Assembly (NCBI RefSeq): GCF_030680395.1
Contig: NZ_JAUXVR010000044.1
Span: 186,001 to 250,000, forward strand
DNA: 64,000 nt
Source of the DNA: Methylobacter sp.
GTDB taxonomy: Bacteria; Pseudomonadota; Gammaproteobacteria; Methylococcales; Methylomonadaceae
Direction: 5' to 3'
The notes beneath the pieces are model-generated. The model searched no databases. It was not told the origin of the DNA and saw only the letters and a program-made list of their open reading frames with translations. Each line of letters starts with the position of its first letter. Within the stretch, counting starts at the first letter, position 1. Both the position numbers and the translations under genes were made by a program. Positions 1 through 64,000 of the stretch are shown piece by piece.

Positions 1-643
1 TATCGATGAAAGCGGACTGTAGCTGCGCGACCGCCGGACCTTCAATACGAAAATGCGTATCCCGCCAATGGGCCTTGTCTTGCGCATTTCCGGTCCACTG
101 TGTCGCGATGCCAACGCCGCCGGTGAAACCGACTTTGCCGTCGATCACCAGCAGTTTGCGATGCGTCCGGTTGTTCATACGGTCCAACGTGTACCAACGT
201 AACGGATTGTAGCGATAGACTTCCACACCCGCTTGCTTCATCTGATTGACGTAGGCTTCGTCGATATCGCTACAACCGAGCCAATCCAGCATGACATGTA
301 CACGCACATTCGCCCGCGCCCGTTCGCTCAGTGCTTCGGCAAACTCTTTACCGATAGTTCCGGACCAATAAATAAAAGTTTCGAAAGTGACGGTTTTCCG
401 CGCGCCGCGTATGGCTTCCAGCATGGAAGGAAAAATTTCGTCGCCATTCAATAAGGTTTGGACACGGTTGCCTTCGATAACCGGGGGGCCTAAAAGATGT
501 CCCACAGCCCTTAAGAATTGCGGGTCGGCAACGGTGTAAAGCGTTTCGACGCGCGCGTCTATGGGTTTGCTGCCAAAACTGAGATTGACAACAAAAAATA
601 CGCAGATGAGCGTTATAACGAAGGTGGCAACAATGATCATCAT
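1..643 (-). CDS. Phospholipase D / cardiolipin synthase family protein (C-terminus beyond left edge)
   Basis: The visible 214 codons begin at tandem ATG codons (643 and 640) and run off the left edge, so only the N-terminal part is here. A single hydrophobic segment near the N-terminus (about residues 3-20) would anchor it in the inner membrane. Further on the sequence reads FETFIYWSG and later HRKLLVIDGKVGFTGG, which is the HxKx4Dx6GG catalytic motif of the phospholipase D superfamily, followed by HWRDTHFRIEGPAV as in bacterial cardiolipin synthases. Such enzymes condense phosphatidylglycerol, or phosphatidylglycerol with phosphatidylethanolamine, to cardiolipin. The second HKD motif would lie off the window and cannot be checked. 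The gene lies 55 bp downstream of the AI-2E-type permease on the same strand. Family assignment is firm; the exact substrate (ClsA, ClsB or ClsC type, or another PLD) is not resolved. Confidence 0.85.
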   Translation of the reverse strand, partial: MMIIVATFVITLICVFFVVNLSFGSKPIDARVETLYTVADPQFLRAVGHLLGPPVIEGNRVQTLLNGDEIFPSMLEAIRGARKTVTFETFIYWSGTIGKEFAEALSERARANVRVHVMLDWLGCSDIDEAYVNQMKQAGVEVYRYNPLRWYTLDRMNNRTHRKLLVIDGKVGFTGGVGIATQWTGNAQDKAHWRDTHFRIEGPAVAQLQSAFID

Positions 644-698
644 ATTCGCAGCATACTAAACGATTTAACGGTTACAAAATCAAGCTGATTAGCAGCTT

Positions 699-1802
699 TC
701 AGGGTAAGTCCACCTGCTCTTCCAAGATGTCCCGCATATACAGCATCTGCACCAGCACCATGATCACGGCCGCCAGCGGCGGGGCTAGCAGAAGCCCCAG
801 AATGCCGAAACCGGCTCCCAGCACCAGCTGGGCGATCAGCAACAGCGCCGGTGGCATTGAAATTATCCTTTCCTGGATATACGGTGAGATCACATAGCCT
901 TCCAGACTCTGCACCACGAAATAAAGGGCGATGATAGACATCGCCGTCGTGCCGCCTTGGGACAACCCGACCATCACAGCGGGCACGGCAGCGATCAGCG
1001 GCCCGATGTTAGGCACGAAATCCAACATGGCGGCAATCAGGCCAAGAATGAATGCGAACGGCACTCCCAATAAAGCCAGTCCGGTACCGATCAATATTCC
1101 CACTACGAGCATGGCCGCAATCCGGCCAATCAGCCACCAACGAAGTACATGTTCGAGCCTGTCGAAAGCTTCACCGACACACTCCCTACGCTGCTGGGGA
1201 AACAGGTGTATCGTGCCTCTAACGTAGGTTTTCGGATCGGCCGCAAAATAAAGGCTCAGCACGATCACGATGACAAGACTGCCCAAAGCACCGAACGCAG
1301 TCGAAAAAATCCCGGCAATGTTCCCCAGTTGCTGTGGATTGGCCAGGCCGCGTCCGGCTCGGGATAACGCATCCATAGCCGTTGGCCCCCAGTCGTATTG
1401 CTCAAGTTGGCTCCGTAACCGCCCCTGTGCCGACGGCAGCTGCCGGAACAATTTATAGAAACCATCGGCAATATCCGGGCCGTACAGTACCAGAATCAGT
1501 ACGAGCGCACCTAACAGAAGTACAACCACGAACGTTAGGCACCAAGCTACAGATAACGACGTACGGCTGCTGATGAAGTTCGCCAGAGTGCGCAGAAAAA
1601 GAGCCAATAACAGGCTTGCGAAAACCAGCAGTAAAATCTGGGCCGCCTGCCAAACCATCAGCACCAACGCAATAACCGCAACCCCGACAACTGCCACGAT
1701 TAACGTCCGCTTGGTCAACAACATGTTTGCATTGCCAGTCGCGGCGGCTTGTTCATCCGTTGTTTTGGCCTCGGATGCTCCGTCCCTGCGCCAAGAGTTC
1801 AT
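699..1802 (-). CDS. AI-2E family (PerM/UPF0118) inner-membrane transporter
   Basis: This 367-residue, very hydrophobic protein has an N-terminal pair of membrane helices (about 30-75), a third at about 85-110, a long soluble linker and then four or five C-terminal helices. That is the usual plan of the AI-2E/PerM family. The stretch FVPNIGPLIAAVPAVMVGLS matches the family's conserved P-x-x-G-P-x-x-x-x-x-P loop, and the length is typical (about 350-370). Members have been proposed to export autoinducer-2 or ions, but most are uncharacterised, so no substrate is claimed. Start: ATG at 1802 preceded by an AAGGA-like site. It lies 21 bp downstream of the BON-domain gene on the same strand and probably forms an operon with it and the PLD-family gene. 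Confidence 0.85.
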   Translation of the reverse strand: MNSWRRDGASEAKTTDEQAAATGNANMLLTKRTLIVAVVGVAVIALVLMVWQAAQILLLVFASLLLALFLRTLANFISSRTSLSVAWCLTFVVVLLLGALVLILVLYGPDIADGFYKLFRQLPSAQGRLRSQLEQYDWGPTAMDALSRAGRGLANPQQLGNIAGIFSTAFGALGSLVIVIVLSLYFAADPKTYVRGTIHLFPQQRRECVGEAFDRLEHVLRWWLIGRIAAMLVVGILIGTGLALLGVPFAFILGLIAAMLDFVPNIGPLIAAVPAVMVGLSQGGTTAMSIIALYFVVQSLEGYVISPYIQERIISMPPALLLIAQLVLGAGFGILGLLLAPPLAAVIMVLVQMLYMRDILEEQVDLP

Positions 1803-1823
1803 ATCCTTATTTTCCTGGCGAGC

Positions 1824-2180
1824 TTATTTTGATTTTTCGTCTTTAAGTTGGATCTTGGTTGTTACTGATTTAACACCTTCAACTTTCTGGGCAACCTCAG
1901 CCGCTCTGGTGATTTCATCATGAGTGTCTACGAAGCCGCTTAATTGCACAACGCCTTTAAGTGTCTCAACATTGATTTGGAAGGCACTCAGATTGTCATC
2001 GGCAGCGATGGCCGCTTTTACCTTGGTCGTTATCACGGCATCGTCAATATAATCGCCGGCGCTTTGACCGCCTCCGGCTGCCATATCCATTCTTTCACCG
2101 GATATCGCCGTCCCGTAACCGGCTATTGATGTTAATGCCAGAGCAAGGAAAAATGCTGAACAAGCTTTGATTGTTTTCAT
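1824..2180 (-). CDS. BON-domain periplasmic protein (OsmY-like)
   Basis: 118 residues with an N-terminal Sec-type signal peptide (residues 1 to about 22, positively charged then hydrophobic) followed by one BON domain (about 45-113). The typical BON pattern is visible: DDAVITTKVKAAIAAD, then the beta-strand segment VETLKGVVQLSGFVD and the helix EITRAAEVAQKVEGVKSV. BON domains bind phospholipid membranes, and OsmY-type proteins respond to osmotic or envelope stress. A Gly-rich linker (AAGGGQSAG) sits between signal and domain. A GGAG ribosome-binding site precedes the ATG. It is the first gene of a probable three-gene minus-strand group with an AI-2E permease and a PLD-family enzyme, which points to an envelope role. 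OsmY proper has two BON domains and this protein has one, so I give no gene symbol. Confidence 0.88.
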   Translation of the reverse strand: MKTIKACSAFFLALALTSIAGYGTAISGERMDMAAGGGQSAGDYIDDAVITTKVKAAIAADDNLSAFQINVETLKGVVQLSGFVDTHDEITRAAEVAQKVEGVKSVTTKIQLKDEKSK

Positions 2181-2925
2181 AATTAATTCTCCAGATGAAC
2201 AATAAAATGATGAGGGTCAATTCGATTATGATTTATACCCGGATATTGGATGGCGCATATCCCTGAGAACAAATAGCACTGCATCGTCAGGCAAAAGCCT
2301 TACATCAATCTGACCTATCGGCTAGTGATATTTTTAACTGAATCAATTTTAGATTTAAAGTCAGTCGCCATCAGTTCGGTATCGAACATAAAGCCCTTTC
2401 CGTCTGATTATTTATAGGTTTTTTCAAGTAATATGGCTGGCATACATGATGTAACGCTCTCAAGCTTATGTGCCAAGGGCGGCCGTTCTGCCCATAACAT
2501 CCCGAGGCGAATCAACCTGCATTTACCTTAACACCTATCAGTTTAACGAGAATATCCAATACGTCGTTCCGGCAGGGATTGCCGGTGTAGCGTGCTATTT
2601 AAGTAACGTGATAGGTGGTAAGCTGCATTTACTAAAAATATGGAATTGATACGACAAAGCAAGCTATAACAACGCTCTTGTACTCAGCAAGAATATTGTT
2701 AAAAAAACTTTTTAAGCAAACTTTAATCAAAATTTAAGGATCGAAAAGCTATCATTCCAGAGGTACGCGAAAAGGCCTCTACCATTACATTTGCTGTGTA
2801 TTGTTAGATTTTTTCCGACTGCATTTCAATATTCGCTCTTTGTTCTACGCTATCCCAACATTTAATCGTATGCATTCGATTGCGTATCTTTAATATTCTC
2901 CAATACACATCAAAGGAGGTTTATC
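2181..2925. other. Divergent intergenic region (about 745 bp), no gene supported
   Basis: This is the spacer between the minus-strand BON gene and the plus-strand DapB-like gene, so it should hold both promoters. The centre is AT-rich with A and T runs (around 2700-2745). A stretch at 2461-2650 is open on plus and reads ...AGIAGVACYLSNVIGGKL. It faintly resembles the CreA family core but has no start codon or ribosome-binding site, so it may be a relic or chance. A strong AAAGGAGG ribosome-binding site at 2911-2918 belongs to the downstream gene. Confidence 0.5.
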
Positions 2926-3702
2926 GTGTCCCATAAAACACGTATCGGTCTTATCGGTTATGGTAAGACCGGCAAAGCCGTAGCTAATGTACTCAGCACC
3001 GACCCGCGTTTCGAACTCTGCTGGATTGCCCGGCGCACTGCCGCCAGTTCACCCCAAACTCATCCTGATACCGCTATTCCTATTTTCGGCGTCGATCGGC
3101 AATCGTTCGAAATATTGTTTGCCCGGCATCCGGTCGATGCGGTAGTGGATTTTTCTTCGCAGGAAGCCGTTCATGCTTACGGGGAGATAGTGCGCAAACG
3201 CAAAATCATATTGGTCAGCGCGATTTCCGCTTATTCGAAAAGCGACCTGGCTTATGTTCGCAATCTTGGCAAGCACACGCGCGTCATGTGTTCTCCCAAT
3301 ATTACTTTGGGCATCAATTTCCTGATGACGGCGGCCAATCTGCTGCGCAAGATCGCTCCATTCGCCGACGTGGAAATCCTTGAGCAACATTTTAAGGAAA
3401 AGCCGGAAATTTCAGGAACGGCAATCAAAATTGCAGAAAAACTAGGCCTGGAGGACAATCAAATCACCTCGTTGCGGCTCGGTGGAATTATTGGCGAGCA
3501 TGAAGTCATTTTCGGCTTCCCCCACCAAACAGTCCGCTTAGTCCATTCATCGATCAGGCGCGAAGCATTCGGCACCGGCGCAGCTTTCGCGTTATCCCAA
3601 CTCGCAAATTGCGCTATAGGCTTTTACACTTATGAAGATCTACTGCTGCAAACGGTCAATAACGACTTGCCGAAGCCGGGCTTTGCGGGTGTGGGGAATT
3701 AA
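2926..3702 (+). CDS. Dihydrodipicolinate-reductase-like oxidoreductase (DapB family)
   Basis: 258 residues with an N-terminal Rossmann nucleotide-binding motif (IGLIGYGKTGKAVANVL, residues about 7-23). The C-terminal half has DapB landmarks: VDFSS, SPNITLGINFL and EILEQHFKEKPEISGTA. DapB reduces dihydrodipicolinate in lysine and diaminopimelate synthesis. In the signature region the usual HHxxKxDAPSGTA is changed. One His and the Lys are kept, the second His is Phe, and a residue before SGTA is missing. GEHEVIFGFP and REAFGTGAAFA also fit the family. An excellent AAAGGAGG ribosome-binding site supports the GTG start at 2926. It stands alone, followed by a strong hairpin. Because the signature is altered it may be a paralogue acting on another substrate rather than the housekeeping DapB. 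Confidence 0.75.
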   Translation: MSHKTRIGLIGYGKTGKAVANVLSTDPRFELCWIARRTAASSPQTHPDTAIPIFGVDRQSFEILFARHPVDAVVDFSSQEAVHAYGEIVRKRKIILVSAISAYSKSDLAYVRNLGKHTRVMCSPNITLGINFLMTAANLLRKIAPFADVEILEQHFKEKPEISGTAIKIAEKLGLEDNQITSLRLGGIIGEHEVIFGFPHQTVRLVHSSIRREAFGTGAAFALSQLANCAIGFYTYEDLLLQTVNNDLPKPGFAGVGN

Positions 3703-3720
3703 TCCATCATTCTGCATGAC

Positions 3721-3761
3721 AAATTAAGTTATCTTTGGCAAAGCCTAAGATAACTTAATTT
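3721..3761. terminator. Perfect 15-bp inverted repeat, probable terminator
   Basis: The arm AAATTAAGTTATCTT (3721-3735) is repeated as its exact reverse complement at 3747-3761, separated by 11 bases. It starts 18 bp after the stop of the DapB-like gene. It is AT-rich and the second arm ends in a short T run, so it could serve both directions. An operator role is possible but less likely given its position. Confidence 0.7.
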
Positions 3762-3891
3762 TAAAACGGCAAAACAATCCCAAGCGTCCTTCTTGCCCTT
3801 GGGTTTACAAGCTTCACATAGCGCGCTGTACAAGGTCCGAAAAATTATGTCAAACTAGCAAAAAACAAAGACCGAGGTGAAGCATGAAAAG

Positions 3892-4622
3892 ATGTCCGAT
3901 CTATACGTTTCTTTTCTCACCGCTCTGGAAACAGGTTTTATGCGTTTCCCGAAGACTTTGATTTTCCTTGTAGCCATTGCCTGCGCAATCAGCCTGTATT
4001 ACACCGCGCGGAATCTTGGCATTAATACCGATACCACGAAAATATTATCCGAGGATTTGCCTTTTTACAGGATCGCGCCCGTTTTCTTAAAGCTTTTCCC
4101 CAGGACGACCAAGCGGTATTGGTCGTCGTCGATGCCGAAACGCCGGAACAGGCAACGCAAGCGCTCGATTATCTTGGCGCCCAATTCAAGAATGAGCAAC
4201 AGCAGATAAAATCCGTTTATATTCCGGGCGAAGGCGACTTTTTCGACCGGCACGGCCTGTTTTATCTCGACCTTGACGACCTGAATGAATTGACCGGTAA
4301 ATTGGCGGAGGCGCAACCGTTTATCGGTACACTGTCCGGCGACAACAGCCTGAAGAGCCTGCTGTCGATTGTGTCGCTTGCCATTACCACCGATGACCGC
4401 GAATTGCCGGTCGACCTGAATCCGTTGTTGAATAATATCCGGGCCGTGATAGAGGCATTACTGAACGGAAAAAACCTTCAACTGTCATGGCAACAGCTGA
4501 TGCTCGGCGAGGACCGGGATTTACTCGCCAAACAACGCTTTATTCTGCTCAAGCCCGAGCGAGTAGCCTGGATGAAGCTTGCGGAATCCAAGGCTTCGTG
4601 GCAAATCATCCCGTATTCCGCG
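3892..4622 (+). pseudogene. Decayed HpnN-like RND/MMPL transporter (frameshifted and truncated)
   Basis: The N-terminal part reads as an RND-family (MMPL/HpnN, hopanoid-associated) transporter: one membrane helix (FPKTLIFLVAIACAISLYY), then NTDTTKILSEDLPF in one frame and, in the next frame, FPQDDQAVLVVVDAETPEQA, FFDRHGLFYLDLDDLNEL and AQPFIGTLSGDNSLKSL. The frame changes at a run of five T at 4062-4066; a sixth T would restore one reading frame. After about 270 codons the similarity ends near 4600 and the sequence runs into the 3' end of a convergent gene. The remaining two-thirds (all the later membrane helices of a protein of about 860 residues) are absent. HpnN moves hopanoids to the outer membrane. 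The start is taken as ATG 3892; GTG 3877 is an alternative. This is a remnant that cannot make a working transporter. Confidence 0.75.
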
Positions 4623-4625
4623 ATA

Positions 4626-4865
4626 CTACATACGGGCTACGCGATCAATAAAATCTTCAACCTCCGCTTGATCAAACGGCCAACCCAACTCCCGCCCACT
4701 CTCCGGATCATACAAAACCGGAATGCGTATCGCGTATTGCTCCTGCCACTGTTCCTGCTCGGCAATATCCACATAGTCAACACCACCCGGCACAAAGGCA
4801 TTAACAATAACCTCCGCCTGTTCGCAGAGATGGCAGCCGGAGGTGCCGAACAGTATTAAGCGCAT
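4626..4865 (-). CDS. Glutaredoxin/thioredoxin-fold family protein (DUF836-type)
   Basis: 79 residues beginning MRLILFGTSGCHLCEQA. This is a thioredoxin-fold beta strand followed by a CxxC redox motif (C-H-L-C, residues 11-14). The cis-proline region follows (IRIPVLYDPESGREL) and then WPFDQAEVEDFI. This is the plan of the small YyaL/DUF836 glutaredoxin-like proteins of gammaproteobacteria, which probably carry out disulfide exchange in the cytoplasm. The substrate is unknown. ATG 4865 is chosen because the recognisable domain begins there; an upstream in-frame start would add 35 unrelated residues overlapping metH. Its start lies one base from the metH stop, so it is very probably translated with metH. 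It is antisense to the decayed RND gene's end. Confidence 0.82.
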   Translation of the reverse strand: MRLILFGTSGCHLCEQAEVIVNAFVPGGVDYVDIAEQEQWQEQYAIRIPVLYDPESGRELGWPFDQAEVEDFIDRVARM

Positions 4866-4866
4866 A

Positions 4867-7800
4867 TCAATGATGCACATGCGCCGCCAGCCAGCGCTCG
4901 GCGACTTCTTCGGCGATGCCTTTGCGTCTGGCGTAATCTTGCAGTTGGTCTTTATCGATCTTGCCGACATTAAAATACTGCGATTCGGGATGGGAAAAAT
5001 ACCAGCCGCTTACCGCTGAGGCGGGATACATCGCATAACTTTCGGTCAGCTCTATCGTGGTATGTTCGGTCGCATTGAGTAATTCAAACAGCTTGCCCTT
5101 CTCGGTATGATCGGGACACGCTGGGTAACCCGGCGCCGGCCGTATGCCTTGATAGGCTTCGTTGATTAACTGATCGGCCTCATGAGTTTCATCTTTGGCA
5201 TAGCCCCAATACTCTTTCCTGACTACTTGGTGCATGTATTCTGCAAACGCTTCGGCCAATCTGTCGGCCAGCGCTTTGAGCATGATTGAGCTGTAATCAT
5301 CATTATCCAGCTCAAATTCTTGCAGTTTTTGCTCTATGCCGATGCCGGTCGTTACCGCAAAAGCGCCGATATAGTCGGCTTTTCCGCTGTCAACCGGGGC
5401 GATAAAATCGGACAGGCAATAATTGGGTCTGCCCGGCGCTTTGACGTTCTGTTGACGCAAATGATGCAGGGTTTCCTTTTTCTGGCTGCGGGTGTCATCG
5501 GTATACACCACGACATCATCGCCGTCGCTGTTGGCCGGGAAGAATCCGACTACGGCGCGGGCGGTCACCCATTCTTCGCTGATGATTTTTTTCAGCATGT
5601 CCTGCGCGTCTTGAAACAGCTTTCTGGCTTCAACGCCGATGACTTTGTCGTCGAGTATTTTGGGGTAGCTTCCAGCCATTTCCCAGGTTTGGAAAAACGG
5701 CGACCAGTCGATATACCAGACCAACGTATCCAACGGAAAATGATCGATGACTTTTATGCCCAGGAACGACGGTTTAACCGGCTCGTAGTTGCCCCAGTTG
5801 AATTTATTGCGCCGGGCTTCTTCTAAAGGATGTTGTTTGGTTTTGGCTTCCCGGCCTTTGTGCCGTTCCCTGACTTCCTCGTATTCTTCCCGGATGCTGT
5901 TGACGAACTCGTCTTTTAAATCGGCGCTGAGCAAGTTGCTGGCTACGCCGACGCCGCGCGATGCATCGGTCACGTAAACAATCGGGCCGTCGTAATTCGG
6001 GGCGATTTTGACTGCGGTATGCGCGCGCGAAGTTGTGGCGCCGCCTATCATCAACGGGATGGTAAAACCCTGGCGCTGCATTTCTTTGGCGACATGCACC
6101 ATTTCATCCAGCGACGGCGTAATCAGGCCGCTTAAGCCGATAATGTCGACGTTTTCCAAACGCGCGGTTTGTAAAATCTTTTCGGCGGGCACCATCACGC
6201 CCATATCAATCACGTCATAGTTATTACATTGCAAGACCACGCCGACGATATTCTTGCCGATGTCATGCACATCGCCTTTTACCGTCGCCATCAGAATTTT
6301 GCCGTTGGTTTGCCGCTCACCCGCCGCTTTATCGGCTTCCATAAACGGCATCAAATAAGCCACGGCCTTTTTCATGACCCGCGCCGATTTAACCACTTGC
6401 GGCAGGAACATTTTACCCGCGCCGAACAAGTCGCCGACTACGTTCATGCCATCCATTAACGCGCCTTCAATGACATGCAACGGTCTTTCGGCCTCCAGTC
6501 TTGCCTGTTCAGTATCTTCGTCGATGTAATCGGTGATGCCTTTAACCAGCGCATGTTCCAGACGCTTGGTGACCGGCCAGCTGCGCCATTCCAGATCCTG
6601 CTCTTTTCCGGCGCTGCTGCTGCCGTCGCCGCGATATTTGTCGGCAAGTTCCAGCAATTTATCGGTGCCGCTGCCGTCGTGCCGGTTTAAAATAACATCT
6701 TCAACCGCATCGCGCAGATCTCGGGGAATATCTTCATAAATCGCCAATTGACCGGCATTGACGATGCCCATATCCATGCCGGCCTGAATGGCATGATATA
6801 AAAACACCGCATGGATCGCTTCCCGTACCGGATTATTGCCCCGAAACGAAAACGATACGTTGGACACGCCACCGGAAATCAGCGCGTAAGGCAAGGTGCG
6901 TTTGATCTCTTGAGTGGCTTCAATAAAATCCAGACCGTAATTGTTGTGTTCGTCGATACCGGTGGCGACGGCAAATATATTGGGATCGAAAATAATATCT
7001 TCGGGCGGAAAGCCGACTTGTTCGGTGAGAATCTTGTAAGCCCGTTGGCATATTTCGACTTTCCGGGTTTTGGTATCCGCTTGCCCTTCTTCATCAAAAG
7101 CCATGACGATAACTGCCGCACCATAGCGACGTACCAGTTTGGCGTGTTCGATAAACGCGGCTTCGCCTTCTTTCAGCGAGATGGAATTCACCACGCCTTT
7201 GCCCTGAATACATTTAAGTCCGGCTTCCAGAATTTCCCATTTGGATGAATCCAGCATGATCGGCACTTTGGCAATGTCAGGCTCGGACGCGATCAGCATC
7301 AAAAAGCGTACCATCGCTTCCTTGGACTCCAGCATGCCTTCGTCCATATTGATGTCGATAATTTGCGCGCCGTTTTCAACTTGCTGCTTGGCAACGTCCA
7401 GCGCCGCTTCAAAATCGCCCTCGATAACCAGTCGTTTGAATGCCGCCGAACCGGTAACGTTGGTGCGCTCGCCGACATTGACGAACAACGAGTCCGGCCC
7501 GATGTTCATGGGTTCGAGTCCTGATAATCGACACTGTTTGGGTATCTCCGGAACTATTCTTGGACTGTATTGTTGCACGGCCTCAACGATCGCTTTGATA
7601 TTCGCAGGCGAGGTTCCGCAGCAACCGCCGATAATATTCAGGTAGCCGTTTTGCGCCCAATCGGCCAGTTCTTCGGCCATCGCTTCGGGTGTTTCGTCGT
7701 ATTCTCCGAACTCGTTAGGCAAGCCCGCATTGGGATGTGCGGAAATATGCGTGTCGGCAATACTTGATAATTCGGCGATATATTGGCGCAGTTCTGTTGC

Positions 7801-8547
7801 GCCTAACGCGCAGTTAAAGCCGAAAGAGATCGGCTCTACATGCTTGAGTGAATTCCAGAAAGCGGCAACAGTTTGTCCGGACAGCGTTCTGCCTGATGCA
7901 TCGGTAATGGTGCCGGAAATCATCACCGGCAGTTTGTAGCCGATCTGTTCAAAATATTGTTCAACCGCAAAAATGGCGGCTTTGGCATTCAGGGTATCGA
8001 AAACGGTTTCGATCAGAATAATATCCGCGCCGCCGTCAATCAGGCCTTGAGTGGCTTCTGTGTAAGCTACGACCAAGTCGTCAAAGAAAATATTGCGAAA
8101 GCCCGGATCGTTAACATCGGGTGACATGGAGGCCGTGCGGTTGGTGGGACCTAAAACGCCGGCAACAAAACGCGGTTTTTCCGGCGTCTTTTGGGTGTAT
8201 TCGTCAGCCGCTTGTTTTGCCACTCGCGCAGCCTCAACATTAATTTCATAGGCCAGCGATTCCATTTTGTAATCGGCCATGGCGATACTGGTCGCATTGA
8301 AGGTATTGGTTTCAACAATGTCGGAGCCGACTTCAAAATAGGCACTATGAATGGCTTTAATAATGTCCGGCTGGGTCAGCGACAAAAGATCGTTATTCCC
8401 CTTAAGATCGACATCCCACTGTGCAAAACGCTGACCACGATAGTCTTTTTCTTCTAATTTGTAGCTTTGGATCATCGTGCCCATCGCACCATCGAGAAAT
8501 AAAATGCGCCGGGATAATTGCTGCTTTAATAATTCTGTTTTGCTCAT
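4867..8547 (-). CDS. metH: Cobalamin-dependent methionine synthase
   Basis: About 1,226 residues from ATG 8547 ([20 protein letters not shown]), which fits E. coli MetH end to end. It transfers the methyl group of 5-methyl-H4F to homocysteine in the cytosol via methylcobalamin. Modules in order: homocysteine domain with zinc ligands (GFNCALG and GGCCGTSP); pterin-binding domain ([26 protein letters not shown]); cap and B12-binding domain with [12 protein letters not shown], whose His is the lower axial cobalt ligand; C-terminal AdoMet reactivation domain ([27 protein letters not shown]). A start 39 bp upstream is possible but adds residues not typical of the family. No cobalamin riboswitch is visible upstream, where the gap to the divergent gene is under 100 bp. 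It is followed within one base by a glutaredoxin-like gene. In this methylotrophic setting it draws on the same H4F pool as ftfL and mtdA. Confidence 0.97.
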
Positions 8548-8641
8548 AGGAAAGATCAGGGGGTTATTTAATTTGGATATAATCATTGCTTAAAAGGTAA
8601 TCAAGCACTATTATTTTTTACTATTTTTGCCGGAGATGAGC

Positions 8642-8833
8642 ATGTCAAAACCAACGATTACTCAAGTCATAAAAAGCGTTCTAGCTGCTGCCATTGGGGT
8701 GCAAAGCGATGATAACAGGCAAAAGGATTTCACACAGGGATCTCTTCCAACGTATGTTATTGCAGGATTAATTTTTACTGTGCTTTTCGTTTCCGGTCTC
8801 GTTTTTCTTGTTTCTATTATTTTAGGCAAATAG
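8642..8833 (+). CDS. DUF2970 family small membrane protein
   Basis: 63 residues from ATG 8642, which has a GGAGATGAG ribosome-binding site; a TTG start 15 bp upstream is less likely. The N-terminal half is soluble and contains QVIKSVLAAAIGVQSDDNRQ and the family-typical RQKDFTQGSLPTYVIAG. The C-terminal half is one membrane helix (IAGLIFTVLFVSGLVFLVSII). This is the arrangement of DUF2970 proteins, which occur widely in gamma- and betaproteobacteria and have no known function. It is divergent from metH and ends before a bidirectional terminator. Confidence 0.8.
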   Translation: MSKPTITQVIKSVLAAAIGVQSDDNRQKDFTQGSLPTYVIAGLIFTVLFVSGLVFLVSIILGK

Positions 8834-8885
8834 CGTTTAAACATCAGAATCGATAATCTAAAAAACAATACAGCCATGTAGCCAT

Positions 8886-8918
8886 AAAAAAAGCCCAAGC
8901 ATCACTTGGGCTTTTTTT
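8886..8918. terminator. Bidirectional rho-independent terminator
   Basis: A stem made of seven A plus GCCCAAG (8886-8899) pairs with CTTGGGC plus a T run (8905-8918) around a five-base loop. With A and T runs on both sides it can stop the plus-strand DUF2970 gene and the minus-strand membrane protein gene that converge here. Confidence 0.92.
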
Positions 8919-8936
8919 TATAACCAACTTTACGCC

Positions 8937-9368
8937 TTACTTTTCAGACGATGTTTTGAAACTTTGTTTTATGCTTTGAAACATTTCTTTAATATCGCCA
9001 AATAAATTGCCAATTGTAATTGGTTCCTTGGTAATAAATTTTATCCTAACCAGCGCAGCCGCTAAAACGCCAACAATTGATGGCATCAGTTCCAGATATA
9101 ATGAAAGCAGAATGCCTCCAAATCCCTGAAAACCGCCTTCATTTTTTCTATCGCCAATACTGGTTAAATCACGCTCGTAGTCACTACCGCCCTCACCACC
9201 TCGTACTGCCTCCAAAATATAAAGATTGATATCGATAAATCCTAGCTGTACTACAAAAAAGGTAACTGTACCAATCGCTACCCACATCATTACATTACTC
9301 GTTTTTGCTCTCATAGCCGACTGGTAAATCCAGAGAGCCACAAAAATCATTATAATGCCACCTATCAT
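8937..9368 (-). CDS. Hypothetical membrane protein
   Basis: 143 residues, not recognised. It begins with two hydrophobic helices (GGIIMIFVALWIYQSAM and MMWVAIGTVTFFVVQLGFI). A hydrophilic stretch rich in Gly, Asp and Glu follows (about residues 55-82), then a third helix (LLSLYLELMPSIVGVLAAALV) and a charged C-terminal tail (GDIKEMFQSIKQSFKTSSEK) that is probably cytoplasmic. It lies 19 bp downstream of the small secreted protein gene on the same strand and likely shares its transcript. It ends at the bidirectional terminator. No catalytic motif is visible, and no function is proposed. Confidence 0.7.
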   Translation of the reverse strand: MIGGIIMIFVALWIYQSAMRAKTSNVMMWVAIGTVTFFVVQLGFIDINLYILEAVRGGEGGSDYERDLTSIGDRKNEGGFQGFGGILLSLYLELMPSIVGVLAAALVRIKFITKEPITIGNLFGDIKEMFQSIKQSFKTSSEK

Positions 9369-9387
9369 AGCTATATCCTTTTTTAAA

Positions 9388-9774
9388 TTATTTTTTTGTT
9401 AGAAAGAAGAAATACGCACACTTTAATATCATGTTTGAACCCTCTTTTTCAATCACTTTGCAGGATTCATATTTTTCTCGTCCAGGAGCTACCTGCTTTT
9501 TAATTTCCCCATTTTCGACGGAATACTTAATGGCAATCTTCAGTTCACTGATTCGTCCAGCCACATCTGATGCCGTTGACATAAGAGTTCCATCCGGTCT
9601 AAAGTCCCATTCCTGTGTTATGGCCTTTTTTTGGCCGGTTAACGTAACTGCTTCATCATGAAGATTCCATTTCCCTAAAATCTCAGAATTATCTTTTAGT
9701 TGAACGTCAGCATTTGCTGATAACGTAAAGAAAATTGCGACCAGTGGTAATATTTTAACGCATCTATTCATCAT
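9388..9774 (-). CDS. Hypothetical secreted/periplasmic protein
   Basis: 128 residues with a clear Sec signal peptide (CVKILPLVAIFFTLSANA, cleavage after ANA at about residue 22). The mature part has alternating beta-strand character, with GKWNLHDEAVTL, QEWDFRPDGTLMS and YSVENGEIKKQV, and two Cys near the C-terminus that could form a disulfide. G-x-W followed by a 'phenotype' line such as W-D-F-R-P-D-G-T-L is a pattern seen in lipocalin-like and DUF-type periplasmic proteins. That is a resemblance only. Upstream is a divergent AT-rich region; downstream is a membrane protein gene on the same strand, probably co-transcribed. Confidence 0.7.
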   Translation of the reverse strand: MMNRCVKILPLVAIFFTLSANADVQLKDNSEILGKWNLHDEAVTLTGQKKAITQEWDFRPDGTLMSTASDVAGRISELKIAIKYSVENGEIKKQVAPGREKYESCKVIEKEGSNMILKCAYFFFLTKK

Positions 9775-9904
9775 AATTCCTTATCTCAAAATGTATCAGC
9801 ACTCAAAAATAGATTCTAAACTATACCACACTGGCTATCGAGCAATAAATTTCAACCGGGAACAATAGTTATATCTCATCAAAAAAAACACGTGACAATA
9901 AGCC

Positions 9905-9932
9905 TTGACTTTAACTTTCCCTAAAGTATTAT
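9905..9932 (+). promoter_or_regulatory. Sigma-70-type promoter for the 43-aa membrane protein
   Basis: TTGACT (9905-9910) and TATTAT (9927-9932) are separated by 16 bp, a near-consensus sigma-70 promoter, about 66 bp upstream of the ATG at 9999. Confidence 0.6.
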
Positions 9933-9998
9933 GCTCATTCCGTTTGCTATGTAATTAGCAATATTTCTAAAAATACAAAATTATAGGTAGGACATCCC

Positions 9999-10130
9999 AT
10001 GGGAGCGATCTTAGATATCACCGAAATGTTAAAAGAACCAGCTGGTATGGTCGGCGCGGTTGTAGTTATAGCTGCTGGCTACTTCCTGGTAAAATGGGTA
10101 TTTGCCGAACACCCAGACGACGAAAAATAA
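9999..10130 (+). CDS. 43-residue single-pass membrane microprotein
   Basis: An intact reading frame of 43 codons begins at ATG 9999 behind an AGGTAGGA ribosome-binding site. It encodes a short amphipathic N-terminus (MGAILDITEMLKEPAG), one membrane helix (MVGAVVVIAAGYFLVKWVF) and an acidic tail (AEHPDDEK). A good promoter lies upstream and a strong hairpin with a T-rich tail follows within 30 bp, so it looks like a monocistronic gene. I do not recognise the family. The layout resembles small subunits or stabilisers of membrane complexes, but no partner is evident nearby. The gene is below the usual length cut-off and would often be missed. Confidence 0.72.
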   Translation: MGAILDITEMLKEPAGMVGAVVVIAAGYFLVKWVFAEHPDDEK

Positions 10131-10156
10131 GTCTTCAAACGATTTAATCTTAGCTT

Positions 10157-10204
10157 AGGCCGCTCACTTCAATTCTTTATGAGTTGAGTGCGGCCTTTGT
10201 TTTG
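10157..10204 (+). terminator. Rho-independent terminator after the 43-aa gene
   Basis: AGGCCGC followed by CACTTCAA pairs, with two bulges, with TTGAGTG and CGGCCT, and a T-rich tail (TTTGTTTTG) follows. It begins 27 bp after the stop codon. Confidence 0.8.
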
Positions 10205-10278
10205 TCTGCACATTTCAATACATAAACCCTACATTTCTTATATAATTTATACATCTTCCCGATTTTTCGAATCATGAA

Positions 10279-12171
10279 ATGTATAAACTTATCTCCAGTA
10301 AAATTCTAGAACTTCATTCCAAGCAAGCTCCTGCTATCGGCATAGGCTTATTCCGGATTCTTTACGGCTTAATCACTCTACAGGAAATCATTTTCCTGCT
10401 GTACTTTAATCACTTAATTTTCGACCCTATTCCCTATATAGATGTCGAATTCCCGATGATTCCTTTTTTCTTGTGCCTTTGGGGCGTTATTGCCGCTTTT
10501 ATTGTGGTGGGTTACCGCTACCAATTTGCAATAACCTGTAATTACATTATCTGGATTATTTTTGTTAATTTCACCCCCATGCAACGGGATTTTGATGGCG
10601 GCTTTGATTTATTCATGATCGGAGCGGGATTTTTCCTGCTTTTTATGCCTGGAGATCGAGCATTTTCAATAGACCATCTTCGACATAAGCTTAGCACCCC
10701 TTTTACTCATTACAGCGCCTATCCGAAACCAACCGTTTCAACTCTTGCGTACATCCTGCCCGTTGCTATTTGCCTCGGCTTTCTCTACTTTGATTCAGCC
10801 ATACATAAAATGTTTGCCGAACACTGGCGCAACGGCCTTGGCACTTGGCTGCCCGCAACACAGCCTTATTATGTTTCAGCCATCGATATGTCGTATTTGC
10901 TGAACAATACGTTTTTGCAAAACATTCTTGGCTATACCATCTTAGTTTTTCAATTTACCTTTATCTTCTTTTTCACCCAGCGCCAGTTACGCACAGTTTA
11001 TTTGCTGGTCGGCCTTGGTCTTCATCTTGGCATCACTTTATCTTTCAACATTTATCCTTTTGGCTTGGGGATGCTCGCCTTTTATGCCTTACTGGTTCCT
11101 TTTAAATGGTGGCGATGTATCGGCCGCTTAGTCACGGCAAAACAGCCCTCTCTTACCGTATTTTATGACCAGCTGTGCCCTTTATGTAATCGCACCGTTT
11201 TGATCCTTAATCATTTCGACATATTCAGCTGCATAGACTTTAAAAGCGCTCAGGAACATGCAGCACACTATCCGGCGCTTGCTGCCATCAACAATGAAAC
11301 TCTTTTAACCGATTTATACGCACTGGATCGCACCAACCGCATTTATTCGGGCGTTGACACTTATGCCCAGATCTTTATAAAAATGCGTTATTTATTTCCT
11401 ATCGGTATTATTTTGAGCCTTCCGGGAATTCATCAATTTGCCTTAAAAAAATACCGTTCTATTGCCGATACACGCAATCGCATCCCATGCACATCTGCCT
11501 GCCTTCTGCCACAAGCCCTGCCGGACACTACTCTCTATCATCAATTTTTTGAAGGTGTTGCCACACAAAAACCGCACGCATTTTCCAGGAAACTTTCAAA
11601 AATATTACTGGCACTCATCGTTTTTCAATTAAACAGCTCGATTCATTACGGGCTTATTTACAGACTCAATGTCGACAACCCTCGAAATCCCATCTCACAG
11701 GCCAGCAACGCCATTTTAATGGCCTCACAGACCTTTCTGGGCATCACACCCCATGCGCTTTATCTGCATGACCATTTTACAGGCTATGATCATATTTTAG
11801 CGCTCACCTACACTGACCAAAATGGCGCTGAGCACTGGCTACCTTTTGTCAATGAACAAGGTCGTCTTCTTGCCCCCAACTGGGGCCGCGTTCACTCCAT
11901 GTGGGCCAATATTGCCGTAACGCCAAACATTGATAACAAACGCTTGCACAAATTCATCATGAAAGTCACCGCTTTCTGGGGAATAGATTGTGGTTTAAAT
12001 CTTGAAAATGTCGTTTTCAACATAAAGCTCAAAAAAATCAATGCGCCTTCTTACTGGATTCATGATCAATTACATAAAAATTTCGCATCTCCGTGGACCA
12101 CTATCGGAACGGCAAAATGGACCGACAACCAAATCTCTTTCGATTTGCCCGACAACATCAATCAGCTTTAA
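10279..12171 (+). CDS. HTTM-domain membrane protein fused to a DCC (DUF393) thiol-disulfide domain
   Basis: 630 residues. The N-terminal 280 residues carry about six to eight membrane helices of the HTTM (gamma-carboxylase-like) family: PAIGIGLFRILYGLITLQE, the loop FDGGFDLFMIGAGFFLLFMPGDR and LYFDSAIHKMFAEHWRNGLGTW. A DCC-type domain begins at about residue 292, with FYDQLCPLCNRTVLIL (C300 and C303), the CxxC-like motif of DUF393 thiol-disulfide oxidoreductase-related proteins. The last 200 residues (one more helix, then a soluble part with LYLHDHFTGYDHILALTY) are not recognised. HTTM-DCC fusions occur in several proteobacteria without known function; a role in modifying exported proteins is conceivable. 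The ATG lies about 75 bp beyond the preceding terminator, with no strong Shine-Dalgarno. Confidence 0.78.
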   Translation: MYKLISSKILELHSKQAPAIGIGLFRILYGLITLQEIIFLLYFNHLIFDPIPYIDVEFPMIPFFLCLWGVIAAFIVVGYRYQFAITCNYIIWIIFVNFTPMQRDFDGGFDLFMIGAGFFLLFMPGDRAFSIDHLRHKLSTPFTHYSAYPKPTVSTLAYILPVAICLGFLYFDSAIHKMFAEHWRNGLGTWLPATQPYYVSAIDMSYLLNNTFLQNILGYTILVFQFTFIFFFTQRQLRTVYLLVGLGLHLGITLSFNIYPFGLGMLAFYALLVPFKWWRCIGRLVTAKQPSLTVFYDQLCPLCNRTVLILNHFDIFSCIDFKSAQEHAAHYPALAAINNETLLTDLYALDRTNRIYSGVDTYAQIFIKMRYLFPIGIILSLPGIHQFALKKYRSIADTRNRIPCTSACLLPQALPDTTLYHQFFEGVATQKPHAFSRKLSKILLALIVFQLNSSIHYGLIYRLNVDNPRNPISQASNAILMASQTFLGITPHALYLHDHFTGYDHILALTYTDQNGAEHWLPFVNEQGRLLAPNWGRVHSMWANIAVTPNIDNKRLHKFIMKVTAFWGIDCGLNLENVVFNIKLKKINAPSYWIHDQLHKNFASPWTTIGTAKWTDNQISFDLPDNINQL

Positions 12172-12200
12172 CTGAGCGGATAATTATTCAATTTTTATTA

Positions 12201-12229
12201 TTGCATCATCATTCGAGTCATGATATAAA
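12201..12229 (+). promoter_or_regulatory. Possible promoter of the small lipoprotein gene
   Basis: TTGCAT (12201-12206) and TATAAA (12224-12229) are spaced by 17 bp, about 68 bp upstream of the lipoprotein ATG. The match is reasonable but the surrounding DNA is AT-rich, so chance is possible. Confidence 0.45.
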
Positions 12230-12297
12230 ATGCATGTGCTTTAATTTAATGGCGCAAATTAATAAAAATAATTGAAACCCCTTTGGAGGATATTCGT

Positions 12298-12411
12298 ATG
12301 AATAAAATTTTATCTCTTATAGCTATGGCATTAATGATTGTTGGCTTATCTGGTTGCATGGATGATCCTGATAAATCTGCACAAAAAATTTCTAGTTCTA
12401 TTCAACTATAA
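12298..12411 (+). CDS. 37-residue lipoprotein (entericidin-like in size)
   Basis: A 37-codon frame starts at ATG 12298 after a strong TTGGAGGA ribosome-binding site. It encodes a type II signal peptide (MNKILSLIAMALMIVGLSGC) with an L-S-G-C lipobox at residues 17-20 and a 17-residue mature tail (CMDDPDKSAQKISSSIQL). The Asp-Asp after the lipid-modified Cys-Met could favour inner-membrane retention. It has its own putative promoter and a textbook terminator, so it is very likely expressed alone. Size and layout resemble entericidin-type small lipoproteins, but the sequence is not a clear match, so the function is unknown. Confidence 0.75.
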   Translation: MNKILSLIAMALMIVGLSGCMDDPDKSAQKISSSIQL

Positions 12412-12431
12412 ATAGAATTATTGGCAGTACC

Positions 12432-12460
12432 AAAAAACCCAGCTTATAGCTGGGTTTTTT
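12432..12460 (+). terminator. Rho-independent terminator after the small lipoprotein
   Basis: AAAAAACCCAGCT (12432-12444) pairs perfectly with AGCTGGGTTTTTT (12448-12460) across a three-base loop, followed by more T. It starts 20 bp after the lipoprotein stop. The next 195 bp to the trkH stop hold nothing I can support. Confidence 0.93.
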
Positions 12461-12654
12461 GTTTTTACAAGCCTTGTTTTTGATTGCAAAATACAGGGCG
12501 AACTTACCAGCCAACTCCCCGCTCAATCCTCATATCACCCGCTACACTTATCCAAATTTTATCAAAGCTCACTATAAACGTCTTTTAGCTTTCACTCCAA
12601 AAAAGCTTGGGAGCATCTTTAAAAATTCCACCGCACTCAACACTCAGACGTAAA

Positions 12655-14112
12655 TTATTTTCTCCAAAATTCCGGTACAAATAAAATAACAATAGAAAAT
12701 ATCTGCACCCGGCCCAGAAGCATCGCAAAGATACAAATACCCGTTTGAATGTCGTTCAGACTGGCGTAATTAGTCGCAGGCCCCACTTGATTAAGACCCG
12801 GGCCGGCATTGTTAAAACAGGCGATAATAGCCGAGAAAGCGCTTATAAAATCCATACCGCTCAACAACAGCATGAACACCAGAATGACGATGCTAATGAA
12901 ATACAGAAAAATAAATCCGGTTACAGAGGCAACAATTTTATTACTCACCACTGTGTCGCCGATTTTCATGGATTTAACCGCAAAAGGATGAATGAACTTG
13001 AACAATTCCAGACGTGCCTGCTTCATCAGAATGATGGTACGAATCATTCGAATACCCCCGCCGGTGGAACCGGAAGAAGCCGAAATACAACATAAAAACA
13101 ACATCCACATTGGCACAAAGATAGGCCATTGATTAAAATCTTGTGTAGCATAGCCGCAATCGGTAGCGATGGTGACCAGATTAAACGTTGCATGGCGTAA
13201 TGCGGTAAAAAAGTCAGGATAAGTGCCAGCATGCCACAGCACCGATGCCGTTATCAGGCAACTTCCCAACACTAAAGCGAGGAAAGCTCTTGCTTCCCTG
13301 TCATCGACATAAGGATTGAAGGATCCTTTCCGGAGAGCCACAAAATGGGTGGCGAAATTGATCGCTGCCAGCAATTGAAAGATGGTTAACACCATCTCGA
13401 TAGATAGCGAATTAAAAAAACCGACACTACTATCGTGAGTAGAAAATCCGCCTAAACTCATCGCGGAAAAGGCATGACAAATAGCATCAAACCAATCCAT
13501 ACCCGCGAAACGCAAAGCCACAATACAGGCCAGAGTTATGCCCGCATAGACCAACCATAAAGCTTTGGCAGTTTGTGCTATACGCGGCGGCAAATCCGAC
13601 TCCTTGACCGTTCCCGGCGATTCCGCGATATATAACTGCATGCCGCCGATACCCAGAATGGGCAAAATAGCAACCGCAAATATAATGATGCCCATACCCG
13701 CTATCCAGTTCAACTCATGCCGCCACAGGTTAATCGACATCGGCAACTGATCAATACCGCTGAATATAGTCGCGCCGGTCGTAGTAAGGCCGGAAACAGT
13801 CTCAAAATAAGCGTCGATAAAGCTGAGCTCAGGTAAATACATCATCAGCGGCAAGGTACAAAATACCGGAATTATTGACCAAGTAATCGCTACCATCAAA
13901 AACCCTGTTTGTCTTGACACCTTCTTGGGTATGCGTAGCGTCGGAATAAACATCAACGCGCCCAGCAACATGGTAATCAAAGAGCCCTGATAAAAGGCAT
14001 TAGTAGCACCGTCATCAGTTATAAAGGAAGTCAACAAACAAGTGGCCATTAAGCCGCTGAATCCCATGGTGACCAAACCGAAAATATTGATGATCGTAAA
14101 GATGACATTCAT
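12655..14112 (-). CDS. trkH: Trk-type potassium uptake membrane subunit
   Basis: 485 residues, polytopic. The four selectivity-filter P-loops of the TrkH/KtrB superfamily are visible: GLTTTGATIF, MSLGGFSTHD, TDCGYATQD and CFNNAGPGLNQVG. ASSGSTGGGIRMIR marks the conserved segment after the third filter. TrkH forms the K+-translocating dimer in the inner membrane, gated by TrkA. Length matches E. coli TrkH (483). The TrkA gene follows upstream on the same strand with 90 bp between, so the transcription order is trkA then trkH. Confidence 0.95.
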   Translation of the reverse strand: MNVIFTIINIFGLVTMGFSGLMATCLLTSFITDDGATNAFYQGSLITMLLGALMFIPTLRIPKKVSRQTGFLMVAITWSIIPVFCTLPLMMYLPELSFIDAYFETVSGLTTTGATIFSGIDQLPMSINLWRHELNWIAGMGIIIFAVAILPILGIGGMQLYIAESPGTVKESDLPPRIAQTAKALWLVYAGITLACIVALRFAGMDWFDAICHAFSAMSLGGFSTHDSSVGFFNSLSIEMVLTIFQLLAAINFATHFVALRKGSFNPYVDDREARAFLALVLGSCLITASVLWHAGTYPDFFTALRHATFNLVTIATDCGYATQDFNQWPIFVPMWMLFLCCISASSGSTGGGIRMIRTIILMKQARLELFKFIHPFAVKSMKIGDTVVSNKIVASVTGFIFLYFISIVILVFMLLLSGMDFISAFSAIIACFNNAGPGLNQVGPATNYASLNDIQTGICIFAMLLGRVQIFSIVILFVPEFWRK

Positions 14113-14202
14113 GGAATTAGATTCAAAGCGAAAGGTTCAAGACTACGGACAAAAGGTCAAAGGCTAAGGTTTTTTGCCTTTTGCCCTTCGCCTGCCCTTA
14201 TA

Positions 14203-15564
14203 TTAAAGAGGCTGGAATTTTTTCTCGATGTTTACGACCAATTTTTTATCCATCGCGAACATAACCACATGATCACCTTCTTCGAACACCGTTTCATGGT
14301 GAATCGAAATGACTTGCTGGTTGCGAATCAGTGCCCCCATCACAATACCTTCAGGGAAATTAATGGAATCCACCCGAAATCCGACGACGGAATTCAGATC
14401 ATTACTTTGGTGTGCAATAGCCTCGATAGCCTCAGCGGTACCGCCGCATAGCGAACTGACTTGCGCCACATCACCGCGACGTACATGTTTTAAGATACTG
14501 CCGAGCGTCTCCTGATTGGGCAGCACTGCAACATCAATTCCTGTTCCCGGCAAAAGCTTGCTGTACGAAACATGGTTGAGCAAACAGATAGCCTTGCGCG
14601 CGCCCAAACTTTTTGCCAAAGAAGCGGAAACGATATTAACGCCGTCATTTTCAGTAATCGCACAAAATAAATCGGTACTATCGATAGACTCATCAAGCAA
14701 CATCGCTTCATCGGCGCAATCGCCTAATAGCACCACGGCATGATCAAGATCATTGGCTATCTTGTGAGCGCGTCTGGGATCTTTTTCAATGATTTTTACT
14801 TGGTGGTCTTTTTCCAACGCCAGCGCCAGGCGCTTGCCGACATGACCGCCACCGGCAATGATAATTCGCTTTAACGGAGCCTCCAGCTTGTTCAGCTCTT
14901 TCAATACTCGACGCACCTCTTCACGAGGCGCCACAAAAAAAACTTCGTCGCCCGTTTCAATAACGGCCTCACCGTTTACTACCATCGGAATCCCTTGCCG
15001 AAAAATAGCCGCCACGCGAATTTTACCGCCGACCAGTCGCTCTTTCAGAGTTTTAATTTTTTTGCCTGTTAAGGAGCCGTCCGCCACCACTTTAACCGAA
15101 AAAAGGCGTACCAGCCCGTCAGCAAAATTGGAAATATGTTGGACGCCGGGGAACTCGATCAAATTACGAATGGCCTCCATAACGATTTGTTCCGGGCTAA
15201 TAACAATATCCACCGGAATACCGTTCGGGCCGAATAATTGCGGATTTTTCAGATAATCGACAGCACGCACCCGGGCAATCGTTTTCGGCCGACTGTAAAG
15301 CGCATTGATGATCACACACGCCAGCATATTGGTTTCGTCGCTGTCGGTAACCGCGATAATCATATCGGCAGTCCGGGCTCCAGCCTGTTCGAGTACCCTC
15401 GGGTGCGCCGCGTTACCGGCAACCGTGGCAATATCGAAACGCTCCTTTAACGCATCAAGCAACTCCGTCCTGAAATCAACGACGACAATATCGTTCTCTT
15501 CGCTTGCCAGCGCCCCGGCAACCGATGAACCGGTAACACCGGCGCCAAGAATAAGTATTTTCAT
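14203..15564 (-). CDS. trkA: Trk potassium uptake regulatory subunit
   Basis: 453 residues with two tandem RCK units, each a Rossmann NAD-binding fold plus a TrkA-C lobe. The first nucleotide motif is ILGAGVTGSSVAGAL (residues 4-18), with VVVDFRTELLDAL after it. The second is IIIAGGGHVGKRLALALE (about 235). TrkA is the peripheral cytoplasmic subunit that gates TrkH in response to NAD(H) and ATP/ADP. Length is typical (458 in E. coli). It is the first gene of a trkA-trkH pair. The gap to trkH contains a degenerate copy of the AAGGCTAAGG/GGCGAAGGGC-type intergenic repeat also seen upstream of this gene. Confidence 0.95.
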   Translation of the reverse strand: MKILILGAGVTGSSVAGALASEENDIVVVDFRTELLDALKERFDIATVAGNAAHPRVLEQAGARTADMIIAVTDSDETNMLACVIINALYSRPKTIARVRAVDYLKNPQLFGPNGIPVDIVISPEQIVMEAIRNLIEFPGVQHISNFADGLVRLFSVKVVADGSLTGKKIKTLKERLVGGKIRVAAIFRQGIPMVVNGEAVIETGDEVFFVAPREEVRRVLKELNKLEAPLKRIIIAGGGHVGKRLALALEKDHQVKIIEKDPRRAHKIANDLDHAVVLLGDCADEAMLLDESIDSTDLFCAITENDGVNIVSASLAKSLGARKAICLLNHVSYSKLLPGTGIDVAVLPNQETLGSILKHVRRGDVAQVSSLCGGTAEAIEAIAHQSNDLNSVVGFRVDSINFPEGIVMGALIRNQQVISIHHETVFEEGDHVVMFAMDKKLVVNIEKKFQPL

Positions 15565-15594
15565 TTACGCCCTGTGAGTGTTAAAAATAAAAGC

Positions 15595-15648
15595 AGGCGA
15601 AGGGCGAAAGACAAAAGGCTAAAACCTTATATCTTTCGCCCTTCGCCT
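15595..15648. repeat. Perfect 17-bp inverted repeat, intergenic repeat/terminator
   Basis: The 17-bp arm AGGCGAAGGGCGAAAGA (15595-15611) recurs as its exact reverse complement at 15632-15648, with a 20-base loop and a following T run. Related motifs (AAAAGGCTAA, GCCCTTCGCCT) recur at about 14148-14195 on the other side of trkA. It lies between the mtkB stop and the trkA start, so it probably terminates mtkBA transcription and is one copy of a dispersed repeat. Confidence 0.75.
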
Positions 15649-15670
15649 TTTTTCGGCTTGTATCTTTCCC

Positions 15671-16558
15671 TTACAACCGGGCTAGTACTGCCGCTACTGT
15701 TTCCCCCATAGCCGCCGGTGTTGGGCAGATCGTAACTCCCAACTCTTTCAGTATAGCTACTTTTTCTGCGGCGCTTTCACCTGCTGATGAAATAATCGCA
15801 CCGGCATGGCCCATGCGTCGGCCTTCCGGTGCAGTTAAACCGGCGATATAGGCGATCACCGGTTTACTCATGTGTTCTTTGGCAAAAATCCCGGCTTCAA
15901 CTTCTTGCGGGCCGCCGATTTCGCCAATCATGACGATCACTTTGGTTTCCGGATCGGCTTCAAATTTTTCCAGAATATCACGGTGCGAACTGCCGTTGAT
16001 CGGGTCGCCGCCGATACCGACCGAGGTTGAAATGCCTATATTCAAGCGTTTCATCTGGTCTGCGGCCTCATAGCCCAAGGTGCCTGAACGACCGACAATG
16101 CCTACATTGCCCCGCATGTAAATATGTCCGGGCATAATACCCAGCATGGCGCGACCCGGACTGATAGTGCCCGCACAGTTGGGACCGGTCAGTATCATTC
16201 GTTGCTCCACCGGAGAACGACGCAGAAAGTTTTTAACCGTCATCATATCCTGAGTGGGAATACCGTCGGTAATCGCCACACAATATTTAATGCCCGCATC
16301 GGCGGCTTCCATAATCGAATCAGCGGCAAAGGCAGGCGGAACGAAGATAATACTGGCTTCCGCTCCAACTTCGCGTACAGCTTCTTTTACAGTATTAAAA
16401 ACCGGCAAGCCTAAATGGGTTTGACCGCCTTTGCCGGGGGTGATACCTCCGACCACGTTTGAACCGTAGTTGATCATATCCTGGGCATGAAAGCTGCCGA
16501 TTTTTCCGGTAAAGCCTTGAACAATTATGCGTGTTGTTTCGTCAATTAAAATAGCCAT
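15671..16558 (-). CDS. mtkB: Malate-CoA ligase (malate thiokinase), alpha subunit
   Basis: 295 residues from ATG 16558 (MAILIDETTRIIVQGFTG) behind an AGGGAG ribosome-binding site; longer upstream frames would overlap mtkA and lack homology. This is the CoA-binding, phospho-His subunit of the succinyl-CoA-synthetase-like family. Seen motifs are TGKIGSFHAQDMI and GGITPGKGG of the CoA-binding domain, TGPNCAGTISPG, GRSGTLGYEA and the active-site His region GRRMGHAGAIISS. Length equals known MtkB (about 296). With MtkA it activates malate to malyl-CoA with ATP in the serine cycle. Assignment as malate rather than succinate ligase rests on the operon with mtkA and mcl. It is one base downstream of mtkA. 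Confidence 0.92.
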   Translation of the reverse strand: MAILIDETTRIIVQGFTGKIGSFHAQDMINYGSNVVGGITPGKGGQTHLGLPVFNTVKEAVREVGAEASIIFVPPAFAADSIMEAADAGIKYCVAITDGIPTQDMMTVKNFLRRSPVEQRMILTGPNCAGTISPGRAMLGIMPGHIYMRGNVGIVGRSGTLGYEAADQMKRLNIGISTSVGIGGDPINGSSHRDILEKFEADPETKVIVMIGEIGGPQEVEAGIFAKEHMSKPVIAYIAGLTAPEGRRMGHAGAIISSAGESAAEKVAILKELGVTICPTPAAMGETVAAVLARL

Positions 16559-16559
16559 T

Positions 16560-17753
16560 TTACGCTCCCTGAGCTGCTTCTTTCGCAACCGCTTCATTAC
16601 GCGCTTGCACCGCTTTTTCAGCCGCTTCGGCCAAGGTTTCCGCGGTAATAATAGGCAAGCCACTTTCTGCGATAATCCGACGGCCTTCTTCAACGTTAGT
16701 GCCTGACAATCTGACAATCAACGGTATTTTCATATCGATTTTCTTGACCGCTTCAACAACGCCTTCGGCAATCCAGTCGCAACGGTTGATACCGGCAAAA
16801 ATATTAACCAGCATGGCTTTTACGCCCTTATCGGCCAATACTAAACGAAAGGCTTTTTCGGTACGTTCAGCCGATGCGCCGCCGCCTACGTCGAGGAAGT
16901 TGGCTGGCTCGCCGCCGGCCAGTTTAATCATGTCCATAGTCGCCATCGCCAAACCGGCCCCGTTAATCATGCAGCCGATGTCGCCATCCAGGCCTACATA
17001 GCTTAAACCACGGTCGGCAGCCGCCATTTCGCGAGGATCTTCCTGAGTTTTATCGCGCAGTTCGGAAATTTTTTGCTGACGAAACAAGGCATTGTCATCA
17101 AAGCCCATTTTGGCGTCCAAAGCGACCAACTCGTTACTGCGGGTAACCACCAGCGGATTGATTTCCAGCATGCTGGCATCAAGCTCACGCAAGGCACGAT
17201 AACAACCTCTGATAGTTTTAACCGCATGACTCAGCAATTCAGGATCCAGCCCCAATGCAAAAGCCATTTCACGTGCCTGATAGTCTTGCAGACCCACTGC
17301 AGGCTCGATGTAAATTTTGGTAATGGCATCGGGATTGTTCTCGGCCAGTTCCTCGATTTCCATGCCGCCTTGAGCGGAACCAACCATGACAATACGCTCT
17401 GAACTGCGATCAACCAGAAAACAGAAGTACATTTCCTTGACGATATCGGTTCCGGCTTCAACATACAATCTACCGCACACTTTACCTGCCGGACCGGTTT
17501 GATGAGTGATCAGTCTTTTGCCTAATAAAGCTTCTGCCGCCGCTTCAACTTCATCGTGCGTTTTACAGATTTTAATACCGCCCGCTTTACCGCGTGCACC
17601 GGAATGAATCTGCGCTTTGACCGCCCAAATATGCCCGCCAATGTCTCTGGCGCGTTGCACAGCTTCTTCCGGGCTGTAGGCCATACCGCCTTCGGCGATT
17701 TTAACGCCATAACCGCTTAAAATTTCTTTCGCCTGATACTCATGAATATCCAC
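16560..17753 (-). CDS. mtkA: Malate-CoA ligase (malate thiokinase), beta subunit
   Basis: 397 residues starting at a GTG (17753) with AGGAGA six bases upstream. The N-terminus [12 protein letters not shown] and ATP-grasp domain ([42 protein letters not shown]) identify the beta subunit of the succinyl/malyl-CoA ligase family. The C-terminal domain has [17 protein letters not shown] and [15 protein letters not shown]. It binds ATP and malate and pairs with MtkB. The length fits MtkA (about 390). Gene order mcl, mtkA, mtkB on one strand with sga divergent supports a serine-cycle role rather than a TCA role. A dispersed repeat occupies the gap to mcl. Confidence 0.93.
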
Positions 17754-17776
17754 AGCATCTCCTGTTTGTGTGTTGT

Positions 17777-17869
17777 GTAGGTCGGATTAACGTAACTTAA
17801 CCCGACATTTTTCGGCTTCGATTATCGGATTACGTTGCCCTGCTATGTCCTAGAGCAAACCCGATCTAC
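17777..17869. repeat. Dispersed intergenic repeat, copy 1 (GTAGGTCGG...CCCGACATTTTTCGGC)
   Basis: The element begins GTAGGTCGG, contains the core CCCGACATTTTTCGGC and ends CCGATCTAC, so its ends form an inverted repeat. Copies 2 and 3 are at about 18861 and 30316. It fills most of the mtkA-mcl gap and could fold into a transcribed hairpin. Confidence 0.7.
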
Positions 17870-17877
17870 AAAACTGT

Positions 17878-18825
17878 TTATTTTTTCGCTGCGATAGCTT
17901 CGGCAGCTCTGACCACGTTATTCGCCATTTTTTCCGATGCCGCATCAATTAAACGACCATCTAATGCTGCCGCGCCTTTACCTTGAGCTGCCGCTTCCTT
18001 CAAAGCGACCAGAATGCGTTTTGCCTTCTCAACTTCAGCCGCCGGAGGAGTAAATATTTCATTGGCTAATTCGACTTGTGACGGATGTATCGCCCATTTA
18101 CCTTCGCAACCTAAAGCCGCCGCTCGCCTTCCGGCCATTTTGTAGCCATCGGGATCTTTAATATCGCCAAAAGGACCGTCAATAGGGCGTAAACCGTAAG
18201 CACGACACGCAACCGTCATTCGGCTGATTGCAAAATGCCATTGGTCGCCTGGATAGTCAGGATTTAAACCACCGATGTTCGTGGTTCTGGCACGGTTGCT
18301 TGCCGCGTAATCGGCCACACCGAAATGCAGAGCTTCAAGACGCCCCGACGCGCCGTTACGCGCAATGTCTTCAACATTAGCCATACCCAAAGCCGTTTCA
18401 ATCAAGGCTTCAATGCCGATTTTGTTTTTCAGCCCTTGTTGCATTTCCAGCTGGTTAAGCATGGCTTCAACCATATAAACATCGGCATAAACACCCACTT
18501 TAGGAATTAAAACCGTGTCCAGCTTTGCACCGCACTGCTCGACCAGATCCACCACATCACGCACCATATATTGAGTATCCAGGCCATTGATGCGCACAGA
18601 AATGGTTACGCCGTGTCCTTTCCAGTCCAGATCATTAATCGCTTCAATAATGTTCTTTCTGGCTTGTAGTTTGTCATCCGGAGCAACGGCATCCTCAAGA
18701 TCGAGAAAAATAAAATCAGCGCCACTTCTCATCGCTTTTTCAAACATTTCAGGGCTAGAACCCGGAACGGCTAATTCACAGCGTTGAACTCGTTGAACTG
18801 ACGCTGCATATAAGGTGTGGCTCAT
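17878..18825 (-). CDS. mcl: Malyl-CoA lyase
   Basis: 315 residues of the HpcH/HpaI-CitE family. Motifs are VPGSSPEMFEKAMRSGADF, FLDLEDAVAPDDK (metal-binding acidic residues), SVRINGLDTQY, DTVLIPKVG and IGIEALIETALGMANVEDIA. The C-terminal GCEGKWAIHPSQVELAN is typical of the family. It cleaves malyl-CoA to glyoxylate and acetyl-CoA, the final step of the serine cycle. Its length matches characterised MclA (about 324). It is the first gene of the minus-strand mcl-mtkA-mtkB group and diverges from sga. The shared 311-bp gap should hold both promoters; it contains copy 2 of the dispersed repeat. Confidence 0.94.
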   Translation of the reverse strand: MSHTLYAASVQRVQRCELAVPGSSPEMFEKAMRSGADFIFLDLEDAVAPDDKLQARKNIIEAINDLDWKGHGVTISVRINGLDTQYMVRDVVDLVEQCGAKLDTVLIPKVGVYADVYMVEAMLNQLEMQQGLKNKIGIEALIETALGMANVEDIARNGASGRLEALHFGVADYAASNRARTTNIGGLNPDYPGDQWHFAISRMTVACRAYGLRPIDGPFGDIKDPDGYKMAGRRAAALGCEGKWAIHPSQVELANEIFTPPAAEVEKAKRILVALKEAAAQGKGAAALDGRLIDAASEKMANNVVRAAEAIAAKK

Positions 18826-18860
18826 TTGTGCTTTCCTAATTTCAATGTTGTAAATCCATT

Positions 18861-18930
18861 CAGGTTGGCATAACCCGACATTTTTCGGCTACCATTGCCA
18901 GTGTCGGGTACGCTAGGTAAACCCGACTTA
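18861..18930. repeat. Dispersed intergenic repeat, copy 2
   Basis: This copy in the mcl/sga divergent gap contains AACCCGACATTTTTCGGCTA, followed by GTGTCGGGTACGCTAGGTAA and ACCCGAC. It shares the CCCGACATTTTTCGGC core with the copy at 17777. Its two CCCGAC/GTCGGG parts are complementary and can pair. Its position in a divergent promoter region could influence either gene's leader. Confidence 0.65.
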
Positions 18931-19136
18931 CGCGGCTTAAGCCGATCTTAAATCAACCGCACATTTTACTTTCAGAGGTCTCAAAGTCAATTTTTAAAGC
19001 TTATTTCCCAGCTCAAGCCCTAATCTGGCCTTGCCGATTTTTAGCGGCTATGTCATTATTGCCAGTTTTTGGACATTAGCTTTTTCAATGTCCAAGCTGC
19101 ATTTCAATCACTCAACCACTACAAAGAGGCAATGCA

Positions 19137-20303
19137 ATGGCTGGTCGTAACCATCTATATATTCCTGGCCCTACCAATGTGCCAAATGAAATTCTTAACG
19201 CTATGCATGTCAACATGGAAGACCATCGCTCTCCTGTGTTTCCAAAACTGCTGACACCTCTTTTACAAGATCTGAAAAAAATCTTTAAAACAGAAACCGG
19301 ACAAGCCTTTATTTTTCCCGCGACCGGCACCGCAGGTTGGGAAGTTGCGCTGACCAACACCTTAAATCCGGGCGACAAGGTTTTAATCTATCGCTTCGGT
19401 CAATTCAGCCATTTATGGGCTGAAATGGCAAAACGTCTGGGCTTCGACGTCGAAATTCATCAGGAAGTCTGGGGCAAAGGTATCCCTTTGGACAGAATGG
19501 AAGCGCGTTTAAAAGAAGACACCAACCACGAAATTAAAGCCGTTTTGGCGACGCATAACGAAACCGCTACCGGTGTTACCAGCGATATTGGCGGTGTTCG
19601 TAAAGCATTGAACGCGGCAAATCACCCTGCACTGTTATTTGTTGACGGCGTCAGCTCTATTGCAAGTCTCGACTTTCGCATGGACGAATGGGGCGTCGAC
19701 GGAGCCATCAGCGGCTCGCAAAAAGGCTTTATGATGCCTGCCGGCGGTGCGTTTCTGGCATTCAGCCAAAAAGCATTAAAAGCCGTTGAAACATCAACCT
19801 ATCCGCGTTGCTTCCTGGACTTAAAAGACCAGATGAACACCAACAAAGACGGCTATACGCCTTATACTCCGGCATTGCCTATTCTATACGGCTTGCGCAA
19901 AGCGTTAGACCTGTTACAGGAAGAAGGTTTGGAGAATGTTTTCGCGCGTCATCACCGTTTGGCCGAAGGCGTTCGTAAAGCTGTTGCCGCTTGGGGATTA
20001 ACAACCTGCGCTCACCCCGGTTTTGAATCGGACACAGTGACTGCGATTGTTGTTCCGGAAGACAAAGATGCCAGAGAGGTAATCAGCACCGCGTTTAGCA
20101 GATACGATATTTCTTTAGGCGCCGGTTTATCCGAACTTGCCGGTAAAGCTTTCCGTATCGGCCACGTCGGCGACATGAACGACGTTTCCATGCTCGGCGC
20201 TATCGCAGGCGTTGAAATGGCGATGCTGGACAACGGCTTTGATTTCAAGCCGGGTGCCGGCGTTGCAGCAGCGATTGAATACTATCGTTCAACAGCTCAG
20301 TAA
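19137..20303 (+). CDS. sga: Serine-glyoxylate aminotransferase
   Basis: 388 residues of the class V aminotransferase family (alanine/serine-glyoxylate type). The N-terminus GRNHLYIPGPTNVPNEILNAM and the PLP-lysine segment SGSQKGFMMPAGGAF are visible, as is FVDGVSSIASLDFRMDEWG. The enzyme transfers the amino group of serine to glyoxylate, giving hydroxypyruvate and glycine, which links the two ends of the serine cycle. ATG 19137 has an AGAGG site 7-8 bp upstream; another ATG five bases earlier is out of frame. It is divergent from mcl. The downstream 325 bp before hprA contain a long imperfect inverted-repeat element, so co-transcription with hprA is uncertain. Confidence 0.94.
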   Translation: MAGRNHLYIPGPTNVPNEILNAMHVNMEDHRSPVFPKLLTPLLQDLKKIFKTETGQAFIFPATGTAGWEVALTNTLNPGDKVLIYRFGQFSHLWAEMAKRLGFDVEIHQEVWGKGIPLDRMEARLKEDTNHEIKAVLATHNETATGVTSDIGGVRKALNAANHPALLFVDGVSSIASLDFRMDEWGVDGAISGSQKGFMMPAGGAFLAFSQKALKAVETSTYPRCFLDLKDQMNTNKDGYTPYTPALPILYGLRKALDLLQEEGLENVFARHHRLAEGVRKAVAAWGLTTCAHPGFESDTVTAIVVPEDKDAREVISTAFSRYDISLGAGLSELAGKAFRIGHVGDMNDVSMLGAIAGVEMAMLDNGFDFKPGAGVAAAIEYYRSTAQ

Positions 20304-20354
20304 CATCGCAGGGGCGTGTGCAACACGCCCCGCACGCCAACTTAAAGTAAAAAA

Positions 20355-20589
20355 TTCACCACGAAGGCACGAACGACTGCATGGATGCAGGAGGTAGGCA
20401 GAAAACCGCTCCTGCGTTTTCTGCATTCGCCACATCCCTGTGGCTTAGCAATGCAGAAGCAATTGCCGAGAACACGAAGCTTTGATTTCGTTTTCTATCA
20501 TGGCGTTATGTTTTAAACAGAAAGCCTGTATATTTAATTAGTAATTTTCATTCTGTTTTTTCTTCGTGCTCTTCGTGTCTTCGTGGTGA
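20355..20589. repeat. Long imperfect inverted-repeat element (CACGAAGG...CTTCGTGGTG), copy A
   Basis: The left end TTCACCACGAAGGCACGAA (20355-20373) is mirrored by TTCGTGTCTTCGTGGTGA (20572-20589). The inner flank TTCGTGCTC (20563-20571) extends the right end. The approximately 190-bp interior holds smaller repeats (GCATGGATGCAGGAGG, CTGCATTCGCC) and no frame. A related element lies at 40725-40853. The structure resembles a non-coding miniature inverted-repeat element sitting in the sga-hprA gap. Confidence 0.65.
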
Positions 20590-20628
20590 TATATCTTAAT
20601 CCACCACACGCCAACGTGAGGATAACCC

Positions 20629-21600
20629 ATGAGCAAACCCAAAGTCTTTGTTACCCGCAAATGGCCTGCCTCAGTCGAAGCCAAACTCAAAGCTCTTTAC
20701 GATGTAACGCTAAACGAAGATGACCGGCCGTTAACAGCAGACGAATTCAAATCCGCGCTGCAAAATTACGATGCCGTTTGTCCCACCGTTTGCGATTCAT
20801 TTCCTGCCGATGTTATCAACGTCGACAACAAACGCTGCAAAATTCTGGGCAACTTCGGGGTAGGCTACAACCATATCGACATCAACGCCGCCAAAGCGCA
20901 AGGTTTGGTTGTGAGCAACACACCCGGCGTGTTGACGCACAGCACTGCCGATATTGCGATGACCTTATTGTTAATGTCCGCACGTCGGGGCGCAGAAGGC
21001 GACCGTCTGGTACGTGCCAAACAATGGCAAGGCTGGTGCCCGACGCACATGCTGAGCAGCGATGTAACCGGCGCAACCCTGGGTCTGATCGGCTTCGGTC
21101 GTATCGCGCAAGCCATGGCAAGAAAAGCCCATCACGGCTTCGGCATGAAAATCGTCTATTTCAAACCCAGTCCGGCCGACGAATATGTCACCGACGACCT
21201 TAACGCGACCCGATGCGAGTCCATAGAAGAGCTGCTGCAAGTAGCCGACTACGTGTCGTTGCACTGCCCCGGCGGCGAGGCAACCCGGCATTTAATCAAT
21301 GCCGACATGCTCAACCTGATGAAACCGTCCGCGCACTTAATCAATACCGCCCGAGGCGACGTGGTTGACAGCGACGCGCTGATTGAAGCGCTCAAAAACA
21401 AACGGATTGCCGGAGCAGGCCTTGATGTTTATGAAGGGGAACCTAATGTCCACGAAGGCTTCCTGACCCTGGATAATGTATCGCTACTGCCGCATTTAGG
21501 CAGCGCCACCTTAGGGACACGCACAGCCATGGGTGAAAAAGTGTTAGCCAACCTGGCCGCATTCTTTGCCGGGGATCATCTCCCTGATCGGGTTGTTTAA
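20629..21600 (+). CDS. hprA: Hydroxypyruvate / glyoxylate reductase (D-2-hydroxyacid dehydrogenase)
   Basis: 323 residues of the D-isomer-specific 2-hydroxyacid dehydrogenase family. Seen are the substrate-domain segment NFGVGYNHIDINAAKAQG, the nucleotide motif GLIGFGRIAQAMARKA, the catalytic Arg region LINTARGDVVDSDALIEAL, the acidic residue in GLDVYEGEP and the catalytic His in LLPHLGSAT. In the serine cycle it reduces hydroxypyruvate to D-glycerate. The sequence is nearer to the glyoxylate/hydroxypyruvate reductase branch, so the name follows from context with sga and glycerate kinase. A GAGG ribosome-binding site lies before ATG 20629. Confidence 0.9.
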   Translation: MSKPKVFVTRKWPASVEAKLKALYDVTLNEDDRPLTADEFKSALQNYDAVCPTVCDSFPADVINVDNKRCKILGNFGVGYNHIDINAAKAQGLVVSNTPGVLTHSTADIAMTLLLMSARRGAEGDRLVRAKQWQGWCPTHMLSSDVTGATLGLIGFGRIAQAMARKAHHGFGMKIVYFKPSPADEYVTDDLNATRCESIEELLQVADYVSLHCPGGEATRHLINADMLNLMKPSAHLINTARGDVVDSDALIEALKNKRIAGAGLDVYEGEPNVHEGFLTLDNVSLLPHLGSATLGTRTAMGEKVLANLAAFFAGDHLPDRVV

Positions 21601-22076
21601 GAACCGAGGTTATTAAGAACGAATTAATATCGGGTTGCAAACCGCATGTAATCCGATAAATTCAAACGTTACCTGTACGAAGAAAATACCCATACTTAAA
21701 TACAATGAGTTTGAGAGAAAATCAGAACAATTTGCTCAACAAGTAAAAATCTATAACGTAAATGTCAACCAATCTGGCGTATGGTTATTTCTAGCCACGC
21801 TTGGCTGTTGAAGCATAAATGATCATGGGATGCAAAGAGCTGCGATGCTTTGTACCTTCATGATTTTTCGCATCAGCTTTTTACTGGTATTGCCAGCTGA
21901 CTATCTTTCATGTCTATTCTTAGGTGCCGGCATCGCATATTGGATGGGTTATTTTGCCTAACAAGGCTATAAAAAGCCTATACGTTGCGTGTGTGCCTTA
22001 GTTAAGTTTATATTGAAAGGGCACGCATAGCGTACACTACATCACTACCTCTATTAATAGATCCTTACGCAATCCT
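21601..22076. other. Intergenic region upstream of the RRM gene (476 bp)
   Basis: Mostly non-coding. A 38-codon hydrophobic frame at 21845-21961 has no clear ribosome-binding site and is not supported as a gene. A small hairpin AGGCT/AGCCT lies at about 21964-21980. A longer one, GTGTGCC...GGGCACGC, spans about 21990-22026 and sits in the probable leader of the RNA-binding protein gene. That is where leader structures that control RRM-protein synthesis would be expected. Confidence 0.4.
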
Positions 22077-22337
22077 ATGAAACTACTGATACGCAATCTA
22101 GCCCGCACCACAACAGAAGCAGAGCTTCGGGCTATGTTCGAAGCCCACGGCACAGTGCAGTCCTGCACCCTGGTAATGGATAACGAAACCGGCGACAGCA
22201 AGGGTTTTGGCTTTGTTGAGATGCCCAAGCAAGGCGAGGCCAAGACGGCAATGAATATCCTCAACGACAAAGATGTCGCGGGTAACAAAATCCGCGTTAA
22301 AAAGGCCGAATCGAAACAGGACAAGGGGAAAACATAA
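22077..22337 (+). CDS. RRM-type RNA-binding protein
   Basis: 86 residues that form one RNA-recognition motif. RNP2 is KLLIRNLA (residues 2-9) and RNP1 is KGFGFVEM (about 42-49), with aromatic residues at the RNA-contacting positions. The tail is Lys-rich (VKKAESKQDKGKT). Bacterial single-RRM proteins of this size (cyanobacterial Rbp and proteobacterial relatives) bind single-stranded RNA and are often cold-induced. The specific target is unknown. ATG 22077 follows a 476-bp non-coding leader region, and a compact terminator ends the transcript. Confidence 0.9.
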   Translation: MKLLIRNLARTTTEAELRAMFEAHGTVQSCTLVMDNETGDSKGFGFVEMPKQGEAKTAMNILNDKDVAGNKIRVKKAESKQDKGKT

Positions 22338-22355
22338 TTTGAATAATGGGTTTCC

Positions 22356-22386
22356 CGGTAGCCTGGAATGCTACCGCCTGTTTTTT
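22356..22386 (+). terminator. Rho-independent terminator of the RRM gene
   Basis: CGGTAGC (22356-22362) pairs with GCTACCG (22370-22376) over a seven-base loop, followed after four bases by six T. It starts 19 bp past the stop. Confidence 0.85.
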
Positions 22387-22486
22387 CCGCTCATGAAAAG
22401 GGTATGCGCAACCTACCCTGCATGACTTCGTTCATGCTGACAGATAACCTTTCAATTCTGACAAGATTGTAATCTGCTTGTCATAC

Positions 22487-22525
22487 TGCATGTTTGGAAT
22501 GGACTGTTAACATTCCAAACATGCA
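22487..22525. promoter_or_regulatory. Perfect 15-bp inverted repeat upstream of a lipoprotein-like frame
   Basis: TGCATGTTTGGAATG (22487-22501) is repeated exactly in reverse complement at 22511-22525 with a nine-base spacer. The right arm contains the first possible ATG (22521) of the gene region that follows. It could be a regulator-binding site or an RNA hairpin masking a start. There is no T run, so it is not a typical terminator. Confidence 0.55.
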
Positions 22526-22557
22526 ACGACTCATCCATCCGACACTCCTCCCTTACC

Positions 22558-22821
22558 TTGTTGAGCCTTTCGCTCACCGGTTGCGCCCGTTTTGAGGATC
22601 ATCCGCTAACTTCAGTCAATATTGTTGCGTTGCCGGGCGCGATCATCGGTATCGGCGTGGCGGCTTTAGGGCTTTTACCCTTGGCTTACGACATCGGCGC
22701 CGAATCGGACATGCTGAAACCATTGGCTATTGCGGCGATTGGAGCGCTGATGCTTTCCGTGTTATTGTCCCTGATAGCCACACCCAGGGTTTATTTTGTG
22801 ATGCGAACATTCAAAAAATAA
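22558..22821 (+). CDS. Small lipoprotein-like membrane protein, start uncertain
   Basis: The frame from TTG 22558 encodes 87 residues: LSLSLTGCARFEDHPLTS, which has an L-T-G-C lipobox, then two membrane helices (VALPGAIIGIGVAALGLLPLAY and LAIAAIGALMLSVLLSLIA) and a short basic tail. The charged N-terminal part of a signal peptide is missing in this frame. The next frame has ATG 22521 reading MQRLIHPTLLPYL, exactly what a signal peptide would need. A one-base change between about 22545 and 22560 would join the two, so either the gene is frameshifted or TTG is used. I do not recognise the family. A perfect inverted repeat precedes it and the CDF exporter follows 160 bp downstream. Confidence 0.5.
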   Translation: MLSLSLTGCARFEDHPLTSVNIVALPGAIIGIGVAALGLLPLAYDIGAESDMLKPLAIAAIGALMLSVLLSLIATPRVYFVMRTFKK

Positions 22822-22981
22822 ACTAAAAGGGTCGGTACAAAGAATCCGCATGATCGACCGGGCGGATATTTAGACCTAACGTTATACGATACAAGCTTAG
22901 GACAAATCCAAGCGCAAAACGGGAAAAGGCTATGCCGTTCCAAGATCATCAGTTATTTTGTCGGACAAAGGTTTATAAGTA

Positions 22982-23971
22982 ATGGCACATCATCATAAAC
23001 ACGATCATTCTGCCGGACACCATCACGGTACCTTGAATACCGCGGGGAATAACCAAGGGCGTACTTTCATCTTCACCATATTGCTGAATCTGGCATTTGT
23101 AGTGATTGAGTTCGCCTATGGCTTCATCGCCAATTCCACGGCATTAATGGCCGATGCGGGACATAATGCATCCGACGTGCTCGGCCTGCTGTTGGCATGG
23201 GGCGCAGTTATGTTGGCGCGCAAGCAGCCCAGTCTACGTTACACCTACGGACTGCGCAGCACCTCCATTCTGGCGGCGCTCGCTAATGCCGCATTACTCT
23301 TGGTGGCATGCGGGGCGATTGCATTGGAAGCCGGCCACCGCTTTGCACAGCCACCCGAGGTCGCCAGTCTAACGGTATCGGGTATCGCGGCGATTGGGAT
23401 AATCATCAATGGGCTGTCCGCGTGGCTGTTGAGGAAAGGCAGCAAGGATGATTTGAATATTCGGGGCGCTTACCTGCATATGTTGGCGGATACCGCCGTA
23501 TCGCTTGCCGTGGTAATAACCGGTCTGGCAATGTTTCATTTCGGCTGGTATTGGCTCGACCCGGCCATCAGTTTAGCGATTGTGCTCGTGATCGTGATCG
23601 GCACATGGGGCTTGCTGCGCGATTCGCTACGCTTGGCCTTGAGTGCCGTGCCTGAGCGGATAAATGCGCCTGCAATCGACATCTACCTGCGCCAATTGGA
23701 CGGCGTAAGCGACATTCACGATTTGCATATTTGGGGCTTGAGCACCACCGAAACTGCGTTGACGGTTCATTTGGTCATGCCTGACGGCTACCCTGGCGAT
23801 ATATTTTTGGATGACATCGCACAAACACTGGAAGAACGCTACTCCATTCATCACAGCACCTTGCAAATTGAACAAGGGACGACTCATCACGCATGCTCAC
23901 TGGCCGCGCAACCGAGTCTCCACGGCAAGTCCAAGAATAACCACCATTCGTTGATTCGCCTCAATGACTAA
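22982..23971 (+). CDS. Cation diffusion facilitator (Zn/Co/Cd efflux) protein
   Basis: 329 residues. A His-rich cytoplasmic N-terminus (HHHKHDHSAGHHHG) precedes six membrane helices. The paired metal-binding motifs typical of zinc CDF proteins are present: HNASD in helix II (MADAGHNASDVLGLLLAW) and HMLAD in helix V (HMLADTAVSLAVV). The C-terminal cytoplasmic domain contains DGVSDIHDLHIWGLSTTETALTVHL. These transporters export Zn2+ (also Co2+ or Cd2+) from the cytoplasm in exchange for protons. It is nearest the CzcD/ZitB branch. It overlaps the 3' end of the convergent fetB gene by four bases. Confidence 0.93.
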   Translation: MAHHHKHDHSAGHHHGTLNTAGNNQGRTFIFTILLNLAFVVIEFAYGFIANSTALMADAGHNASDVLGLLLAWGAVMLARKQPSLRYTYGLRSTSILAALANAALLLVACGAIALEAGHRFAQPPEVASLTVSGIAAIGIIINGLSAWLLRKGSKDDLNIRGAYLHMLADTAVSLAVVITGLAMFHFGWYWLDPAISLAIVLVIVIGTWGLLRDSLRLALSAVPERINAPAIDIYLRQLDGVSDIHDLHIWGLSTTETALTVHLVMPDGYPGDIFLDDIAQTLEERYSIHHSTLQIEQGTTHHACSLAAQPSLHGKSKNNHHSLIRLND

Positions 23972-24759
23972 GGCTTATCAATCACCTCATCCCTCAACAC
24001 ATCAAATGTATTGAAGGCGATATTGAGGCTGAGTTTCAAGTTAATGATGCAGGCGATAGTGGTACTGGTGAAAATACAGATCATGATAGCGATTTGATAT
24101 TTCACCGCCAACCACGGTTCGCTGCCGCCCAGGATTTGGCCTGTCATCATGCCGGGCAAGGATACCAGACCCATGGTCGCCATACCGGCAATGGTCGGAT
24201 TGAGCGCGGCTTTGACGGCATCGCGAAAATACGGACGCACCGCTTCCCAGCGTGTCGCCCCCAGCATTAGAAAGGTCGCATATTCGTTCTCGTTCTTGCG
24301 TAGCGTCGAATAAAAACGTTCTAACGCGATGACGTTTCCTTGCAGACAGTTGCCGAGAATCATACCCGCCAAAGGTACGATGTAACGGGCGTCGTAAAAG
24401 TGAGTCGGCTGAATGACCAGAATCACCAGATAAGCGGTGGAGAACAGTATGCTGGATGCAATAGCCATAAAAGTAGCCAGTACGAAATAACGCGCTTTAA
24501 GTCCTGCGCGTCGCAGAATACTTAAATCCGCGACTAACAACATCACAAGTATCCATAAGCCGTTGAGCCAGGGATGGTTAAGATCGAACAGCATTTTCAG
24601 GTAGATCCCAACCAGTGCCAACTGGATACTCATGCGCAGGATGCTGATGCCGATATCCCGACTCAAGCGTAAACCAATCAGCCTGAGCATTATCCAGGGC
24701 AGCAAACAAAGGCCGTAGAGCAGCGCCATCCGCGGCAGCTCAATATCAAGTGTTTCCAT
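23968..24759 (-). CDS. fetB: FetB-type ABC transporter permease (YbbM)
   Basis: 263 residues with about six to seven membrane helices. It contains RKNENEYATFLMLGATRWEA and ATMGLVSLPGMMTGQILGGSEP, the conserved EAA-like and LPGMM regions of the FetB/UPF0014 family. E. coli FetAB exports iron and protects against peroxide stress. Length matches (259 in E. coli). Its ATG (24759) lies inside the end of fetA with a 14-bp overlap, indicating translational coupling. It converges on the CDF exporter, so two metal exporters sit tail to tail here. Confidence 0.9.
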   Translation of the reverse strand: METLDIELPRMALLYGLCLLPWIMLRLIGLRLSRDIGISILRMSIQLALVGIYLKMLFDLNHPWLNGLWILVMLLVADLSILRRAGLKARYFVLATFMAIASSILFSTAYLVILVIQPTHFYDARYIVPLAGMILGNCLQGNVIALERFYSTLRKNENEYATFLMLGATRWEAVRPYFRDAVKAALNPTIAGMATMGLVSLPGMMTGQILGGSEPWLAVKYQIAIMICIFTSTTIACIINLKLSLNIAFNTFDVLRDEVIDKP

Positions 24760-25408
24760 TACCCTTTACCTGAGTCAATCGACCCGCTTCAAGTTCAAAA
24801 ACAATGCCGCAACGCTCCAACCACTCAGGGTCGTGAGCCACCGAAAGAACAGTCAAATGCGGATCGGTGAAAACATCGAACACGACTTGCTTGCTTTCCG
24901 CGTCCAGAGCACTGGTTATCTCATCCAGCAGATACAGTTTTTTGCCCAATAACAGACCCCGAGCCAGTGCAATCCGCTGTTTTTCGCCTCCGGAAATCCG
25001 GTTGCTTTCCTGTCGCAAAATATCCGCAGGCAAGTGCAGCCGTTGCAATACATCAATAAGTTGCGCTTCCGTAGGCCGATGATTGCGATGCGTTTTGAAT
25101 TGAAAAGGCAGCAGCAGCGCCTCCCGTACGCTTTCAGCACCCAGCATCGGTTCTTGTCCAATGTAAGCGGTACAGCTGCGAATCGCCTGAACGGATACCG
25201 GCGTCAGCGGCTGCTCCTGAAAGTAAACCGTACCTTGTTTTATAGAATGAAGTCCCAACAGGGTTTTCAGGATACTGCTTTTACCGGAGCCGGATTTGCC
25301 GCTTAACACCGCTTTTTCTCCAAGGAAGAGCGTAAAGCTGATGTCGGATAGGATCGTTTTTTCGTGGACAATGACCGATACGTGGTCGAATCGAATGATA
25401 GGAGACAT
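24746..25408 (-). CDS. fetA: FetA-type ABC transporter ATPase (YbbL)
   Basis: 220-residue ATPase subunit. Walker A is LSGKSGSGKSSIL (about residues 34-46), the ABC signature is RISGGEKQRIALARGLLL and Walker B is LYLLDEITSALD, with the switch His in LSVAHDPEW. Short length and pairing with the FetB permease identify the FetAB iron exporter. ATG 25408. The 120 bp upstream, between it and the mdh stop, contain nothing else I can support. Confidence 0.9.
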   Translation of the reverse strand: MSPIIRFDHVSVIVHEKTILSDISFTLFLGEKAVLSGKSGSGKSSILKTLLGLHSIKQGTVYFQEQPLTPVSVQAIRSCTAYIGQEPMLGAESVREALLLPFQFKTHRNHRPTEAQLIDVLQRLHLPADILRQESNRISGGEKQRIALARGLLLGKKLYLLDEITSALDAESKQVVFDVFTDPHLTVLSVAHDPEWLERCGIVFELEAGRLTQVKGNGNT

Positions 25409-25528
25409 TAAAATTGTTCCATATTAAATCCCCATGACGAAACCACGAATAACACTGTAGGGGCTACTTTGTAGTCGCTCCTGCAAGCATAGGTATCTAC
25501 CAGAGGAGCTTGGGCTAAACCGCCTTTT

Positions 25529-26509
25529 TTACCTCAACAAATGCTTAACCGCATCCCTTTCTTCTTTTAACTCAGTCTCGGTAATACGCATTCTTTGTCG
25601 ACTGAAATCGTTAATCTCCAAGCCTCTTACAACATTAACCTCGCCATCAACTACCGTTACCGGGAAAGAGTAAACCAACCCCGATTCAATGCCGTAATTG
25701 CCGTCCGATAACACAGCCATGCTTACCCAGTCGCCTGGTTCGGTACCCAAAGCCCAGGTTTTCATCTGGCCTATCGCCGCATTTGCAGCCGATGCGGCGC
25801 TGGATTGCCCTCTGGCTTTAATGATTTCCGCTCCCCGCTGCTGAACGATGGGAATAAATTCATTAACGTACCAACCCTTATCAACCAAAGACAAGGCATC
25901 CTGTCCTTTGACCTTGGCATGATAGATGTCCGGGTACTGCGTAGTCGAATGATTACCCCAAACAGTCATATTTTTTACATCAACCGGCAAAACGCCGCAT
26001 TTTTCAGCCAATTGGCTTAACGCCCGATTATGATCCAACCGTGTCATTGCAGAAAAATTCTCCGGCCTTAAATCCGGCGCATTGCTCAAGGCAATCAGGG
26101 CATTGGTGTTGGCAGGGTTACCCGTTACCAAGATTTTTACCTTTCTGCTTGCGACGTCATTCAAGGCCTTGCCTTGAACCGCAAAAATCTCTGCGTTCAC
26201 CTCCAACAAATCCTTGCGCTCCATGCCCGGTCCTCTTGGCCGCGCGCCAACCAAAAATGCATAGTCAACATTCTTAAAGGCCACGTTGGGATCGTCTGTG
26301 ACTTCAATGCGATGCAGCAGGGGGAAAGCGCAATCCTTTAACTCCATGACCACGCCTTGCAAGGCGCTCATTGCAGGGGTTATTTCAAGTAAATGCAATA
26401 CGATCGGCTGGTCGGCCCCGAGCAGCGCACCGGCGGCCAATCGAAACAGCAAAGAATAACTGATTTGGCCTGCGGCGCCTGTTACAGCGATGTGAACGGG
26501 TGTTTTCAT
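25529..26509 (-). CDS. mdh: Malate dehydrogenase (NAD-dependent)
   Basis: 326 residues of the cytosolic-type MDH family. The nucleotide motif is [17 protein letters not shown] (residues 9-25), where the G-x-x-G-x-x-x pattern is followed by LEITPAM. The substrate loop Arg residues are in [15 protein letters not shown], and the catalytic His is in [20 protein letters not shown] links oxaloacetate and malate; here it feeds malate to malate-CoA ligase. The length is typical (about 327-330). It lies alone on minus, divergent from mtdA, within the serine-cycle region. Confidence 0.95.
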
Positions 26510-26815
26510 CTATTTTTCCTTTAATTTTATATTTTTTCCTAAGCTTGTTTCGATAAAGCTACCAAAATACCCGGAAAATATTACAACCAAATCCATTCCC
26601 GACAACGCACAACAACCACAGCATAAATCCATTTTTACAGATAATAACGAAGATAAGCCTCTACAAGCAAGCATATCAAAAAAACATACTCCAGATTCAA
26701 GCCGCACCCAAACAGGAAGCAGGCTAAATAAGGCACTGTTGAGTTTATTGAGTATAATATGCCGGTTTAATAATCGTATTCATGCATACTAGCCAAACCC
26801 ACTACGAGTAAGTTA
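26510..26815. other. Divergent mdh/mtdA promoter region (306 bp)
   Basis: Holds the upstream regions of both genes. A good -10 hexamer TATAAT lies at 26753-26758, about 58 bp before the mtdA ATG. No convincing -35 is visible at 17 bp; TTGAGT lies only 8 bp upstream. A 65-codon open frame on minus directly abuts mdh but starts without a ribosome-binding site and has Cys-rich, unrecognisable content, so it is not called. Confidence 0.45.
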
Positions 26816-27673
26816 ATGAAAAAACTGCTATTCCAATTCGATACAGACACTCACCCTTCAGTTTTCGATACTGTTGTAGCCTATGACGGCGGTGCAGATC
26901 ATGTCATCGGACACGGAGGACTGACACCTGAAAATATCACGGCTCTGGTAGAAGGCACGATGTTTACCCGTGCGCCCAAAGACAAGAAAAATACCGCCAT
27001 TTTTGTTGGCGGCAGTGACATGATCGCTGGTCAGGCATTATTTGTTGCCGTGCAAAAACACTTTTTTCCAGGCTTTCAGGTCTCAGTCATGCTCGACAGT
27101 AACGGCAGCAATACCACAGCCGCCGCCGCTGTTGCAAAACTTGCATCCAGCGGCACACTGGCCGGTAAAAAAGCGGTAGTACTGGCCGGTACCGGCCCGG
27201 TAGGACAACGTGCGGCGGCGATGCTGGCAAAGGAAGGCGCAGAGGTATCATTAACAGCCCGTAAAATGGAACGTGCCGTTCAAGCCTGCGACAACATGAA
27301 AGCACGCTTTGGCGTCAACCTGACCCCTATTGAAGCATTCGATAACGATGCCCGCGCCAAGGCCATTGAACACGCAAACATCGTTTTTGCTACCGGCGCG
27401 GCAGGAGTAGAGCTGCTCTCGGCCGATCAATGGCAACATAATCCCCATATCGAAATGATGGCCGATGCCAACGCTACACCTCCGCTAGGCATCGGCGGAA
27501 CAGATGTAATGGACAAAGGCAACCTGCGCAACGGCAAAATCATCTGGGGCGCTATCGGTTTCGGATCGTTAAAACTGGCATTACACCGCGCCTGTATCGC
27601 AAAACTATTTGAAGACAACAAGCAGGTTTTCGATGCCGAAAATATCTTCGCGCTGGCTAAGGAAATGGCATAA
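26816..27673 (+). CDS. mtdA: NADP-dependent methylene-H4F/H4MPT dehydrogenase
   Basis: 285 residues that match the MtdA family throughout: KLLFQFDTDTHPSVFDTVVAYDGGAD at the N-terminus, FVGGSDMIAGQAL, and the Rossmann motif VVLAGTGPVGQRAAAMLA for NADP. The later segment MADANATPPLGIGG is also characteristic. It oxidises or reduces the methylene group carried by tetrahydrofolate or tetrahydromethanopterin in methylotrophs, and its presence is a strong indicator of C1 metabolism. Length matches (288 in Methylorubrum). It is the first plus-strand gene of the run mtdA, glycerate kinase, glyA, ftfL and DHH protein. The ribosome-binding site is weak (GTAAG). Confidence 0.95.
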   Translation: MKKLLFQFDTDTHPSVFDTVVAYDGGADHVIGHGGLTPENITALVEGTMFTRAPKDKKNTAIFVGGSDMIAGQALFVAVQKHFFPGFQVSVMLDSNGSNTTAAAAVAKLASSGTLAGKKAVVLAGTGPVGQRAAAMLAKEGAEVSLTARKMERAVQACDNMKARFGVNLTPIEAFDNDARAKAIEHANIVFATGAAGVELLSADQWQHNPHIEMMADANATPPLGIGGTDVMDKGNLRNGKIIWGAIGFGSLKLALHRACIAKLFEDNKQVFDAENIFALAKEMA

Positions 27674-27704
27674 ACAGCCTCCATTACCTTCAATATAACC
27701 TGAC

Positions 27705-29030
27705 ATGAGCCCTTTAACAGATCAAGCCGACTCGGCATCGATAAGGCAAGACGCCTTCAGCGTTTTTCAGGCAGGCATAGCGGCGGCCGATCCTTATCAG
27801 GCGGTTAAACGCCACCTTGTCCCGAAGCTGTTTGGCTCTTGCTCAAAAGTCCATCTTATCGCGTTCGGCAAGGCAGCTTGCGCAATGGCGCAGGCCGCTT
27901 CGGAAATCATTCCTCCCGGGATGCTGGCGGGAAGAGGCATAGCCGTTACCAATTACGAGAATGTAACCGGCATCGATAATGTTGACGTGATCGGCGCATC
28001 GCATCCGTTGCCCGATGCGGCCGGGCTTAACGCCGCGAAGATCATTGCCGAGCGAGTGCATAATGCTCAACAGAATGAACTGGTACTGGTACTGGTGAGC
28101 GGCGGCGGCTCGGCGCTGATCCCCTACCCCGCCGATCAAATTACCTTGCAGGAAAAGATTGCCACCACCGATCTGCTGTTGGCCTCCGGCGCGACCATCA
28201 ACCAAATTAACTGTGTACGCAAACATTTGTCGCGACTAAAAGGCGGCGGCCTGGCCCGACTGGCTGCACCCGCCCGTTTGCATGCATTGATTTTGTCCGA
28301 TGTATTGGGCGATGATCTAAGCGCCATTGCCAGCGGCCCCACCGTCGCTGACCCCACTACTTATGCCGACGCCATTGAGATTTTGAAAGCCAAGGGCGTT
28401 TGGGATCAGGTGCCTATCAATGTCCGGGGGCATCTGGAACAAGGTAAGCTGGGCAATATTGCAGAAACACCCAAGCCGGGCGATGATGCGTTTAAAAATA
28501 CCGGACATACCCTGATCGGCAGCAACAGCATCAGCGTCAACGCAATGCTGCAAGCGGCTAATAATCTGGGCTACGAGACAAAACTGTACAGCGATCATTT
28601 ATGCGGCGAGGCCAGAGCAGAAGCTGAAAAACTGGTTATTCACGCCAAAGCGCTTACCGTAAGCCAACCCATAGCCCTGCTGGCGGGCGGCGAAACCACG
28701 GTTACACTAAAAGGAAATGGACGCGGCGGCCGCAATCAGGAAATGGCACTGGCTTTTGCTATTGCCGCAGAACAACAAGGCCTAACCGGCAACTGGGCAT
28801 TCCTGAGCGGAGGCACCGACGGCCGCGACGGTCCCACCGATGCGGCAGGCGGTGTCGTCGACCGAAACACGATACAACGCATGACTCAAGCAGGCCTAAA
28901 TCCGATTGAGCTACTTGAAAATAACGATTCGTACACCGCTTTAAAAGCGTCTGACGACTTAGTGAATACCGGCGCGACAGGCACCAATGTCGCCGATCTG
29001 CAAATAGTGCTGATCCAGCCCGCACCTTAA
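27705..29030 (+). CDS. gck: Glycerate 2-kinase (MOFRL family)
   Basis: 441 residues. An N-terminal DUF4147-type lobe ([49 protein letters not shown] and [16 protein letters not shown]) and a C-terminal MOFRL lobe ([26 protein letters not shown], then [19 protein letters not shown]) identify the glycerate-2-kinase family. It phosphorylates D-glycerate to 2-phosphoglycerate, the serine-cycle entry to PEP. It lies 31 bp after mtdA and 28 bp before glyA, so it is almost surely in one operon with them. Length fits the family (about 420-450). Confidence 0.92.
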
Positions 29031-29058
29031 ACAAGAAATATTAATCCAGGAGAACACC

Positions 29059-30312
29059 ATGTTTAAAAAATCAATGACCATCAAAGGCTTCGATGACGAA
29101 TTATTCCAGGCAATGGAAGAAGAACGTCAACGCCAGGAAGATCATATCGAACTGATCGCCTCTGAAAACTATGCCAGCCCCCGGGTTATGGAAGCGCAAG
29201 GCTCGCAATTAACCAACAAATATGCCGAAGGCTACCCCGGCAAACGTTACTATGGCGGCTGCGAATTTGTCGACAAGGCCGAGCAATTGGCTATCGACCG
29301 CGCCAAAGCCTTGTTCGGCGCCGATTACGCCAACGTCCAACCGCATTCAGGCTCGCAAGCCAACATGGCGGTGTTCATGGCCCTGATTCAACCGGGCGAC
29401 ACCATCCTGGGCCTGAGCCTTGCCGATGGCGGCCATTTAACTCACGGCGCAAAACCCAACTTCTCCGGTAAAATCTACCACGCCGTTCAGTACGGCTTGC
29501 ATCCTGAAACCGGTGAAATCGATTATGCGCAAGTTGAAGCGCTGGCGCTGGAACACAAACCTAAAGTGCTGGTTGCCGGATTTTCCGCCTACTCTCGTAT
29601 CTGGGACTGGCAACGCTTCCGCGACATCGCCGATAAAGTGGGCGCGTACCTGTTTGTCGACATGGCGCATGTCGCCGGTTTAGTTGCCGCAGGTTTATAC
29701 CCCAACCCCGTGCCGATTGCAGACGTGGTCACCAGCACCACGCACAAATCATTGCGCGGCCCGCGCGGCGGTTTGATTTTGTGTAAAAGCAACCCGGAAC
29801 TGGAGAAAAAATTCGACTCCAATATCTTCCCCGGCATTCAGGGCGGCCCGTTAATGCATGTGATCGCCGCCAAAGCCGTTGCCTTTAAAGAAGCCATGCA
29901 GCCTGAATTCCGCGTTTATCAACAACAGGTTATCAAAAACGCCCAAGCCATGGCCGCAGTGTTTATGAAACGCGGTTTCGACGTAGTTTCCGGCGGCACC
30001 GACGATCATTTAATGCTGGTTTCCCTGATTGCCAAAGGCATCACCGGCAAAGCGGCCGATGCGGCATTGAGCAAAGCGCACATCACCGTTAACAAAAACG
30101 CCGTGCCTAACGACCCGCAATCGCCGTTTGTGACCAGCGGCATTCGTGTCGGCACACCTGCGCCAACCACACGTGGCTTTAAAGAGGCGGAAATGATCGA
30201 AATCGCCAATATGATGTGCGATGTGATGGAGAATATGGAAGACGAAAACGTCATTGCAACGGTACGTGACAAGGTCAGTAATCTTTGTGCGCGGTTTCCG
30301 GTTTATAGTTAA
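29059..30312 (+). CDS. glyA: Serine hydroxymethyltransferase
   Basis: 417 residues. Conserved SHMT features are [54 protein letters not shown] and the PLP-lysine segment [13 protein letters not shown] (Lys230). It joins glycine and methylene-H4F to serine, the carbon-entry step of the serine cycle. An AGGAGA site precedes ATG 29059. The gene sits between glycerate kinase and ftfL. Copy 3 of the dispersed repeat lies in the gap to ftfL. As it is inside a C1 operon, a second housekeeping glyA may exist elsewhere in the genome. Confidence 0.97.
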
Positions 30313-30315
30313 TGG

Positions 30316-30370
30316 GTAGGTCGGGTACCAAAAGTAGGCGCTTTACGGCTGCATTGCCCGACATTTCGGC
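30316..30370. repeat. Dispersed intergenic repeat, copy 3
   Basis: A shorter copy: GTAGGTCGGGTACC at the left and GCCCGACATTTCGGCT at the right, sharing the GTAGGTCGG end and CCCGACATTT..CGGC core with the copies at 17777 and 18861. It sits immediately after the glyA stop, within the probable operon. Confidence 0.6.
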
Positions 30371-30409
30371 TAAAAACCAAAATCAACCAACCTTTTTTAA
30401 AAACAAACA

Positions 30410-32083
30410 ATGTCAGATATAGAAATCGCCCAACAAGCCAACATGAAACCGATCATCGGCTTGGTTAAAGAACAATACGGCATCGACGCCGAACACCTTG
30501 ACCCTTACGGTCATTACAAAGCCAAGATGTCGCTGGAATACGTCAACAGTCTGTCCGATAAAGAAGACGGCAAACTGATTTTAGTTACCGCAATCAGCCC
30601 TACCCCGGCCGGCGAAGGCAAGACCACCACCACCGTGGGCTTGGGCGATGCGATGAACCGTATCGGCAAAAAAACCATGATGTGCCTGCGCGAACCGTCA
30701 TTAGGCCCGTGCTTTGGCGTAAAAGGCGGCGCGGCGGGCGGCGGTTACTCGCAAGTGGTGCCGATGGAAGACATCAACCTGCATTTTACCGGCGATTTTC
30801 ATGCGATCGGCGTCGCGCACAATCTGCTGTCGGCGTTGATCGACAACCATATCAACCACGGCAACGAACTGGACATAGATCCACGGCGCATCCAATGGAA
30901 ACGCGTTGTCGACATGAACGACCGCGCCCTGCGTAACATCGTGGTCGGGATGGGCGGTCCGGCCAACGGCTACTTGCGTGAAGACGGTTACGACATCGTG
31001 GTCGCTTCCGAAGTCATGGCGATTTTATGTCTGGCGACCAGCCGCGCGGATCTTAAAGAACGTCTCGGCCGCATCGTAATCGGCTATAAATCCGACCGGG
31101 TCACGCCGGTTTATGCCCGCGACCTGAACGCGCAAGGCTCGATGGCGGCCTTGCTAAAAGATGCGATCAAACCGAATCTGGTGCAAACACTGGAAAACAA
31201 TATCGCGATTATCCACGGCGGGCCGTTCGCCAATATTGCCCACGGCTGCAACACCGTAACCGCCACCAAAACCGCGCTGAAACTGGCCGATTATGTGGTG
31301 ACCGAAGCGGGTTTCGGGGCCGATTTGGGCGCTGAAAAATTCCTAGACATCAAGTGCCGCATAGCCGGACTCAAGCCCTCCGCCGTGGTGCTGGTCGCCA
31401 CGGTAAGAGCGCTAAAATTCCACGGCGGCGTGGTTAAAGAAGAATTAAATCAGGAGAATTTGGCAGCGCTGGAACAAGGTTTTGCCAATCTTGAGCGCCA
31501 TTACCACAATATTACTCACCATTACGGCCTGCCTTGCGTGGTGTGTATTAACCATTTTACTTTTGATTCCGACGCAGAAATCGCTTTGCTGAAGAAAAAA
31601 TGCGAAGCCTTGGGCGCAAAATGCATGGTTTCCAAACACTGGGCTGAAGGCGGCGCCGGTGCGGAAGAACTGGCCAGAGAAATCATCAACATCGCCGATA
31701 ACCGCGAACCCGGATTTAACTACGTCTACGACGAAAACCTGAGCCTCTGGGAAAAAATCGAAGCCATTGCCACCAAGCTGTACGGTGCGGGCAGCGTCAC
31801 CGCAAGCCCTAAAGTGAAAGCGCAACTGGCCGCATGGGATGTAGATTACGGCAAGTTCCCGATTTGCATGGCAAAAACCCAAATGTCGTTTTCAACCAAT
31901 CCGAATTCCAAAGGCGCGCCGTCAGGGCATGTCATTGAAATCAGGGATGTTCGGCTGGCAAACGGCGCAGGCTTTATTGTGGCGATTGCGGGAGACATGA
32001 TGACCATGCCCGGCTTACCTAAAGTGCCTGCTGCGGAAAGAATTGATATCGACAATAACGGCAAAATCACCGGCTTATTTTAA
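30410..32083 (+). CDS. ftfL: Formate-tetrahydrofolate ligase
   Basis: 557 residues. The ATP-binding motif is [18 protein letters not shown] (about 67-84). It is followed by the family landmarks [59 protein letters not shown] and the C-terminal [16 protein letters not shown]. It makes 10-formyl-H4F from formate, H4F and ATP, feeding formate carbon to the serine cycle via methenyl- and methylene-H4F. Length is standard (about 557). No strong Shine-Dalgarno is visible before ATG 30410. It lies 97 bp downstream of glyA and is followed by a small hairpin and the DHH gene. Confidence 0.97.
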
Positions 32084-32089
32084 CCAAAG

Positions 32090-32113
32090 AGGGGTTCAGC
32101 ATATTGAACCCCT
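32090..32113. terminator. Nine-bp hairpin after ftfL
   Basis: AGGGGTTCA (32090-32098) pairs perfectly with TGAACCCCT (32105-32113) around a six-base loop. It has no T tail, so it may stabilise or attenuate rather than terminate. It lies between the ftfL stop and the DHH gene. Confidence 0.5.
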
Positions 32114-32145
32114 ACCCCCACCTCCCCTTCATCCAAGGTAATATC

Positions 32146-33075
32146 ATGACAGACCAAAAATTTCGACTCGTTACACGCAGTGATTTTGACGGCTTAATCT
32201 GCGCGGTTTTATTAAAAGAACTGGACTTGATTGACGATATTAAATTCGTCCATCCCAAGGACATGCAAGACGGCATCATCGATATTAACGACCGCGACAT
32301 CACCACCAACCTACCTTATGTCAAAGGCGTGCATCTTGCCTTCGACCATCATTTAAGCGAAACCATCCGCAACGAAAAAGCCGAAAATCACATCATAGAT
32401 CCGGATGCTCCTTCAGCCGCTCGAGTTGTTTATGATTATTACGGCGGCGCAACCCGCTTTCCTGCCAGCTGGAACGAAATGATGGCCGCTGTCGATAAGG
32501 GCGATGCGGCGCAATTCAATCGCGAAGAAATCTTGAATCCGGAAGACTGGGTGTTAATGAATTTCCTGATGGATGCGCGTACCGGTTTAGGCCGATTCAG
32601 AGACTTTACCGTGTCGAATTATCAATTAATGATGAACCTGATTGATTACTGCAAAGATCATTCTATTAATGACATTCTGCAACTTCCCGACGTTCAGGAA
32701 CGGGTCAATCTGTTTAAAGAACATGAAGCGGCAGCCAAAGAGCAAATTCAGCGCTGCTCTACTGTCTACAATAACCTGGTGGTATTGGATTTGCGCGATG
32801 AAGAAACCATCTACGCAGTCAATCGTTTCATGATTTATGCGCTGTACCCCGAATGCAATATCTCCATCCATGTCATGTGGGGCGTTAAGCAGCAAAATAC
32901 CGTATTTGCGATAGGTAAATCTATCCTGAATCGCTCTTCCAACACCAATATCGGCGAGCTTTGCCTTAGCTATAATGGCGGCGGGCACCTGAACGCAGGA
33001 ACTTGTCAGGTCGATAATCAGGACAGCGAACAACATTTAAAAGCCATTATTGCAAAAATCAACCAGGATGGCTGA
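32146..33075 (+). CDS. DHH-family phosphoesterase (exopolyphosphatase-like)
   Basis: 309 residues from ATG 32146 (MTDQKFRLVTRSDFDG). An in-frame TTG 42 bp upstream would overlap the hairpin and adds a Pro-rich stretch unlike the family. Metal-binding motifs of the DHH superfamily are present: RSDFDGLICAVLL, then LAFDHHLSE, and a C-terminal DHHA1-like signature YNGGGHLNAGTCQV. Members hydrolyse short RNA (NrnA-type), cyclic dinucleotide intermediates or polyphosphate; the substrate here cannot be told. It follows ftfL by 62 bp and probably shares its transcript. Confidence 0.85.
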   Translation: MTDQKFRLVTRSDFDGLICAVLLKELDLIDDIKFVHPKDMQDGIIDINDRDITTNLPYVKGVHLAFDHHLSETIRNEKAENHIIDPDAPSAARVVYDYYGGATRFPASWNEMMAAVDKGDAAQFNREEILNPEDWVLMNFLMDARTGLGRFRDFTVSNYQLMMNLIDYCKDHSINDILQLPDVQERVNLFKEHEAAAKEQIQRCSTVYNNLVVLDLRDEETIYAVNRFMIYALYPECNISIHVMWGVKQQNTVFAIGKSILNRSSNTNIGELCLSYNGGGHLNAGTCQVDNQDSEQHLKAIIAKINQDG

Positions 33076-33129
33076 TTAGCTTCACACAGAGGCGCATCAA
33101 CTTGATAGACGATTTAAAGCCTTGCACTT

Positions 33130-33171
33130 TGCCGAGGACATGAAGCTACCTTGAGCTTCGTGTCCTCGGCA
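33130..33171. terminator. Strong 18-bp hairpin downstream of the DHH gene
   Basis: TGCCGAGGACATGAAGCT (33130-33147) and AGCTTCGTGTCCTCGGCA (33154-33171) pair over 18 bp with one mismatch and a six-base loop. A second smaller hairpin (ATGCAT...ATGCAT within ACAGC...GCTGT) follows. There is no T run. The rest of the 303-bp gap to the next gene holds nothing supported. Confidence 0.55.
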
Positions 33172-33378
33172 ACAGCGCCATGCATCGCCTGAAATGCATG
33201 CTGTTGATGCGCTACCTTCGGACTTGAACACCATCCGACGTTGACCGGACAGATCAAGACACTCTTTCCTTCCGCTGACTTTCCACTGCACCCGCGGAAC
33301 CGCCGAATCAACACTCACAAGTTAAACTCTATTCTCCTGTATAATGTTTAGCCAATCTTTTAAGAACTTACTGCGTTT

Positions 33379-34188
33379 ATGTATAGATATGAAGGCCGGG
33401 TTATCTACGAAAGTCACGATGATGACGGCATTTTAGAGGTTGTCGAGCGTGATGGCGTAAGGTCCCTGCACTTTGGCTCGTTTCCCCGGCAGAGCAGCAT
33501 GCTGCTGTCCGACCCGGATAAACTGTACCTGAATTATGTGCGCGCCATGACCAGCTGGATGTTGTTCAAACCCACGCTGGATGATGAGGCCTTGATTATC
33601 GGCTTGGGCGGCGGCTCGTTAACCAAGCATCTGCTACATCACTTCCCGGACTGCCGTTTAAAAGCCATAGAATACAGGGAAAGCGTGGTCAAGATCGCGC
33701 GCAGTCATTTCGGCCTGCCCCTCGATCCGCGCCTGAAAATGATAATCGATGACGGTGCGAAATATGTGCGCCAACGAACCGAAAGCCAAAGCGAACAATA
33801 CAGCCTGATGTTTATCGATGCATTTGACCATGAAGGCATGGCGTCATCAATCAGTAATCATGCCTTTTTTGATGCCTGTAAGGCTTTGCTGAAAAAAGAC
33901 GGCATGCTGGTCATCAACCTTTGGGGCGGCCTCAGCAATCCCCTATTCCAGCAGGTTGCCCTGTGGCTGGGAAGTACTTTTGACTGGAGAGTTCTATTTC
34001 TCCCCGTTAAAAACCGTGGCAATATTATCGGCTTGGCCTTCAATAAAGAGGCTCCTCTCTATTCAATGAAAGATTTAAGAACCAGAGCCATCATTCTTGA
34101 ACAGCTTTACCAGATCGAATTTATCTCTTATTTAAAAGAGATAGCCAAACACAATTCCAGCGTCATCAACAACTCGATACAAAAATAA
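33379..34188 (+). CDS. Spermidine synthase-like methyltransferase-fold protein
   Basis: 269 residues of the spermine/spermidine synthase family. The early region [29 protein letters not shown] corresponds to the conserved S-M-x(n)-Y segment. The nucleotide/dcSAM-binding glycine motif is [20 protein letters not shown], followed by [17 protein letters not shown] and [10 protein letters not shown]. The later FIDAFD has the D-x-F-D of this fold. Biochemically confirmed spermidine synthases keep stricter motifs (GGGDGG), and here the loop is GGGSLT, so it may act on another substrate. It ends in TAATG, sharing one base of its stop with the ATG of the YgiQ gene, so the two are translationally coupled. 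Confidence 0.8.
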
Positions 34189-36353
34189 TGTCTACCGCCT
34201 TACAAACCGAACCCAACCTGTTCAGTTACCGCTTATACTGGGCGCAACGCTTTGGCGTTGCGCCTGTTTTGCCGATGAGCAAGGCGGAAATGGACGACCT
34301 CGGCTGGGATGCCTGCGATGTGATTTTAGTAACCGGCGATGCCTATATCGATCACCCGAGCTTTGGCATGGCGCTGATTGGAAGGCTGCTTGAAGCGCAA
34401 GGATTCCGGGTCGGCATCATCTCCCAGCCCGACTGGACCAGCGCCAAGGATTTCATGAAGCTCGGCCGCCCGAACCTGTTTTTCGGCGTGACCGGCGGCA
34501 ATATGGATTCCATGGTCAATCGTTACACTTCGGACAAAAAAATCCGCTCCAACGATGCCTATACACCCAACGGCGCGGCGGGCAAACGCCCTGACCGCGC
34601 TGTCAACGTCTACTCGCACCGCTGCCGCGAGGCTTATAAAGATGTGCCTATTATCATCGGCGGCATCGAAGCCAGTTTGCGCCGCATCGCGCATTACGAT
34701 TATTGGTCCGATAAGGTCAGGAAATCCGTGCTGCTGGACTCCAAAGCCGACCTGCTGGTTTACGGCAACGCCGAGCGCCAAGTCGTCGAAATCGCTCATC
34801 GCCTGGCTAACGGCGAAGCCATATCGGAGCTGAAAGGCATACGCGGCACGGTACACTTTGTTAAACAAATACCGGAAGGCTGGGCGGTTAAAGACTCCAC
34901 CGATATTGATAAACCCGGCGCGGCGATGATACCTATCGACCCGTACCAGGAACAGCCTGCCTGCGATAAAAAACCGGAACAGAGCAATGCGGACGAAAAA
35001 GTCATTCATTTTGATAAATTGCAGATCAGAAACCAGCGCGCGCAAACCGTCATACGCCTACCCGCTTATGAAACAGTAAAAGACGACCCGATACTGTATG
35101 CTCATGCCTCGCGCGTCATGCATGGCGAGACCAACCCCGGTAACGCGCGCGCATTGATTCAACTGCACGGCACGCGCCAAGTGTGGATTAATCCGCCGCC
35201 TATTCCGCTGACCACCAAAGAAATGGACGGCGTGTTCGACTTGCCCTATTCCCGCGTACCGCACAAGGAATACGGCAACGCCAACGTGCCCGCCTTTGAA
35301 ATGATCCAGCATTCGGTCAACATCATGCGCGGCTGTTTCGGCGGCTGCACCTTCTGCTCGATCACCGAACATGAAGGACGGATCATCCAAAGCCGATCGG
35401 AAGATTCGATTATCAAGGAAATCGAAGCCATCCGCGACACCTCGCCCGCGTTTACCGGCCATATTTCCGACTTGGGCGGCCCCACCGCCAACATGTACCG
35501 GCTGGCCTGCAAAGACCCGGAAATCGAAGCCGCTTGCCGTAAGCCGTCCTGCGTTTACCCCGGCATTTGCCCCAACCTGAACACCGACCATACGCCGCTG
35601 ATTAAGCTCTACCGCAGAGCCCGCGCCTTGCCCGGTATCAAGAAAATCTTTATCGCCTCCGGTCTGCGTTACGACCTGGCCGTAGAATCGCCGGAATACG
35701 TCAAGGAACTGGTCACCCATCATGTCGGCGGCTATCTTAAAATCGCTCCGGAACATACCGAGCAAGGCGTGCTATCCAAAATGATGAAGCCGGGCATGGG
35801 CACTTATGACCGCTTCAAGGAAATGTTTGACAAGTATTCAAAGGAAGCCGGTAAAGAGCAATATTTGATCCCGTACTTTATCGCAGCCCATCCCGGCACT
35901 ACCGATAACGACATGCTCAATCTGGCGTTATGGCTAAAGCGTAACGGTTTCAGGGCCGACCAGGTGCAGGCATTCTTGCCTTCGCCGATGTCCATCGCCA
36001 CCGCCATGTATCACTCCGGCAAAGACACTTTGCGTAAAGTCAGTCGCTTTGCCGAAGACATTGCTATACCCAAGAGCTTCAAGCAGCGCCGCCTGCACAA
36101 AGCCTTCCTGCGCTATCACGACCCCAAAAACTGGCCGTTGTTGCGCGAAGCCTTAAAAGATATGGGCCGCAGCGAATTGATCGGCAACGGCAAGCAGCAT
36201 TTGATCCCTACCTTTCAGCCCAAAGGCACGGTTGAAACGCCCGACAAAATTCAACGCTTTAAAACCAAATACACCGGACTGGACAATCCCCGTTCCGGAA
36301 AAAGCAAACCGTATTCTGCAAACAAAAATAAAACGAAAAGAAAGCCAAAATAA
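34188..36353 (+). CDS. ygiQ: YgiQ-family radical SAM protein
   Basis: 721 residues. The N-terminal region ([39 protein letters not shown]) is the DUF3362/YgiQ N-terminal domain. The radical SAM core has the 4Fe-4S cluster motif [18 protein letters not shown] (Cys383, Cys387 and Cys390). Later [13 protein letters not shown] and [17 protein letters not shown] fit the family, and a basic C-terminal tail ends the protein. YgiQ proteins are widely conserved but have no established reaction. The start ATG at 34188 overlaps the previous stop. The tail ([17 protein letters not shown]) is highly basic. Confidence 0.93.
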
Positions 36354-36388
36354 TCCACTAAAGCACTAGCCAAAGAAGATTTGTTGTG

Positions 36389-36394
36389 TATAAT
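36389..36394 (+). promoter_or_regulatory. -10 element of the tRNA-Thr promoter
   Basis: A perfect TATAAT lies 13 bp upstream of the tRNA 5' end, followed by a CG-rich discriminator (ACCCGC) as in stringently controlled stable-RNA promoters. The -35 region is not clear. Confidence 0.6.
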
Positions 36395-36406
36395 ACCCGC
36401 TTCTTT

Positions 36407-36482
36407 GCTGGTGTAGCTCAGTCGGTAGAGCAGCTGATTTGTAATCAGCCGGTCGCGGGTTCGATTCCCATCGCCAGCTCCA
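36407..36482 (+). tRNA. tRNA-Thr (anticodon UGU)
   Basis: A 76-nt cloverleaf. Acceptor arms GCTGGTG and CGCCAGC pair. D-arm is AGCTCAGTCGGTAGAGC. The anticodon stem GCTGA/TCAGC encloses the loop TTTGTAA with anticodon TGT, which reads ACA (Thr). The T-arm is CGGGTTCGATTCCCA, and CCA is encoded at 36480-36482. A good -10 element precedes and a terminator follows. Its 3' end faces the minus-strand secretion cluster, whose last stop is 82 bp away. Confidence 0.95.
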
Positions 36483-36490
36483 AGAATATC

Positions 36491-36522
36491 AAGGCTTTAG
36501 GTGCAAACCTAAGGCCTTTTTT
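36491..36522 (+). terminator. Rho-independent terminator after tRNA-Thr
   Basis: AAGGCTTTAGGT (36491-36502) pairs with ACCTAAGGCCTT with one mismatch around a short loop, and a T run follows. It starts 9 bp after the tRNA. Confidence 0.85.
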
Positions 36523-36563
36523 ATTGCCTGTCACTTTATCATCACGCTTTAATCATATACCGC

Positions 36564-38555
36564 TTATTTCTTATCTAAGCCAATGAAGCCTAATGCCTGC
36601 CGCCATTTCTTATCTCTTCGTATCGTGTCAAGCCTGATTTTACGGGCATAATGCTCAGCTTTAGTCTGCGCATAAAGAACCAGTAAGCGGAAAAGATTTT
36701 CTTGTATGAACCTGGTATTTGGCAATATTGATCTTGCCGCTGCCCGCGTGATTAACGGCGCATATCTGATAAATAACTCATCTTCCAAACTGACAATGGC
36801 TTCGACAGTCCCCGGATCGCCTTGACGGGCTGCACGGCCGAATAATTGCCTGTCCACTCGCGCACTTTCATGAAACTCGGTCAATATAACGTGCAGCCCT
36901 CCTGTTTCAGCCACTTCATCCGATAGCTTGATGTCGGTGCCCCGACCCGCCATATTCGTGGCTACCGTTACCTTGCCCGGTAAACCTGCCTGTGCGACCG
37001 CTTCCGCTTCAATATCGTCTTGGCGCGCATTCAGCACGGTATGCACAAGCCCCATGTCGGCAAGGAGCCGGCCCAGATATTCAGACCCTTCTACGGAACG
37101 CGTGCCAACTAACACGGCCCTTCCCATTGCCGCCAATTCGGCCGTGCGAACGGCTACATGCTGCCATCGCGCTTCCGAAGTCAAAAACACCCGATCCGGC
37201 AATCTTTTTCGACGGCTGGCTTTGTGCGTCGGAACCTTTGCCACCGAAATATCGTAAAACCGCTTCAACTCAGGTTCGACTTCTTTAGCAGTTCCCGTCA
37301 TGCCTGAAAGGAGCAGATAGCGTCCAAAAAATCGCTGATAGGTAATTTGTGACAAGGTTTTTCGTTGCCCGCTTATTTCGCAATTTTCCTTAACCTCAAT
37401 CATCTGATGCAGCCCCCGCTCCCAAGTCCTGTCAGGCATCGCGCGGCCGGTGAACTCATCGACAATCTGCACTTTGTTTTCTGCAACGATGTAGTGTTGA
37501 TCCCGTTGAAACAAATATAGGGCCGACAGGGCTTTTTGTATCAGTTCATGACGCCATAAGGTCGATTTCCATAAGCCATCCAAATCCTCAGTAAGGCTCT
37601 TGAGCGTTTGATTGCCTGTCGCGGTTAGCCAAATATCCCGGTCCTTGCTCTGCACAAAATCCACATTGGCTTTTAATTGCTGCGCCACGGTAATGGCTTG
37701 GTCATAAACCTTCTCGTCAATATCATCGGGTACCGTTTCCGAAATAATCAGCGGTGTGCGCGCCTCATCAATCAGAACGCTATCGGCCTCGTCGACAATG
37801 GCCACATGTAAACCGCTTAATATTAATGCGGGCGCAGAACGGTTATTCTCCAATCGGCGAAGTTTAAGATGGGAATGCAACACTCCGCCTGCCGCGATTC
37901 GATCCTTTAAGTAATCAAAGGTCAGTTCTTTATTTGAAACGTAGACAATATTATTGGCGTATTGCTCGCGGCGCATGTCCAGAGCGGTATCCTGAATCAC
38001 TACACCGAGGGAAAAGCCGAAAAAAGAAAACAGCGGCTCATTTTTTTCGGCATCGCGTTCGGCCAGATAATCGTTGACGGTAACAACATGCACTGAAGCG
38101 CCCGTGGCGGCGGCAGTACATATCGCTAAGGTAGCGGCAAGCGTTTTGCCCTCCCCTGTGGACATTTCGGCAATCTTTCCCTGTAACAGAAAACGCCCGG
38201 CCATCAACTGAACATCATGATGGCGCATGCCCAGTATGCGTCTTGATGCTTCGCGTATAACTGCAAAGGCGATCACCAGCAGATCATCGCGAAAGCCTTT
38301 TTTTTGCAGTTCCCGACCAACTGTAGACAACTCGGCGCGCAAACCGTCGTCTTGATGCTTCCAAATGGAAGACTCCAGCGCATTAACTTTTTGTACAAAA
38401 CGTTTGGCTTTAGCGGTGCCGCTCGAAGAGAAGTGGGCCATGAACCCGCGCAAGCGCTCTTCAAGCTCGGATTCATGCAAGTCGACCCGTTCGACGTAGC
38501 AGCCATCGCTAACCTCTATGGTGCGCCCGGCAATCAGCGCTCGAATATCAGACAC
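36564..38555 (-). CDS. Short SecA-like ATPase of the giant-protein export cluster
   Basis: 663 residues with the DEAD-type motor of SecA: QLMAGRFLLQGKIAEMSTGEGKT (Walker A, residues 131-138), VHVVTVNDYLAERDAE, the DEAD box VAIVDEADSVLIDEARTPLI (residues 255-258), FGRYLLLSGMTGTA, VTVATNMAGRGTDIKL and FGRAARQGDPGTVEAI. Housekeeping SecA is about 900 residues. This one ends soon after the second nucleotide-binding fold, lacking most of the helical scaffold/wing region and the C-terminal zinc/SecB-binding tail. It also reads GRAARQGDPG where SecA has GRSGRQGDPG. It overlaps the M50-HlyD gene by 8 bp and is last in the cluster. I infer that it powers export of the giant protein; housekeeping secA should lie elsewhere in the genome. 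Confidence 0.85.
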   Translation of the reverse strand: MSDIRALIAGRTIEVSDGCYVERVDLHESELEERLRGFMAHFSSSGTAKAKRFVQKVNALESSIWKHQDDGLRAELSTVGRELQKKGFRDDLLVIAFAVIREASRRILGMRHHDVQLMAGRFLLQGKIAEMSTGEGKTLAATLAICTAAATGASVHVVTVNDYLAERDAEKNEPLFSFFGFSLGVVIQDTALDMRREQYANNIVYVSNKELTFDYLKDRIAAGGVLHSHLKLRRLENNRSAPALILSGLHVAIVDEADSVLIDEARTPLIISETVPDDIDEKVYDQAITVAQQLKANVDFVQSKDRDIWLTATGNQTLKSLTEDLDGLWKSTLWRHELIQKALSALYLFQRDQHYIVAENKVQIVDEFTGRAMPDRTWERGLHQMIEVKENCEISGQRKTLSQITYQRFFGRYLLLSGMTGTAKEVEPELKRFYDISVAKVPTHKASRRKRLPDRVFLTSEARWQHVAVRTAELAAMGRAVLVGTRSVEGSEYLGRLLADMGLVHTVLNARQDDIEAEAVAQAGLPGKVTVATNMAGRGTDIKLSDEVAETGGLHVILTEFHESARVDRQLFGRAARQGDPGTVEAIVSLEDELFIRYAPLITRAAARSILPNTRFIQENLFRLLVLYAQTKAEHYARKIRLDTIRRDKKWRQALGFIGLDKK

Positions 38556-40695
38556 CGAAGCGACTCAGGAATAATTGCCGCAAACGGCGTAAGCCCTGCC
38601 AGGCTAAAGGCTCATTGCCATGATCGAAGCGAACGTGTACGCGCTCTCCAAACGTTACCGTTGAAACAGTCTCCGGCAGTGCAATATCTACGATAAAAAC
38701 GCGCTCGACCGTCTTCAATCCGTCCGGATCGTCGGGGACGGTGGCGATGGTTCCGCCGCCGCTTAACGATAAGGCCGCAGATGGCAGTTCGTTTATCCCG
38801 CCTGCGGATTCCCTGGCTAAGTTAACGTGGTGGCTTTGAGCGATCCAATTCGATAGCCGCAGTTCTATCGACGCCAGCCGCGAGCGCACCAAATCTATAT
38901 CGTCTTGGAGAACAACCACGCGCGTCAATAAAGCATCGCGTTCCAATACATAGCCGATCAGGTCGCCTTTTTTGAAATATTTGCAGGGCATATCTTGCGG
39001 CTGCGCAGCGACAAACACACCCTCGGTATTGGCATAACCGATCAGATTTTCAGCACGTTTCTCCATCTGAGTCCGCTTCTCCTGCTCGCCTTGCAATTGC
39101 CGAAACAAAACCGCAGCCTTTGTCGGTTCAGTAAATTGTTCCGCGTTATATTTTGCCTCGGTTTCTTTAACTTTGGCTGTTGCGACGGCAAGCTCGGTGA
39201 ATAGCAAATCATCCTCTAAGACATACAGCGGCGTTGATTTCTTGACCCTTACGCCGGGAGAAACCAACCAGCGGCGAAAAAAACCGTTGCCCCCGGCACG
39301 TAAAATGGACTGATCAGGCAACCAGACGACTCCCTCGGCGCTGGTATAAAGCGGCATCGGCAGGACAAAGCCCAACAATCCTATACTGGTCAGCATAGTC
39401 AGCGAGACCACTAATGACGCCTTACGCCGTCGTCTCAAATTGGCTGAGCCTGTCACATGCTTATAAGCCGCCCATAAGGGTATTGCGATCAGTTTAAAAC
39501 CGCCCCATAGCGCCAGTAGAACGCCGAAAATAAAAAACTTGTCGGCAATAAATAGAATGACAGACACCGTCACGAAAGTACGATACAGCCATGCCAGCGG
39601 TGTATAACAAAGCAGCCAAAGCCGTTCCGATTGGGTCTCATGCGAAGGGGCGAAATCATGCGCACCAAAGACATGCTTATCCCAAAAGTAGGTCAGGTAC
39701 TTTTGCCCGCGCTGGGCGAGATTGGGAATTTCAACCAGGTCGGTAAAAATATAATAGCCGTCGTAGCGCAGTAACGGATTGCCGTTTACCACCAGCGAAG
39801 AAACGCCGGCAACCACCATCACGTTAAACGCCATCGCACGAACAATGCCCGGCTCAATCGACAGCCAAACATACAGTGCCAGCGCAGCAAGAAAAAGTTC
39901 GACCAGCATGCCTGCCGCCGCCACGATGGCGCGTTTGTATTTTGAAGGGAACGCCGCCGACGCAGAAGCATCCACATAGGGTACGGGCGCAAAGACAAGA
40001 AACATCAGTCCCATTTCATGCACTGCACCGCCCCATACTTTAACCGCGAAAGCGTGTCCCAACTCATGCAGCAACTTAACGACCGGAAAAACCAGAACCA
40101 TCACCATCAGGTTGCTTGATGACAGCACGTTATCCGATAAATTGTTGGTCAACTCCGGCCAATGCTGCGCCGCCAGAAACATCGCAGGAAACACCACTGC
40201 CAGCCACAGCAAAGCGCCCGCCGGGCTAAAAAGCCAGGCCAAGCTCGGCACCCAGCGCGACAGGAAATTATCGGGATCGACCAATGGCAGCTTAAGGCTC
40301 ATCGGGTTAAGGAACCACTGCTTCAAGATAGCAATGCGTTTTTTGTTATACCGCTGAAACAGCGCTACCGAATCCGGCACAGAATCGACTTGCAACAGGT
40401 CGGCCGCATGCATTTGCACCAATAAATCGACAACCTCGTTTTGGGTGCAGGCATCTCCTTCGCCTCCGGTATTAGCAAGTTCCCACAGCGTCTGAACCGA
40501 CTTTGCGCCATCCATTCCCTTTACCAGCGCATAAGCTCTCGGAGAAAGCCTGTGATACCGTCCGCCGGTCTGGTCCTGCATCACATACCAAACCTGGCCG
40601 CGATACACATGGCGATGCACGCGCGCTTGCGGAGCCAGGCGCGGTTTTAACTCGGCAACGCTGTGCCATGAAGAACTGAAAATACTGCGAGTCAT
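38548..40695 (-). CDS. PqqD-like / M50 site-2 metalloprotease / HlyD-like fusion protein
   Basis: 715 residues, three parts. Residues about 18-105 have a PqqD-like fold pattern (WYVMQDQTGGRYHRLSPRAYAL, then MDGAKSVQTLWEL), similar to RiPP recognition elements that bind leader peptides. Residues about 150-440 are a polytopic M50 zinc protease: HELGH at 210-214 and the third ligand motif NGNPLLRYDGYY at 304-315. Residues about 450-715 are a periplasmic membrane-fusion-like region: lipoyl-type half-motifs (GVRVKKSTPLYVLEDD), a coiled-coil span (ELAVATAKVKETEAKYN to NLIGYANTEG), and a beta-barrel-like end (GERVHVRFDHGNEPL). Known relatives are annotated as peptide zinc metalloproteases. It overlaps the SecA-like gene by 8 bp. 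All catalytic ligands are kept, so it is probably an active intramembrane protease or a protease-derived gate. Confidence 0.85.
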   Translation of the reverse strand: MTRSIFSSSWHSVAELKPRLAPQARVHRHVYRGQVWYVMQDQTGGRYHRLSPRAYALVKGMDGAKSVQTLWELANTGGEGDACTQNEVVDLLVQMHAADLLQVDSVPDSVALFQRYNKKRIAILKQWFLNPMSLKLPLVDPDNFLSRWVPSLAWLFSPAGALLWLAVVFPAMFLAAQHWPELTNNLSDNVLSSSNLMVMVLVFPVVKLLHELGHAFAVKVWGGAVHEMGLMFLVFAPVPYVDASASAAFPSKYKRAIVAAAGMLVELFLAALALYVWLSIEPGIVRAMAFNVMVVAGVSSLVVNGNPLLRYDGYYIFTDLVEIPNLAQRGQKYLTYFWDKHVFGAHDFAPSHETQSERLWLLCYTPLAWLYRTFVTVSVILFIADKFFIFGVLLALWGGFKLIAIPLWAAYKHVTGSANLRRRRKASLVVSLTMLTSIGLLGFVLPMPLYTSAEGVVWLPDQSILRAGGNGFFRRWLVSPGVRVKKSTPLYVLEDDLLFTELAVATAKVKETEAKYNAEQFTEPTKAAVLFRQLQGEQEKRTQMEKRAENLIGYANTEGVFVAAQPQDMPCKYFKKGDLIGYVLERDALLTRVVVLQDDIDLVRSRLASIELRLSNWIAQSHHVNLARESAGGINELPSAALSLSGGGTIATVPDDPDGLKTVERVFIVDIALPETVSTVTFGERVHVRFDHGNEPLAWQGLRRLRQLFLSRFGV

Positions 40696-40724
40696 TGACA
40701 GCTCTTCATCTGGAAAAACTGCAC

Positions 40725-40853
40725 TTTGTCCACGAAAGACACGAACATATTCATAGAGATTCCAGACTGTAGACCATCACTCTTTGGAAAATGGCTAAAT
40801 TAAACACAACACATCGATTTATTTATTACTGTTCGTGCTTTTCGTGGACAAAA
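40725..40853. repeat. Inverted-repeat element (GTCCACGAAAG...CTTTTCGTGGAC), copy B
   Basis: TTTGTCCACGAAAGACACGAAC (40725-40746) is mirrored by GTTCGTGCTTTTCGTGGACAAA (40831-40852) with two mismatches, around an 84-bp AT-rich interior. Its arms resemble those of the element at 20355-20589 (shared TTCGTGCT.TTCGTG). It sits inside the cluster between the GAF-HlyD stop and the M50-HlyD start, and is non-coding. Confidence 0.65.
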
Positions 40854-40858
40854 TAATT

Positions 40859-42739
40859 TCATGGTATCCAAGTCCACAATGTCAGCGTTAACCAATCGGT
40901 AAAGCTGTGAATCAACACCCACCACAATGAATGCCGATCCGTAACAACCTTTCCTATGCCTTCCATACCTGGACGAAGCCGCGTAGACGCATCGGAAAGA
41001 CTCGCCTCGACTCTGAAGAAATTTTTTCCATCCTCCGCCGTTGCGACGGGCGTCACTTTTTGCACCGTCAACGCTTGCGGATCACCTGCTATGCCGGTAA
41101 TGACCAGCATTCCCATCTGCCCTATTTTTATATGACGTATTTCTCTCTCATCTATTTGCAAAATGACCCGGTAACTTTGCAACGGCGCAATCTCAAATAA
41201 TTTTTTACCCACCTCAACCGGCGCTCCAACTTGCTGACTTAAATCGCCGGATACAACCAATCCGTCAAAAGGAGCGACCAAATGCGCATACTCAATCTTT
41301 TTAGTCACCAGATTTAGTTCAGCTTCAGCTTGATTCAACTGGGCTCCCAGTACCTGCACCTCCGCCAAATCATGAGTGGCCATAGCCTCGCGCAGACGGT
41401 TATCGTACTGATCGCGCTCGCTCGACCAGCGCGCCTTCTCGATCATCAGCTCATGATCATCTAAAGCCGCCAGCAATTGCCCTTGCTTGACCGTATCGCC
41501 TGCACGGACATAGGCCGCGCCGACAAAGCCATCGAATGGAGCCGATACGACGCGTTGTATTTCTCCTTCAATGACAGTTTTTGCAGTCACCCGGTAATCG
41601 ATATGCACCAGCAATAAAATCGCCAACAATATAACCAATGATGCCGCTGCCGCTTTCCATATCAAATAACGCGGCCCAAACAGCTTTGCCAGTATCGATT
41701 TGGCGCCATCAGCCAGACGCACCCAGCCATTTTGTTCCGCCTTTTTTCGCTGCGAAATAATCGGGGCGGCCATCGCAGTAAAAGCATCCAGCCAAACCAA
41801 GTTTGCATTGTCAAAAGCCTTGCCGGACGACTCTAATACAAGCACACCCATGCTGCGCCCGCCCTCAAAAAGCGGACAGGAAATAACCGACCTGGAACCG
41901 GATATTTGCATCAGCTCGCGATGCACTGGGAAATGATTATTCTCTGAGCTCTTATTGATCAGTTCCATCTTGCCGTGATCGTAAGCCTCTTCCATGGCGC
42001 GCATATAAGCTTTGGCAAGCGACGTATTTTTCTCGAAGGTTGCAGCTTCCGATAGCGCAGCCAACTTGACGTTATCGTTGTTTACCAAGCCTATCGCAAC
42101 CCTTGCGCAATTAAGACGCTGCCGCAGTTCGTTGACCATTTCGAATAAGACTTGCTGTAATTGTCCATGACGCAAAACAACCGCAATGACTTCCAATACC
42201 GAACCGGCATGAGCCTTGGCAGTTATTGCATCTTCCAGCTCCCGCCCGGTAAGCAAGCTCGACAGCCAGGCGCTGGCCCAATGAATGTCACGAAATATCT
42301 TATTGACATCACCATCATCGCACGCGGCTTCAACGGCAACAATCGCACTCACGCGCTGCTCTAAAAGAATTGGGTAAGCAATCTGGGTTAAATGAGCCAA
42401 ATCAGGCTGATCAGGTGCATCTTCAACTTGTTGCGGTGAAGCGGTCGACTGAACAACACCGCGCCGGTCCCGCAAGCAAACCTCGACTATTTTTGCCAGT
42501 CGGCCCATGCTTGGACTTGCTTTGGGCCAAACGGCCATCGGCACATAAATTTGCATTTCCTGGTTTTCAACCAATACCGCTGCCGCGCTTGCGCCTGGAA
42601 TTTGTTCGCATATCAAAGCAAGCCAGGCTTGGCATAATTCATTTGATGTATTTGCATTAACAAAAGCATCCCAAGGCGATGCACCGATTAAGGCCTGATC
42701 TTCTTGAGCCAAATCATTATCTTGTGTGTGTTGATTCAC
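40859..42739 (-). CDS. GAF-GAF-HlyD membrane-fusion (adaptor) protein
   Basis: 626 residues. The N-terminal about 340 residues are cytoplasmic and look like two tandem GAF domains (about 25-165 and 185-335: CQAWLALICEQIPGASAAAV, and VLFEMVNELRQRLNCARVAIGL with SVISCPLFEGGRSMGVLVLES). One membrane helix follows (about 359-380, WKAAAASLVILLAILLLV). The periplasmic part is HlyD-like: a lipoyl half-motif VVSAPFDGFVGAAYVRAGDTVKQGQLLAALDD, a hairpin coiled coil, the second half-motif YAHLVAPFDGLVVSGDLSQQVGAPVEVGK and a beta-barrel. HlyD adaptors bridge inner-membrane pumps and TolC. GAF domains bind small ligands, so this adaptor may respond to a cytoplasmic signal. Its ATG overlaps the TolC gene's end by 4 bp (ATGA). 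Confidence 0.85.
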   Translation of the reverse strand: MNQHTQDNDLAQEDQALIGASPWDAFVNANTSNELCQAWLALICEQIPGASAAAVLVENQEMQIYVPMAVWPKASPSMGRLAKIVEVCLRDRRGVVQSTASPQQVEDAPDQPDLAHLTQIAYPILLEQRVSAIVAVEAACDDGDVNKIFRDIHWASAWLSSLLTGRELEDAITAKAHAGSVLEVIAVVLRHGQLQQVLFEMVNELRQRLNCARVAIGLVNNDNVKLAALSEAATFEKNTSLAKAYMRAMEEAYDHGKMELINKSSENNHFPVHRELMQISGSRSVISCPLFEGGRSMGVLVLESSGKAFDNANLVWLDAFTAMAAPIISQRKKAEQNGWVRLADGAKSILAKLFGPRYLIWKAAAASLVILLAILLLVHIDYRVTAKTVIEGEIQRVVSAPFDGFVGAAYVRAGDTVKQGQLLAALDDHELMIEKARWSSERDQYDNRLREAMATHDLAEVQVLGAQLNQAEAELNLVTKKIEYAHLVAPFDGLVVSGDLSQQVGAPVEVGKKLFEIAPLQSYRVILQIDEREIRHIKIGQMGMLVITGIAGDPQALTVQKVTPVATAEDGKNFFRVEASLSDASTRLRPGMEGIGKVVTDRHSLWWVLIHSFTDWLTLTLWTWIP

Positions 42740-44184
42740 TCGACAAGCTCCGTAAGAACTTTATCCGTTGCATCTGTCGGCATGTCCACAAAAAGGGAAT
42801 CTAAAGCCGCAATATCTTCATTTAGCAAAACACCCATAATCGATTTTAACTTCACAAAGTTAACGACCTGGTCATAACGGCTTTTACTGTAATCGCGTTG
42901 CGCTTCAGATAGCTTCTGCTGCGCTTCCAGGACGGCTGTTTCAAACTTCAAGCCATTGTGGCTGGCAACTGTCGCCGCTAGTAAAGCTGAGTTTGCGGCC
43001 TTGATTGCCTGCCCGGCGGCACGGGCTTTTGAGTAGGCGGAATACCAGCCATACCACGCCTGCTTGGCAGATAAAATCGATAGATTTCGTGCCGCATCAA
43101 TATCGAAACGGGCTTTCTCTTTTTGCGCAACGGCCTCATCAACCTTGGCTGACTGAGTACCGCCGGAATAAATAGGCATATTGAGCTGCAAGCCAACGGT
43201 TCCCAGCATAATGTCGTACCCTGCCTGTCCTGGAAAACCGCCGACTGCCTGGCTATTTTTGCCATAGCTGGCGACCAAATCCAGAGTAGGCTGGTGCCCT
43301 GCCTGCTGCTTGCGAACCTCATGCGAAGCGGATTCATGAGCTTGTATAGCTGCCAATATATTGTGATTTCCAGCCTCCACACTTTCTAACACAGCTTTGA
43401 GCTTTTCACCGCTCAAGTCGGCAAGCTCGGCATCCGTCCGCATGAATGTAGGAGTCAATTGGTCGACATTACCGATGATTTGCTCCAATTCCGCACGCTT
43501 AAGATTTAAATCCGTTTCGGCAGATACTTGTTCAGCCATGGCTTGACCCAGTTTTGCCTTGGCCTCCTCAAGCTCCGGCCGACCAATATAATTAAGCTCA
43601 AAGCCGCGTTTCGTCTCTTCCCATCGGTGCTGGGCAACAGCAATCTGGCGCTGAGTAAACACCACCTGATCCCGAGCGGCCAACAAATCAAGCCACACGG
43701 AAACGACCTTTGCCAAAAGCTCCTGCTCGGTATTCGCCAATTGCTGCTCTGCCTGAAAGGCCGCAGTTTCAGCTTGCTGCAAGCCGATATAACTTGGACG
43801 TTTCCAGATCGGCTGCGTAAGGGTTATTTGTTCAGAATCGCTATCATATTGATCCTGCGCAGGCGGTACTTCTGAGCTACGGGTAAGATACTTCCGCTTG
43901 TTGAAATTAACATTGGCAGTCACATTGATTTGCGGCAGCAAACCGCCGAATGCCTGGTCTGTTCGCGCTCTGGCAGCCTGTACGGCGGCCTTGGCGCTCA
44001 GATAGGCAGGTTCATTAATTCTTGCCATGTCTAATAGGTAAGATAGAGTCTCCGCATGCGCTATGTTGCATAAAAAAGGGCTAATCACCAGCATCAGTCG
44101 CCAATGGCGAAGCTTATTGAAAAAGGTGGCTGGTTTTATTATCAAAATTATTTTTTGAAGGCTTAATACACTGCTTATGGACAT
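42736..44184 (-). CDS. TolC-family outer-membrane channel protein
   Basis: 482 residues. A long positively charged start precedes the hydrophobic signal segment (LMLVISPFLCNIAHA, cleavage about residue 44). The true start may therefore be a later Met such as M31, but ATG 44184 is kept since all are in frame. The mature part has the duplicated long-helix architecture of TolC: LSYLLDMARINEPAYLSAKAA, then ARTDQAFGGLLPQINVTANV, and in the second half HQPTLDLVASYG, GTVGLQLNMPIYSGGT and YRDYSKSRYDQVVNFVKLK-type segments. It forms an outer-membrane trimer with a periplasmic tunnel. It is the first gene after the cargo region and is coupled to the GAF-HlyD adaptor. Confidence 0.92.
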   Translation of the reverse strand: MSISSVLSLQKIILIIKPATFFNKLRHWRLMLVISPFLCNIAHAETLSYLLDMARINEPAYLSAKAAVQAARARTDQAFGGLLPQINVTANVNFNKRKYLTRSSEVPPAQDQYDSDSEQITLTQPIWKRPSYIGLQQAETAAFQAEQQLANTEQELLAKVVSVWLDLLAARDQVVFTQRQIAVAQHRWEETKRGFELNYIGRPELEEAKAKLGQAMAEQVSAETDLNLKRAELEQIIGNVDQLTPTFMRTDAELADLSGEKLKAVLESVEAGNHNILAAIQAHESASHEVRKQQAGHQPTLDLVASYGKNSQAVGGFPGQAGYDIMLGTVGLQLNMPIYSGGTQSAKVDEAVAQKEKARFDIDAARNLSILSAKQAWYGWYSAYSKARAAGQAIKAANSALLAATVASHNGLKFETAVLEAQQKLSEAQRDYSKSRYDQVVNFVKLKSIMGVLLNEDIAALDSLFVDMPTDATDKVLTELVE

Positions 44185-44242
44185 GCAAAACTCTTGATTG
44201 GATTTGTAGCTAGCGGCACGGCTACTTGCTTTAACGTCCTAT

Positions 44243-45477
44243 TCATTGGTTGCTGGTAGTCAGGAATTCGTCGTTCAGGTACGGGAGAAAGTCGATGTAC
44301 CGGCCGTGGCCTGAGGCGTCAGTGCCGAGAGTCATGGCCGCATCGGCGCCCTCGCCTTGGGTCTCACCGACGGCTGCGCTTAGAAGATTGCTAAATATAA
44401 CGTTAAAACTGGCGGAATCGGGCTTAAACTTTTTATCAAGCATTTTGGTAGTCATGGCACTACTAGATTTCGTAGTACTGGAAGGAATGGTCCACTGCTC
44501 TTGTGGACAATATTTTTTATATATTTCCTCGAACTTTCCTGAAAATATATCGGCATCTATCACATTGATAAATTCCTCCACCTTTACTATGTGACCGTCG
44601 ATATTCACCAAGAACACAGCTTTATCTTTACCCGTATATCCCTCGTTTGGCATATACTTATATCCGCCTTTAGCAGTCATTGCGCCATAGTGGGGCTGCT
44701 GTACAACCTCAATCTTAGCCGCTTCGATAGCGGTCTGCATATCTGCACTATCACTCGCTTCCGGGAACAGCTGACCTGCAGCGGCTTCAGGATAAAGCGG
44801 CATATCATCTAAAAAAGATGAATAATTAGTTTTTTGTTTCAACCGTTCAAAAATTGGCGAAATCGTGCAAACCCCGACCGCTCCATACAGCGGCTCCGAT
44901 GGAGATTTGGCGGGATTAGTCTGAGCAACGGTAACAATAACCGGCACTTCTTGCTGTGGTGTAACGAACATGTCCATGATCAACATATCAAATCCTTCAG
45001 GCTGGATATCAAATTCGACTTGCAATTGCTCCTGCAATGTTCGATTGGATTCCGAAACAATAGCCCCGCCACCAAATTACTTGGGATAGCAGACACAATT
45101 TCCTGTAATTTTGGCTTGTTTAGATTAATGCCAAACTGGGTATTGTAGTTCTTGTTATTTTGAGACGAAATGCCGAGCGATTTCAATATCCAGCCCATAT
45201 TGCCATAGGTATTCTGGTCATAAATGACTTTACTAACGTTTTCCCATAGAGTTTTTCTGTTTTGGAAGTCTTGTGCTGACGGAGCACCTTGATCCCCTGC
45301 ATGAGCTTCCCGGAAATTCAGTGCATCTGCTGCGACTCCAGAAAGTAGGTTACCATGACTATCATAAACCGTCGTCCTATCGACCCTGGCATTTAAATCG
45401 TTCCAATCAGCCAAGTAGAATGTGCTGACGCAGGAAGCGCATCGCTCGCGACTGATACGTCTCATTCTTCGACTCAT
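44243..45477 (-). pseudogene. Frameshifted partial copy of an internal module of the giant protein
   Basis: Two overlapping frames on minus (from ATG 45477, then from about 45070) together align with the giant protein between its GH19-like and metalloprotease parts. Matching pieces are YNTQFGI vs YDAQFGI, VGVCTI vs IGVCEI, GGYKYMPNEGYTGKDKAVF vs QGYYYPDKGYYGNDSLIAQV, and AAVGETQGEGADAAMTL followed by DASGHGRYIDFLPYLND vs TAVGETKGSGANATITL followed by DADGHGWYIDYTPYLND. The copy stops at TSNQ, just before the catalytic HExxH helix in the parent. A one-base shift at about 45060-45085 separates the halves. It lies 8 bp past the giant gene's stop. Either it is a decayed tandem duplication or an indel hides a real 400-residue paralogue. 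Confidence 0.7.
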
Positions 45478-45485
45478 CACATTAC

Positions 45486-48400
45486 TCACTTCGCCCTCAC
45501 CACCAAGCCCGTCAGCTCTGCCAGGCTTTGCTCCTTGGGCTGCTCTGTCAGCTGCTCCGCAACCCAATCGTCTTTTTTGAGCTTGCCCAAAAGCGGCGCT
45601 TGGCCGGCCCAGTCGATCTTATTGCCCATCCTGCCGCTGTACTGATTGACGATGATAGCGTCTTTCCGGTCGTCATGCCGTTGCCCGTAATCGGGGTGGA
45701 CAGACTGCACGATAATCTTGGCGCTGCGTTCGTCATCGTAGCTTGGGTAGCCGTGGTGCTCACTGTGCTTGAATCCGTGATGCCGACCATTGTCGTGATG
45801 ATGTTCGTCATCGTCATTTTTAGGCAGTACGGTCAAGGTGATGCTTGCCATCGTGATGAGCTTTCCGTCGGATACGCTGTAGCTGATGGTCTCCGTACCC
45901 GAGAACTCGTGCTTCGGAGTATAGGTATAGGTGCTGTCTACATTCTTGGTAAGCTTACCTTTCTTAGGATTGGTGAAACTTAGGACCAGCACATCGCCAT
46001 CGACATCGCTGATCAGCCCGGCAAAGTCGATGACGATGCCGCCGCCTTCGGTCAGCGTATAACTGACGTTGCTGGCGAGCGGAGCATCGTTCACCGGGAG
46101 GACGGTGACCTGAAGATCGGCTTCGACAGTTGCCTTGGACTGATTGGATTGTTCCGTCGTTGTGGCAATAACCTTTAGAGCGAATTGGCCGTTAAAGTCC
46201 TTGGGCGGCATGAGCGCAAGCTTGCCCAAGTTCCAGCCGGTCACATCCGCCGTGGTATTGTCCAGGGTGGCCGTGAAGCTGTTAACGCCGTCGGTTAGCG
46301 TAGCACCGACCGGAATAGCTCCGATGGACAAAGTTAAGATTTCGGAACCGTCGGTATCCCGCAAGGCCGCACCGATAACCGATAGCGGGACAGCGGCGTC
46401 CTCAAAGCCGGTGTTGGACGGGAGGGTTTCGCTCAGGGCGATGTTGTCGATCATCATGCCGCGGCCATTGGACTCGCGCCGGGTGGCTTCGCTGACGATG
46501 CGAAGCGTTTGCGCTCCGCCTTTGCCGATGAATTGGAAAGTGCGGGTTTGCCAGTTGAGCATTGTGGATGGGCTGGTGCTGTCCTCGCTGCCGATTTTTA
46601 TGCCATCGATGTAGATGCCGATCCGGGTGCTGTCCGCGCCATAACCCAGGTGACCGGCAAGGTCGAGGCTCAGGATGTAGGTGGCTCCGGCGATAGTTTC
46701 GATGCTGCGTTCTATGCCCAGCGTTTCATGACCTTCGCCCTTGGCATCGTTGAGTTCGAGCCAGTTGCTGCCGTTGCCGCTTGCGGCATTGACGATTCTG
46801 CGCCGGCCTTGGACATCACGCATAAGGTCGCCGCTGCTCCAGATTTCGAAGCTGCCGTGCTCTTCGTGACTGTCATGGTCGTCGTGGTCATCGTGGTCGT
46901 CATGATCGTCGTGGTCGCCGTGGTTTTTACCCGGCCGGGCGACGGCTATCCAGCCTTCAAGTTCGCGCTGTTCGAGTAGCGTCGAGTTGGTGTTCCGGTT
47001 GCCCACGCTTTCCCAGCCGGTACGGAACAGTTCGCGACTGGCGCCGCCGACCTCGCTCAACACCAGCGTAGGGGCATCGGCTACCGCGGTCACGATCAGG
47101 CGAACGGTGGCGATGCCGGAATCCAGTTCGCCATCGTTCAGCTGGTAGCTGAAGCTGTCTTCACCGCTCCAGTTCTCTAGCGGAGTGTAGCTGACAGTGT
47201 GGTCGGCGTTCACCGCCAGGGTGCCGTGAGCCGGTTGACTGACGATAATCAGGTTCAAACTATCGCCGTCGACATCGTAATCGTTAGCCATGATCGAAAG
47301 ATGGATGCGATTGTCTTCATCCAGCGTGACGCTATCGTCCTGCGCGACCGGGGCATCGTTCACCGCAGTGATGGTCAGACGCACCAGAGCTTGCCCGGAA
47401 TCCAACTGCCCATCGCTGACCGAATAGCTGAAACTGTCCTCGCCGTTGTAGTCGGCCTGCGGAACATAGGTATAAATGCCGTCGGCGTTCTTGAGCAACT
47501 GGCCGTGCTGCGGCGTGCCGACGCTAACACTGAGCGGGTCGCCATCGACGTCGTTGGTACTTCCGAGCAGGTTGAGCGTGATGCGCCCGTCTTCGAGCAA
47601 GGTGGAGGCAATCGGGCTAACCACCGGCGCATCGTTGACCGGGACGATGGTCAGCATCACCGTGGCGATAGTCGAATCCAGCTCGCCGTCGTTGACTTTG
47701 TAAGTGAAGCTGTCGGCCCCGTTGTAATTCGCATCGGGCGTGTAGGTAAAGCTGCCGTCGGCGGCAACGTTGACTTGGCCGTGCTGCGGTCCGGCGACGA
47801 TGCGGCCTTGCAATAAAGTGCTGTCGATGTCGGCCGCAACGGCCAACAGATTGCCGGTGATTGGCGTGTCTTCGTCGGTAACCAGTTGCTGATCGCCTGC
47901 GGTCGGCGCGTCGTTGACCGGGATGATATTCAGCGTCACCGTAGCAAGGTTGGAGTCCAGCTCGCCGTCGTTGACCTTGTAGGTAAAGCTGTCGGCACCG
48001 TTATAGTTCGCATTGGGCGTATAAATCCAGCTGCCGTCGGTGTTTTGGCTAAGACTGCCATGCGCCGGACCGCTGACAATGGCGGAAGCGAGTGCGCTGC
48101 TGTCAACGTCAACGGCCAGCGACAAAAGGTCGATCGTGACCGTGGCGTCTTCCGCCAGGGTTAGCGCAGTGTCAACGGCAACCGGCGCGTCGTTGACCGG
48201 GGTAACGGTCAGCGTCACGGTGGCGAGGTTGGAGTCGACCCGGCTATCGCTCAGTTTATAGCTGAAGCTATCCTCTCCGTACCAATCCTTATCCGGGGTG
48301 TAGCTGAAGCTGCCCAGCTGGCCTAGCTCGGGATTGGACAGATTGATCGTGACTTGTCCGTGGCTCGGGGCGTTGACGATGACCGGTATAAAGCCGGGGT

Positions 48401-51400
48401 GGAGCGCGTTGATGTCGTTCGCCAGCGCGTCGATCACGGCCGGAGTGTCTTCGGCCAAGGTGGCGCTGTCGTCGGCGGTCTGCGGCACGCCCAGGCGCAG
48501 GTCGCGCACGGTGATTTGGCTGTTGCTCGCCTCGCTGCCTTGTCCGAAACCGATCAGGTCGAACGACAGGTTGACCGTAGTGCCGGCGGCAATGCCGCCG
48601 AGATCGACCAAGTAGGTGCGGCTGCCGTCGGCATTGTCGATCCGCGTGATGCCGGAAGCGACGTGTTCTTCGCCGTTGGCTTGGCGGTTCAGGAACGCGT
48701 CATTGCGAGTCAAACCGGTCGCGCCGAGTAGCGACAGGCCGGTGTTGGCGTCGAGCAACGCGGCTTCGAACGCGTCGTCCGGACCAGTGGCTTGGTCGCC
48801 CAGCGTGGCGTTGGCGAGGGTGAAGGACAGGAAGCGGTCGTGCTCGCCGAGGACGAAGACTTGGTTCAGGCGGGTTTGGTTGCCTGCCGTTTCGGTCAAG
48901 ACCGCCTCGCCTCCCGCTTGCCCTGAGCCTGTCGAAGGATTGACGGCGACGTTGCCGGTGGTTGTCCAGCCGTCTAGGCTGTTCAGCTCACCGTTAACTA
49001 GGGCCGGATTGGCGGCGGTATCGTATTGCGCCGGGGCGTTGGCGGTTGCGCCTTCCCCAAACAAGCTACCGGCGCTGTTATTGTTGCGGCGCGTCAGGCC
49101 GAGGAAGGAGATGCCGAAACCGGCGCCCAGCGGCAAGGTGGGGATCGGCGATGGTGTGGGGTTGGTGCCATTGACGGAAACCGTAGCGCCGTCTAGCCCG
49201 GCCAGATTTTGCTTGGCTTCGGTGACCAATTGCGCCATCAGCGTCAATTCGTCGGCCGACGGCAACCGGCGGGTGCCGGGGGTTAAGGTGGTTCCCATGA
49301 AGTTATGGGCGTCGGCGCTGTGCTCCAAGCCTAAAGCATGGCCGTATTCATGCAGCAGCACGGACAGCATATCCATTTTGCCGGCGGCCTCGCTGCCGGC
49401 TTTGGCAACCCATTCGTTGGGGTTGCTGGTGGGCAGGAAGCTGTCGTTCAGGTACGGGGTGTAGTCGATGTACCAGCCGTGGCCGTCGGCGTCGGTGTCT
49501 AGGGTGATGGTGGCGTTTGCGCCTGAGCCTTTGGTTTCGCCAACGGCTGTGCCGGTGAGGTTGGCGAAAGTCACGGCAGGGCTGGCGCCTGCAAAGGCTT
49601 CGGGCAGACTGAAAGAATAAGCACCATCGGTTAAGCTTACAGTATCTACGATTATTGGTGCTATGGAGATTTTCCATGGATTAGTAGCACCTGGTGGTAT
49701 GTCCGCGTTGCAGAACCATTTATAGGGTTCGTCAGAAGAAGAAACATACTCTTCAAGTACGTGAATAAAGAACCGCACCTCAACGCTAACCCCATTTTCT
49801 TCCACCTGAGCAATAAGACTGTCGTTGCCATAATAGCCTTTGTCTGGGTAGTAATAGCCTTGTTCTAGGTGCCCGTGCTTGGGTGGTTCGATAATGGTAG
49901 TTTTAGGGTTGGTTACAAACCATAAATCCTTACCCTCGTAATCGTACATATAGTGCATAGCATTAGCCTCAGCATAAATTTCTGTTTTCGGTTCGGGCAG
50001 CTCACCGGCACCATTAACGATTTCGCAAACACCTATAATTCGTTTTTTCTGGTTAGCAGTCTCTGTTTGGGCGGTAATTTGGGTTTGATCCTGCACTTGG
50101 GCAACCACTAGAGTGATTAGTGGCTGATTCGGAGCAGAGGGTGGTTCAGTAAACCAGACCATAACATTGTCTCCTGGATTAAGGTTAAGTGAAGCGGTTG
50201 CTTGTGTTAGTAATTGTTGAATCACGCTAGAAAGTGCCGTATCCGTTTTGACGGTGGTTGTGTTGAATGATTCTAGCGTTGCGGCATTTAAAGGCTGCGG
50301 GCTACGGGTAATCGGAACTATTTCACGCTTTTGTAGACTAATGCCAAATTGAGCGTCGTAGCGTTCGGCACTCAATGATTTAAAGCCCAGGTTTTTTAGT
50401 GCAGCCTGGATGTTTTCGTAAGGGTTACCGCCTTTGGTGGCTTGTGGCACAATACCACTTATATGATTTTGGGCGCTGGGGATATTGCGGTAATTATCCC
50501 AGCGTTTTCTGAATGACTCTGTATCGGTAGTAATACCCCTAGATACCCGCCTAAAGTCTTGCGTGCCAGCATCAGAAACAGGATTGCTCCACTGCAATAA
50601 ATCCGCTTGTTGATTCAAGGTTCTACCTATACTTGTACCGTTATCTCTCTTAGCATCATTATTTCCCCAAAACCAAGCACCAGCCAGTGCTGAAAGCATG
50701 TGACCATTGGGGGTGTTTTGGCTAATTAAGTCAGGATTCTCTAAAATTGAGTCTTGTATACTTTTTCCTCCAATAGATGTAATTAGTTCGGGATGTTTCC
50801 TCTGAATATAATCGGCAAACTGTAGATACGATGGCTGATGGGTAAGCTGTACTAATCCTCGCCCAACCCAATTGTGGGCAGTGTTATCTGAAGCTTTGCC
50901 GTTTCCAACCAGACCAGTACCCAAGTCTTCTGAATAAATTCTGTCTATAAACAGATCCCTTACACCGTTCCAAGTCGCCCCTGTTGCAAGGGACATGCTC
51001 TGCGAATAAACCCTTACCCCATTAACGAGAGGAGCATCTACACCTGGATCGCTTAAACTTACACCGTCCAAAACTGATAAATGAAGCGTATTTTTGACAA
51101 AGTCTTTCAAATTTAAAAACCTCGCCTCCCTTGCGGTGATCGTCGCCGTGGCGGAGTGCATATTTTCATGGCCGTTATAAGTAAATGCGCTTATGAATTT
51201 ATCCAATATAACCCCTACTCGATAAGGCCCCAGCTGTTCTTTGAGTTTAGAGAGTCCTCCAGTTTCAGCTCTTGCCTGACTCATGAATGCCGCAATCCGC
51301 TGCGGGGTATCGATCTTGAACTCTTTCATCGCTAGTTTCAAAGGCTCCACCCAAGATTGATAGTCAACACCACTCATATTACCCATAAACGCTGCCAACG

Positions 51401-54400
51401 ATTCTGCCGTCATCTCCTCGCCTAATGTTTTGGCCGTTCCACCAATCAATATCTGATTATTGTTAATCACGCTCCCCGCCTGCGTTCCATTTCCAAACAA
51501 AGCAGTACGGATCGTATCGGCATCGCTATTGACAATATTGATGTTGTTCCAACCACCGCCATTTTCTCCTTTTTGGGTCGTCGAATACACAGACAGAAAG
51601 TCCAGTAGAGCCTGATCTTGTTGGTTGGCGCCACTGCTGTTACCAGGGCTGCCATTGGTGTTGTCGATATTCGGGTTGCGCAATAGCCCAGCCAGGTATT
51701 GGGCATTGGCTAAATCCCATTGCTGGCTTTTGTAGGCTCCTTTATCGGGTACGCTCCCTAGTTCGCTGTCCTTATTTTTGTCAGGAATGATGCCCAAAAT
51801 GACGTCCTTGCCGTTGACTCTGTCCTGATTACCGGACCCATTTTCTGTTTTTGAGATGTACGCGGTATTGATGCCCAGGTTCAAAGCCACACCCAAAGGC
51901 CCGGTGCCGGCAAACAAGAGGCTGTTAGGCCTAACCACAGCGTCGTTTAGCGCGTGGTTGGCCTGCTGGCTTGCTACCATCAAGTCAAACACCCAACTGG
52001 TGCCGAACACATTGCCGCCTTTATCGCCGCCTGTTTGTAGATTCATCCAGCTGTTCACCCCTAACCGGGCATTGGTGGTTTGATAGCCGGTGCCGAGGCT
52101 GGCGAAAAACTGCAGCCAATGCGGCGCGTTGTAGGCGCTGAGCCAATCAATGGTAGTTTTTCGTTGGGCGTTATTGGCATCGGCTTCGATTTTGCCGTCT
52201 ATGCCGTTGAGGTCGGTTTCACTTTGATAGCCCGCAGCGCGTAAGGCGTTTTGTCGAGCGGCCGCTCGTGCGGCCTCGATCTGCGCCTGCGTCGGGTTGT
52301 TGGCTGATAATAGTTTGAAGCTGCCAGGGACTTCTTCCAGTTTTACAGTTTTGTTGTTTGCGCCACTACCCGTGACGGTCGCCCGGTATTGGATTTCTAC
52401 GATGTTGTTGCTATCTCGCCCTGTACCTATTGCTGAGGTATAGCGCACCACTGTCTCAAACAACTTGAGTGCCTTTTGCTCATTGTCATCAAATTTACCG
52501 TCACCGACTTTGATTTCTTGCTCTGGCTTGCCACTAACCGAGTTGGTGGCGGCATAGCCCAAATACTTTAGGCGCTGTTCAACACGGGTAATGTCCAGAA
52601 TGTTTTGGGCGTTCGTATCAACGCCGCCTTTTAGTTGAAATGCCAAGTAGCCGGGGTTATCCAGCGGCCTGTCGCCAACAAAGGCATTAGGCGTGGAAGC
52701 ATAGTCTTTGACGGTGATAGTGACCAGTCCTTTACCTGTCTCTGGATCGTTTGCCGCTTGCAAACGGTCTTTGAAATAAAAAATCAATCCCGCGAATTTA
52801 TCCGCTAGGGTTTGCCCTGCGCGTAACTTTTCTATGTCGGACAATTCACTGGGTAAGTTCTTTACATCGGTAATGTTCGGCACAAAAAATAAAACACCAC
52901 TATTTGTAAAATCTGCTGTCTCCGTACTTAGGGCATTACTGCTATACGCCGATTTGCGTGAGAGGATGCTGGGAATACCGGAAGCATTTACGTTGTTGGT
53001 CAAAAGCTTCATCGCAGGTGTTTCTGCAAGCCTGCCCGTAAATAAGTTTAATTGTTGTTGATCTAATGAGAAATCATGCAGTTCTTCCATTCTAGTAGTA
53101 ATAAGCCCGTATTCTTCCTCGTTCAGTTTATCAAAGGGCAGTTTGGCACTTGCCTCGGTCAGCAAGCCTTCCCGCACCAATAATTGCCGCGCAGCCAGTT
53201 CTTTGAGATCGACACCGATCACGTCGCCCATACGGCCTTCGACGCTGGCGTTGATCCATTCGGGATCGAACGCGGTGCCTATCGTCCCTCTGAATTCGCT
53301 ACCGGGATTGGCGATGCTCTGCTCGGCATTGGGAGTATCGATCAAGCTGATGTGCTTGCGCAAACGGTCCTGGTCGGTCTGGGCCAGGGTTGCTGCAATC
53401 AGGGCTTTGACATCCCAGGCATGGCTTTGGCTGGGCTTTTGGCTTAAAGACTCCTCGCTCAGGAGGTTGCCGCTATAAGTGCCTTTCAATTGGCCGATCA
53501 GGACTTTACCGTCTTCGGACAGGCTGAGGTTGACGATGCCGTAGCCGTCCAGCGGCAAGGTGGCGCCCAAGTATTCGGGGCTGCCTTCTCTGCCGAACGG
53601 GTCTTTAACGATGCCGAGTTTGCCGCCGACCGCCACTTTTTTAGCGGAAGCCGAGCCGCCCACGGCCAGCGGCGGGCCGGACGGGGTGAATACGAAGCTC
53701 GGCGCTTCGTACATGGCCTTCCAGTAAGGATCCAGGAAGTGGTAGTTGTCGTCGGAGACGATCGCGTATTCGACGCCGTCTTGTTCGACCAGTACCGCGC
53801 TTTGCGCCCTCTGGATGTCCAGGCGGTCTATGGTGATTTTATCGGTCGGTTGCGACAGGGGAATGGCCTCCAGCTTGGCGCCGGTGATCTTACCGTCGGC
53901 ATCGCGGGTCAAGGTGAGTGTGGACAGGCCGCGGTTGTAATCGGATACGTTGGCGACCAGGTAACGGTTTTCATCGCGGGTGGCGGTGATGACTTGCGGG
54001 GTTTTGCCGCTCAGGCTGTCGTTCGGCAGGCTGGCTTGGATAGGCGGGGCAATGGCGCCGGTTTTAAAGTTAAAGGTTTTAAAGTCCAATATGAGGATGT
54101 TGCCCCGATCAGTCGTATTAGGGCTAAGCGATACGGTATTGGACATTTGCGGCATGGCAACCACGAGGGTCTGCCCATCCGGCCCAGCGGTCATGCCTGC
54201 TACGCCGAGTTTGCTGTTCTCTATGCCGGTGCCTTGGATAGATTTAAAGGTTTTGTAGGTGCTGCTGCCGGGATTGGTATCCATCGCATACAGCTGGTTG
54301 TTGCCGGCACCGTTGCCATAGCTTTGGCCTTCACCGACTATCAGCAGGCTACCCACCGATGCCAAGCTGACGATGTTTTTACCGCCTTGTATAGGAATGC

Positions 54401-57400
54401 TGTCTATGAGTTGGAAGGTGAGCAGGTCGATTTCATAGATGACGCCGGTGCCTGCCACGTAGGCGCGGCTTAGGTCGGTGGAAAAGGCGATGGGTTGGAC
54501 TTTGTTGCCGGTGAGGTAGACGCTACTGTTATTCGGTTTATTTTTAAAGTCTATGGCTTGCCCTGTGCCGATTTTGTTGACTAGGTTGACTTGAGCGACG
54601 CTTATGGTTTTGTTTTCCCGGAAGAATTCGATGCCGGTGCGGGTCAGTGTCGCTGCCATGTCCGCCTTGGGCGTGATGCGGGCGGTGTTGCCTGCAAATT
54701 CTATCGGTGCAACGCCGGGCAGGAAGCCGGGGATGATGCGCACCAATTGCCAGCTGACGCTGCCGACAGCGAAGACTTTGCCGTCTTGGGTCTCTAATTT
54801 TGAGGTTTCGACTCTTATTACACCGCTGGTTGCACCACCAAGTTCTTGCACATCAATGTGTATGCCATTGGCAAACAGGGCGCGCAGCATGATTTTACCC
54901 GTTAACTGGCCGGGATTGGTGTTGTCAACGGTGATGGTAACGGTACCGGCGCCATTCGCTGCCGCACCGGTGATGTTAGGCACGACGACGTTACCGTAAG
55001 GGGTCATTACGGGCGGCAATTTGGCGCTGGTGTTGATGACCGGCGGTTCGTTGACTTTGGGAATAACTATATCTGCAAACTGGGGTACGCCAAAGTGGTA
55101 GCTGGAGGCTGTTCCCATGGTCGCCATAGTGGCGACGATGCCGATCATGTTGGAGGTGATCCCTATGGGCAGCACTGTGCTGCCAAAGCTCATGGTAAGG
55201 CCAACCGACCCAGCAAAGGTCATTGAGTCGCCGATGCCGACTGTGAGCTCGAACGGGCTGCTGATAACCCCCGGCAATTTTTTGTACACCATGTACTCGC
55301 CGGAGGCATCCAAACCGCCATACGGGGGACTGGCGGTTTTGGCGATGGCATTGCCGCCCGCATCCAGGCTGATAAAGCCGTTATCGACTACCCACCAGGT
55401 ATCTTGGTAAATGAGGTTTGTGGCCGTACTGCCTTCCGCAAGCACTTTGCCTTTGCGCAGGAACCAGACTTCATCCCCGGCTTGCGCGGCGATGCCGTTT
55501 TGCACGGGGATGGCGAGTTGCAGCGGGTAAGCGGTGGTGGAACTGCCGACGTTGAGCGTGAAGGCGCCGACGGCTTCGAGTCCGCCGGGCTGGGCGGCAA
55601 AGATGGCTGTGCTTGGATCTATAGTGGCTAAATCAATACGGCTGATGGCTACCGGGGTATCCTGTTTCAATGCACCTGCGCCGATCAAGACGGTTTCCCC
55701 GGTTTCGGCGCTGATGGCTGCGCCTTCATGGGCATTAACGGCAATCGTTTGCGGCGTCGCGGTGGCAGGGTCGTTATCGGTGGTTTGCGCGGTTTGTACG
55801 GACAGCTTGATGTCGCTTTGGCCGATCACTTGTTCGCTGACGGTGCCGTAGGCGTCGACCACGCTGCCCAAATGGACGATGGAAACGGTGACTTGGCCGC
55901 TACGTAATGCGGTGATTAAGCCGTTATCGCTGACGCTGGCGATGCTGTCATCGGAAACGATATAGCGGGTGCCGCTAAACACGGCAGGTATGGCCGCATA
56001 GATGTAAGTGGTGATTTCACCGGTATCCAGATCTACATACTCATCTATTGTCTCTGGACTACCTGCAAATGCGGTTTGGCTGGCTTCGTGAACATCTGAA
56101 TTGAGTCCGGTATTGGGATCGGTCACATGGACTTTCAACTGCCGGGTGCTTCCTGGAATTAGGGTCAATGTGCCGGGATAAACATCGGGGGTTACTGTCA
56201 ATGATGCGCGGGTATCGGTGAGTTCGCCGGTTTGCGGATCGAGCTGCCCTGGCTGCGCGGCGTTAATGGCCGCAACGGTGCGGATGGTGTAGGTTTGTTG
56301 CTGGGCGTCCGTTGCTGAACGGCTAAGGCTGATCAGTCCTGCGCCTGCGGCTTTGGCGCTAACCAAGTCGCGGGCATCGTCGATAGTGATCGCAATAGCC
56401 CCAACTTTGCCCAATGGGCTAAGATCCAGGGTATTAAGGGTCAGGTAGTCGCCGGAACCGGCGGTTAAATCAACGTCTTGTTCATCGGCAAAGTCGCCCA
56501 CGGCATGGATGCGGGTGCCTTGGCCGGTTTGCATGTTGATCAGATCGGCCAGGTTGGTGATGCGGATGGAGGTCAATGCCGCGCCGCTGACGTTCACATT
56601 CAACTCGATAGGCGCACCCAAAGCATAGCCGTCATCGGCTTGCAAGGTGATCGTGGCTTGGCCTGCGTAGCCGGCTTCCGGGGTGAAGATCAGGCTGCTG
56701 CCGTCCCGGCTGAGTTTGGCGCTGCCGTGCGTTGCGTTAATGACGCGCAGGAAAACGCTATCGCCCTCAATATCCTCGGCAATGGCACTGACGCTCATTT
56801 TTGTGGCAAGGTCGGTGTGGGTTTTGCCTTGCGGTAAGTCGGTAACAGCGGTGGGGGCCAGATTGGCTTTGAAGCCGTAGTTAGCATAGAGCAGTTGTCG
56901 GTCTGCGGCGTTGGTTTGTCCATCGCCGTTGAGGTCGCCTGCGGGATTGCTGTCTAATGCATTTTGCTGCCACGCTTCGCTGTCTGCGCCGTCGACATTG
57001 CCGTCGCGGTTCAAGTCTCCTGCGACGCTGATGCGTACGCTGGCTGCGCCGGCGCCGTTTATGCGGATAAGTTTGGCGCCTGCTTCGGTCACCCGCACGA
57101 GCAAGGTGTTTTTGCCGTTCACGGTGGCGTTGCCGATCAGCGTTGCGCCGGTGACTTCGATGTTGGCATCTGCCGGTAGTTCGGTTTCCAGCGCATAAAC
57201 AATCGCGCCTTGCGCACCGGGGCTATGCACGGTTGAAGCAAGCTCTGAGTCACGGACGTTAAAAGCCAAGGCGGTGCCATTTTGGACCAGTTCGCCCGTC
57301 CATTGGTTGGCGCTGCTGTCGCCCAGCCAATTGACCGCCGCGCCAAACTTGGCGGTTATGGTGTCGGTAAACAGTTTGCCTTGGCTATCGTAGGCCAACG

Positions 57401-60400
57401 GCGTGCCCAGATCGTTACTGTTAAGGTTGCGTACCAAAGCGAGGCGGCCTTGTGCATCGTAACGGTAGACGGTGCTGACCGTCTCGCCTTGGGCATCGGG
57501 GCCGGTGACGCGGCTGATGCGGCCTTGGCTGTCGCGTTGGATTTCGACGCGTTGCGTAACATCGCCGGTGACTGCGGCAATACCGGCATCGGAAACCAGC
57601 CATTGCGCGCCATCTTGGAAGGTGACGGCGGAAATTTTGCCTTGCGCATCTAGTTCATATCGGCTGCCGTCGGGCGCAATCAGGGTGTATGAGCTCGGCA
57701 CCCACGGCAGGCCTGTCGTTTGATCATAAAGATGACTGCCTTGGCGCATCAAGTTTTCTTTTGCATTGTCGGCTACGCTGGTATGGGCTTGCAACTGCCA
57801 GCCTTGTGAGTCGCTGAACTCAGGGTGGAATACTTGCGGTGCGTTTGGATCCTGGCCTAGGCGTTCGCTGTTTGTGCTCAGGGTGAAGCTTAGACTGAGC
57901 ATTTTGGCTGTGGCTTCCGACAGGTTTTCAGGGATTTGCAGCCAGACGCGTGCGCCTTCCTGCCACGATGCGGTTGCGCCGCTATCCGTTGTGGTGGGCT
58001 GGTCGGTGGTCAGTTGTGTGTCCAACAGGGCTAGCTGCCAGTTGCCCAAGTCGCCGGTCTGCTGGTTGTTTGCCGTTGTATCGATGTTGCGGTTAAAGGC
58101 TAACGTATGACCGGCAAGCTGGTAGCTGTTGTCGGTAACGGTCAGCGTACTTAAGTCTTTTTGCGCGGTGTCGATGATGATGTGCGCTTCAATTTCTGTA
58201 GTGCGGCCGACCAGATCCCACGCCGATAGACGCAATTGATAGACGCCGTTGGCGAATTTGGACGGGGCTATGCTGATCAGGTCTAGTTGTCGATCAATGC
58301 TGACCGCGGCATCGTCATGCTCGGCCAGCGTCTGCCAGGCGTCGCTGCCAGCCGGGGCTATTTGCAGTTTGTAGCCCATCAGTTGCTGCTCAACTAAACC
58401 GGCTTTCAAGGCTGTAATTTGACTAATTTCCACCGGCTTGGTGGCGGCTGTCGCACCGCTTAGCTTATCCGTCCATGCCAACAGCGGCGCTGCGGTATCG
58501 GCCGGGTTTTTGACGCGCACGGTATGGGTTTGGCTGCTGACAAAACCATCGCGGTCTGTTGCAGTGACGCGTACTTCAATCAAGCCGGGCTGGGTGGGCA
58601 GGAGTTTCATGCGCCCTGCACTATCCAGCGCTACGGTCTGCCAAGTATCGGCAGCGCCTAAGCCGCTGCCGCGCACTTCGGTGACAATGCCGGCGATACC
58701 GCTCCAGGCATCGGCCCTGACGCTGGCGATGACGGTTTGGCCGGGTAGCGCCGGTGTGCTTGGCGTCGTCGACACGGTGATTTTGGGCTGGTTGGCCGAG
58801 GCTTCCGCCACGACACGCAAGGTGAAGGTTCTGGCGGTGATGTTTTTACCGTCGCTGACTTTGGCGGTGACGGTAAAGTCGCCGATCTGCCCTGGGCCTG
58901 GAACCCAATTGAGACGGCGCGTTTGCGCATCGTAACTTGCTCCTTCCGGCAGGTTGGCGAAGCTGACTACTAACGCTGCGGTTTGTTCCGCGCCGTCCGG
59001 GTCGGTTGCGCTGATGCCGTTAGGGTTGGCAGCCGCGCCCAATTCAACCGGCAAGCTTAAAGTTTGCCCGATAACCAGCGCGTGATTGGTCGCGGTCAGT
59101 TGGGGCAGACGGTTAGTATCGAATACCCGTACTTGCACGGTTTGCGTGGTCGTCGCATTGCCATCGGTCGCCTGGAAGGTAAAGCTGTAGGGATGGTCGT
59201 TTTCAATGGCACTGTTAACGACGTTTTGATCGGGCGTCCATTCAAAGTAGCCGGTGGCACTGTCAAAGACCACGCCGGACGGCGTGGTGCTGTCGTAAAC
59301 CAGGCTCATGCTGATGGCGTCGTTATCGGCATCGAAGCTGCGCAGGGTGAAATTGACGGTCTGGCCTTCGTTGACCAGTTGTAACGGCATCGGCAGCAGA
59401 CGAGGCGTCTGGTTGACGTTGGCGACATTGACTTCGAAGCTGCGCTCGAACTGGGCCGCGCCGTCACTGCCGCGCACGGTGAAGCGCCATTGTCCGGCGG
59501 TGCCGGTGTTGCTGTCTTGCGCGGCAAAGGTATCCGGCGTCCATCGGAGTACGGCGAGGTTGCCGTTGCTTGCGCTCGGCACATCCAGGATCATGCCGCG
59601 CGGCAGGCCGGTCGTCGCCCAATCGATCAGGTCGGCATCGGTATCCCGGCCGAACAGTTCTATCGTGAGCGGCACGCCTTCTGAGGCATTGAGTTGGATG
59701 GGGGCGGTAGCGCCAGTATCTGTAACTTGCGAGCCGTTGACCTGTACGCCCAGCATTTCAGGCGCGGCATTGGCTGCGCGCACGACGACGCGCACGGTAT
59801 GCTTGGTCACGTTGGGCACAGGGTTCTCAGGTTGCACGTAGCCTGCATTTTCAGGGGCAAGGCCACTGTCGGTGACGACCAGCTCAATATCGCGAGAACC
59901 GATGTCATCGACTGTCGGTGTCCAGATCAGGGCGGCATGACCGTATTGGATGGCTTCTTGTATTTCAGCACCCACGGGGAGGCCGTTGGCGCTCCAGGTC
60001 AAGGCGTCCTGATCCATATCGTTTGCCAGCAGCGCTACGCTCAACGGTTGGCCTGCGACGGCGACGACTTGGCGCGGCGCGGTAATGACCGGCGCTTCGG
60101 TCTCGCTGCGCACGGTCAGGACGAAGCTCTTGGCTTGGGTGAGCACGCTATTATTGGCCGTCTGTCCTGAGCCTGTCGAGGCCTGTCCTGAGTCCAATCG
60201 AAGGGGATCGCCATTATCCTGCGCAACCACCGTTATGGTGTAATCGCCACGGTCGTTTGCGCCCGGCGCAAAGCTGATCACGCCGGAAGCTGTCCCGTTG
60301 TTGGACGGATTTTGGGTGTAGGTAGCAAATCTCGGCAAGCCTAAGATGCTGACCTGGATAGGATTGCCGTCTGCGTCAACCACCGATACGGGGATTTCGA

Positions 60401-60848
60401 TCACGCTGCCTTTGTCGACAAAGGCATTGCTGATGTCGCCGATGTCCGGCGCTCGGTTGGCGTTGCCCACGACAATCGGCAGCACCAGTTGGCTGACGGC
60501 GGGCACGCCGGTGCCGTCGCCATCATCGGTCGCCGTTACTGTGATGCTGTATGTGCCCGCTTGGGCAAAACCCGGCGTCCAAAGTATTTCCAAGGTCTCA
60601 GGATCGAATGTCGCGCCGTCCGGCAAACCCGCTACCTGATAGCTGACGGTTGCCGCCGTGGTCTCAGGGCCGGTTGCCGTAGCACCTGCCTGAAAGCGGA
60701 TGCGCGGCTCAAAATCCGGGTTATCGGGATCGAATGCGAAAGCGCTGATTTGTAGCGACTGGCCTTCCAGGATATTCCAAGTTTCGGGCGCATCGAAGAC
60801 CGGCGCGCCGTTGGCGTTGAGAACGTTTAAGACCACGTCCTGGGTCAC
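45486..60848 (-). CDS. Giant multidomain cadherin/Ig-repeat surface or secreted protein (main part)
   Basis: 5,120 codons from GTG 60848, but that is not a true start: the reading continues from the frame upstream after one frameshift. Approximate order: Ig/He_PIG-like repeats (1-780); YD/RHS-like segment (GRISRVTGPDAQGE and YRYDAQGRLALV, about 1110-1170); dockerin-like pair (GDLNRDGNVDGADSEAWQQN and GDLNGDGQTNAADRQLLYAN, about 1275-1325); a beta-propeller-like region (about 2100-2450); a peptidoglycan-binding-like helix set (VEQRLKYLGY to DGKFDDNEQKALKLFE, about 2750-2790); a GH19/endolysin-like domain (RIAAFMSQARAETGG, WVGRGLVQLTHQPSY, about 3140-3436); a matrixin-type protease (LLHEYGHALGLEHSADAHNF, about 3830-3850); five cadherin-like repeats of about 93 residues; His/Asp-rich tracts; a last cadherin-like repeat; tail NKIDWAGQAPLL...LVVRAK. 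Dominated by Gly, Asp, Thr and Val with almost no Cys, as expected for a secreted protein. Confidence 0.85.
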   Translation of the reverse strand: MTQDVVLNVLNANGAPVFDAPETWNILEGQSLQISAFAFDPDNPDFEPRIRFQAGATATGPETTAATVSYQVAGLPDGATFDPETLEILWTPGFAQAGTYSITVTATDDGDGTGVPAVSQLVLPIVVGNANRAPDIGDISNAFVDKGSVIEIPVSVVDADGNPIQVSILGLPRFATYTQNPSNNGTASGVISFAPGANDRGDYTITVVAQDNGDPLRLDSGQASTGSGQTANNSVLTQAKSFVLTVRSETEAPVITAPRQVVAVAGQPLSVALLANDMDQDALTWSANGLPVGAEIQEAIQYGHAALIWTPTVDDIGSRDIELVVTDSGLAPENAGYVQPENPVPNVTKHTVRVVVRAANAAPEMLGVQVNGSQVTDTGATAPIQLNASEGVPLTIELFGRDTDADLIDWATTGLPRGMILDVPSASNGNLAVLRWTPDTFAAQDSNTGTAGQWRFTVRGSDGAAQFERSFEVNVANVNQTPRLLPMPLQLVNEGQTVNFTLRSFDADNDAISMSLVYDSTTPSGVVFDSATGYFEWTPDQNVVNSAIENDHPYSFTFQATDGNATTTQTVQVRVFDTNRLPQLTATNHALVIGQTLSLPVELGAAANPNGISATDPDGAEQTAALVVSFANLPEGASYDAQTRRLNWVPGPGQIGDFTVTAKVSDGKNITARTFTLRVVAEASANQPKITVSTTPSTPALPGQTVIASVRADAWSGIAGIVTEVRGSGLGAADTWQTVALDSAGRMKLLPTQPGLIEVRVTATDRDGFVSSQTHTVRVKNPADTAAPLLAWTDKLSGATAATKPVEISQITALKAGLVEQQLMGYKLQIAPAGSDAWQTLAEHDDAAVSIDRQLDLISIAPSKFANGVYQLRLSAWDLVGRTTEIEAHIIIDTAQKDLSTLTVTDNSYQLAGHTLAFNRNIDTTANNQQTGDLGNWQLALLDTQLTTDQPTTTDSGATASWQEGARVWLQIPENLSEATAKMLSLSFTLSTNSERLGQDPNAPQVFHPEFSDSQGWQLQAHTSVADNAKENLMRQGSHLYDQTTGLPWVPSSYTLIAPDGSRYELDAQGKISAVTFQDGAQWLVSDAGIAAVTGDVTQRVEIQRDSQGRISRVTGPDAQGETVSTVYRYDAQGRLALVRNLNSNDLGTPLAYDSQGKLFTDTITAKFGAAVNWLGDSSANQWTGELVQNGTALAFNVRDSELASTVHSPGAQGAIVYALETELPADANIEVTGATLIGNATVNGKNTLLVRVTEAGAKLIRINGAGAASVRISVAGDLNRDGNVDGADSEAWQQNALDSNPAGDLNGDGQTNAADRQLLYANYGFKANLAPTAVTDLPQGKTHTDLATKMSVSAIAEDIEGDSVFLRVINATHGSAKLSRDGSSLIFTPEAGYAGQATITLQADDGYALGAPIELNVNVSGAALTSIRITNLADLINMQTGQGTRIHAVGDFADEQDVDLTAGSGDYLTLNTLDLSPLGKVGAIAITIDDARDLVSAKAAGAGLISLSRSATDAQQQTYTIRTVAAINAAQPGQLDPQTGELTDTRASLTVTPDVYPGTLTLIPGSTRQLKVHVTDPNTGLNSDVHEASQTAFAGSPETIDEYVDLDTGEITTYIYAAIPAVFSGTRYIVSDDSIASVSDNGLITALRSGQVTVSIVHLGSVVDAYGTVSEQVIGQSDIKLSVQTAQTTDNDPATATPQTIAVNAHEGAAISAETGETVLIGAGALKQDTPVAISRIDLATIDPSTAIFAAQPGGLEAVGAFTLNVGSSTTAYPLQLAIPVQNGIAAQAGDEVWFLRKGKVLAEGSTATNLIYQDTWWVVDNGFISLDAGGNAIAKTASPPYGGLDASGEYMVYKKLPGVISSPFELTVGIGDSMTFAGSVGLTMSFGSTVLPIGITSNMIGIVATMATMGTASSYHFGVPQFADIVIPKVNEPPVINTSAKLPPVMTPYGNVVVPNITGAAANGAGTVTITVDNTNPGQLTGKIMLRALFANGIHIDVQELGGATSGVIRVETSKLETQDGKVFAVGSVSWQLVRIIPGFLPGVAPIEFAGNTARITPKADMAATLTRTGIEFFRENKTISVAQVNLVNKIGTGQAIDFKNKPNNSSVYLTGNKVQPIAFSTDLSRAYVAGTGVIYEIDLLTFQLIDSIPIQGGKNIVSLASVGSLLIVGEGQSYGNGAGNNQLYAMDTNPGSSTYKTFKSIQGTGIENSKLGVAGMTAGPDGQTLVVAMPQMSNTVSLSPNTTDRGNILILDFKTFNFKTGAIAPPIQASLPNDSLSGKTPQVITATRDENRYLVANVSDYNRGLSTLTLTRDADGKITGAKLEAIPLSQPTDKITIDRLDIQRAQSAVLVEQDGVEYAIVSDDNYHFLDPYWKAMYEAPSFVFTPSGPPLAVGGSASAKKVAVGGKLGIVKDPFGREGSPEYLGATLPLDGYGIVNLSLSEDGKVLIGQLKGTYSGNLLSEESLSQKPSQSHAWDVKALIAATLAQTDQDRLRKHISLIDTPNAEQSIANPGSEFRGTIGTAFDPEWINASVEGRMGDVIGVDLKELAARQLLVREGLLTEASAKLPFDKLNEEEYGLITTRMEELHDFSLDQQQLNLFTGRLAETPAMKLLTNNVNASGIPSILSRKSAYSSNALSTETADFTNSGVLFFVPNITDVKNLPSELSDIEKLRAGQTLADKFAGLIFYFKDRLQAANDPETGKGLVTITVKDYASTPNAFVGDRPLDNPGYLAFQLKGGVDTNAQNILDITRVEQRLKYLGYAATNSVSGKPEQEIKVGDGKFDDNEQKALKLFETVVRYTSAIGTGRDSNNIVEIQYRATVTGSGANNKTVKLEEVPGSFKLLSANNPTQAQIEAARAAARQNALRAAGYQSETDLNGIDGKIEADANNAQRKTTIDWLSAYNAPHWLQFFASLGTGYQTTNARLGVNSWMNLQTGGDKGGNVFGTSWVFDLMVASQQANHALNDAVVRPNSLLFAGTGPLGVALNLGINTAYISKTENGSGNQDRVNGKDVILGIIPDKNKDSELGSVPDKGAYKSQQWDLANAQYLAGLLRNPNIDNTNGSPGNSSGANQQDQALLDFLSVYSTTQKGENGGGWNNINIVNSDADTIRTALFGNGTQAGSVINNNQILIGGTAKTLGEEMTAESLAAFMGNMSGVDYQSWVEPLKLAMKEFKIDTPQRIAAFMSQARAETGGLSKLKEQLGPYRVGVILDKFISAFTYNGHENMHSATATITAREARFLNLKDFVKNTLHLSVLDGVSLSDPGVDAPLVNGVRVYSQSMSLATGATWNGVRDLFIDRIYSEDLGTGLVGNGKASDNTAHNWVGRGLVQLTHQPSYLQFADYIQRKHPELITSIGGKSIQDSILENPDLISQNTPNGHMLSALAGAWFWGNNDAKRDNGTSIGRTLNQQADLLQWSNPVSDAGTQDFRRVSRGITTDTESFRKRWDNYRNIPSAQNHISGIVPQATKGGNPYENIQAALKNLGFKSLSAERYDAQFGISLQKREIVPITRSPQPLNAATLESFNTTTVKTDTALSSVIQQLLTQATASLNLNPGDNVMVWFTEPPSAPNQPLITLVVAQVQDQTQITAQTETANQKKRIIGVCEIVNGAGELPEPKTEIYAEANAMHYMYDYEGKDLWFVTNPKTTIIEPPKHGHLEQGYYYPDKGYYGNDSLIAQVEENGVSVEVRFFIHVLEEYVSSSDEPYKWFCNADIPPGATNPWKISIAPIIVDTVSLTDGAYSFSLPEAFAGASPAVTFANLTGTAVGETKGSGANATITLDTDADGHGWYIDYTPYLNDSFLPTSNPNEWVAKAGSEAAGKMDMLSVLLHEYGHALGLEHSADAHNFMGTTLTPGTRRLPSADELTLMAQLVTEAKQNLAGLDGATVSVNGTNPTPSPIPTLPLGAGFGISFLGLTRRNNNSAGSLFGEGATANAPAQYDTAANPALVNGELNSLDGWTTTGNVAVNPSTGSGQAGGEAVLTETAGNQTRLNQVFVLGEHDRFLSFTLANATLGDQATGPDDAFEAALLDANTGLSLLGATGLTRNDAFLNRQANGEEHVASGITRIDNADGSRTYLVDLGGIAAGTTVNLSFDLIGFGQGSEASNSQITVRDLRLGVPQTADDSATLAEDTPAVIDALANDINALHPGFIPVIVNAPSHGQVTINLSNPELGQLGSFSYTPDKDWYGEDSFSYKLSDSRVDSNLATVTLTVTPVNDAPVAVDTALTLAEDATVTIDLLSLAVDVDSSALASAIVSGPAHGSLSQNTDGSWIYTPNANYNGADSFTYKVNDGELDSNLATVTLNIIPVNDAPTAGDQQLVTDEDTPITGNLLAVAADIDSTLLQGRIVAGPQHGQVNVAADGSFTYTPDANYNGADSFTYKVNDGELDSTIATVMLTIVPVNDAPVVSPIASTLLEDGRITLNLLGSTNDVDGDPLSVSVGTPQHGQLLKNADGIYTYVPQADYNGEDSFSYSVSDGQLDSGQALVRLTITAVNDAPVAQDDSVTLDEDNRIHLSIMANDYDVDGDSLNLIIVSQPAHGTLAVNADHTVSYTPLENWSGEDSFSYQLNDGELDSGIATVRLIVTAVADAPTLVLSEVGGASRELFRTGWESVGNRNTNSTLLEQRELEGWIAVARPGKNHGDHDDHDDHDDHDDHDSHEEHGSFEIWSSGDLMRDVQGRRRIVNAASGNGSNWLELNDAKGEGHETLGIERSIETIAGATYILSLDLAGHLGYGADSTRIGIYIDGIKIGSEDSTSPSTMLNWQTRTFQFIGKGGAQTLRIVSEATRRESNGRGMMIDNIALSETLPSNTGFEDAAVPLSVIGAALRDTDGSEILTLSIGAIPVGATLTDGVNSFTATLDNTTADVTGWNLGKLALMPPKDFNGQFALKVIATTTEQSNQSKATVEADLQVTVLPVNDAPLASNVSYTLTEGGGIVIDFAGLISDVDGDVLVLSFTNPKKGKLTKNVDSTYTYTPKHEFSGTETISYSVSDGKLITMASITLTVLPKNDDDEHHHDNGRHHGFKHSEHHGYPSYDDERSAKIIVQSVHPDYGQRHDDRKDAIIVNQYSGRMGNKIDWAGQAPLLGKLKKDDWVAEQLTEQPKEQSLAELTGLVVRAK
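46873..46925 (-). repeat. Short-period Asp-Asp-His tandem repeat in the giant gene
   Basis: A 9-bp unit (reading D-D-H on minus) is repeated about five times, giving a run such as HGDHDDHDDHDDHDDHD in the protein. Two neighbouring tracts are also His-rich (EEHG and, near 45735-45815, HHHDNGRHHGFKHSEHHG). They could bind divalent metal and, being tandem repeats, can expand or contract. Confidence 0.75.
47075..48480 (-). repeat. Five tandem cadherin-like repeats of about 280 bp
   Basis: Repeat starts (NDAP or equivalent) occur at about 48190, 47910, 47635, 47355 and 47075, a period near 280 bp (93 residues). The shared pattern is ...EDxxxxIxLL...DVDxxxL...IVxxPxHGxLxxNxDG..YTPxxNYNGxDSFxYxVxDGELDSxxATVxLxVxPVNDAP. 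This is the Ca2+-binding cadherin-like/Big_9-type repeat common in large bacterial adhesins. Neighbouring copies are close enough in DNA for recombination. Confidence 0.8.
48921..48938. repeat. REP-like element CCTGAGCCTGTCGAAGG inside coding sequence
   Basis: CCCTGAGCCTGTCGAAGG is read in frame on minus as PSTGSGQA within the giant protein, just before GGEAVLTETAG. It matches the core of a dispersed palindromic repeat (CCTTCGACAGGCTCAGG) that recurs at 60164-60205 and, more degenerate, at 62299-62323. Confidence 0.7.
60164..60205. repeat. Tandem REP-like half elements inside the giant gene
   Basis: GTCCTGAGCCTGTCGAG and GTCCTGAGTCCAATCGAAG stand in tandem, read on minus as DSGQASTGSGQT between NGDPLRL and ANNSVLTQ. 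The flanking repeat fold (VVAQDNGDP ... KSFVLTVRSE) is normal, so the element appears inserted without breaking the frame. Confidence 0.65.
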
Positions 60849-63800
60849 TGAGGTGATGACCGGACGCTGCCGGGCGTAGTCCAGGTTGCGGTCAAGGTGA
60901 CCGAGATACGGAAGGCGCCATGCTGGTTATAATCGGGCGTCCATTCCAGCCAGCCGGTCTCAGTGTTCAGTTTGGCCCCGCCGGGCAGCCACGGCGCGCT
61001 GTATTCCAGCGTCACGGTGGTGCCATCCGCCAGGGCTTCGCTGCCAGACACATGACCTGCCAATTGCAGGGCGTATCGTTCCCCTTCCCTCAGCGTTTGC
61101 TGTGCAACTGAGCCTAAAACAGGTTTGGCGTAACCTTGCTCTACGGTCAGGTTAAAATGTCGGCTGCTTGTTGTTATGCCGTCGCTGGCGACGACGGTGA
61201 TATTTTGGTAGACGCCCGCTTGATCGTAACCGGGCGTCCAGCTCAATATCCCGCTGGCTGCGTCAAACACGGCACCTGCAGGCAAGTTGCGGATAACCAG
61301 TGTCAGCGCATCGCCGTCCGCATCGGCTGCGATGATCGGCAAGCTCAGGGCTTCGCCCTCTTTCAGGGTAATATCCCTGACGACGTCAACCACGGGGGTG
61401 TTATTGCCGCCGATAACCGGCAGTTGGAACTTGCGTGTAGCGACCCCGCCGCGACTGTCCTGTACACGCACGATGATTTCGGTATCGGCTGCATCCAGTG
61501 CCGAAGGCGTCCAGTTCAGTGTCGCTACGGCATGATAGCCGTCATCTGCCGACAGAATTTCTGTTGGCGGAGTCAGCGTTACTCCGGCAGGCGCTTGCAC
61601 CAACTCCCAGTAAAATACTGTGCCGTCCGAGTCGATGGCCTCGATTTGTCCGGTCCAGGCTTGGCCTGCTGTAGCCGTATCCAAGGTATCGGCATCAATG
61701 AGACCGGCAACGCTTAATGACGGCGGTAAATTCTCCTGAGGCACGGCGTACACGCCATAACCCAGATTGAATTTGACCAAATCGGCCATGCCTGCGCGGG
61801 TGGCAAACAGGCTCGCAGGGATGACGGTGACAGTTTGATCTGCAATGGTGGCGCCGACGCTAAATGTTCCGCCGTTTGCCAATAAGGCAGCGCTAAGGTC
61901 AAGTATCCACAAATCCGATTGGTCGCCGCCGCCAATGCCTGCGCTATCGATCGAATCGCCGAAATAACGGCCCGGATCCAGCAATAAACTAAGCGGACCT
62001 TTAAGATCGTCGGTACCGATGTTGGTCAGGCTGACATCGTAGCTGATTTCGCCGGTCGCCCGGTCGGCGCGGGTGTTGCTGAACTCAAGCTGCACCTGGC
62101 TGGTCATATCCAGCAATGCGGTAAAGGTGCTGACATAGCCTTGCTCCAAGCGGATTTCGGCGCTGTTTTGCAGGGTGCTGCTGATATTGAGTTGGTACTG
62201 GCCTGCCGCCAATCCCTGCACATCAATCCAGGCGGTTCTTGTCGCGGCATCCCAACGGATATTTGGCGGAGTAATCGCAGCGCCCGCATTAGCGCCCAGT
62301 CCTGTACTGAGCGCAGTCGAAGTGGCGGTTAAGGTAAAGTTTGCCGGATTGAGCACGCTGGCAAGATCCGCCGTTTCCGTTCCGGGTTCGCCTGTCCACA
62401 TGTCCTGGTCGAAGACCACGCCAATCTGCGCCATCGGCAACGGAACCAACGCCCCATCGGGCACGGTGATCGCCTTGACGACCGGCGCTTTGCGCGGCGC
62501 AATCACATCGATATGCCCGGTTTGGGCAATCAGGATACGGCCGTCAGCGGTGGTAATGATGCTTTCGCCGCGGGTGCCGCCATCGGCCAGTTGCAGGACG
62601 CGCTTGCTGGCAAGTTCAACCATCCATACCGAAGCCTGATGCGGTACATTGGCTAATGTGGTTTGTCCATTAATCACCGAACGTTGTTGCAGGTTGCTGG
62701 AGGCTATCAGCAAGCCTTCCAGCGGTGTGCCATCGGCCCCAAACGTAATGCTGTCGATCACGCCGGACAAGCGGTATTCAAGTTCCGGGCGTCCCATAGT
62801 GCGGCCGCTCATTGGAAAGCTGATGATGTCGGTGGTGGGATTGGGCTGGGCGGAGGCCACTTCGCTGCCTGTCCAAGTCACCGCCCACAAGCGGCCATCC
62901 GGGCCGAACGCCAGATCGCCGACACGCTGGTTGCTGAAATGCTTCCAAGTTTTAGCCGCATCGGTTTCGCCGGGATGGAAAATTTCAATGCCGTTTCCCG
63001 ATGAAACGTAGATGTCTCCGGTCGTGGGCTGGATAGCCAGCGAGTGCGTCAACGGGTCCTGGCCGGGTCCGCTAAGGCGCTGCAATTCTTCGCCCGTGTT
63101 TGCATCGACCTGTAGCAATTGCGCGCCGGTCATCACCCATAATTGTCCGAGCTGATCAACGGCCATATCGAGGACCGGTGACTCCAGCGTAAACAATGGC
63201 GTCGTGCTTCTGCCTCCGTCTTTGCCGTAATGGAACACTTCATTACGCAGGCTTCCGGCGCTCGCAAGTATGCTGTGGTCGGCAAGTTCGACCATGGCTA
63301 ATGCGCCAATATCGGCTGCACTGGTTTGGTAGCCGTCGGCAAATCCGCGCAAGGTGAAAGGCGCCATCACTGAGCGCAAATCGGATTTTTGCACAGTCGC
63401 GACATGTCCGGGAAGCTGGCTGCCCGCTTGCTGGAACAGCGCGTTGGCCGCATAACTGCGGTCTGCGGCGGCTAGCGGGAACTCGGCGGTTTGGCTCAGG
63501 CTTTGATTCACGCCCAGCGAGTCGAGTATTTCCTGGCGGCTGCCGTCGTCGGGCAGCACGGCGTTGGTTAAGGAAGCCGTTTCACGGTTGCCCGATTTAT
63601 CGGTCGCCACGACCAAGAATTCGTAACGCTTGCCGGTCTCGCCGGTAAAAACAGCCTGGGTCCTGGAAGGATCGGCCTGACGCAGCCATATCTTGAAATC
63701 TCCGCCGTTTTCGGCGACATAAACGGTGACCGACTTGACGCCGCTATCGTCATCCGTTGCTGTCCAGCTTAAATCGTAACTGGGCGCACCTTGGGCGTCA

Positions 63801-64000
63801 TTGCCTTGGGAGGCCACGGTCAGCAGGGTGCTTGGGGCTTTGGCGTCCAGCGTAACCAGGCTCTTTGCGCTATCGATAGGCGGCGCCGCATCGACAAAAA
63901 TCCGCGCGGAAGAAATGATCTCGGCTTTTGACGGCGCGGTATCCGCTGCCCGCACGGTATAGCTGACAAAACCTTTCTTCAGTTGCTCGGCGTTGGCGAC
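60845..64000 (-). CDS. Giant protein, upstream part (N-terminus beyond right edge; same gene as 45486-60848)
   Basis: At least 1,050 codons, open through the right edge. GTG 63955 is simply an internal codon, with 15 more in-frame codons to the edge. Ig/FN3-like fold near the edge (DDDSGVKSVTVYVAENGG, YEFLVVATDKSGNRE). A six- or seven-bladed beta-propeller-like stretch follows (VLDMAVDQLGQLWVMTG, HSLAIQPTTGDIYVSSG, RVGDLAFGPDGRLWAVTW). Then come a Big_5-like domain (IGVVFDQDMWTGEPGTETAD) and three He_PIG/cadherin-type repeats (LPAGAVFDAASGILSWTPGYD; LNTETGWLEWTPDYNQHGAF). The stop at 60845 interrupts a repeat that continues at once in another frame. The next frame begins TSVTQDVVLNVLNANGAP, so one base seems lost near 60850-60905. 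Together the pieces give one protein of more than 6,150 residues. The N-terminal signal lies off the window. Confidence 0.82.
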   Translation of the reverse strand, partial: VANAEQLKKGFVSYTVRAADTAPSKAEIISSARIFVDAAPPIDSAKSLVTLDAKAPSTLLTVASQGNDAQGAPSYDLSWTATDDDSGVKSVTVYVAENGGDFKIWLRQADPSRTQAVFTGETGKRYEFLVVATDKSGNRETASLTNAVLPDDGSRQEILDSLGVNQSLSQTAEFPLAAADRSYAANALFQQAGSQLPGHVATVQKSDLRSVMAPFTLRGFADGYQTSAADIGALAMVELADHSILASAGSLRNEVFHYGKDGGRSTTPLFTLESPVLDMAVDQLGQLWVMTGAQLLQVDANTGEELQRLSGPGQDPLTHSLAIQPTTGDIYVSSGNGIEIFHPGETDAAKTWKHFSNQRVGDLAFGPDGRLWAVTWTGSEVASAQPNPTTDIISFPMSGRTMGRPELEYRLSGVIDSITFGADGTPLEGLLIASSNLQQRSVINGQTTLANVPHQASVWMVELASKRVLQLADGGTRGESIITTADGRILIAQTGHIDVIAPRKAPVVKAITVPDGALVPLPMAQIGVVFDQDMWTGEPGTETADLASVLNPANFTLTATSTALSTGLGANAGAAITPPNIRWDAATRTAWIDVQGLAAGQYQLNISSTLQNSAEIRLEQGYVSTFTALLDMTSQVQLEFSNTRADRATGEISYDVSLTNIGTDDLKGPLSLLLDPGRYFGDSIDSAGIGGGDQSDLWILDLSAALLANGGTFSVGATIADQTVTVIPASLFATRAGMADLVKFNLGYGVYAVPQENLPPSLSVAGLIDADTLDTATAGQAWTGQIEAIDSDGTVFYWELVQAPAGVTLTPPTEILSADDGYHAVATLNWTPSALDAADTEIIVRVQDSRGGVATRKFQLPVIGGNNTPVVDVVRDITLKEGEALSLPIIAADADGDALTLVIRNLPAGAVFDAASGILSWTPGYDQAGVYQNITVVASDGITTSSRHFNLTVEQGYAKPVLGSVAQQTLREGERYALQLAGHVSGSEALADGTTVTLEYSAPWLPGGAKLNTETGWLEWTPDYNQHGAFRISVTLTATWTTPGSVRSSPQ
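62299..62323. repeat. Degenerate REP-like element in the giant gene
   Basis: GTCCTGTACTGAGCGCAGTCGAAG is read on minus as STALSTGLGA. It is a weaker copy of the element at 48921 with the same CTGAGC...GTCGAAG frame. Confidence 0.5.

Follow-up and report, generated by a model that had tools for sequence, protein, structure and literature searches.

Evidence for a dedicated, ABC exporter-free export cluster for giant LEPR-XLL proteins in Methylobacter sp. and related loci

The minus strand of a 64,000-nucleotide stretch of Methylobacter sp. DNA (here called the window; assembly GCF_030680395.1, contig NZ_JAUXVR010000044.1, positions 186,001 to 250,000) carries genes for a SecA-like protein, an M50-HlyD fusion, a GAF-HlyD adaptor and a TolC-family channel, along with the open frames of a giant protein. 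All five families had been claimed in an initial annotation of this DNA, and all were confirmed on that strand. Conservation of the cluster and its co-occurrence with giants of the LEPR-XLL class give good support to the conclusion that it is dedicated to exporting the giant and does without an ABC exporter; the assignment of the LEPR-XLL giant class as its cargo is likewise well supported. Open frames bearing the leader motif reach 19,427 codons, and the results point to the class of cargo that this conserved cluster serves and to candidates for its export signal and its receptor. The features are listed below, with positions marked C40 lying beyond the window.

36564..38555, minus strand: SecA-like ATPase, 663 aa (Pfam PF07517, PF21090 and PF01043; without PF07516 and PF02810)
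38548..40695, minus strand: RRE-M50-HlyD fusion, 715 aa (Pfam and curated models, member alignment, structure comparison)
38590..39360, minus strand: HlyD-type adaptor part of the fusion, about residues 446-702
40054..40068, minus strand: zinc site (HExxH) in the M50 membrane domain, formed by H210, E211 and H214 and unchanged in all 15 aligned members
40381..40650, minus strand: RRE/PqqD-like domain at the N terminus of the fusion, about residues 16-105 (fold; sequence similarity to PqqD)
40859..42739, minus strand: GAF-HlyD adaptor, 626 aa (Pfam GAF, HlyD_3, HlyD_D23)
42736..44184, minus strand: TolC-family outer-membrane channel, 482 aa (PF02321, 166 bits)
44243..45037, minus strand: remnant like part of the giant protein (its residues 108-263 resemble giant residues 3649-3809 at 40% identity)
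45486..60848, minus strand: C-terminal open frame of the giant cargo, 5,120 codons (repeats of Ig-like and cadherin-like type, plus one dockerin-like and one matrixin-like segment)
60845..64000, minus strand, running past the window end: middle open frame of the giant cargo, 3,128 codons when counted to its end
C40:256156-265659, minus strand: giant cargo, N-terminal open frame with the LEPR leader
C40:265670-266497, preceding the giant gene: third HlyD-type adaptor, 276 aa

The SecA-like and M50-HlyD genes overlap by 8 bp and the GAF-HlyD and TolC genes by 4 bp, with 163 bp between M50-HlyD and GAF-HlyD; the gap of about 1.3 kb between the giant and TolC holds the cargo-like remnant. In the GAF-HlyD protein, hydropathy revealed one strong hydrophobic segment (residues 360-378), which separates the GAF and HlyD parts. 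The TolC protein scored 208.6 bits against TIGR01844, just under the cut-off of 225.15. The two HlyD adaptors of the initial annotation were both present, but the third, outside the window, had escaped it. It had likewise overlooked the LEPR leader, the fold for leader recognition in the M50 protein and the true size of the cargo.

The locus itself is not new. The initial annotation knew of no characterized system of such composition, but the combination had already been published: Kamneva, Poudel and Ward described a secondary SecA_DEAD/type-I-like locus in 2015 (PMC4452313), one example being META1p2399-2402 of Methylorubrum (Methylobacterium) extorquens AM1. In the sections of their paper examined here, that locus has a SecA_DEAD protein without wing-scaffold beside M50, GAF-HlyD and HlyD proteins, sometimes an OEP, and no ABC exporter; the cluster in Methylobacter sp. 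likewise has a wing-scaffold-less SecA_DEAD protein, co-encoded M50, GAF-HlyD and HlyD proteins and no ABC exporter. The same sections propose that SecA_DEAD and M50 take the place of an ABC exporter, with SecA as the ATPase and M50 as a possible pore, infer horizontal transfer of the locus, and call the role of the cluster "completely unknown." Nearly the same hybrid route had been put forward again in the initial annotation; of that proposal, a dedicated ABC-less export cluster held up and feeding by the SecA-like protein as a general rule did not. The sections of PMC4452313 examined name neither a cargo nor a leader and say nothing of an RRE/PqqD domain, a sister family without SecA or members with a dead ATPase, and a word search of its main text for LEPR, giant, PqqD, leader and cadherin found none of them. 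What is added here is the LEPR-XLL cargo class, the RRE fold, a sister family with a different leader, and members lacking the ATPase motifs. Within the open-licence literature, no publication tying LEPR giants to the locus was found, and the passages found of PMC10868602 and PMC9611531 state no export route for the LEPR-XLL class.

Conservation of the neighborhood had been named beforehand as a test, and the neighborhood was kept in 80 related loci from several phyla, annotated by all-frame gene calling; chance grouping is excluded because the cluster is conserved in these loci. The SecA-like and GAF-HlyD genes were each found in 77 of the 80 and the third HlyD in 60. The TolC query found a neighbor in only 13 of the 80 loci and in 3 of 22 order regions, the latter annotated by greedy gene calling only, so that absences there are soft. 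The co-occurrence with giant repeat proteins that the initial annotation had proposed as a check was borne out in two genome samples for LEPR-XLL giants and M50-HlyD. In the phylum sample (299 genomes), a LEPR match over cut-off and an M50-HlyD gene occurred together in 54 genomes, LEPR alone in 5, M50-HlyD alone in 31 and neither in 209 (Fisher P = 3e-31, kinship ignored); that is, 54 of 59 LEPR-positive genomes had the M50-HlyD gene, compared to 31 of 240 others. The corresponding counts in the order sample (201 genomes) were 29, 4, 18 and 150 (Fisher P = 1.4e-18, kinship again ignored). LEPR matches over cut-off appeared in 1 of 14 control genomes under a looser search and in 0 of 14 under a stricter one, and an Omnitrophota sample of 14 genomes was uninformative, its one positive being the starting genome. 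Moreover, 38 of 82 LEPR matches (frames of 300 or more codons) were on a contig with an entered M50-HlyD gene, and 34 of these 38 pairs were no more than 15 kb apart.

The initial annotation had described a single cargo of more than 6,150 residues. A giant repeat protein is indeed present, but it is larger than that, extends past the window and lies in three frames: the assembly changes frame near 60.87 kb and 70.2 kb, the two window frames differ in phase, and with the third the sum is about 11,400 codons. In sister genome G136, the stretch aligning to extended coordinates 52426-74749 falls within a single open frame, at least 9,607 codons long, that is unbroken at both places of frame change. 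Because of the frame changes, the pieces of the giant were searched separately. The LEPR-XLL domain NF012209 (LEPR-8K) matched residues 58-75 at 27.7 bits against a cut-off of 17, and this near-N-terminal match places the giant in the LEPR-XLL class.

The leader of the giant is short, basic and N-terminal, with the motif L-E-x-R-x-L-x-S, in which position 8 is S or A. A recount using a pattern with no limit on position 8 gave 21 leader motifs (19 with S, 2 with A and none with D), or 20 distinct ones, since loci L038 and L098 look like one contig. Frames of 800 or more codons that start within one of the 80 loci number 106, and 66 of them are shadowed by a longer frame or a machinery gene. Of the 40 unshadowed frames, ten bear the motif or something close to it, and those ten are the giants. 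The other 30 are without it and, judged from their starts, mostly resemble housekeeping genes or antisense frames; the exceptions are the smaller repeat-type or secreted-looking proteins of L116 (1,002 aa) and L117 (841 aa), and a motif-less repeat frame in L103 whose start falls in masked sequence.

A sister M50-HlyD family (family II) has no SecA-like gene and accompanies leaders of the form LEPRxLFDGAA. Twenty leaders were read, 19 hand-picked from 39 over-cut-off LEPR matches plus one under the cut-off. Position 8 was D in 14, for all of which the genome or contig also has a sister-family gene (on the same contig in 12 cases), and S in 6, five from family I genomes and one (L170) from a both-family genome and not assignable. 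The two leader types thus track the two M50-HlyD families, also within four genomes that hold both. Each of four sister-family genomes checked (G115, G054, G131 and G011) had full-length SecA only. In G115 and G054 a full-length secA adjoins the sister operon; a functional tie was set aside and the placement treated as chance, because it was seen in 2 of 10 genomes, both belonging to the same genus as the window.

The most familiar role of RRE and M50 domains is to bind and cut leaders in peptide maturation, and the RREs of RiPP enzymes bind RiPP leaders. The N terminus of the M50-HlyD protein folds like a winged-helix domain of the RRE type and resembles PqqD in sequence; in the RRE-fold search, winged-helix domains of other proteins (GdmN and Rv2067c) tied in Z at about 11, and Pfam PqqD gave no match in the protein at E ≤ 0.001. 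A daptide-protease model covered the same N-terminal and M50 span at 142.4 bits, under its cut-off of 300. The M50 part scored 22.2 bits with Pfam M50, below the gathering threshold of 27.2, and E = 0.44 by sequence against a solved S2P, and a full-model structure search barely covered it; the distal Asp motif (N306-P307..D312), along with HExxH, is the same in every one of the 15 aligned members. Like RiPP maturation enzymes and the daptide M50 protease, the protein joins a PqqD/RRE fold to M50, but here the pair is fused to an HlyD adaptor and the neighbor is a giant protein rather than a small peptide. For the sister family, an RRE domain is suggestive only: the main-family profile clearly matched 2 of 10 members, and a profile-profile comparison (8 members) gave 75 collinear columns at E = 0.0013 with a probability of 18%, compared to E = 0.2 to 0.7 for three control stretches.

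The SecA-like protein keeps the nucleotide-binding and preprotein cross-linking domains and aligns with residues 24-585 of the 783 of Bacillus subtilis SecA. The wing/scaffold and the C-terminal zinc motif are gone, replaced by a short tail (..LGFIG..); PF07516 and PF02810 were both found in a full-length relative. The Methylobacter sp. genome has two SecAs, this one and another of 923 aa. A second, altered SecA next to a housekeeping one recalls the accessory Sec system (SecA2), but this protein ends before the wing/scaffold, is coupled to HlyD/TolC parts, and fell far below the cut-offs of the curated SecA2 models (493/930, 421.6/725, 519.3/1085 and 385.2/1100 bits). Walker A and DExD were kept in 87 of 92 complete SecA-like proteins; in five loci the protein had none of the four ATPase motifs checked, yet was kept in place. 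Because of these five members and the SecA-less loci, ATP hydrolysis by the SecA-like protein is evidently not always needed locally, and the motor feeding cargo, as initially proposed, is not general. A SecA reduced to its core, and in a few lineages motif-less, bears on the need for the SecA scaffold and ATPase.

The initial annotation was upheld in finding no HlyB-type exporter at the cluster. None of the 10 neighboring window genes scanned was an ABC exporter, and a crude ABC-exporter signature occurred in 2 of the 80 loci. Genome-wide, 57 ABC-type stretches matched the HlyB model, among them a small ABC ATPase at window positions 24773-25363; the best reached 342 bits against a cut-off of 725.55, so that no match to this model, the one used for the search, exceeded it. 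A nearby ABC exporter serving the cargo was therefore dropped as a candidate. The cluster shares HlyD-type adaptors, a TolC-type channel and a huge repeat cargo with type I secretion (HlyB-HlyD-TolC, including giant RTX adhesins), but it lacks the ABC exporter and its candidate signal is N-terminal, not C-terminal.

We consider it moderately likely that the cluster works as a dedicated, leader-guided exporter of giant LEPR-XLL proteins, which are rich in repeats and either secreted or displayed on the surface; in this system the RRE would read LEPR and the protease would clip or gate. The LEPR leader would take the place of a typical signal peptide and be bound by the RRE domain as in RiPP enzymes, and the membrane-embedded M50 part would cut or gate it. 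The outward duct might consist of the HlyD part of the fusion, the two other HlyD-type adaptors (one with GAF sensors) and the TolC channel, with the M50 domain or SecYEG as inner-membrane channel and the SecA-derived ATPase supplying pushing or docking in the ABC exporter's stead. We infer how the leader is bound and cut, how the duct is assembled, which channel is used and how energy is coupled to export, whereas the genes, their wide conservation and adjacency, the leader motif, the co-occurrence, the RRE fold and the intact catalytic motifs are observed. A more specific version, which we hold tentatively and think rather unlikely, is that the RiPP leader principle has been reused, with RRE-M50-HlyD reading a leader code and clipping in the membrane and M50 serving as the inner-membrane conduit to HlyD/TolC, in one step apart from type I and accessory Sec. 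The code, an equally doubtful part of this version, would be LExRxLxS/A with the SecA-derived motor and LEPRxLFDGAA without it. If true, bacteria would apply the RiPP leader principle to some of their largest proteins and would have a way out that is distinct from both type I and accessory Sec.

Alternatively, the giant might cross by ordinary SecYEG, with the housekeeping SecA or the SecA-like helper, HlyD/TolC carrying a periplasmic intermediate and M50 acting as a maturation protease. The SecA-less sister family, with full-length SecA only in four of its genomes, and the retention of SecA-like proteins without ATPase motifs are both consistent with such a route. However, 24 cargo N-termini (one spurious match dropped) showed no strong hydrophobic stretch, the best 15-residue mean hydropathy being 0.57 to 1.47 (judged by hydropathy alone), and a dedicated SecA paralogue is retained in 77 of 80 loci; we regard this route as possible but on the unlikely side. 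We think it improbable that the job of the cluster is to modify, cleave or sense the giant, with an unlinked ABC type I system exporting it. The customary roles of RRE and M50, the daptide match and the ABC-type proteins of the genome, all below the HlyB cut-off, would fit such a division of labor, but the cluster contains three HlyD adaptors and TolC, and neither the HlyB search nor the scarcity of ABC signatures in the loci favors it. Least probable by far is co-inheritance of adhesin genes and efflux-like parts on genomic islands with no joint function. Horizontal transfer of the locus, as inferred in the sections of PMC4452313 examined, is in keeping with it, but content is conserved across several phyla, the genes are adjacent in nearly all same-contig pairs, and the leader types follow the M50-HlyD families even inside both-family genomes.

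A matrixin motif was considered as a general cargo trait and rejected, being present in 7 of 54 loci with a long non-machinery frame. Some cargo C-termini, read by eye, have IDW..W.. patterns in common.

The gene cluster is transcribed from the minus strand in the order giant repeat protein, TolC, GAF-HlyD, M50-HlyD and SecA-like protein, with two gene pairs overlapping by 4 and 8 bp. The machinery genes are as follows.

42736-44184, minus strand, TolC-family channel
40859-42739, minus strand, GAF-HlyD adaptor
38548-40695, minus strand, M50-HlyD fusion
36564-38555, minus strand, SecA-like protein

A third HlyD-type adaptor (276 aa) is encoded upstream of the giant gene, outside the window. The five-family cluster on one strand described in the initial annotation is real and was understated. 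Its cargo, given as more than 6,150 residues, is indeed very large but, taken as assembled, is spread over three open reading frames of about 5,120, 3,128 and 3,156 codons that differ in frame (together about 11,400 codons), and it extends beyond the window. The matching stretch of G136, a sister genome from the window's genus, lies within a single open frame of 9,607 codons or more; G136 DNA is about 83% identical to the window's across the giant and 89% across the machinery. Intact giants thus exist, and both frame changes are peculiar to the window assembly or strain. Remnant frames between the giant and TolC (44243-45567), one with 40% identity to part of the giant, suggest a second or earlier cargo copy.

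The initial annotation named no characterised system of this composition; however, a previous study (Kamneva, Poudel and Ward 2015, PMC4452313) already reports the same SecA_DEAD/M50/GAF-HlyD/HlyD locus, in which SecA_DEAD has lost its wing-scaffold and the ABC transporter is missing. Those authors proposed that SecA_DEAD and M50 stand in for the ABC transporter and called the broader role of the locus "completely unknown." The locus is thus of a known but unexplained kind, and what is new is the assignment of a cargo, a leader and a receptor to it. The words LEPR, giant, leader, cadherin and PqqD are absent from the main text of PMC4452313, and the passage of a Vibrio paper that mentions an LEPR-XLL protein of ~8,000 residues contains neither the word SecA nor the word HlyD. 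No published link between LEPR giants and the locus was found in the open-licence collection searched.

In the window giant, residues 58-75 of the first frame matched NF012209 (LEPR-8K/LEPR-XLL), scoring 27.7 bits (cut-off 17). The remainder consists of CARDB, Ig-like and cadherin-like repeats, together with one dockerin-like segment and one matrixin-like segment, the latter found by Pfam as PF00413 at residues 1312-1356 of the piece at 45486-53348. The matrixin-type pattern HExGHxLGxxH was present in giants of 7 of 54 loci (L070, L074, L116, L129, L139, L143 and L146), close to the C-terminus in five, and such segments possibly serve self-release of the exported protein. By eye, we also took one stretch of the window giant to resemble a family-19 chitinase/lysozyme; Pfam reported no such domain at E<=0.001.

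A relative of M50-HlyD (E<=1e-10) was present in 47 of 201 genomes of the order, including the window's own. Matches at E<1e-100 (22 genomes) were termed family I and weaker ones, mostly 1e-26 to 1e-40, family II. A SecA-like gene adjoined M50-HlyD in 18 of the 22 family-I regions fetched; one of the other four ends at a contig edge, and its genome has SecA-like on another contig. Conservation of the neighbourhood was borne out in the best 80 loci from a scan of named bacterial genomes, with record titles covering Alpha-, Beta-, Gamma- and Deltaproteobacteria, Nitrospirota, Rokubacteria and Omnitrophota: SecA-like and GAF-HlyD genes were each present in 77 (one of the three loci lacking SecA-like, L113, is cut by a contig end), a third HlyD in 60, a TolC match to a narrow profile in 13 and a crude ABC-exporter signature in 2.

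The expected co-occurrence with giant repeat proteins was likewise observed. In the order, LEPR over cut-off and M50-HlyD occurred together in 29 genomes, M50-HlyD alone in 18, LEPR alone in 4 (G097, G105, G106 and G185) and neither in 150 (Fisher p 1.4e-18, kinship ignored); among 299 genomes of the phylum, the counts were 54, 31, 5 (G203, G276, G389, G412 and G479) and 209 (p 3e-31, kinship again ignored). Within the window's genus, an over-cut-off LEPR match was present in 4 of the 5 genomes that have M50-HlyD versus 1 of the 6 that lack it. Among 14 well-known control genomes, none gave an over-cut-off match at E<=0.02 and one did at a looser threshold. Adjacency, which depends less on kinship than genome co-occurrence does, was also evident: 38 of 82 LEPR hits (frames >= 300 codons) shared a contig with an M50-HlyD gene of the phylum-sample search, 34 of them within 15 kb, and the window's own pair was counted as 29 kb because its giant frame is broken. 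In G106, of the same genus, a strong LEPR match lies in a short 582-codon frame (C21:7377) with no M50-HlyD relative in the genome; this frame may be what is left of a cargo whose machinery was lost.

Among 40 unshadowed frames of at least 800 codons starting inside the 80 loci, the leader motif (L-E-x-R-x-L-x-S/A) was found in 10 (7 strict, 3 close variants), all of them giants; one of these belongs to a locus without a SecA-like gene and another to a locus whose SecA-like gene is motif-less. The remaining 30 appeared to be housekeeping genes or antisense frames, apart from one with a masked start and two smaller proteins that look repeat-type or secreted. Fourteen giants of the order regions also carried the motif. 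The leaders are basic and, by hydropathy, have no strong hydrophobic stretch. Position 8 of family-I leaders was S in 19 and A in 2 (n=21, an unbiased count in which one contig appears twice). Family-II giants start with LEPRxLFDGAA-type leaders, and all 14 leaders taken from a genome or contig with family II had D at position 8, 12 of them lying on the contig of the family-II gene. In each of four genomes holding both families (G116, G156, G173 and G086), leader type tracked the adjoining family.

The family-II operon L067 comprises cargo, TolC, HlyD, GAF-HlyD and M50-HlyD with no SecA-like gene, and the frames of a second locus (L064) match it in size and order. Nine of 10 family-II regions gave no SecA relative; the tenth (L061) has full-length SecA, which is also the only SecA of four genomes with family II only. 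Full-length secA adjoins family-II M50-HlyD in two genomes of the window's genus (L061 in G115, and G054:C9:146579-150630). The window's genome also has a family-II HlyD/M50-HlyD pair near a contig end (L058, G000:C2:4477-7994).

The SecA-like protein retains the two nucleotide-binding domains as well as the preprotein domain and ends where the scaffold would start, most members having a tail of the type D..L..LAFSGR.E; an ordinary SecA of 923 aa is also encoded in the window's genome. Of 96 SecA-like proteins, 92 were scored after leaving out 4 cut by contig ends, and 87 had intact Walker A and DExD, 14 of which (one partly masked) missed a strict pattern for motif V or VI. The remaining five (L110, L134, L136, L138 and L143) matched none of Walker A, DExD, motif V or motif VI, although four have a recognisable tail; judged by these motifs, they appear to be ATPase-dead SecA paralogues that an export operon has retained. 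In seven genomes the SecA-like gene is either missing or motif-less. Five of these have a further short SecA-like protein (661-703 aa, 43-49% identity to the window's); in the other two (G501 and G503), only full-length SecA was found besides.

Together, these results indicate that the common factor of LEPR giants is the M50-HlyD protein and not the SecA-like protein. Since M50-HlyD is common to LEPR giants in both families, leader recognition is placed on it. The evidence for an RRE domain in family II as well is only suggestive. Leader-guided export is the best reading, in which we infer all but the RRE fold: the RRE of M50-HlyD would bind the LEPR leader, the M50 part would cut or gate, the HlyD parts and TolC would form the duct, and the SecA-derived protein would push or dock. 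Either SecYEG or, following the suggestion of Kamneva et al., the M50 part may serve as the inner-membrane channel.

Family-II giants of L060, L064 and L067 have a common C-terminal end of the type L..QL..FG......LLE.LAR.FA...DAA, a possible second signal. Family-I giants of L036, L070, L076, L081 and the window share a C-terminal pattern in which (I/V)(D/N)W precedes W and an acidic-aromatic or acidic-leucine stretch. The longest LEPR-bearing open frame among the matches listed in the phylum sample (G261:C115:112865) has 19,427 codons.
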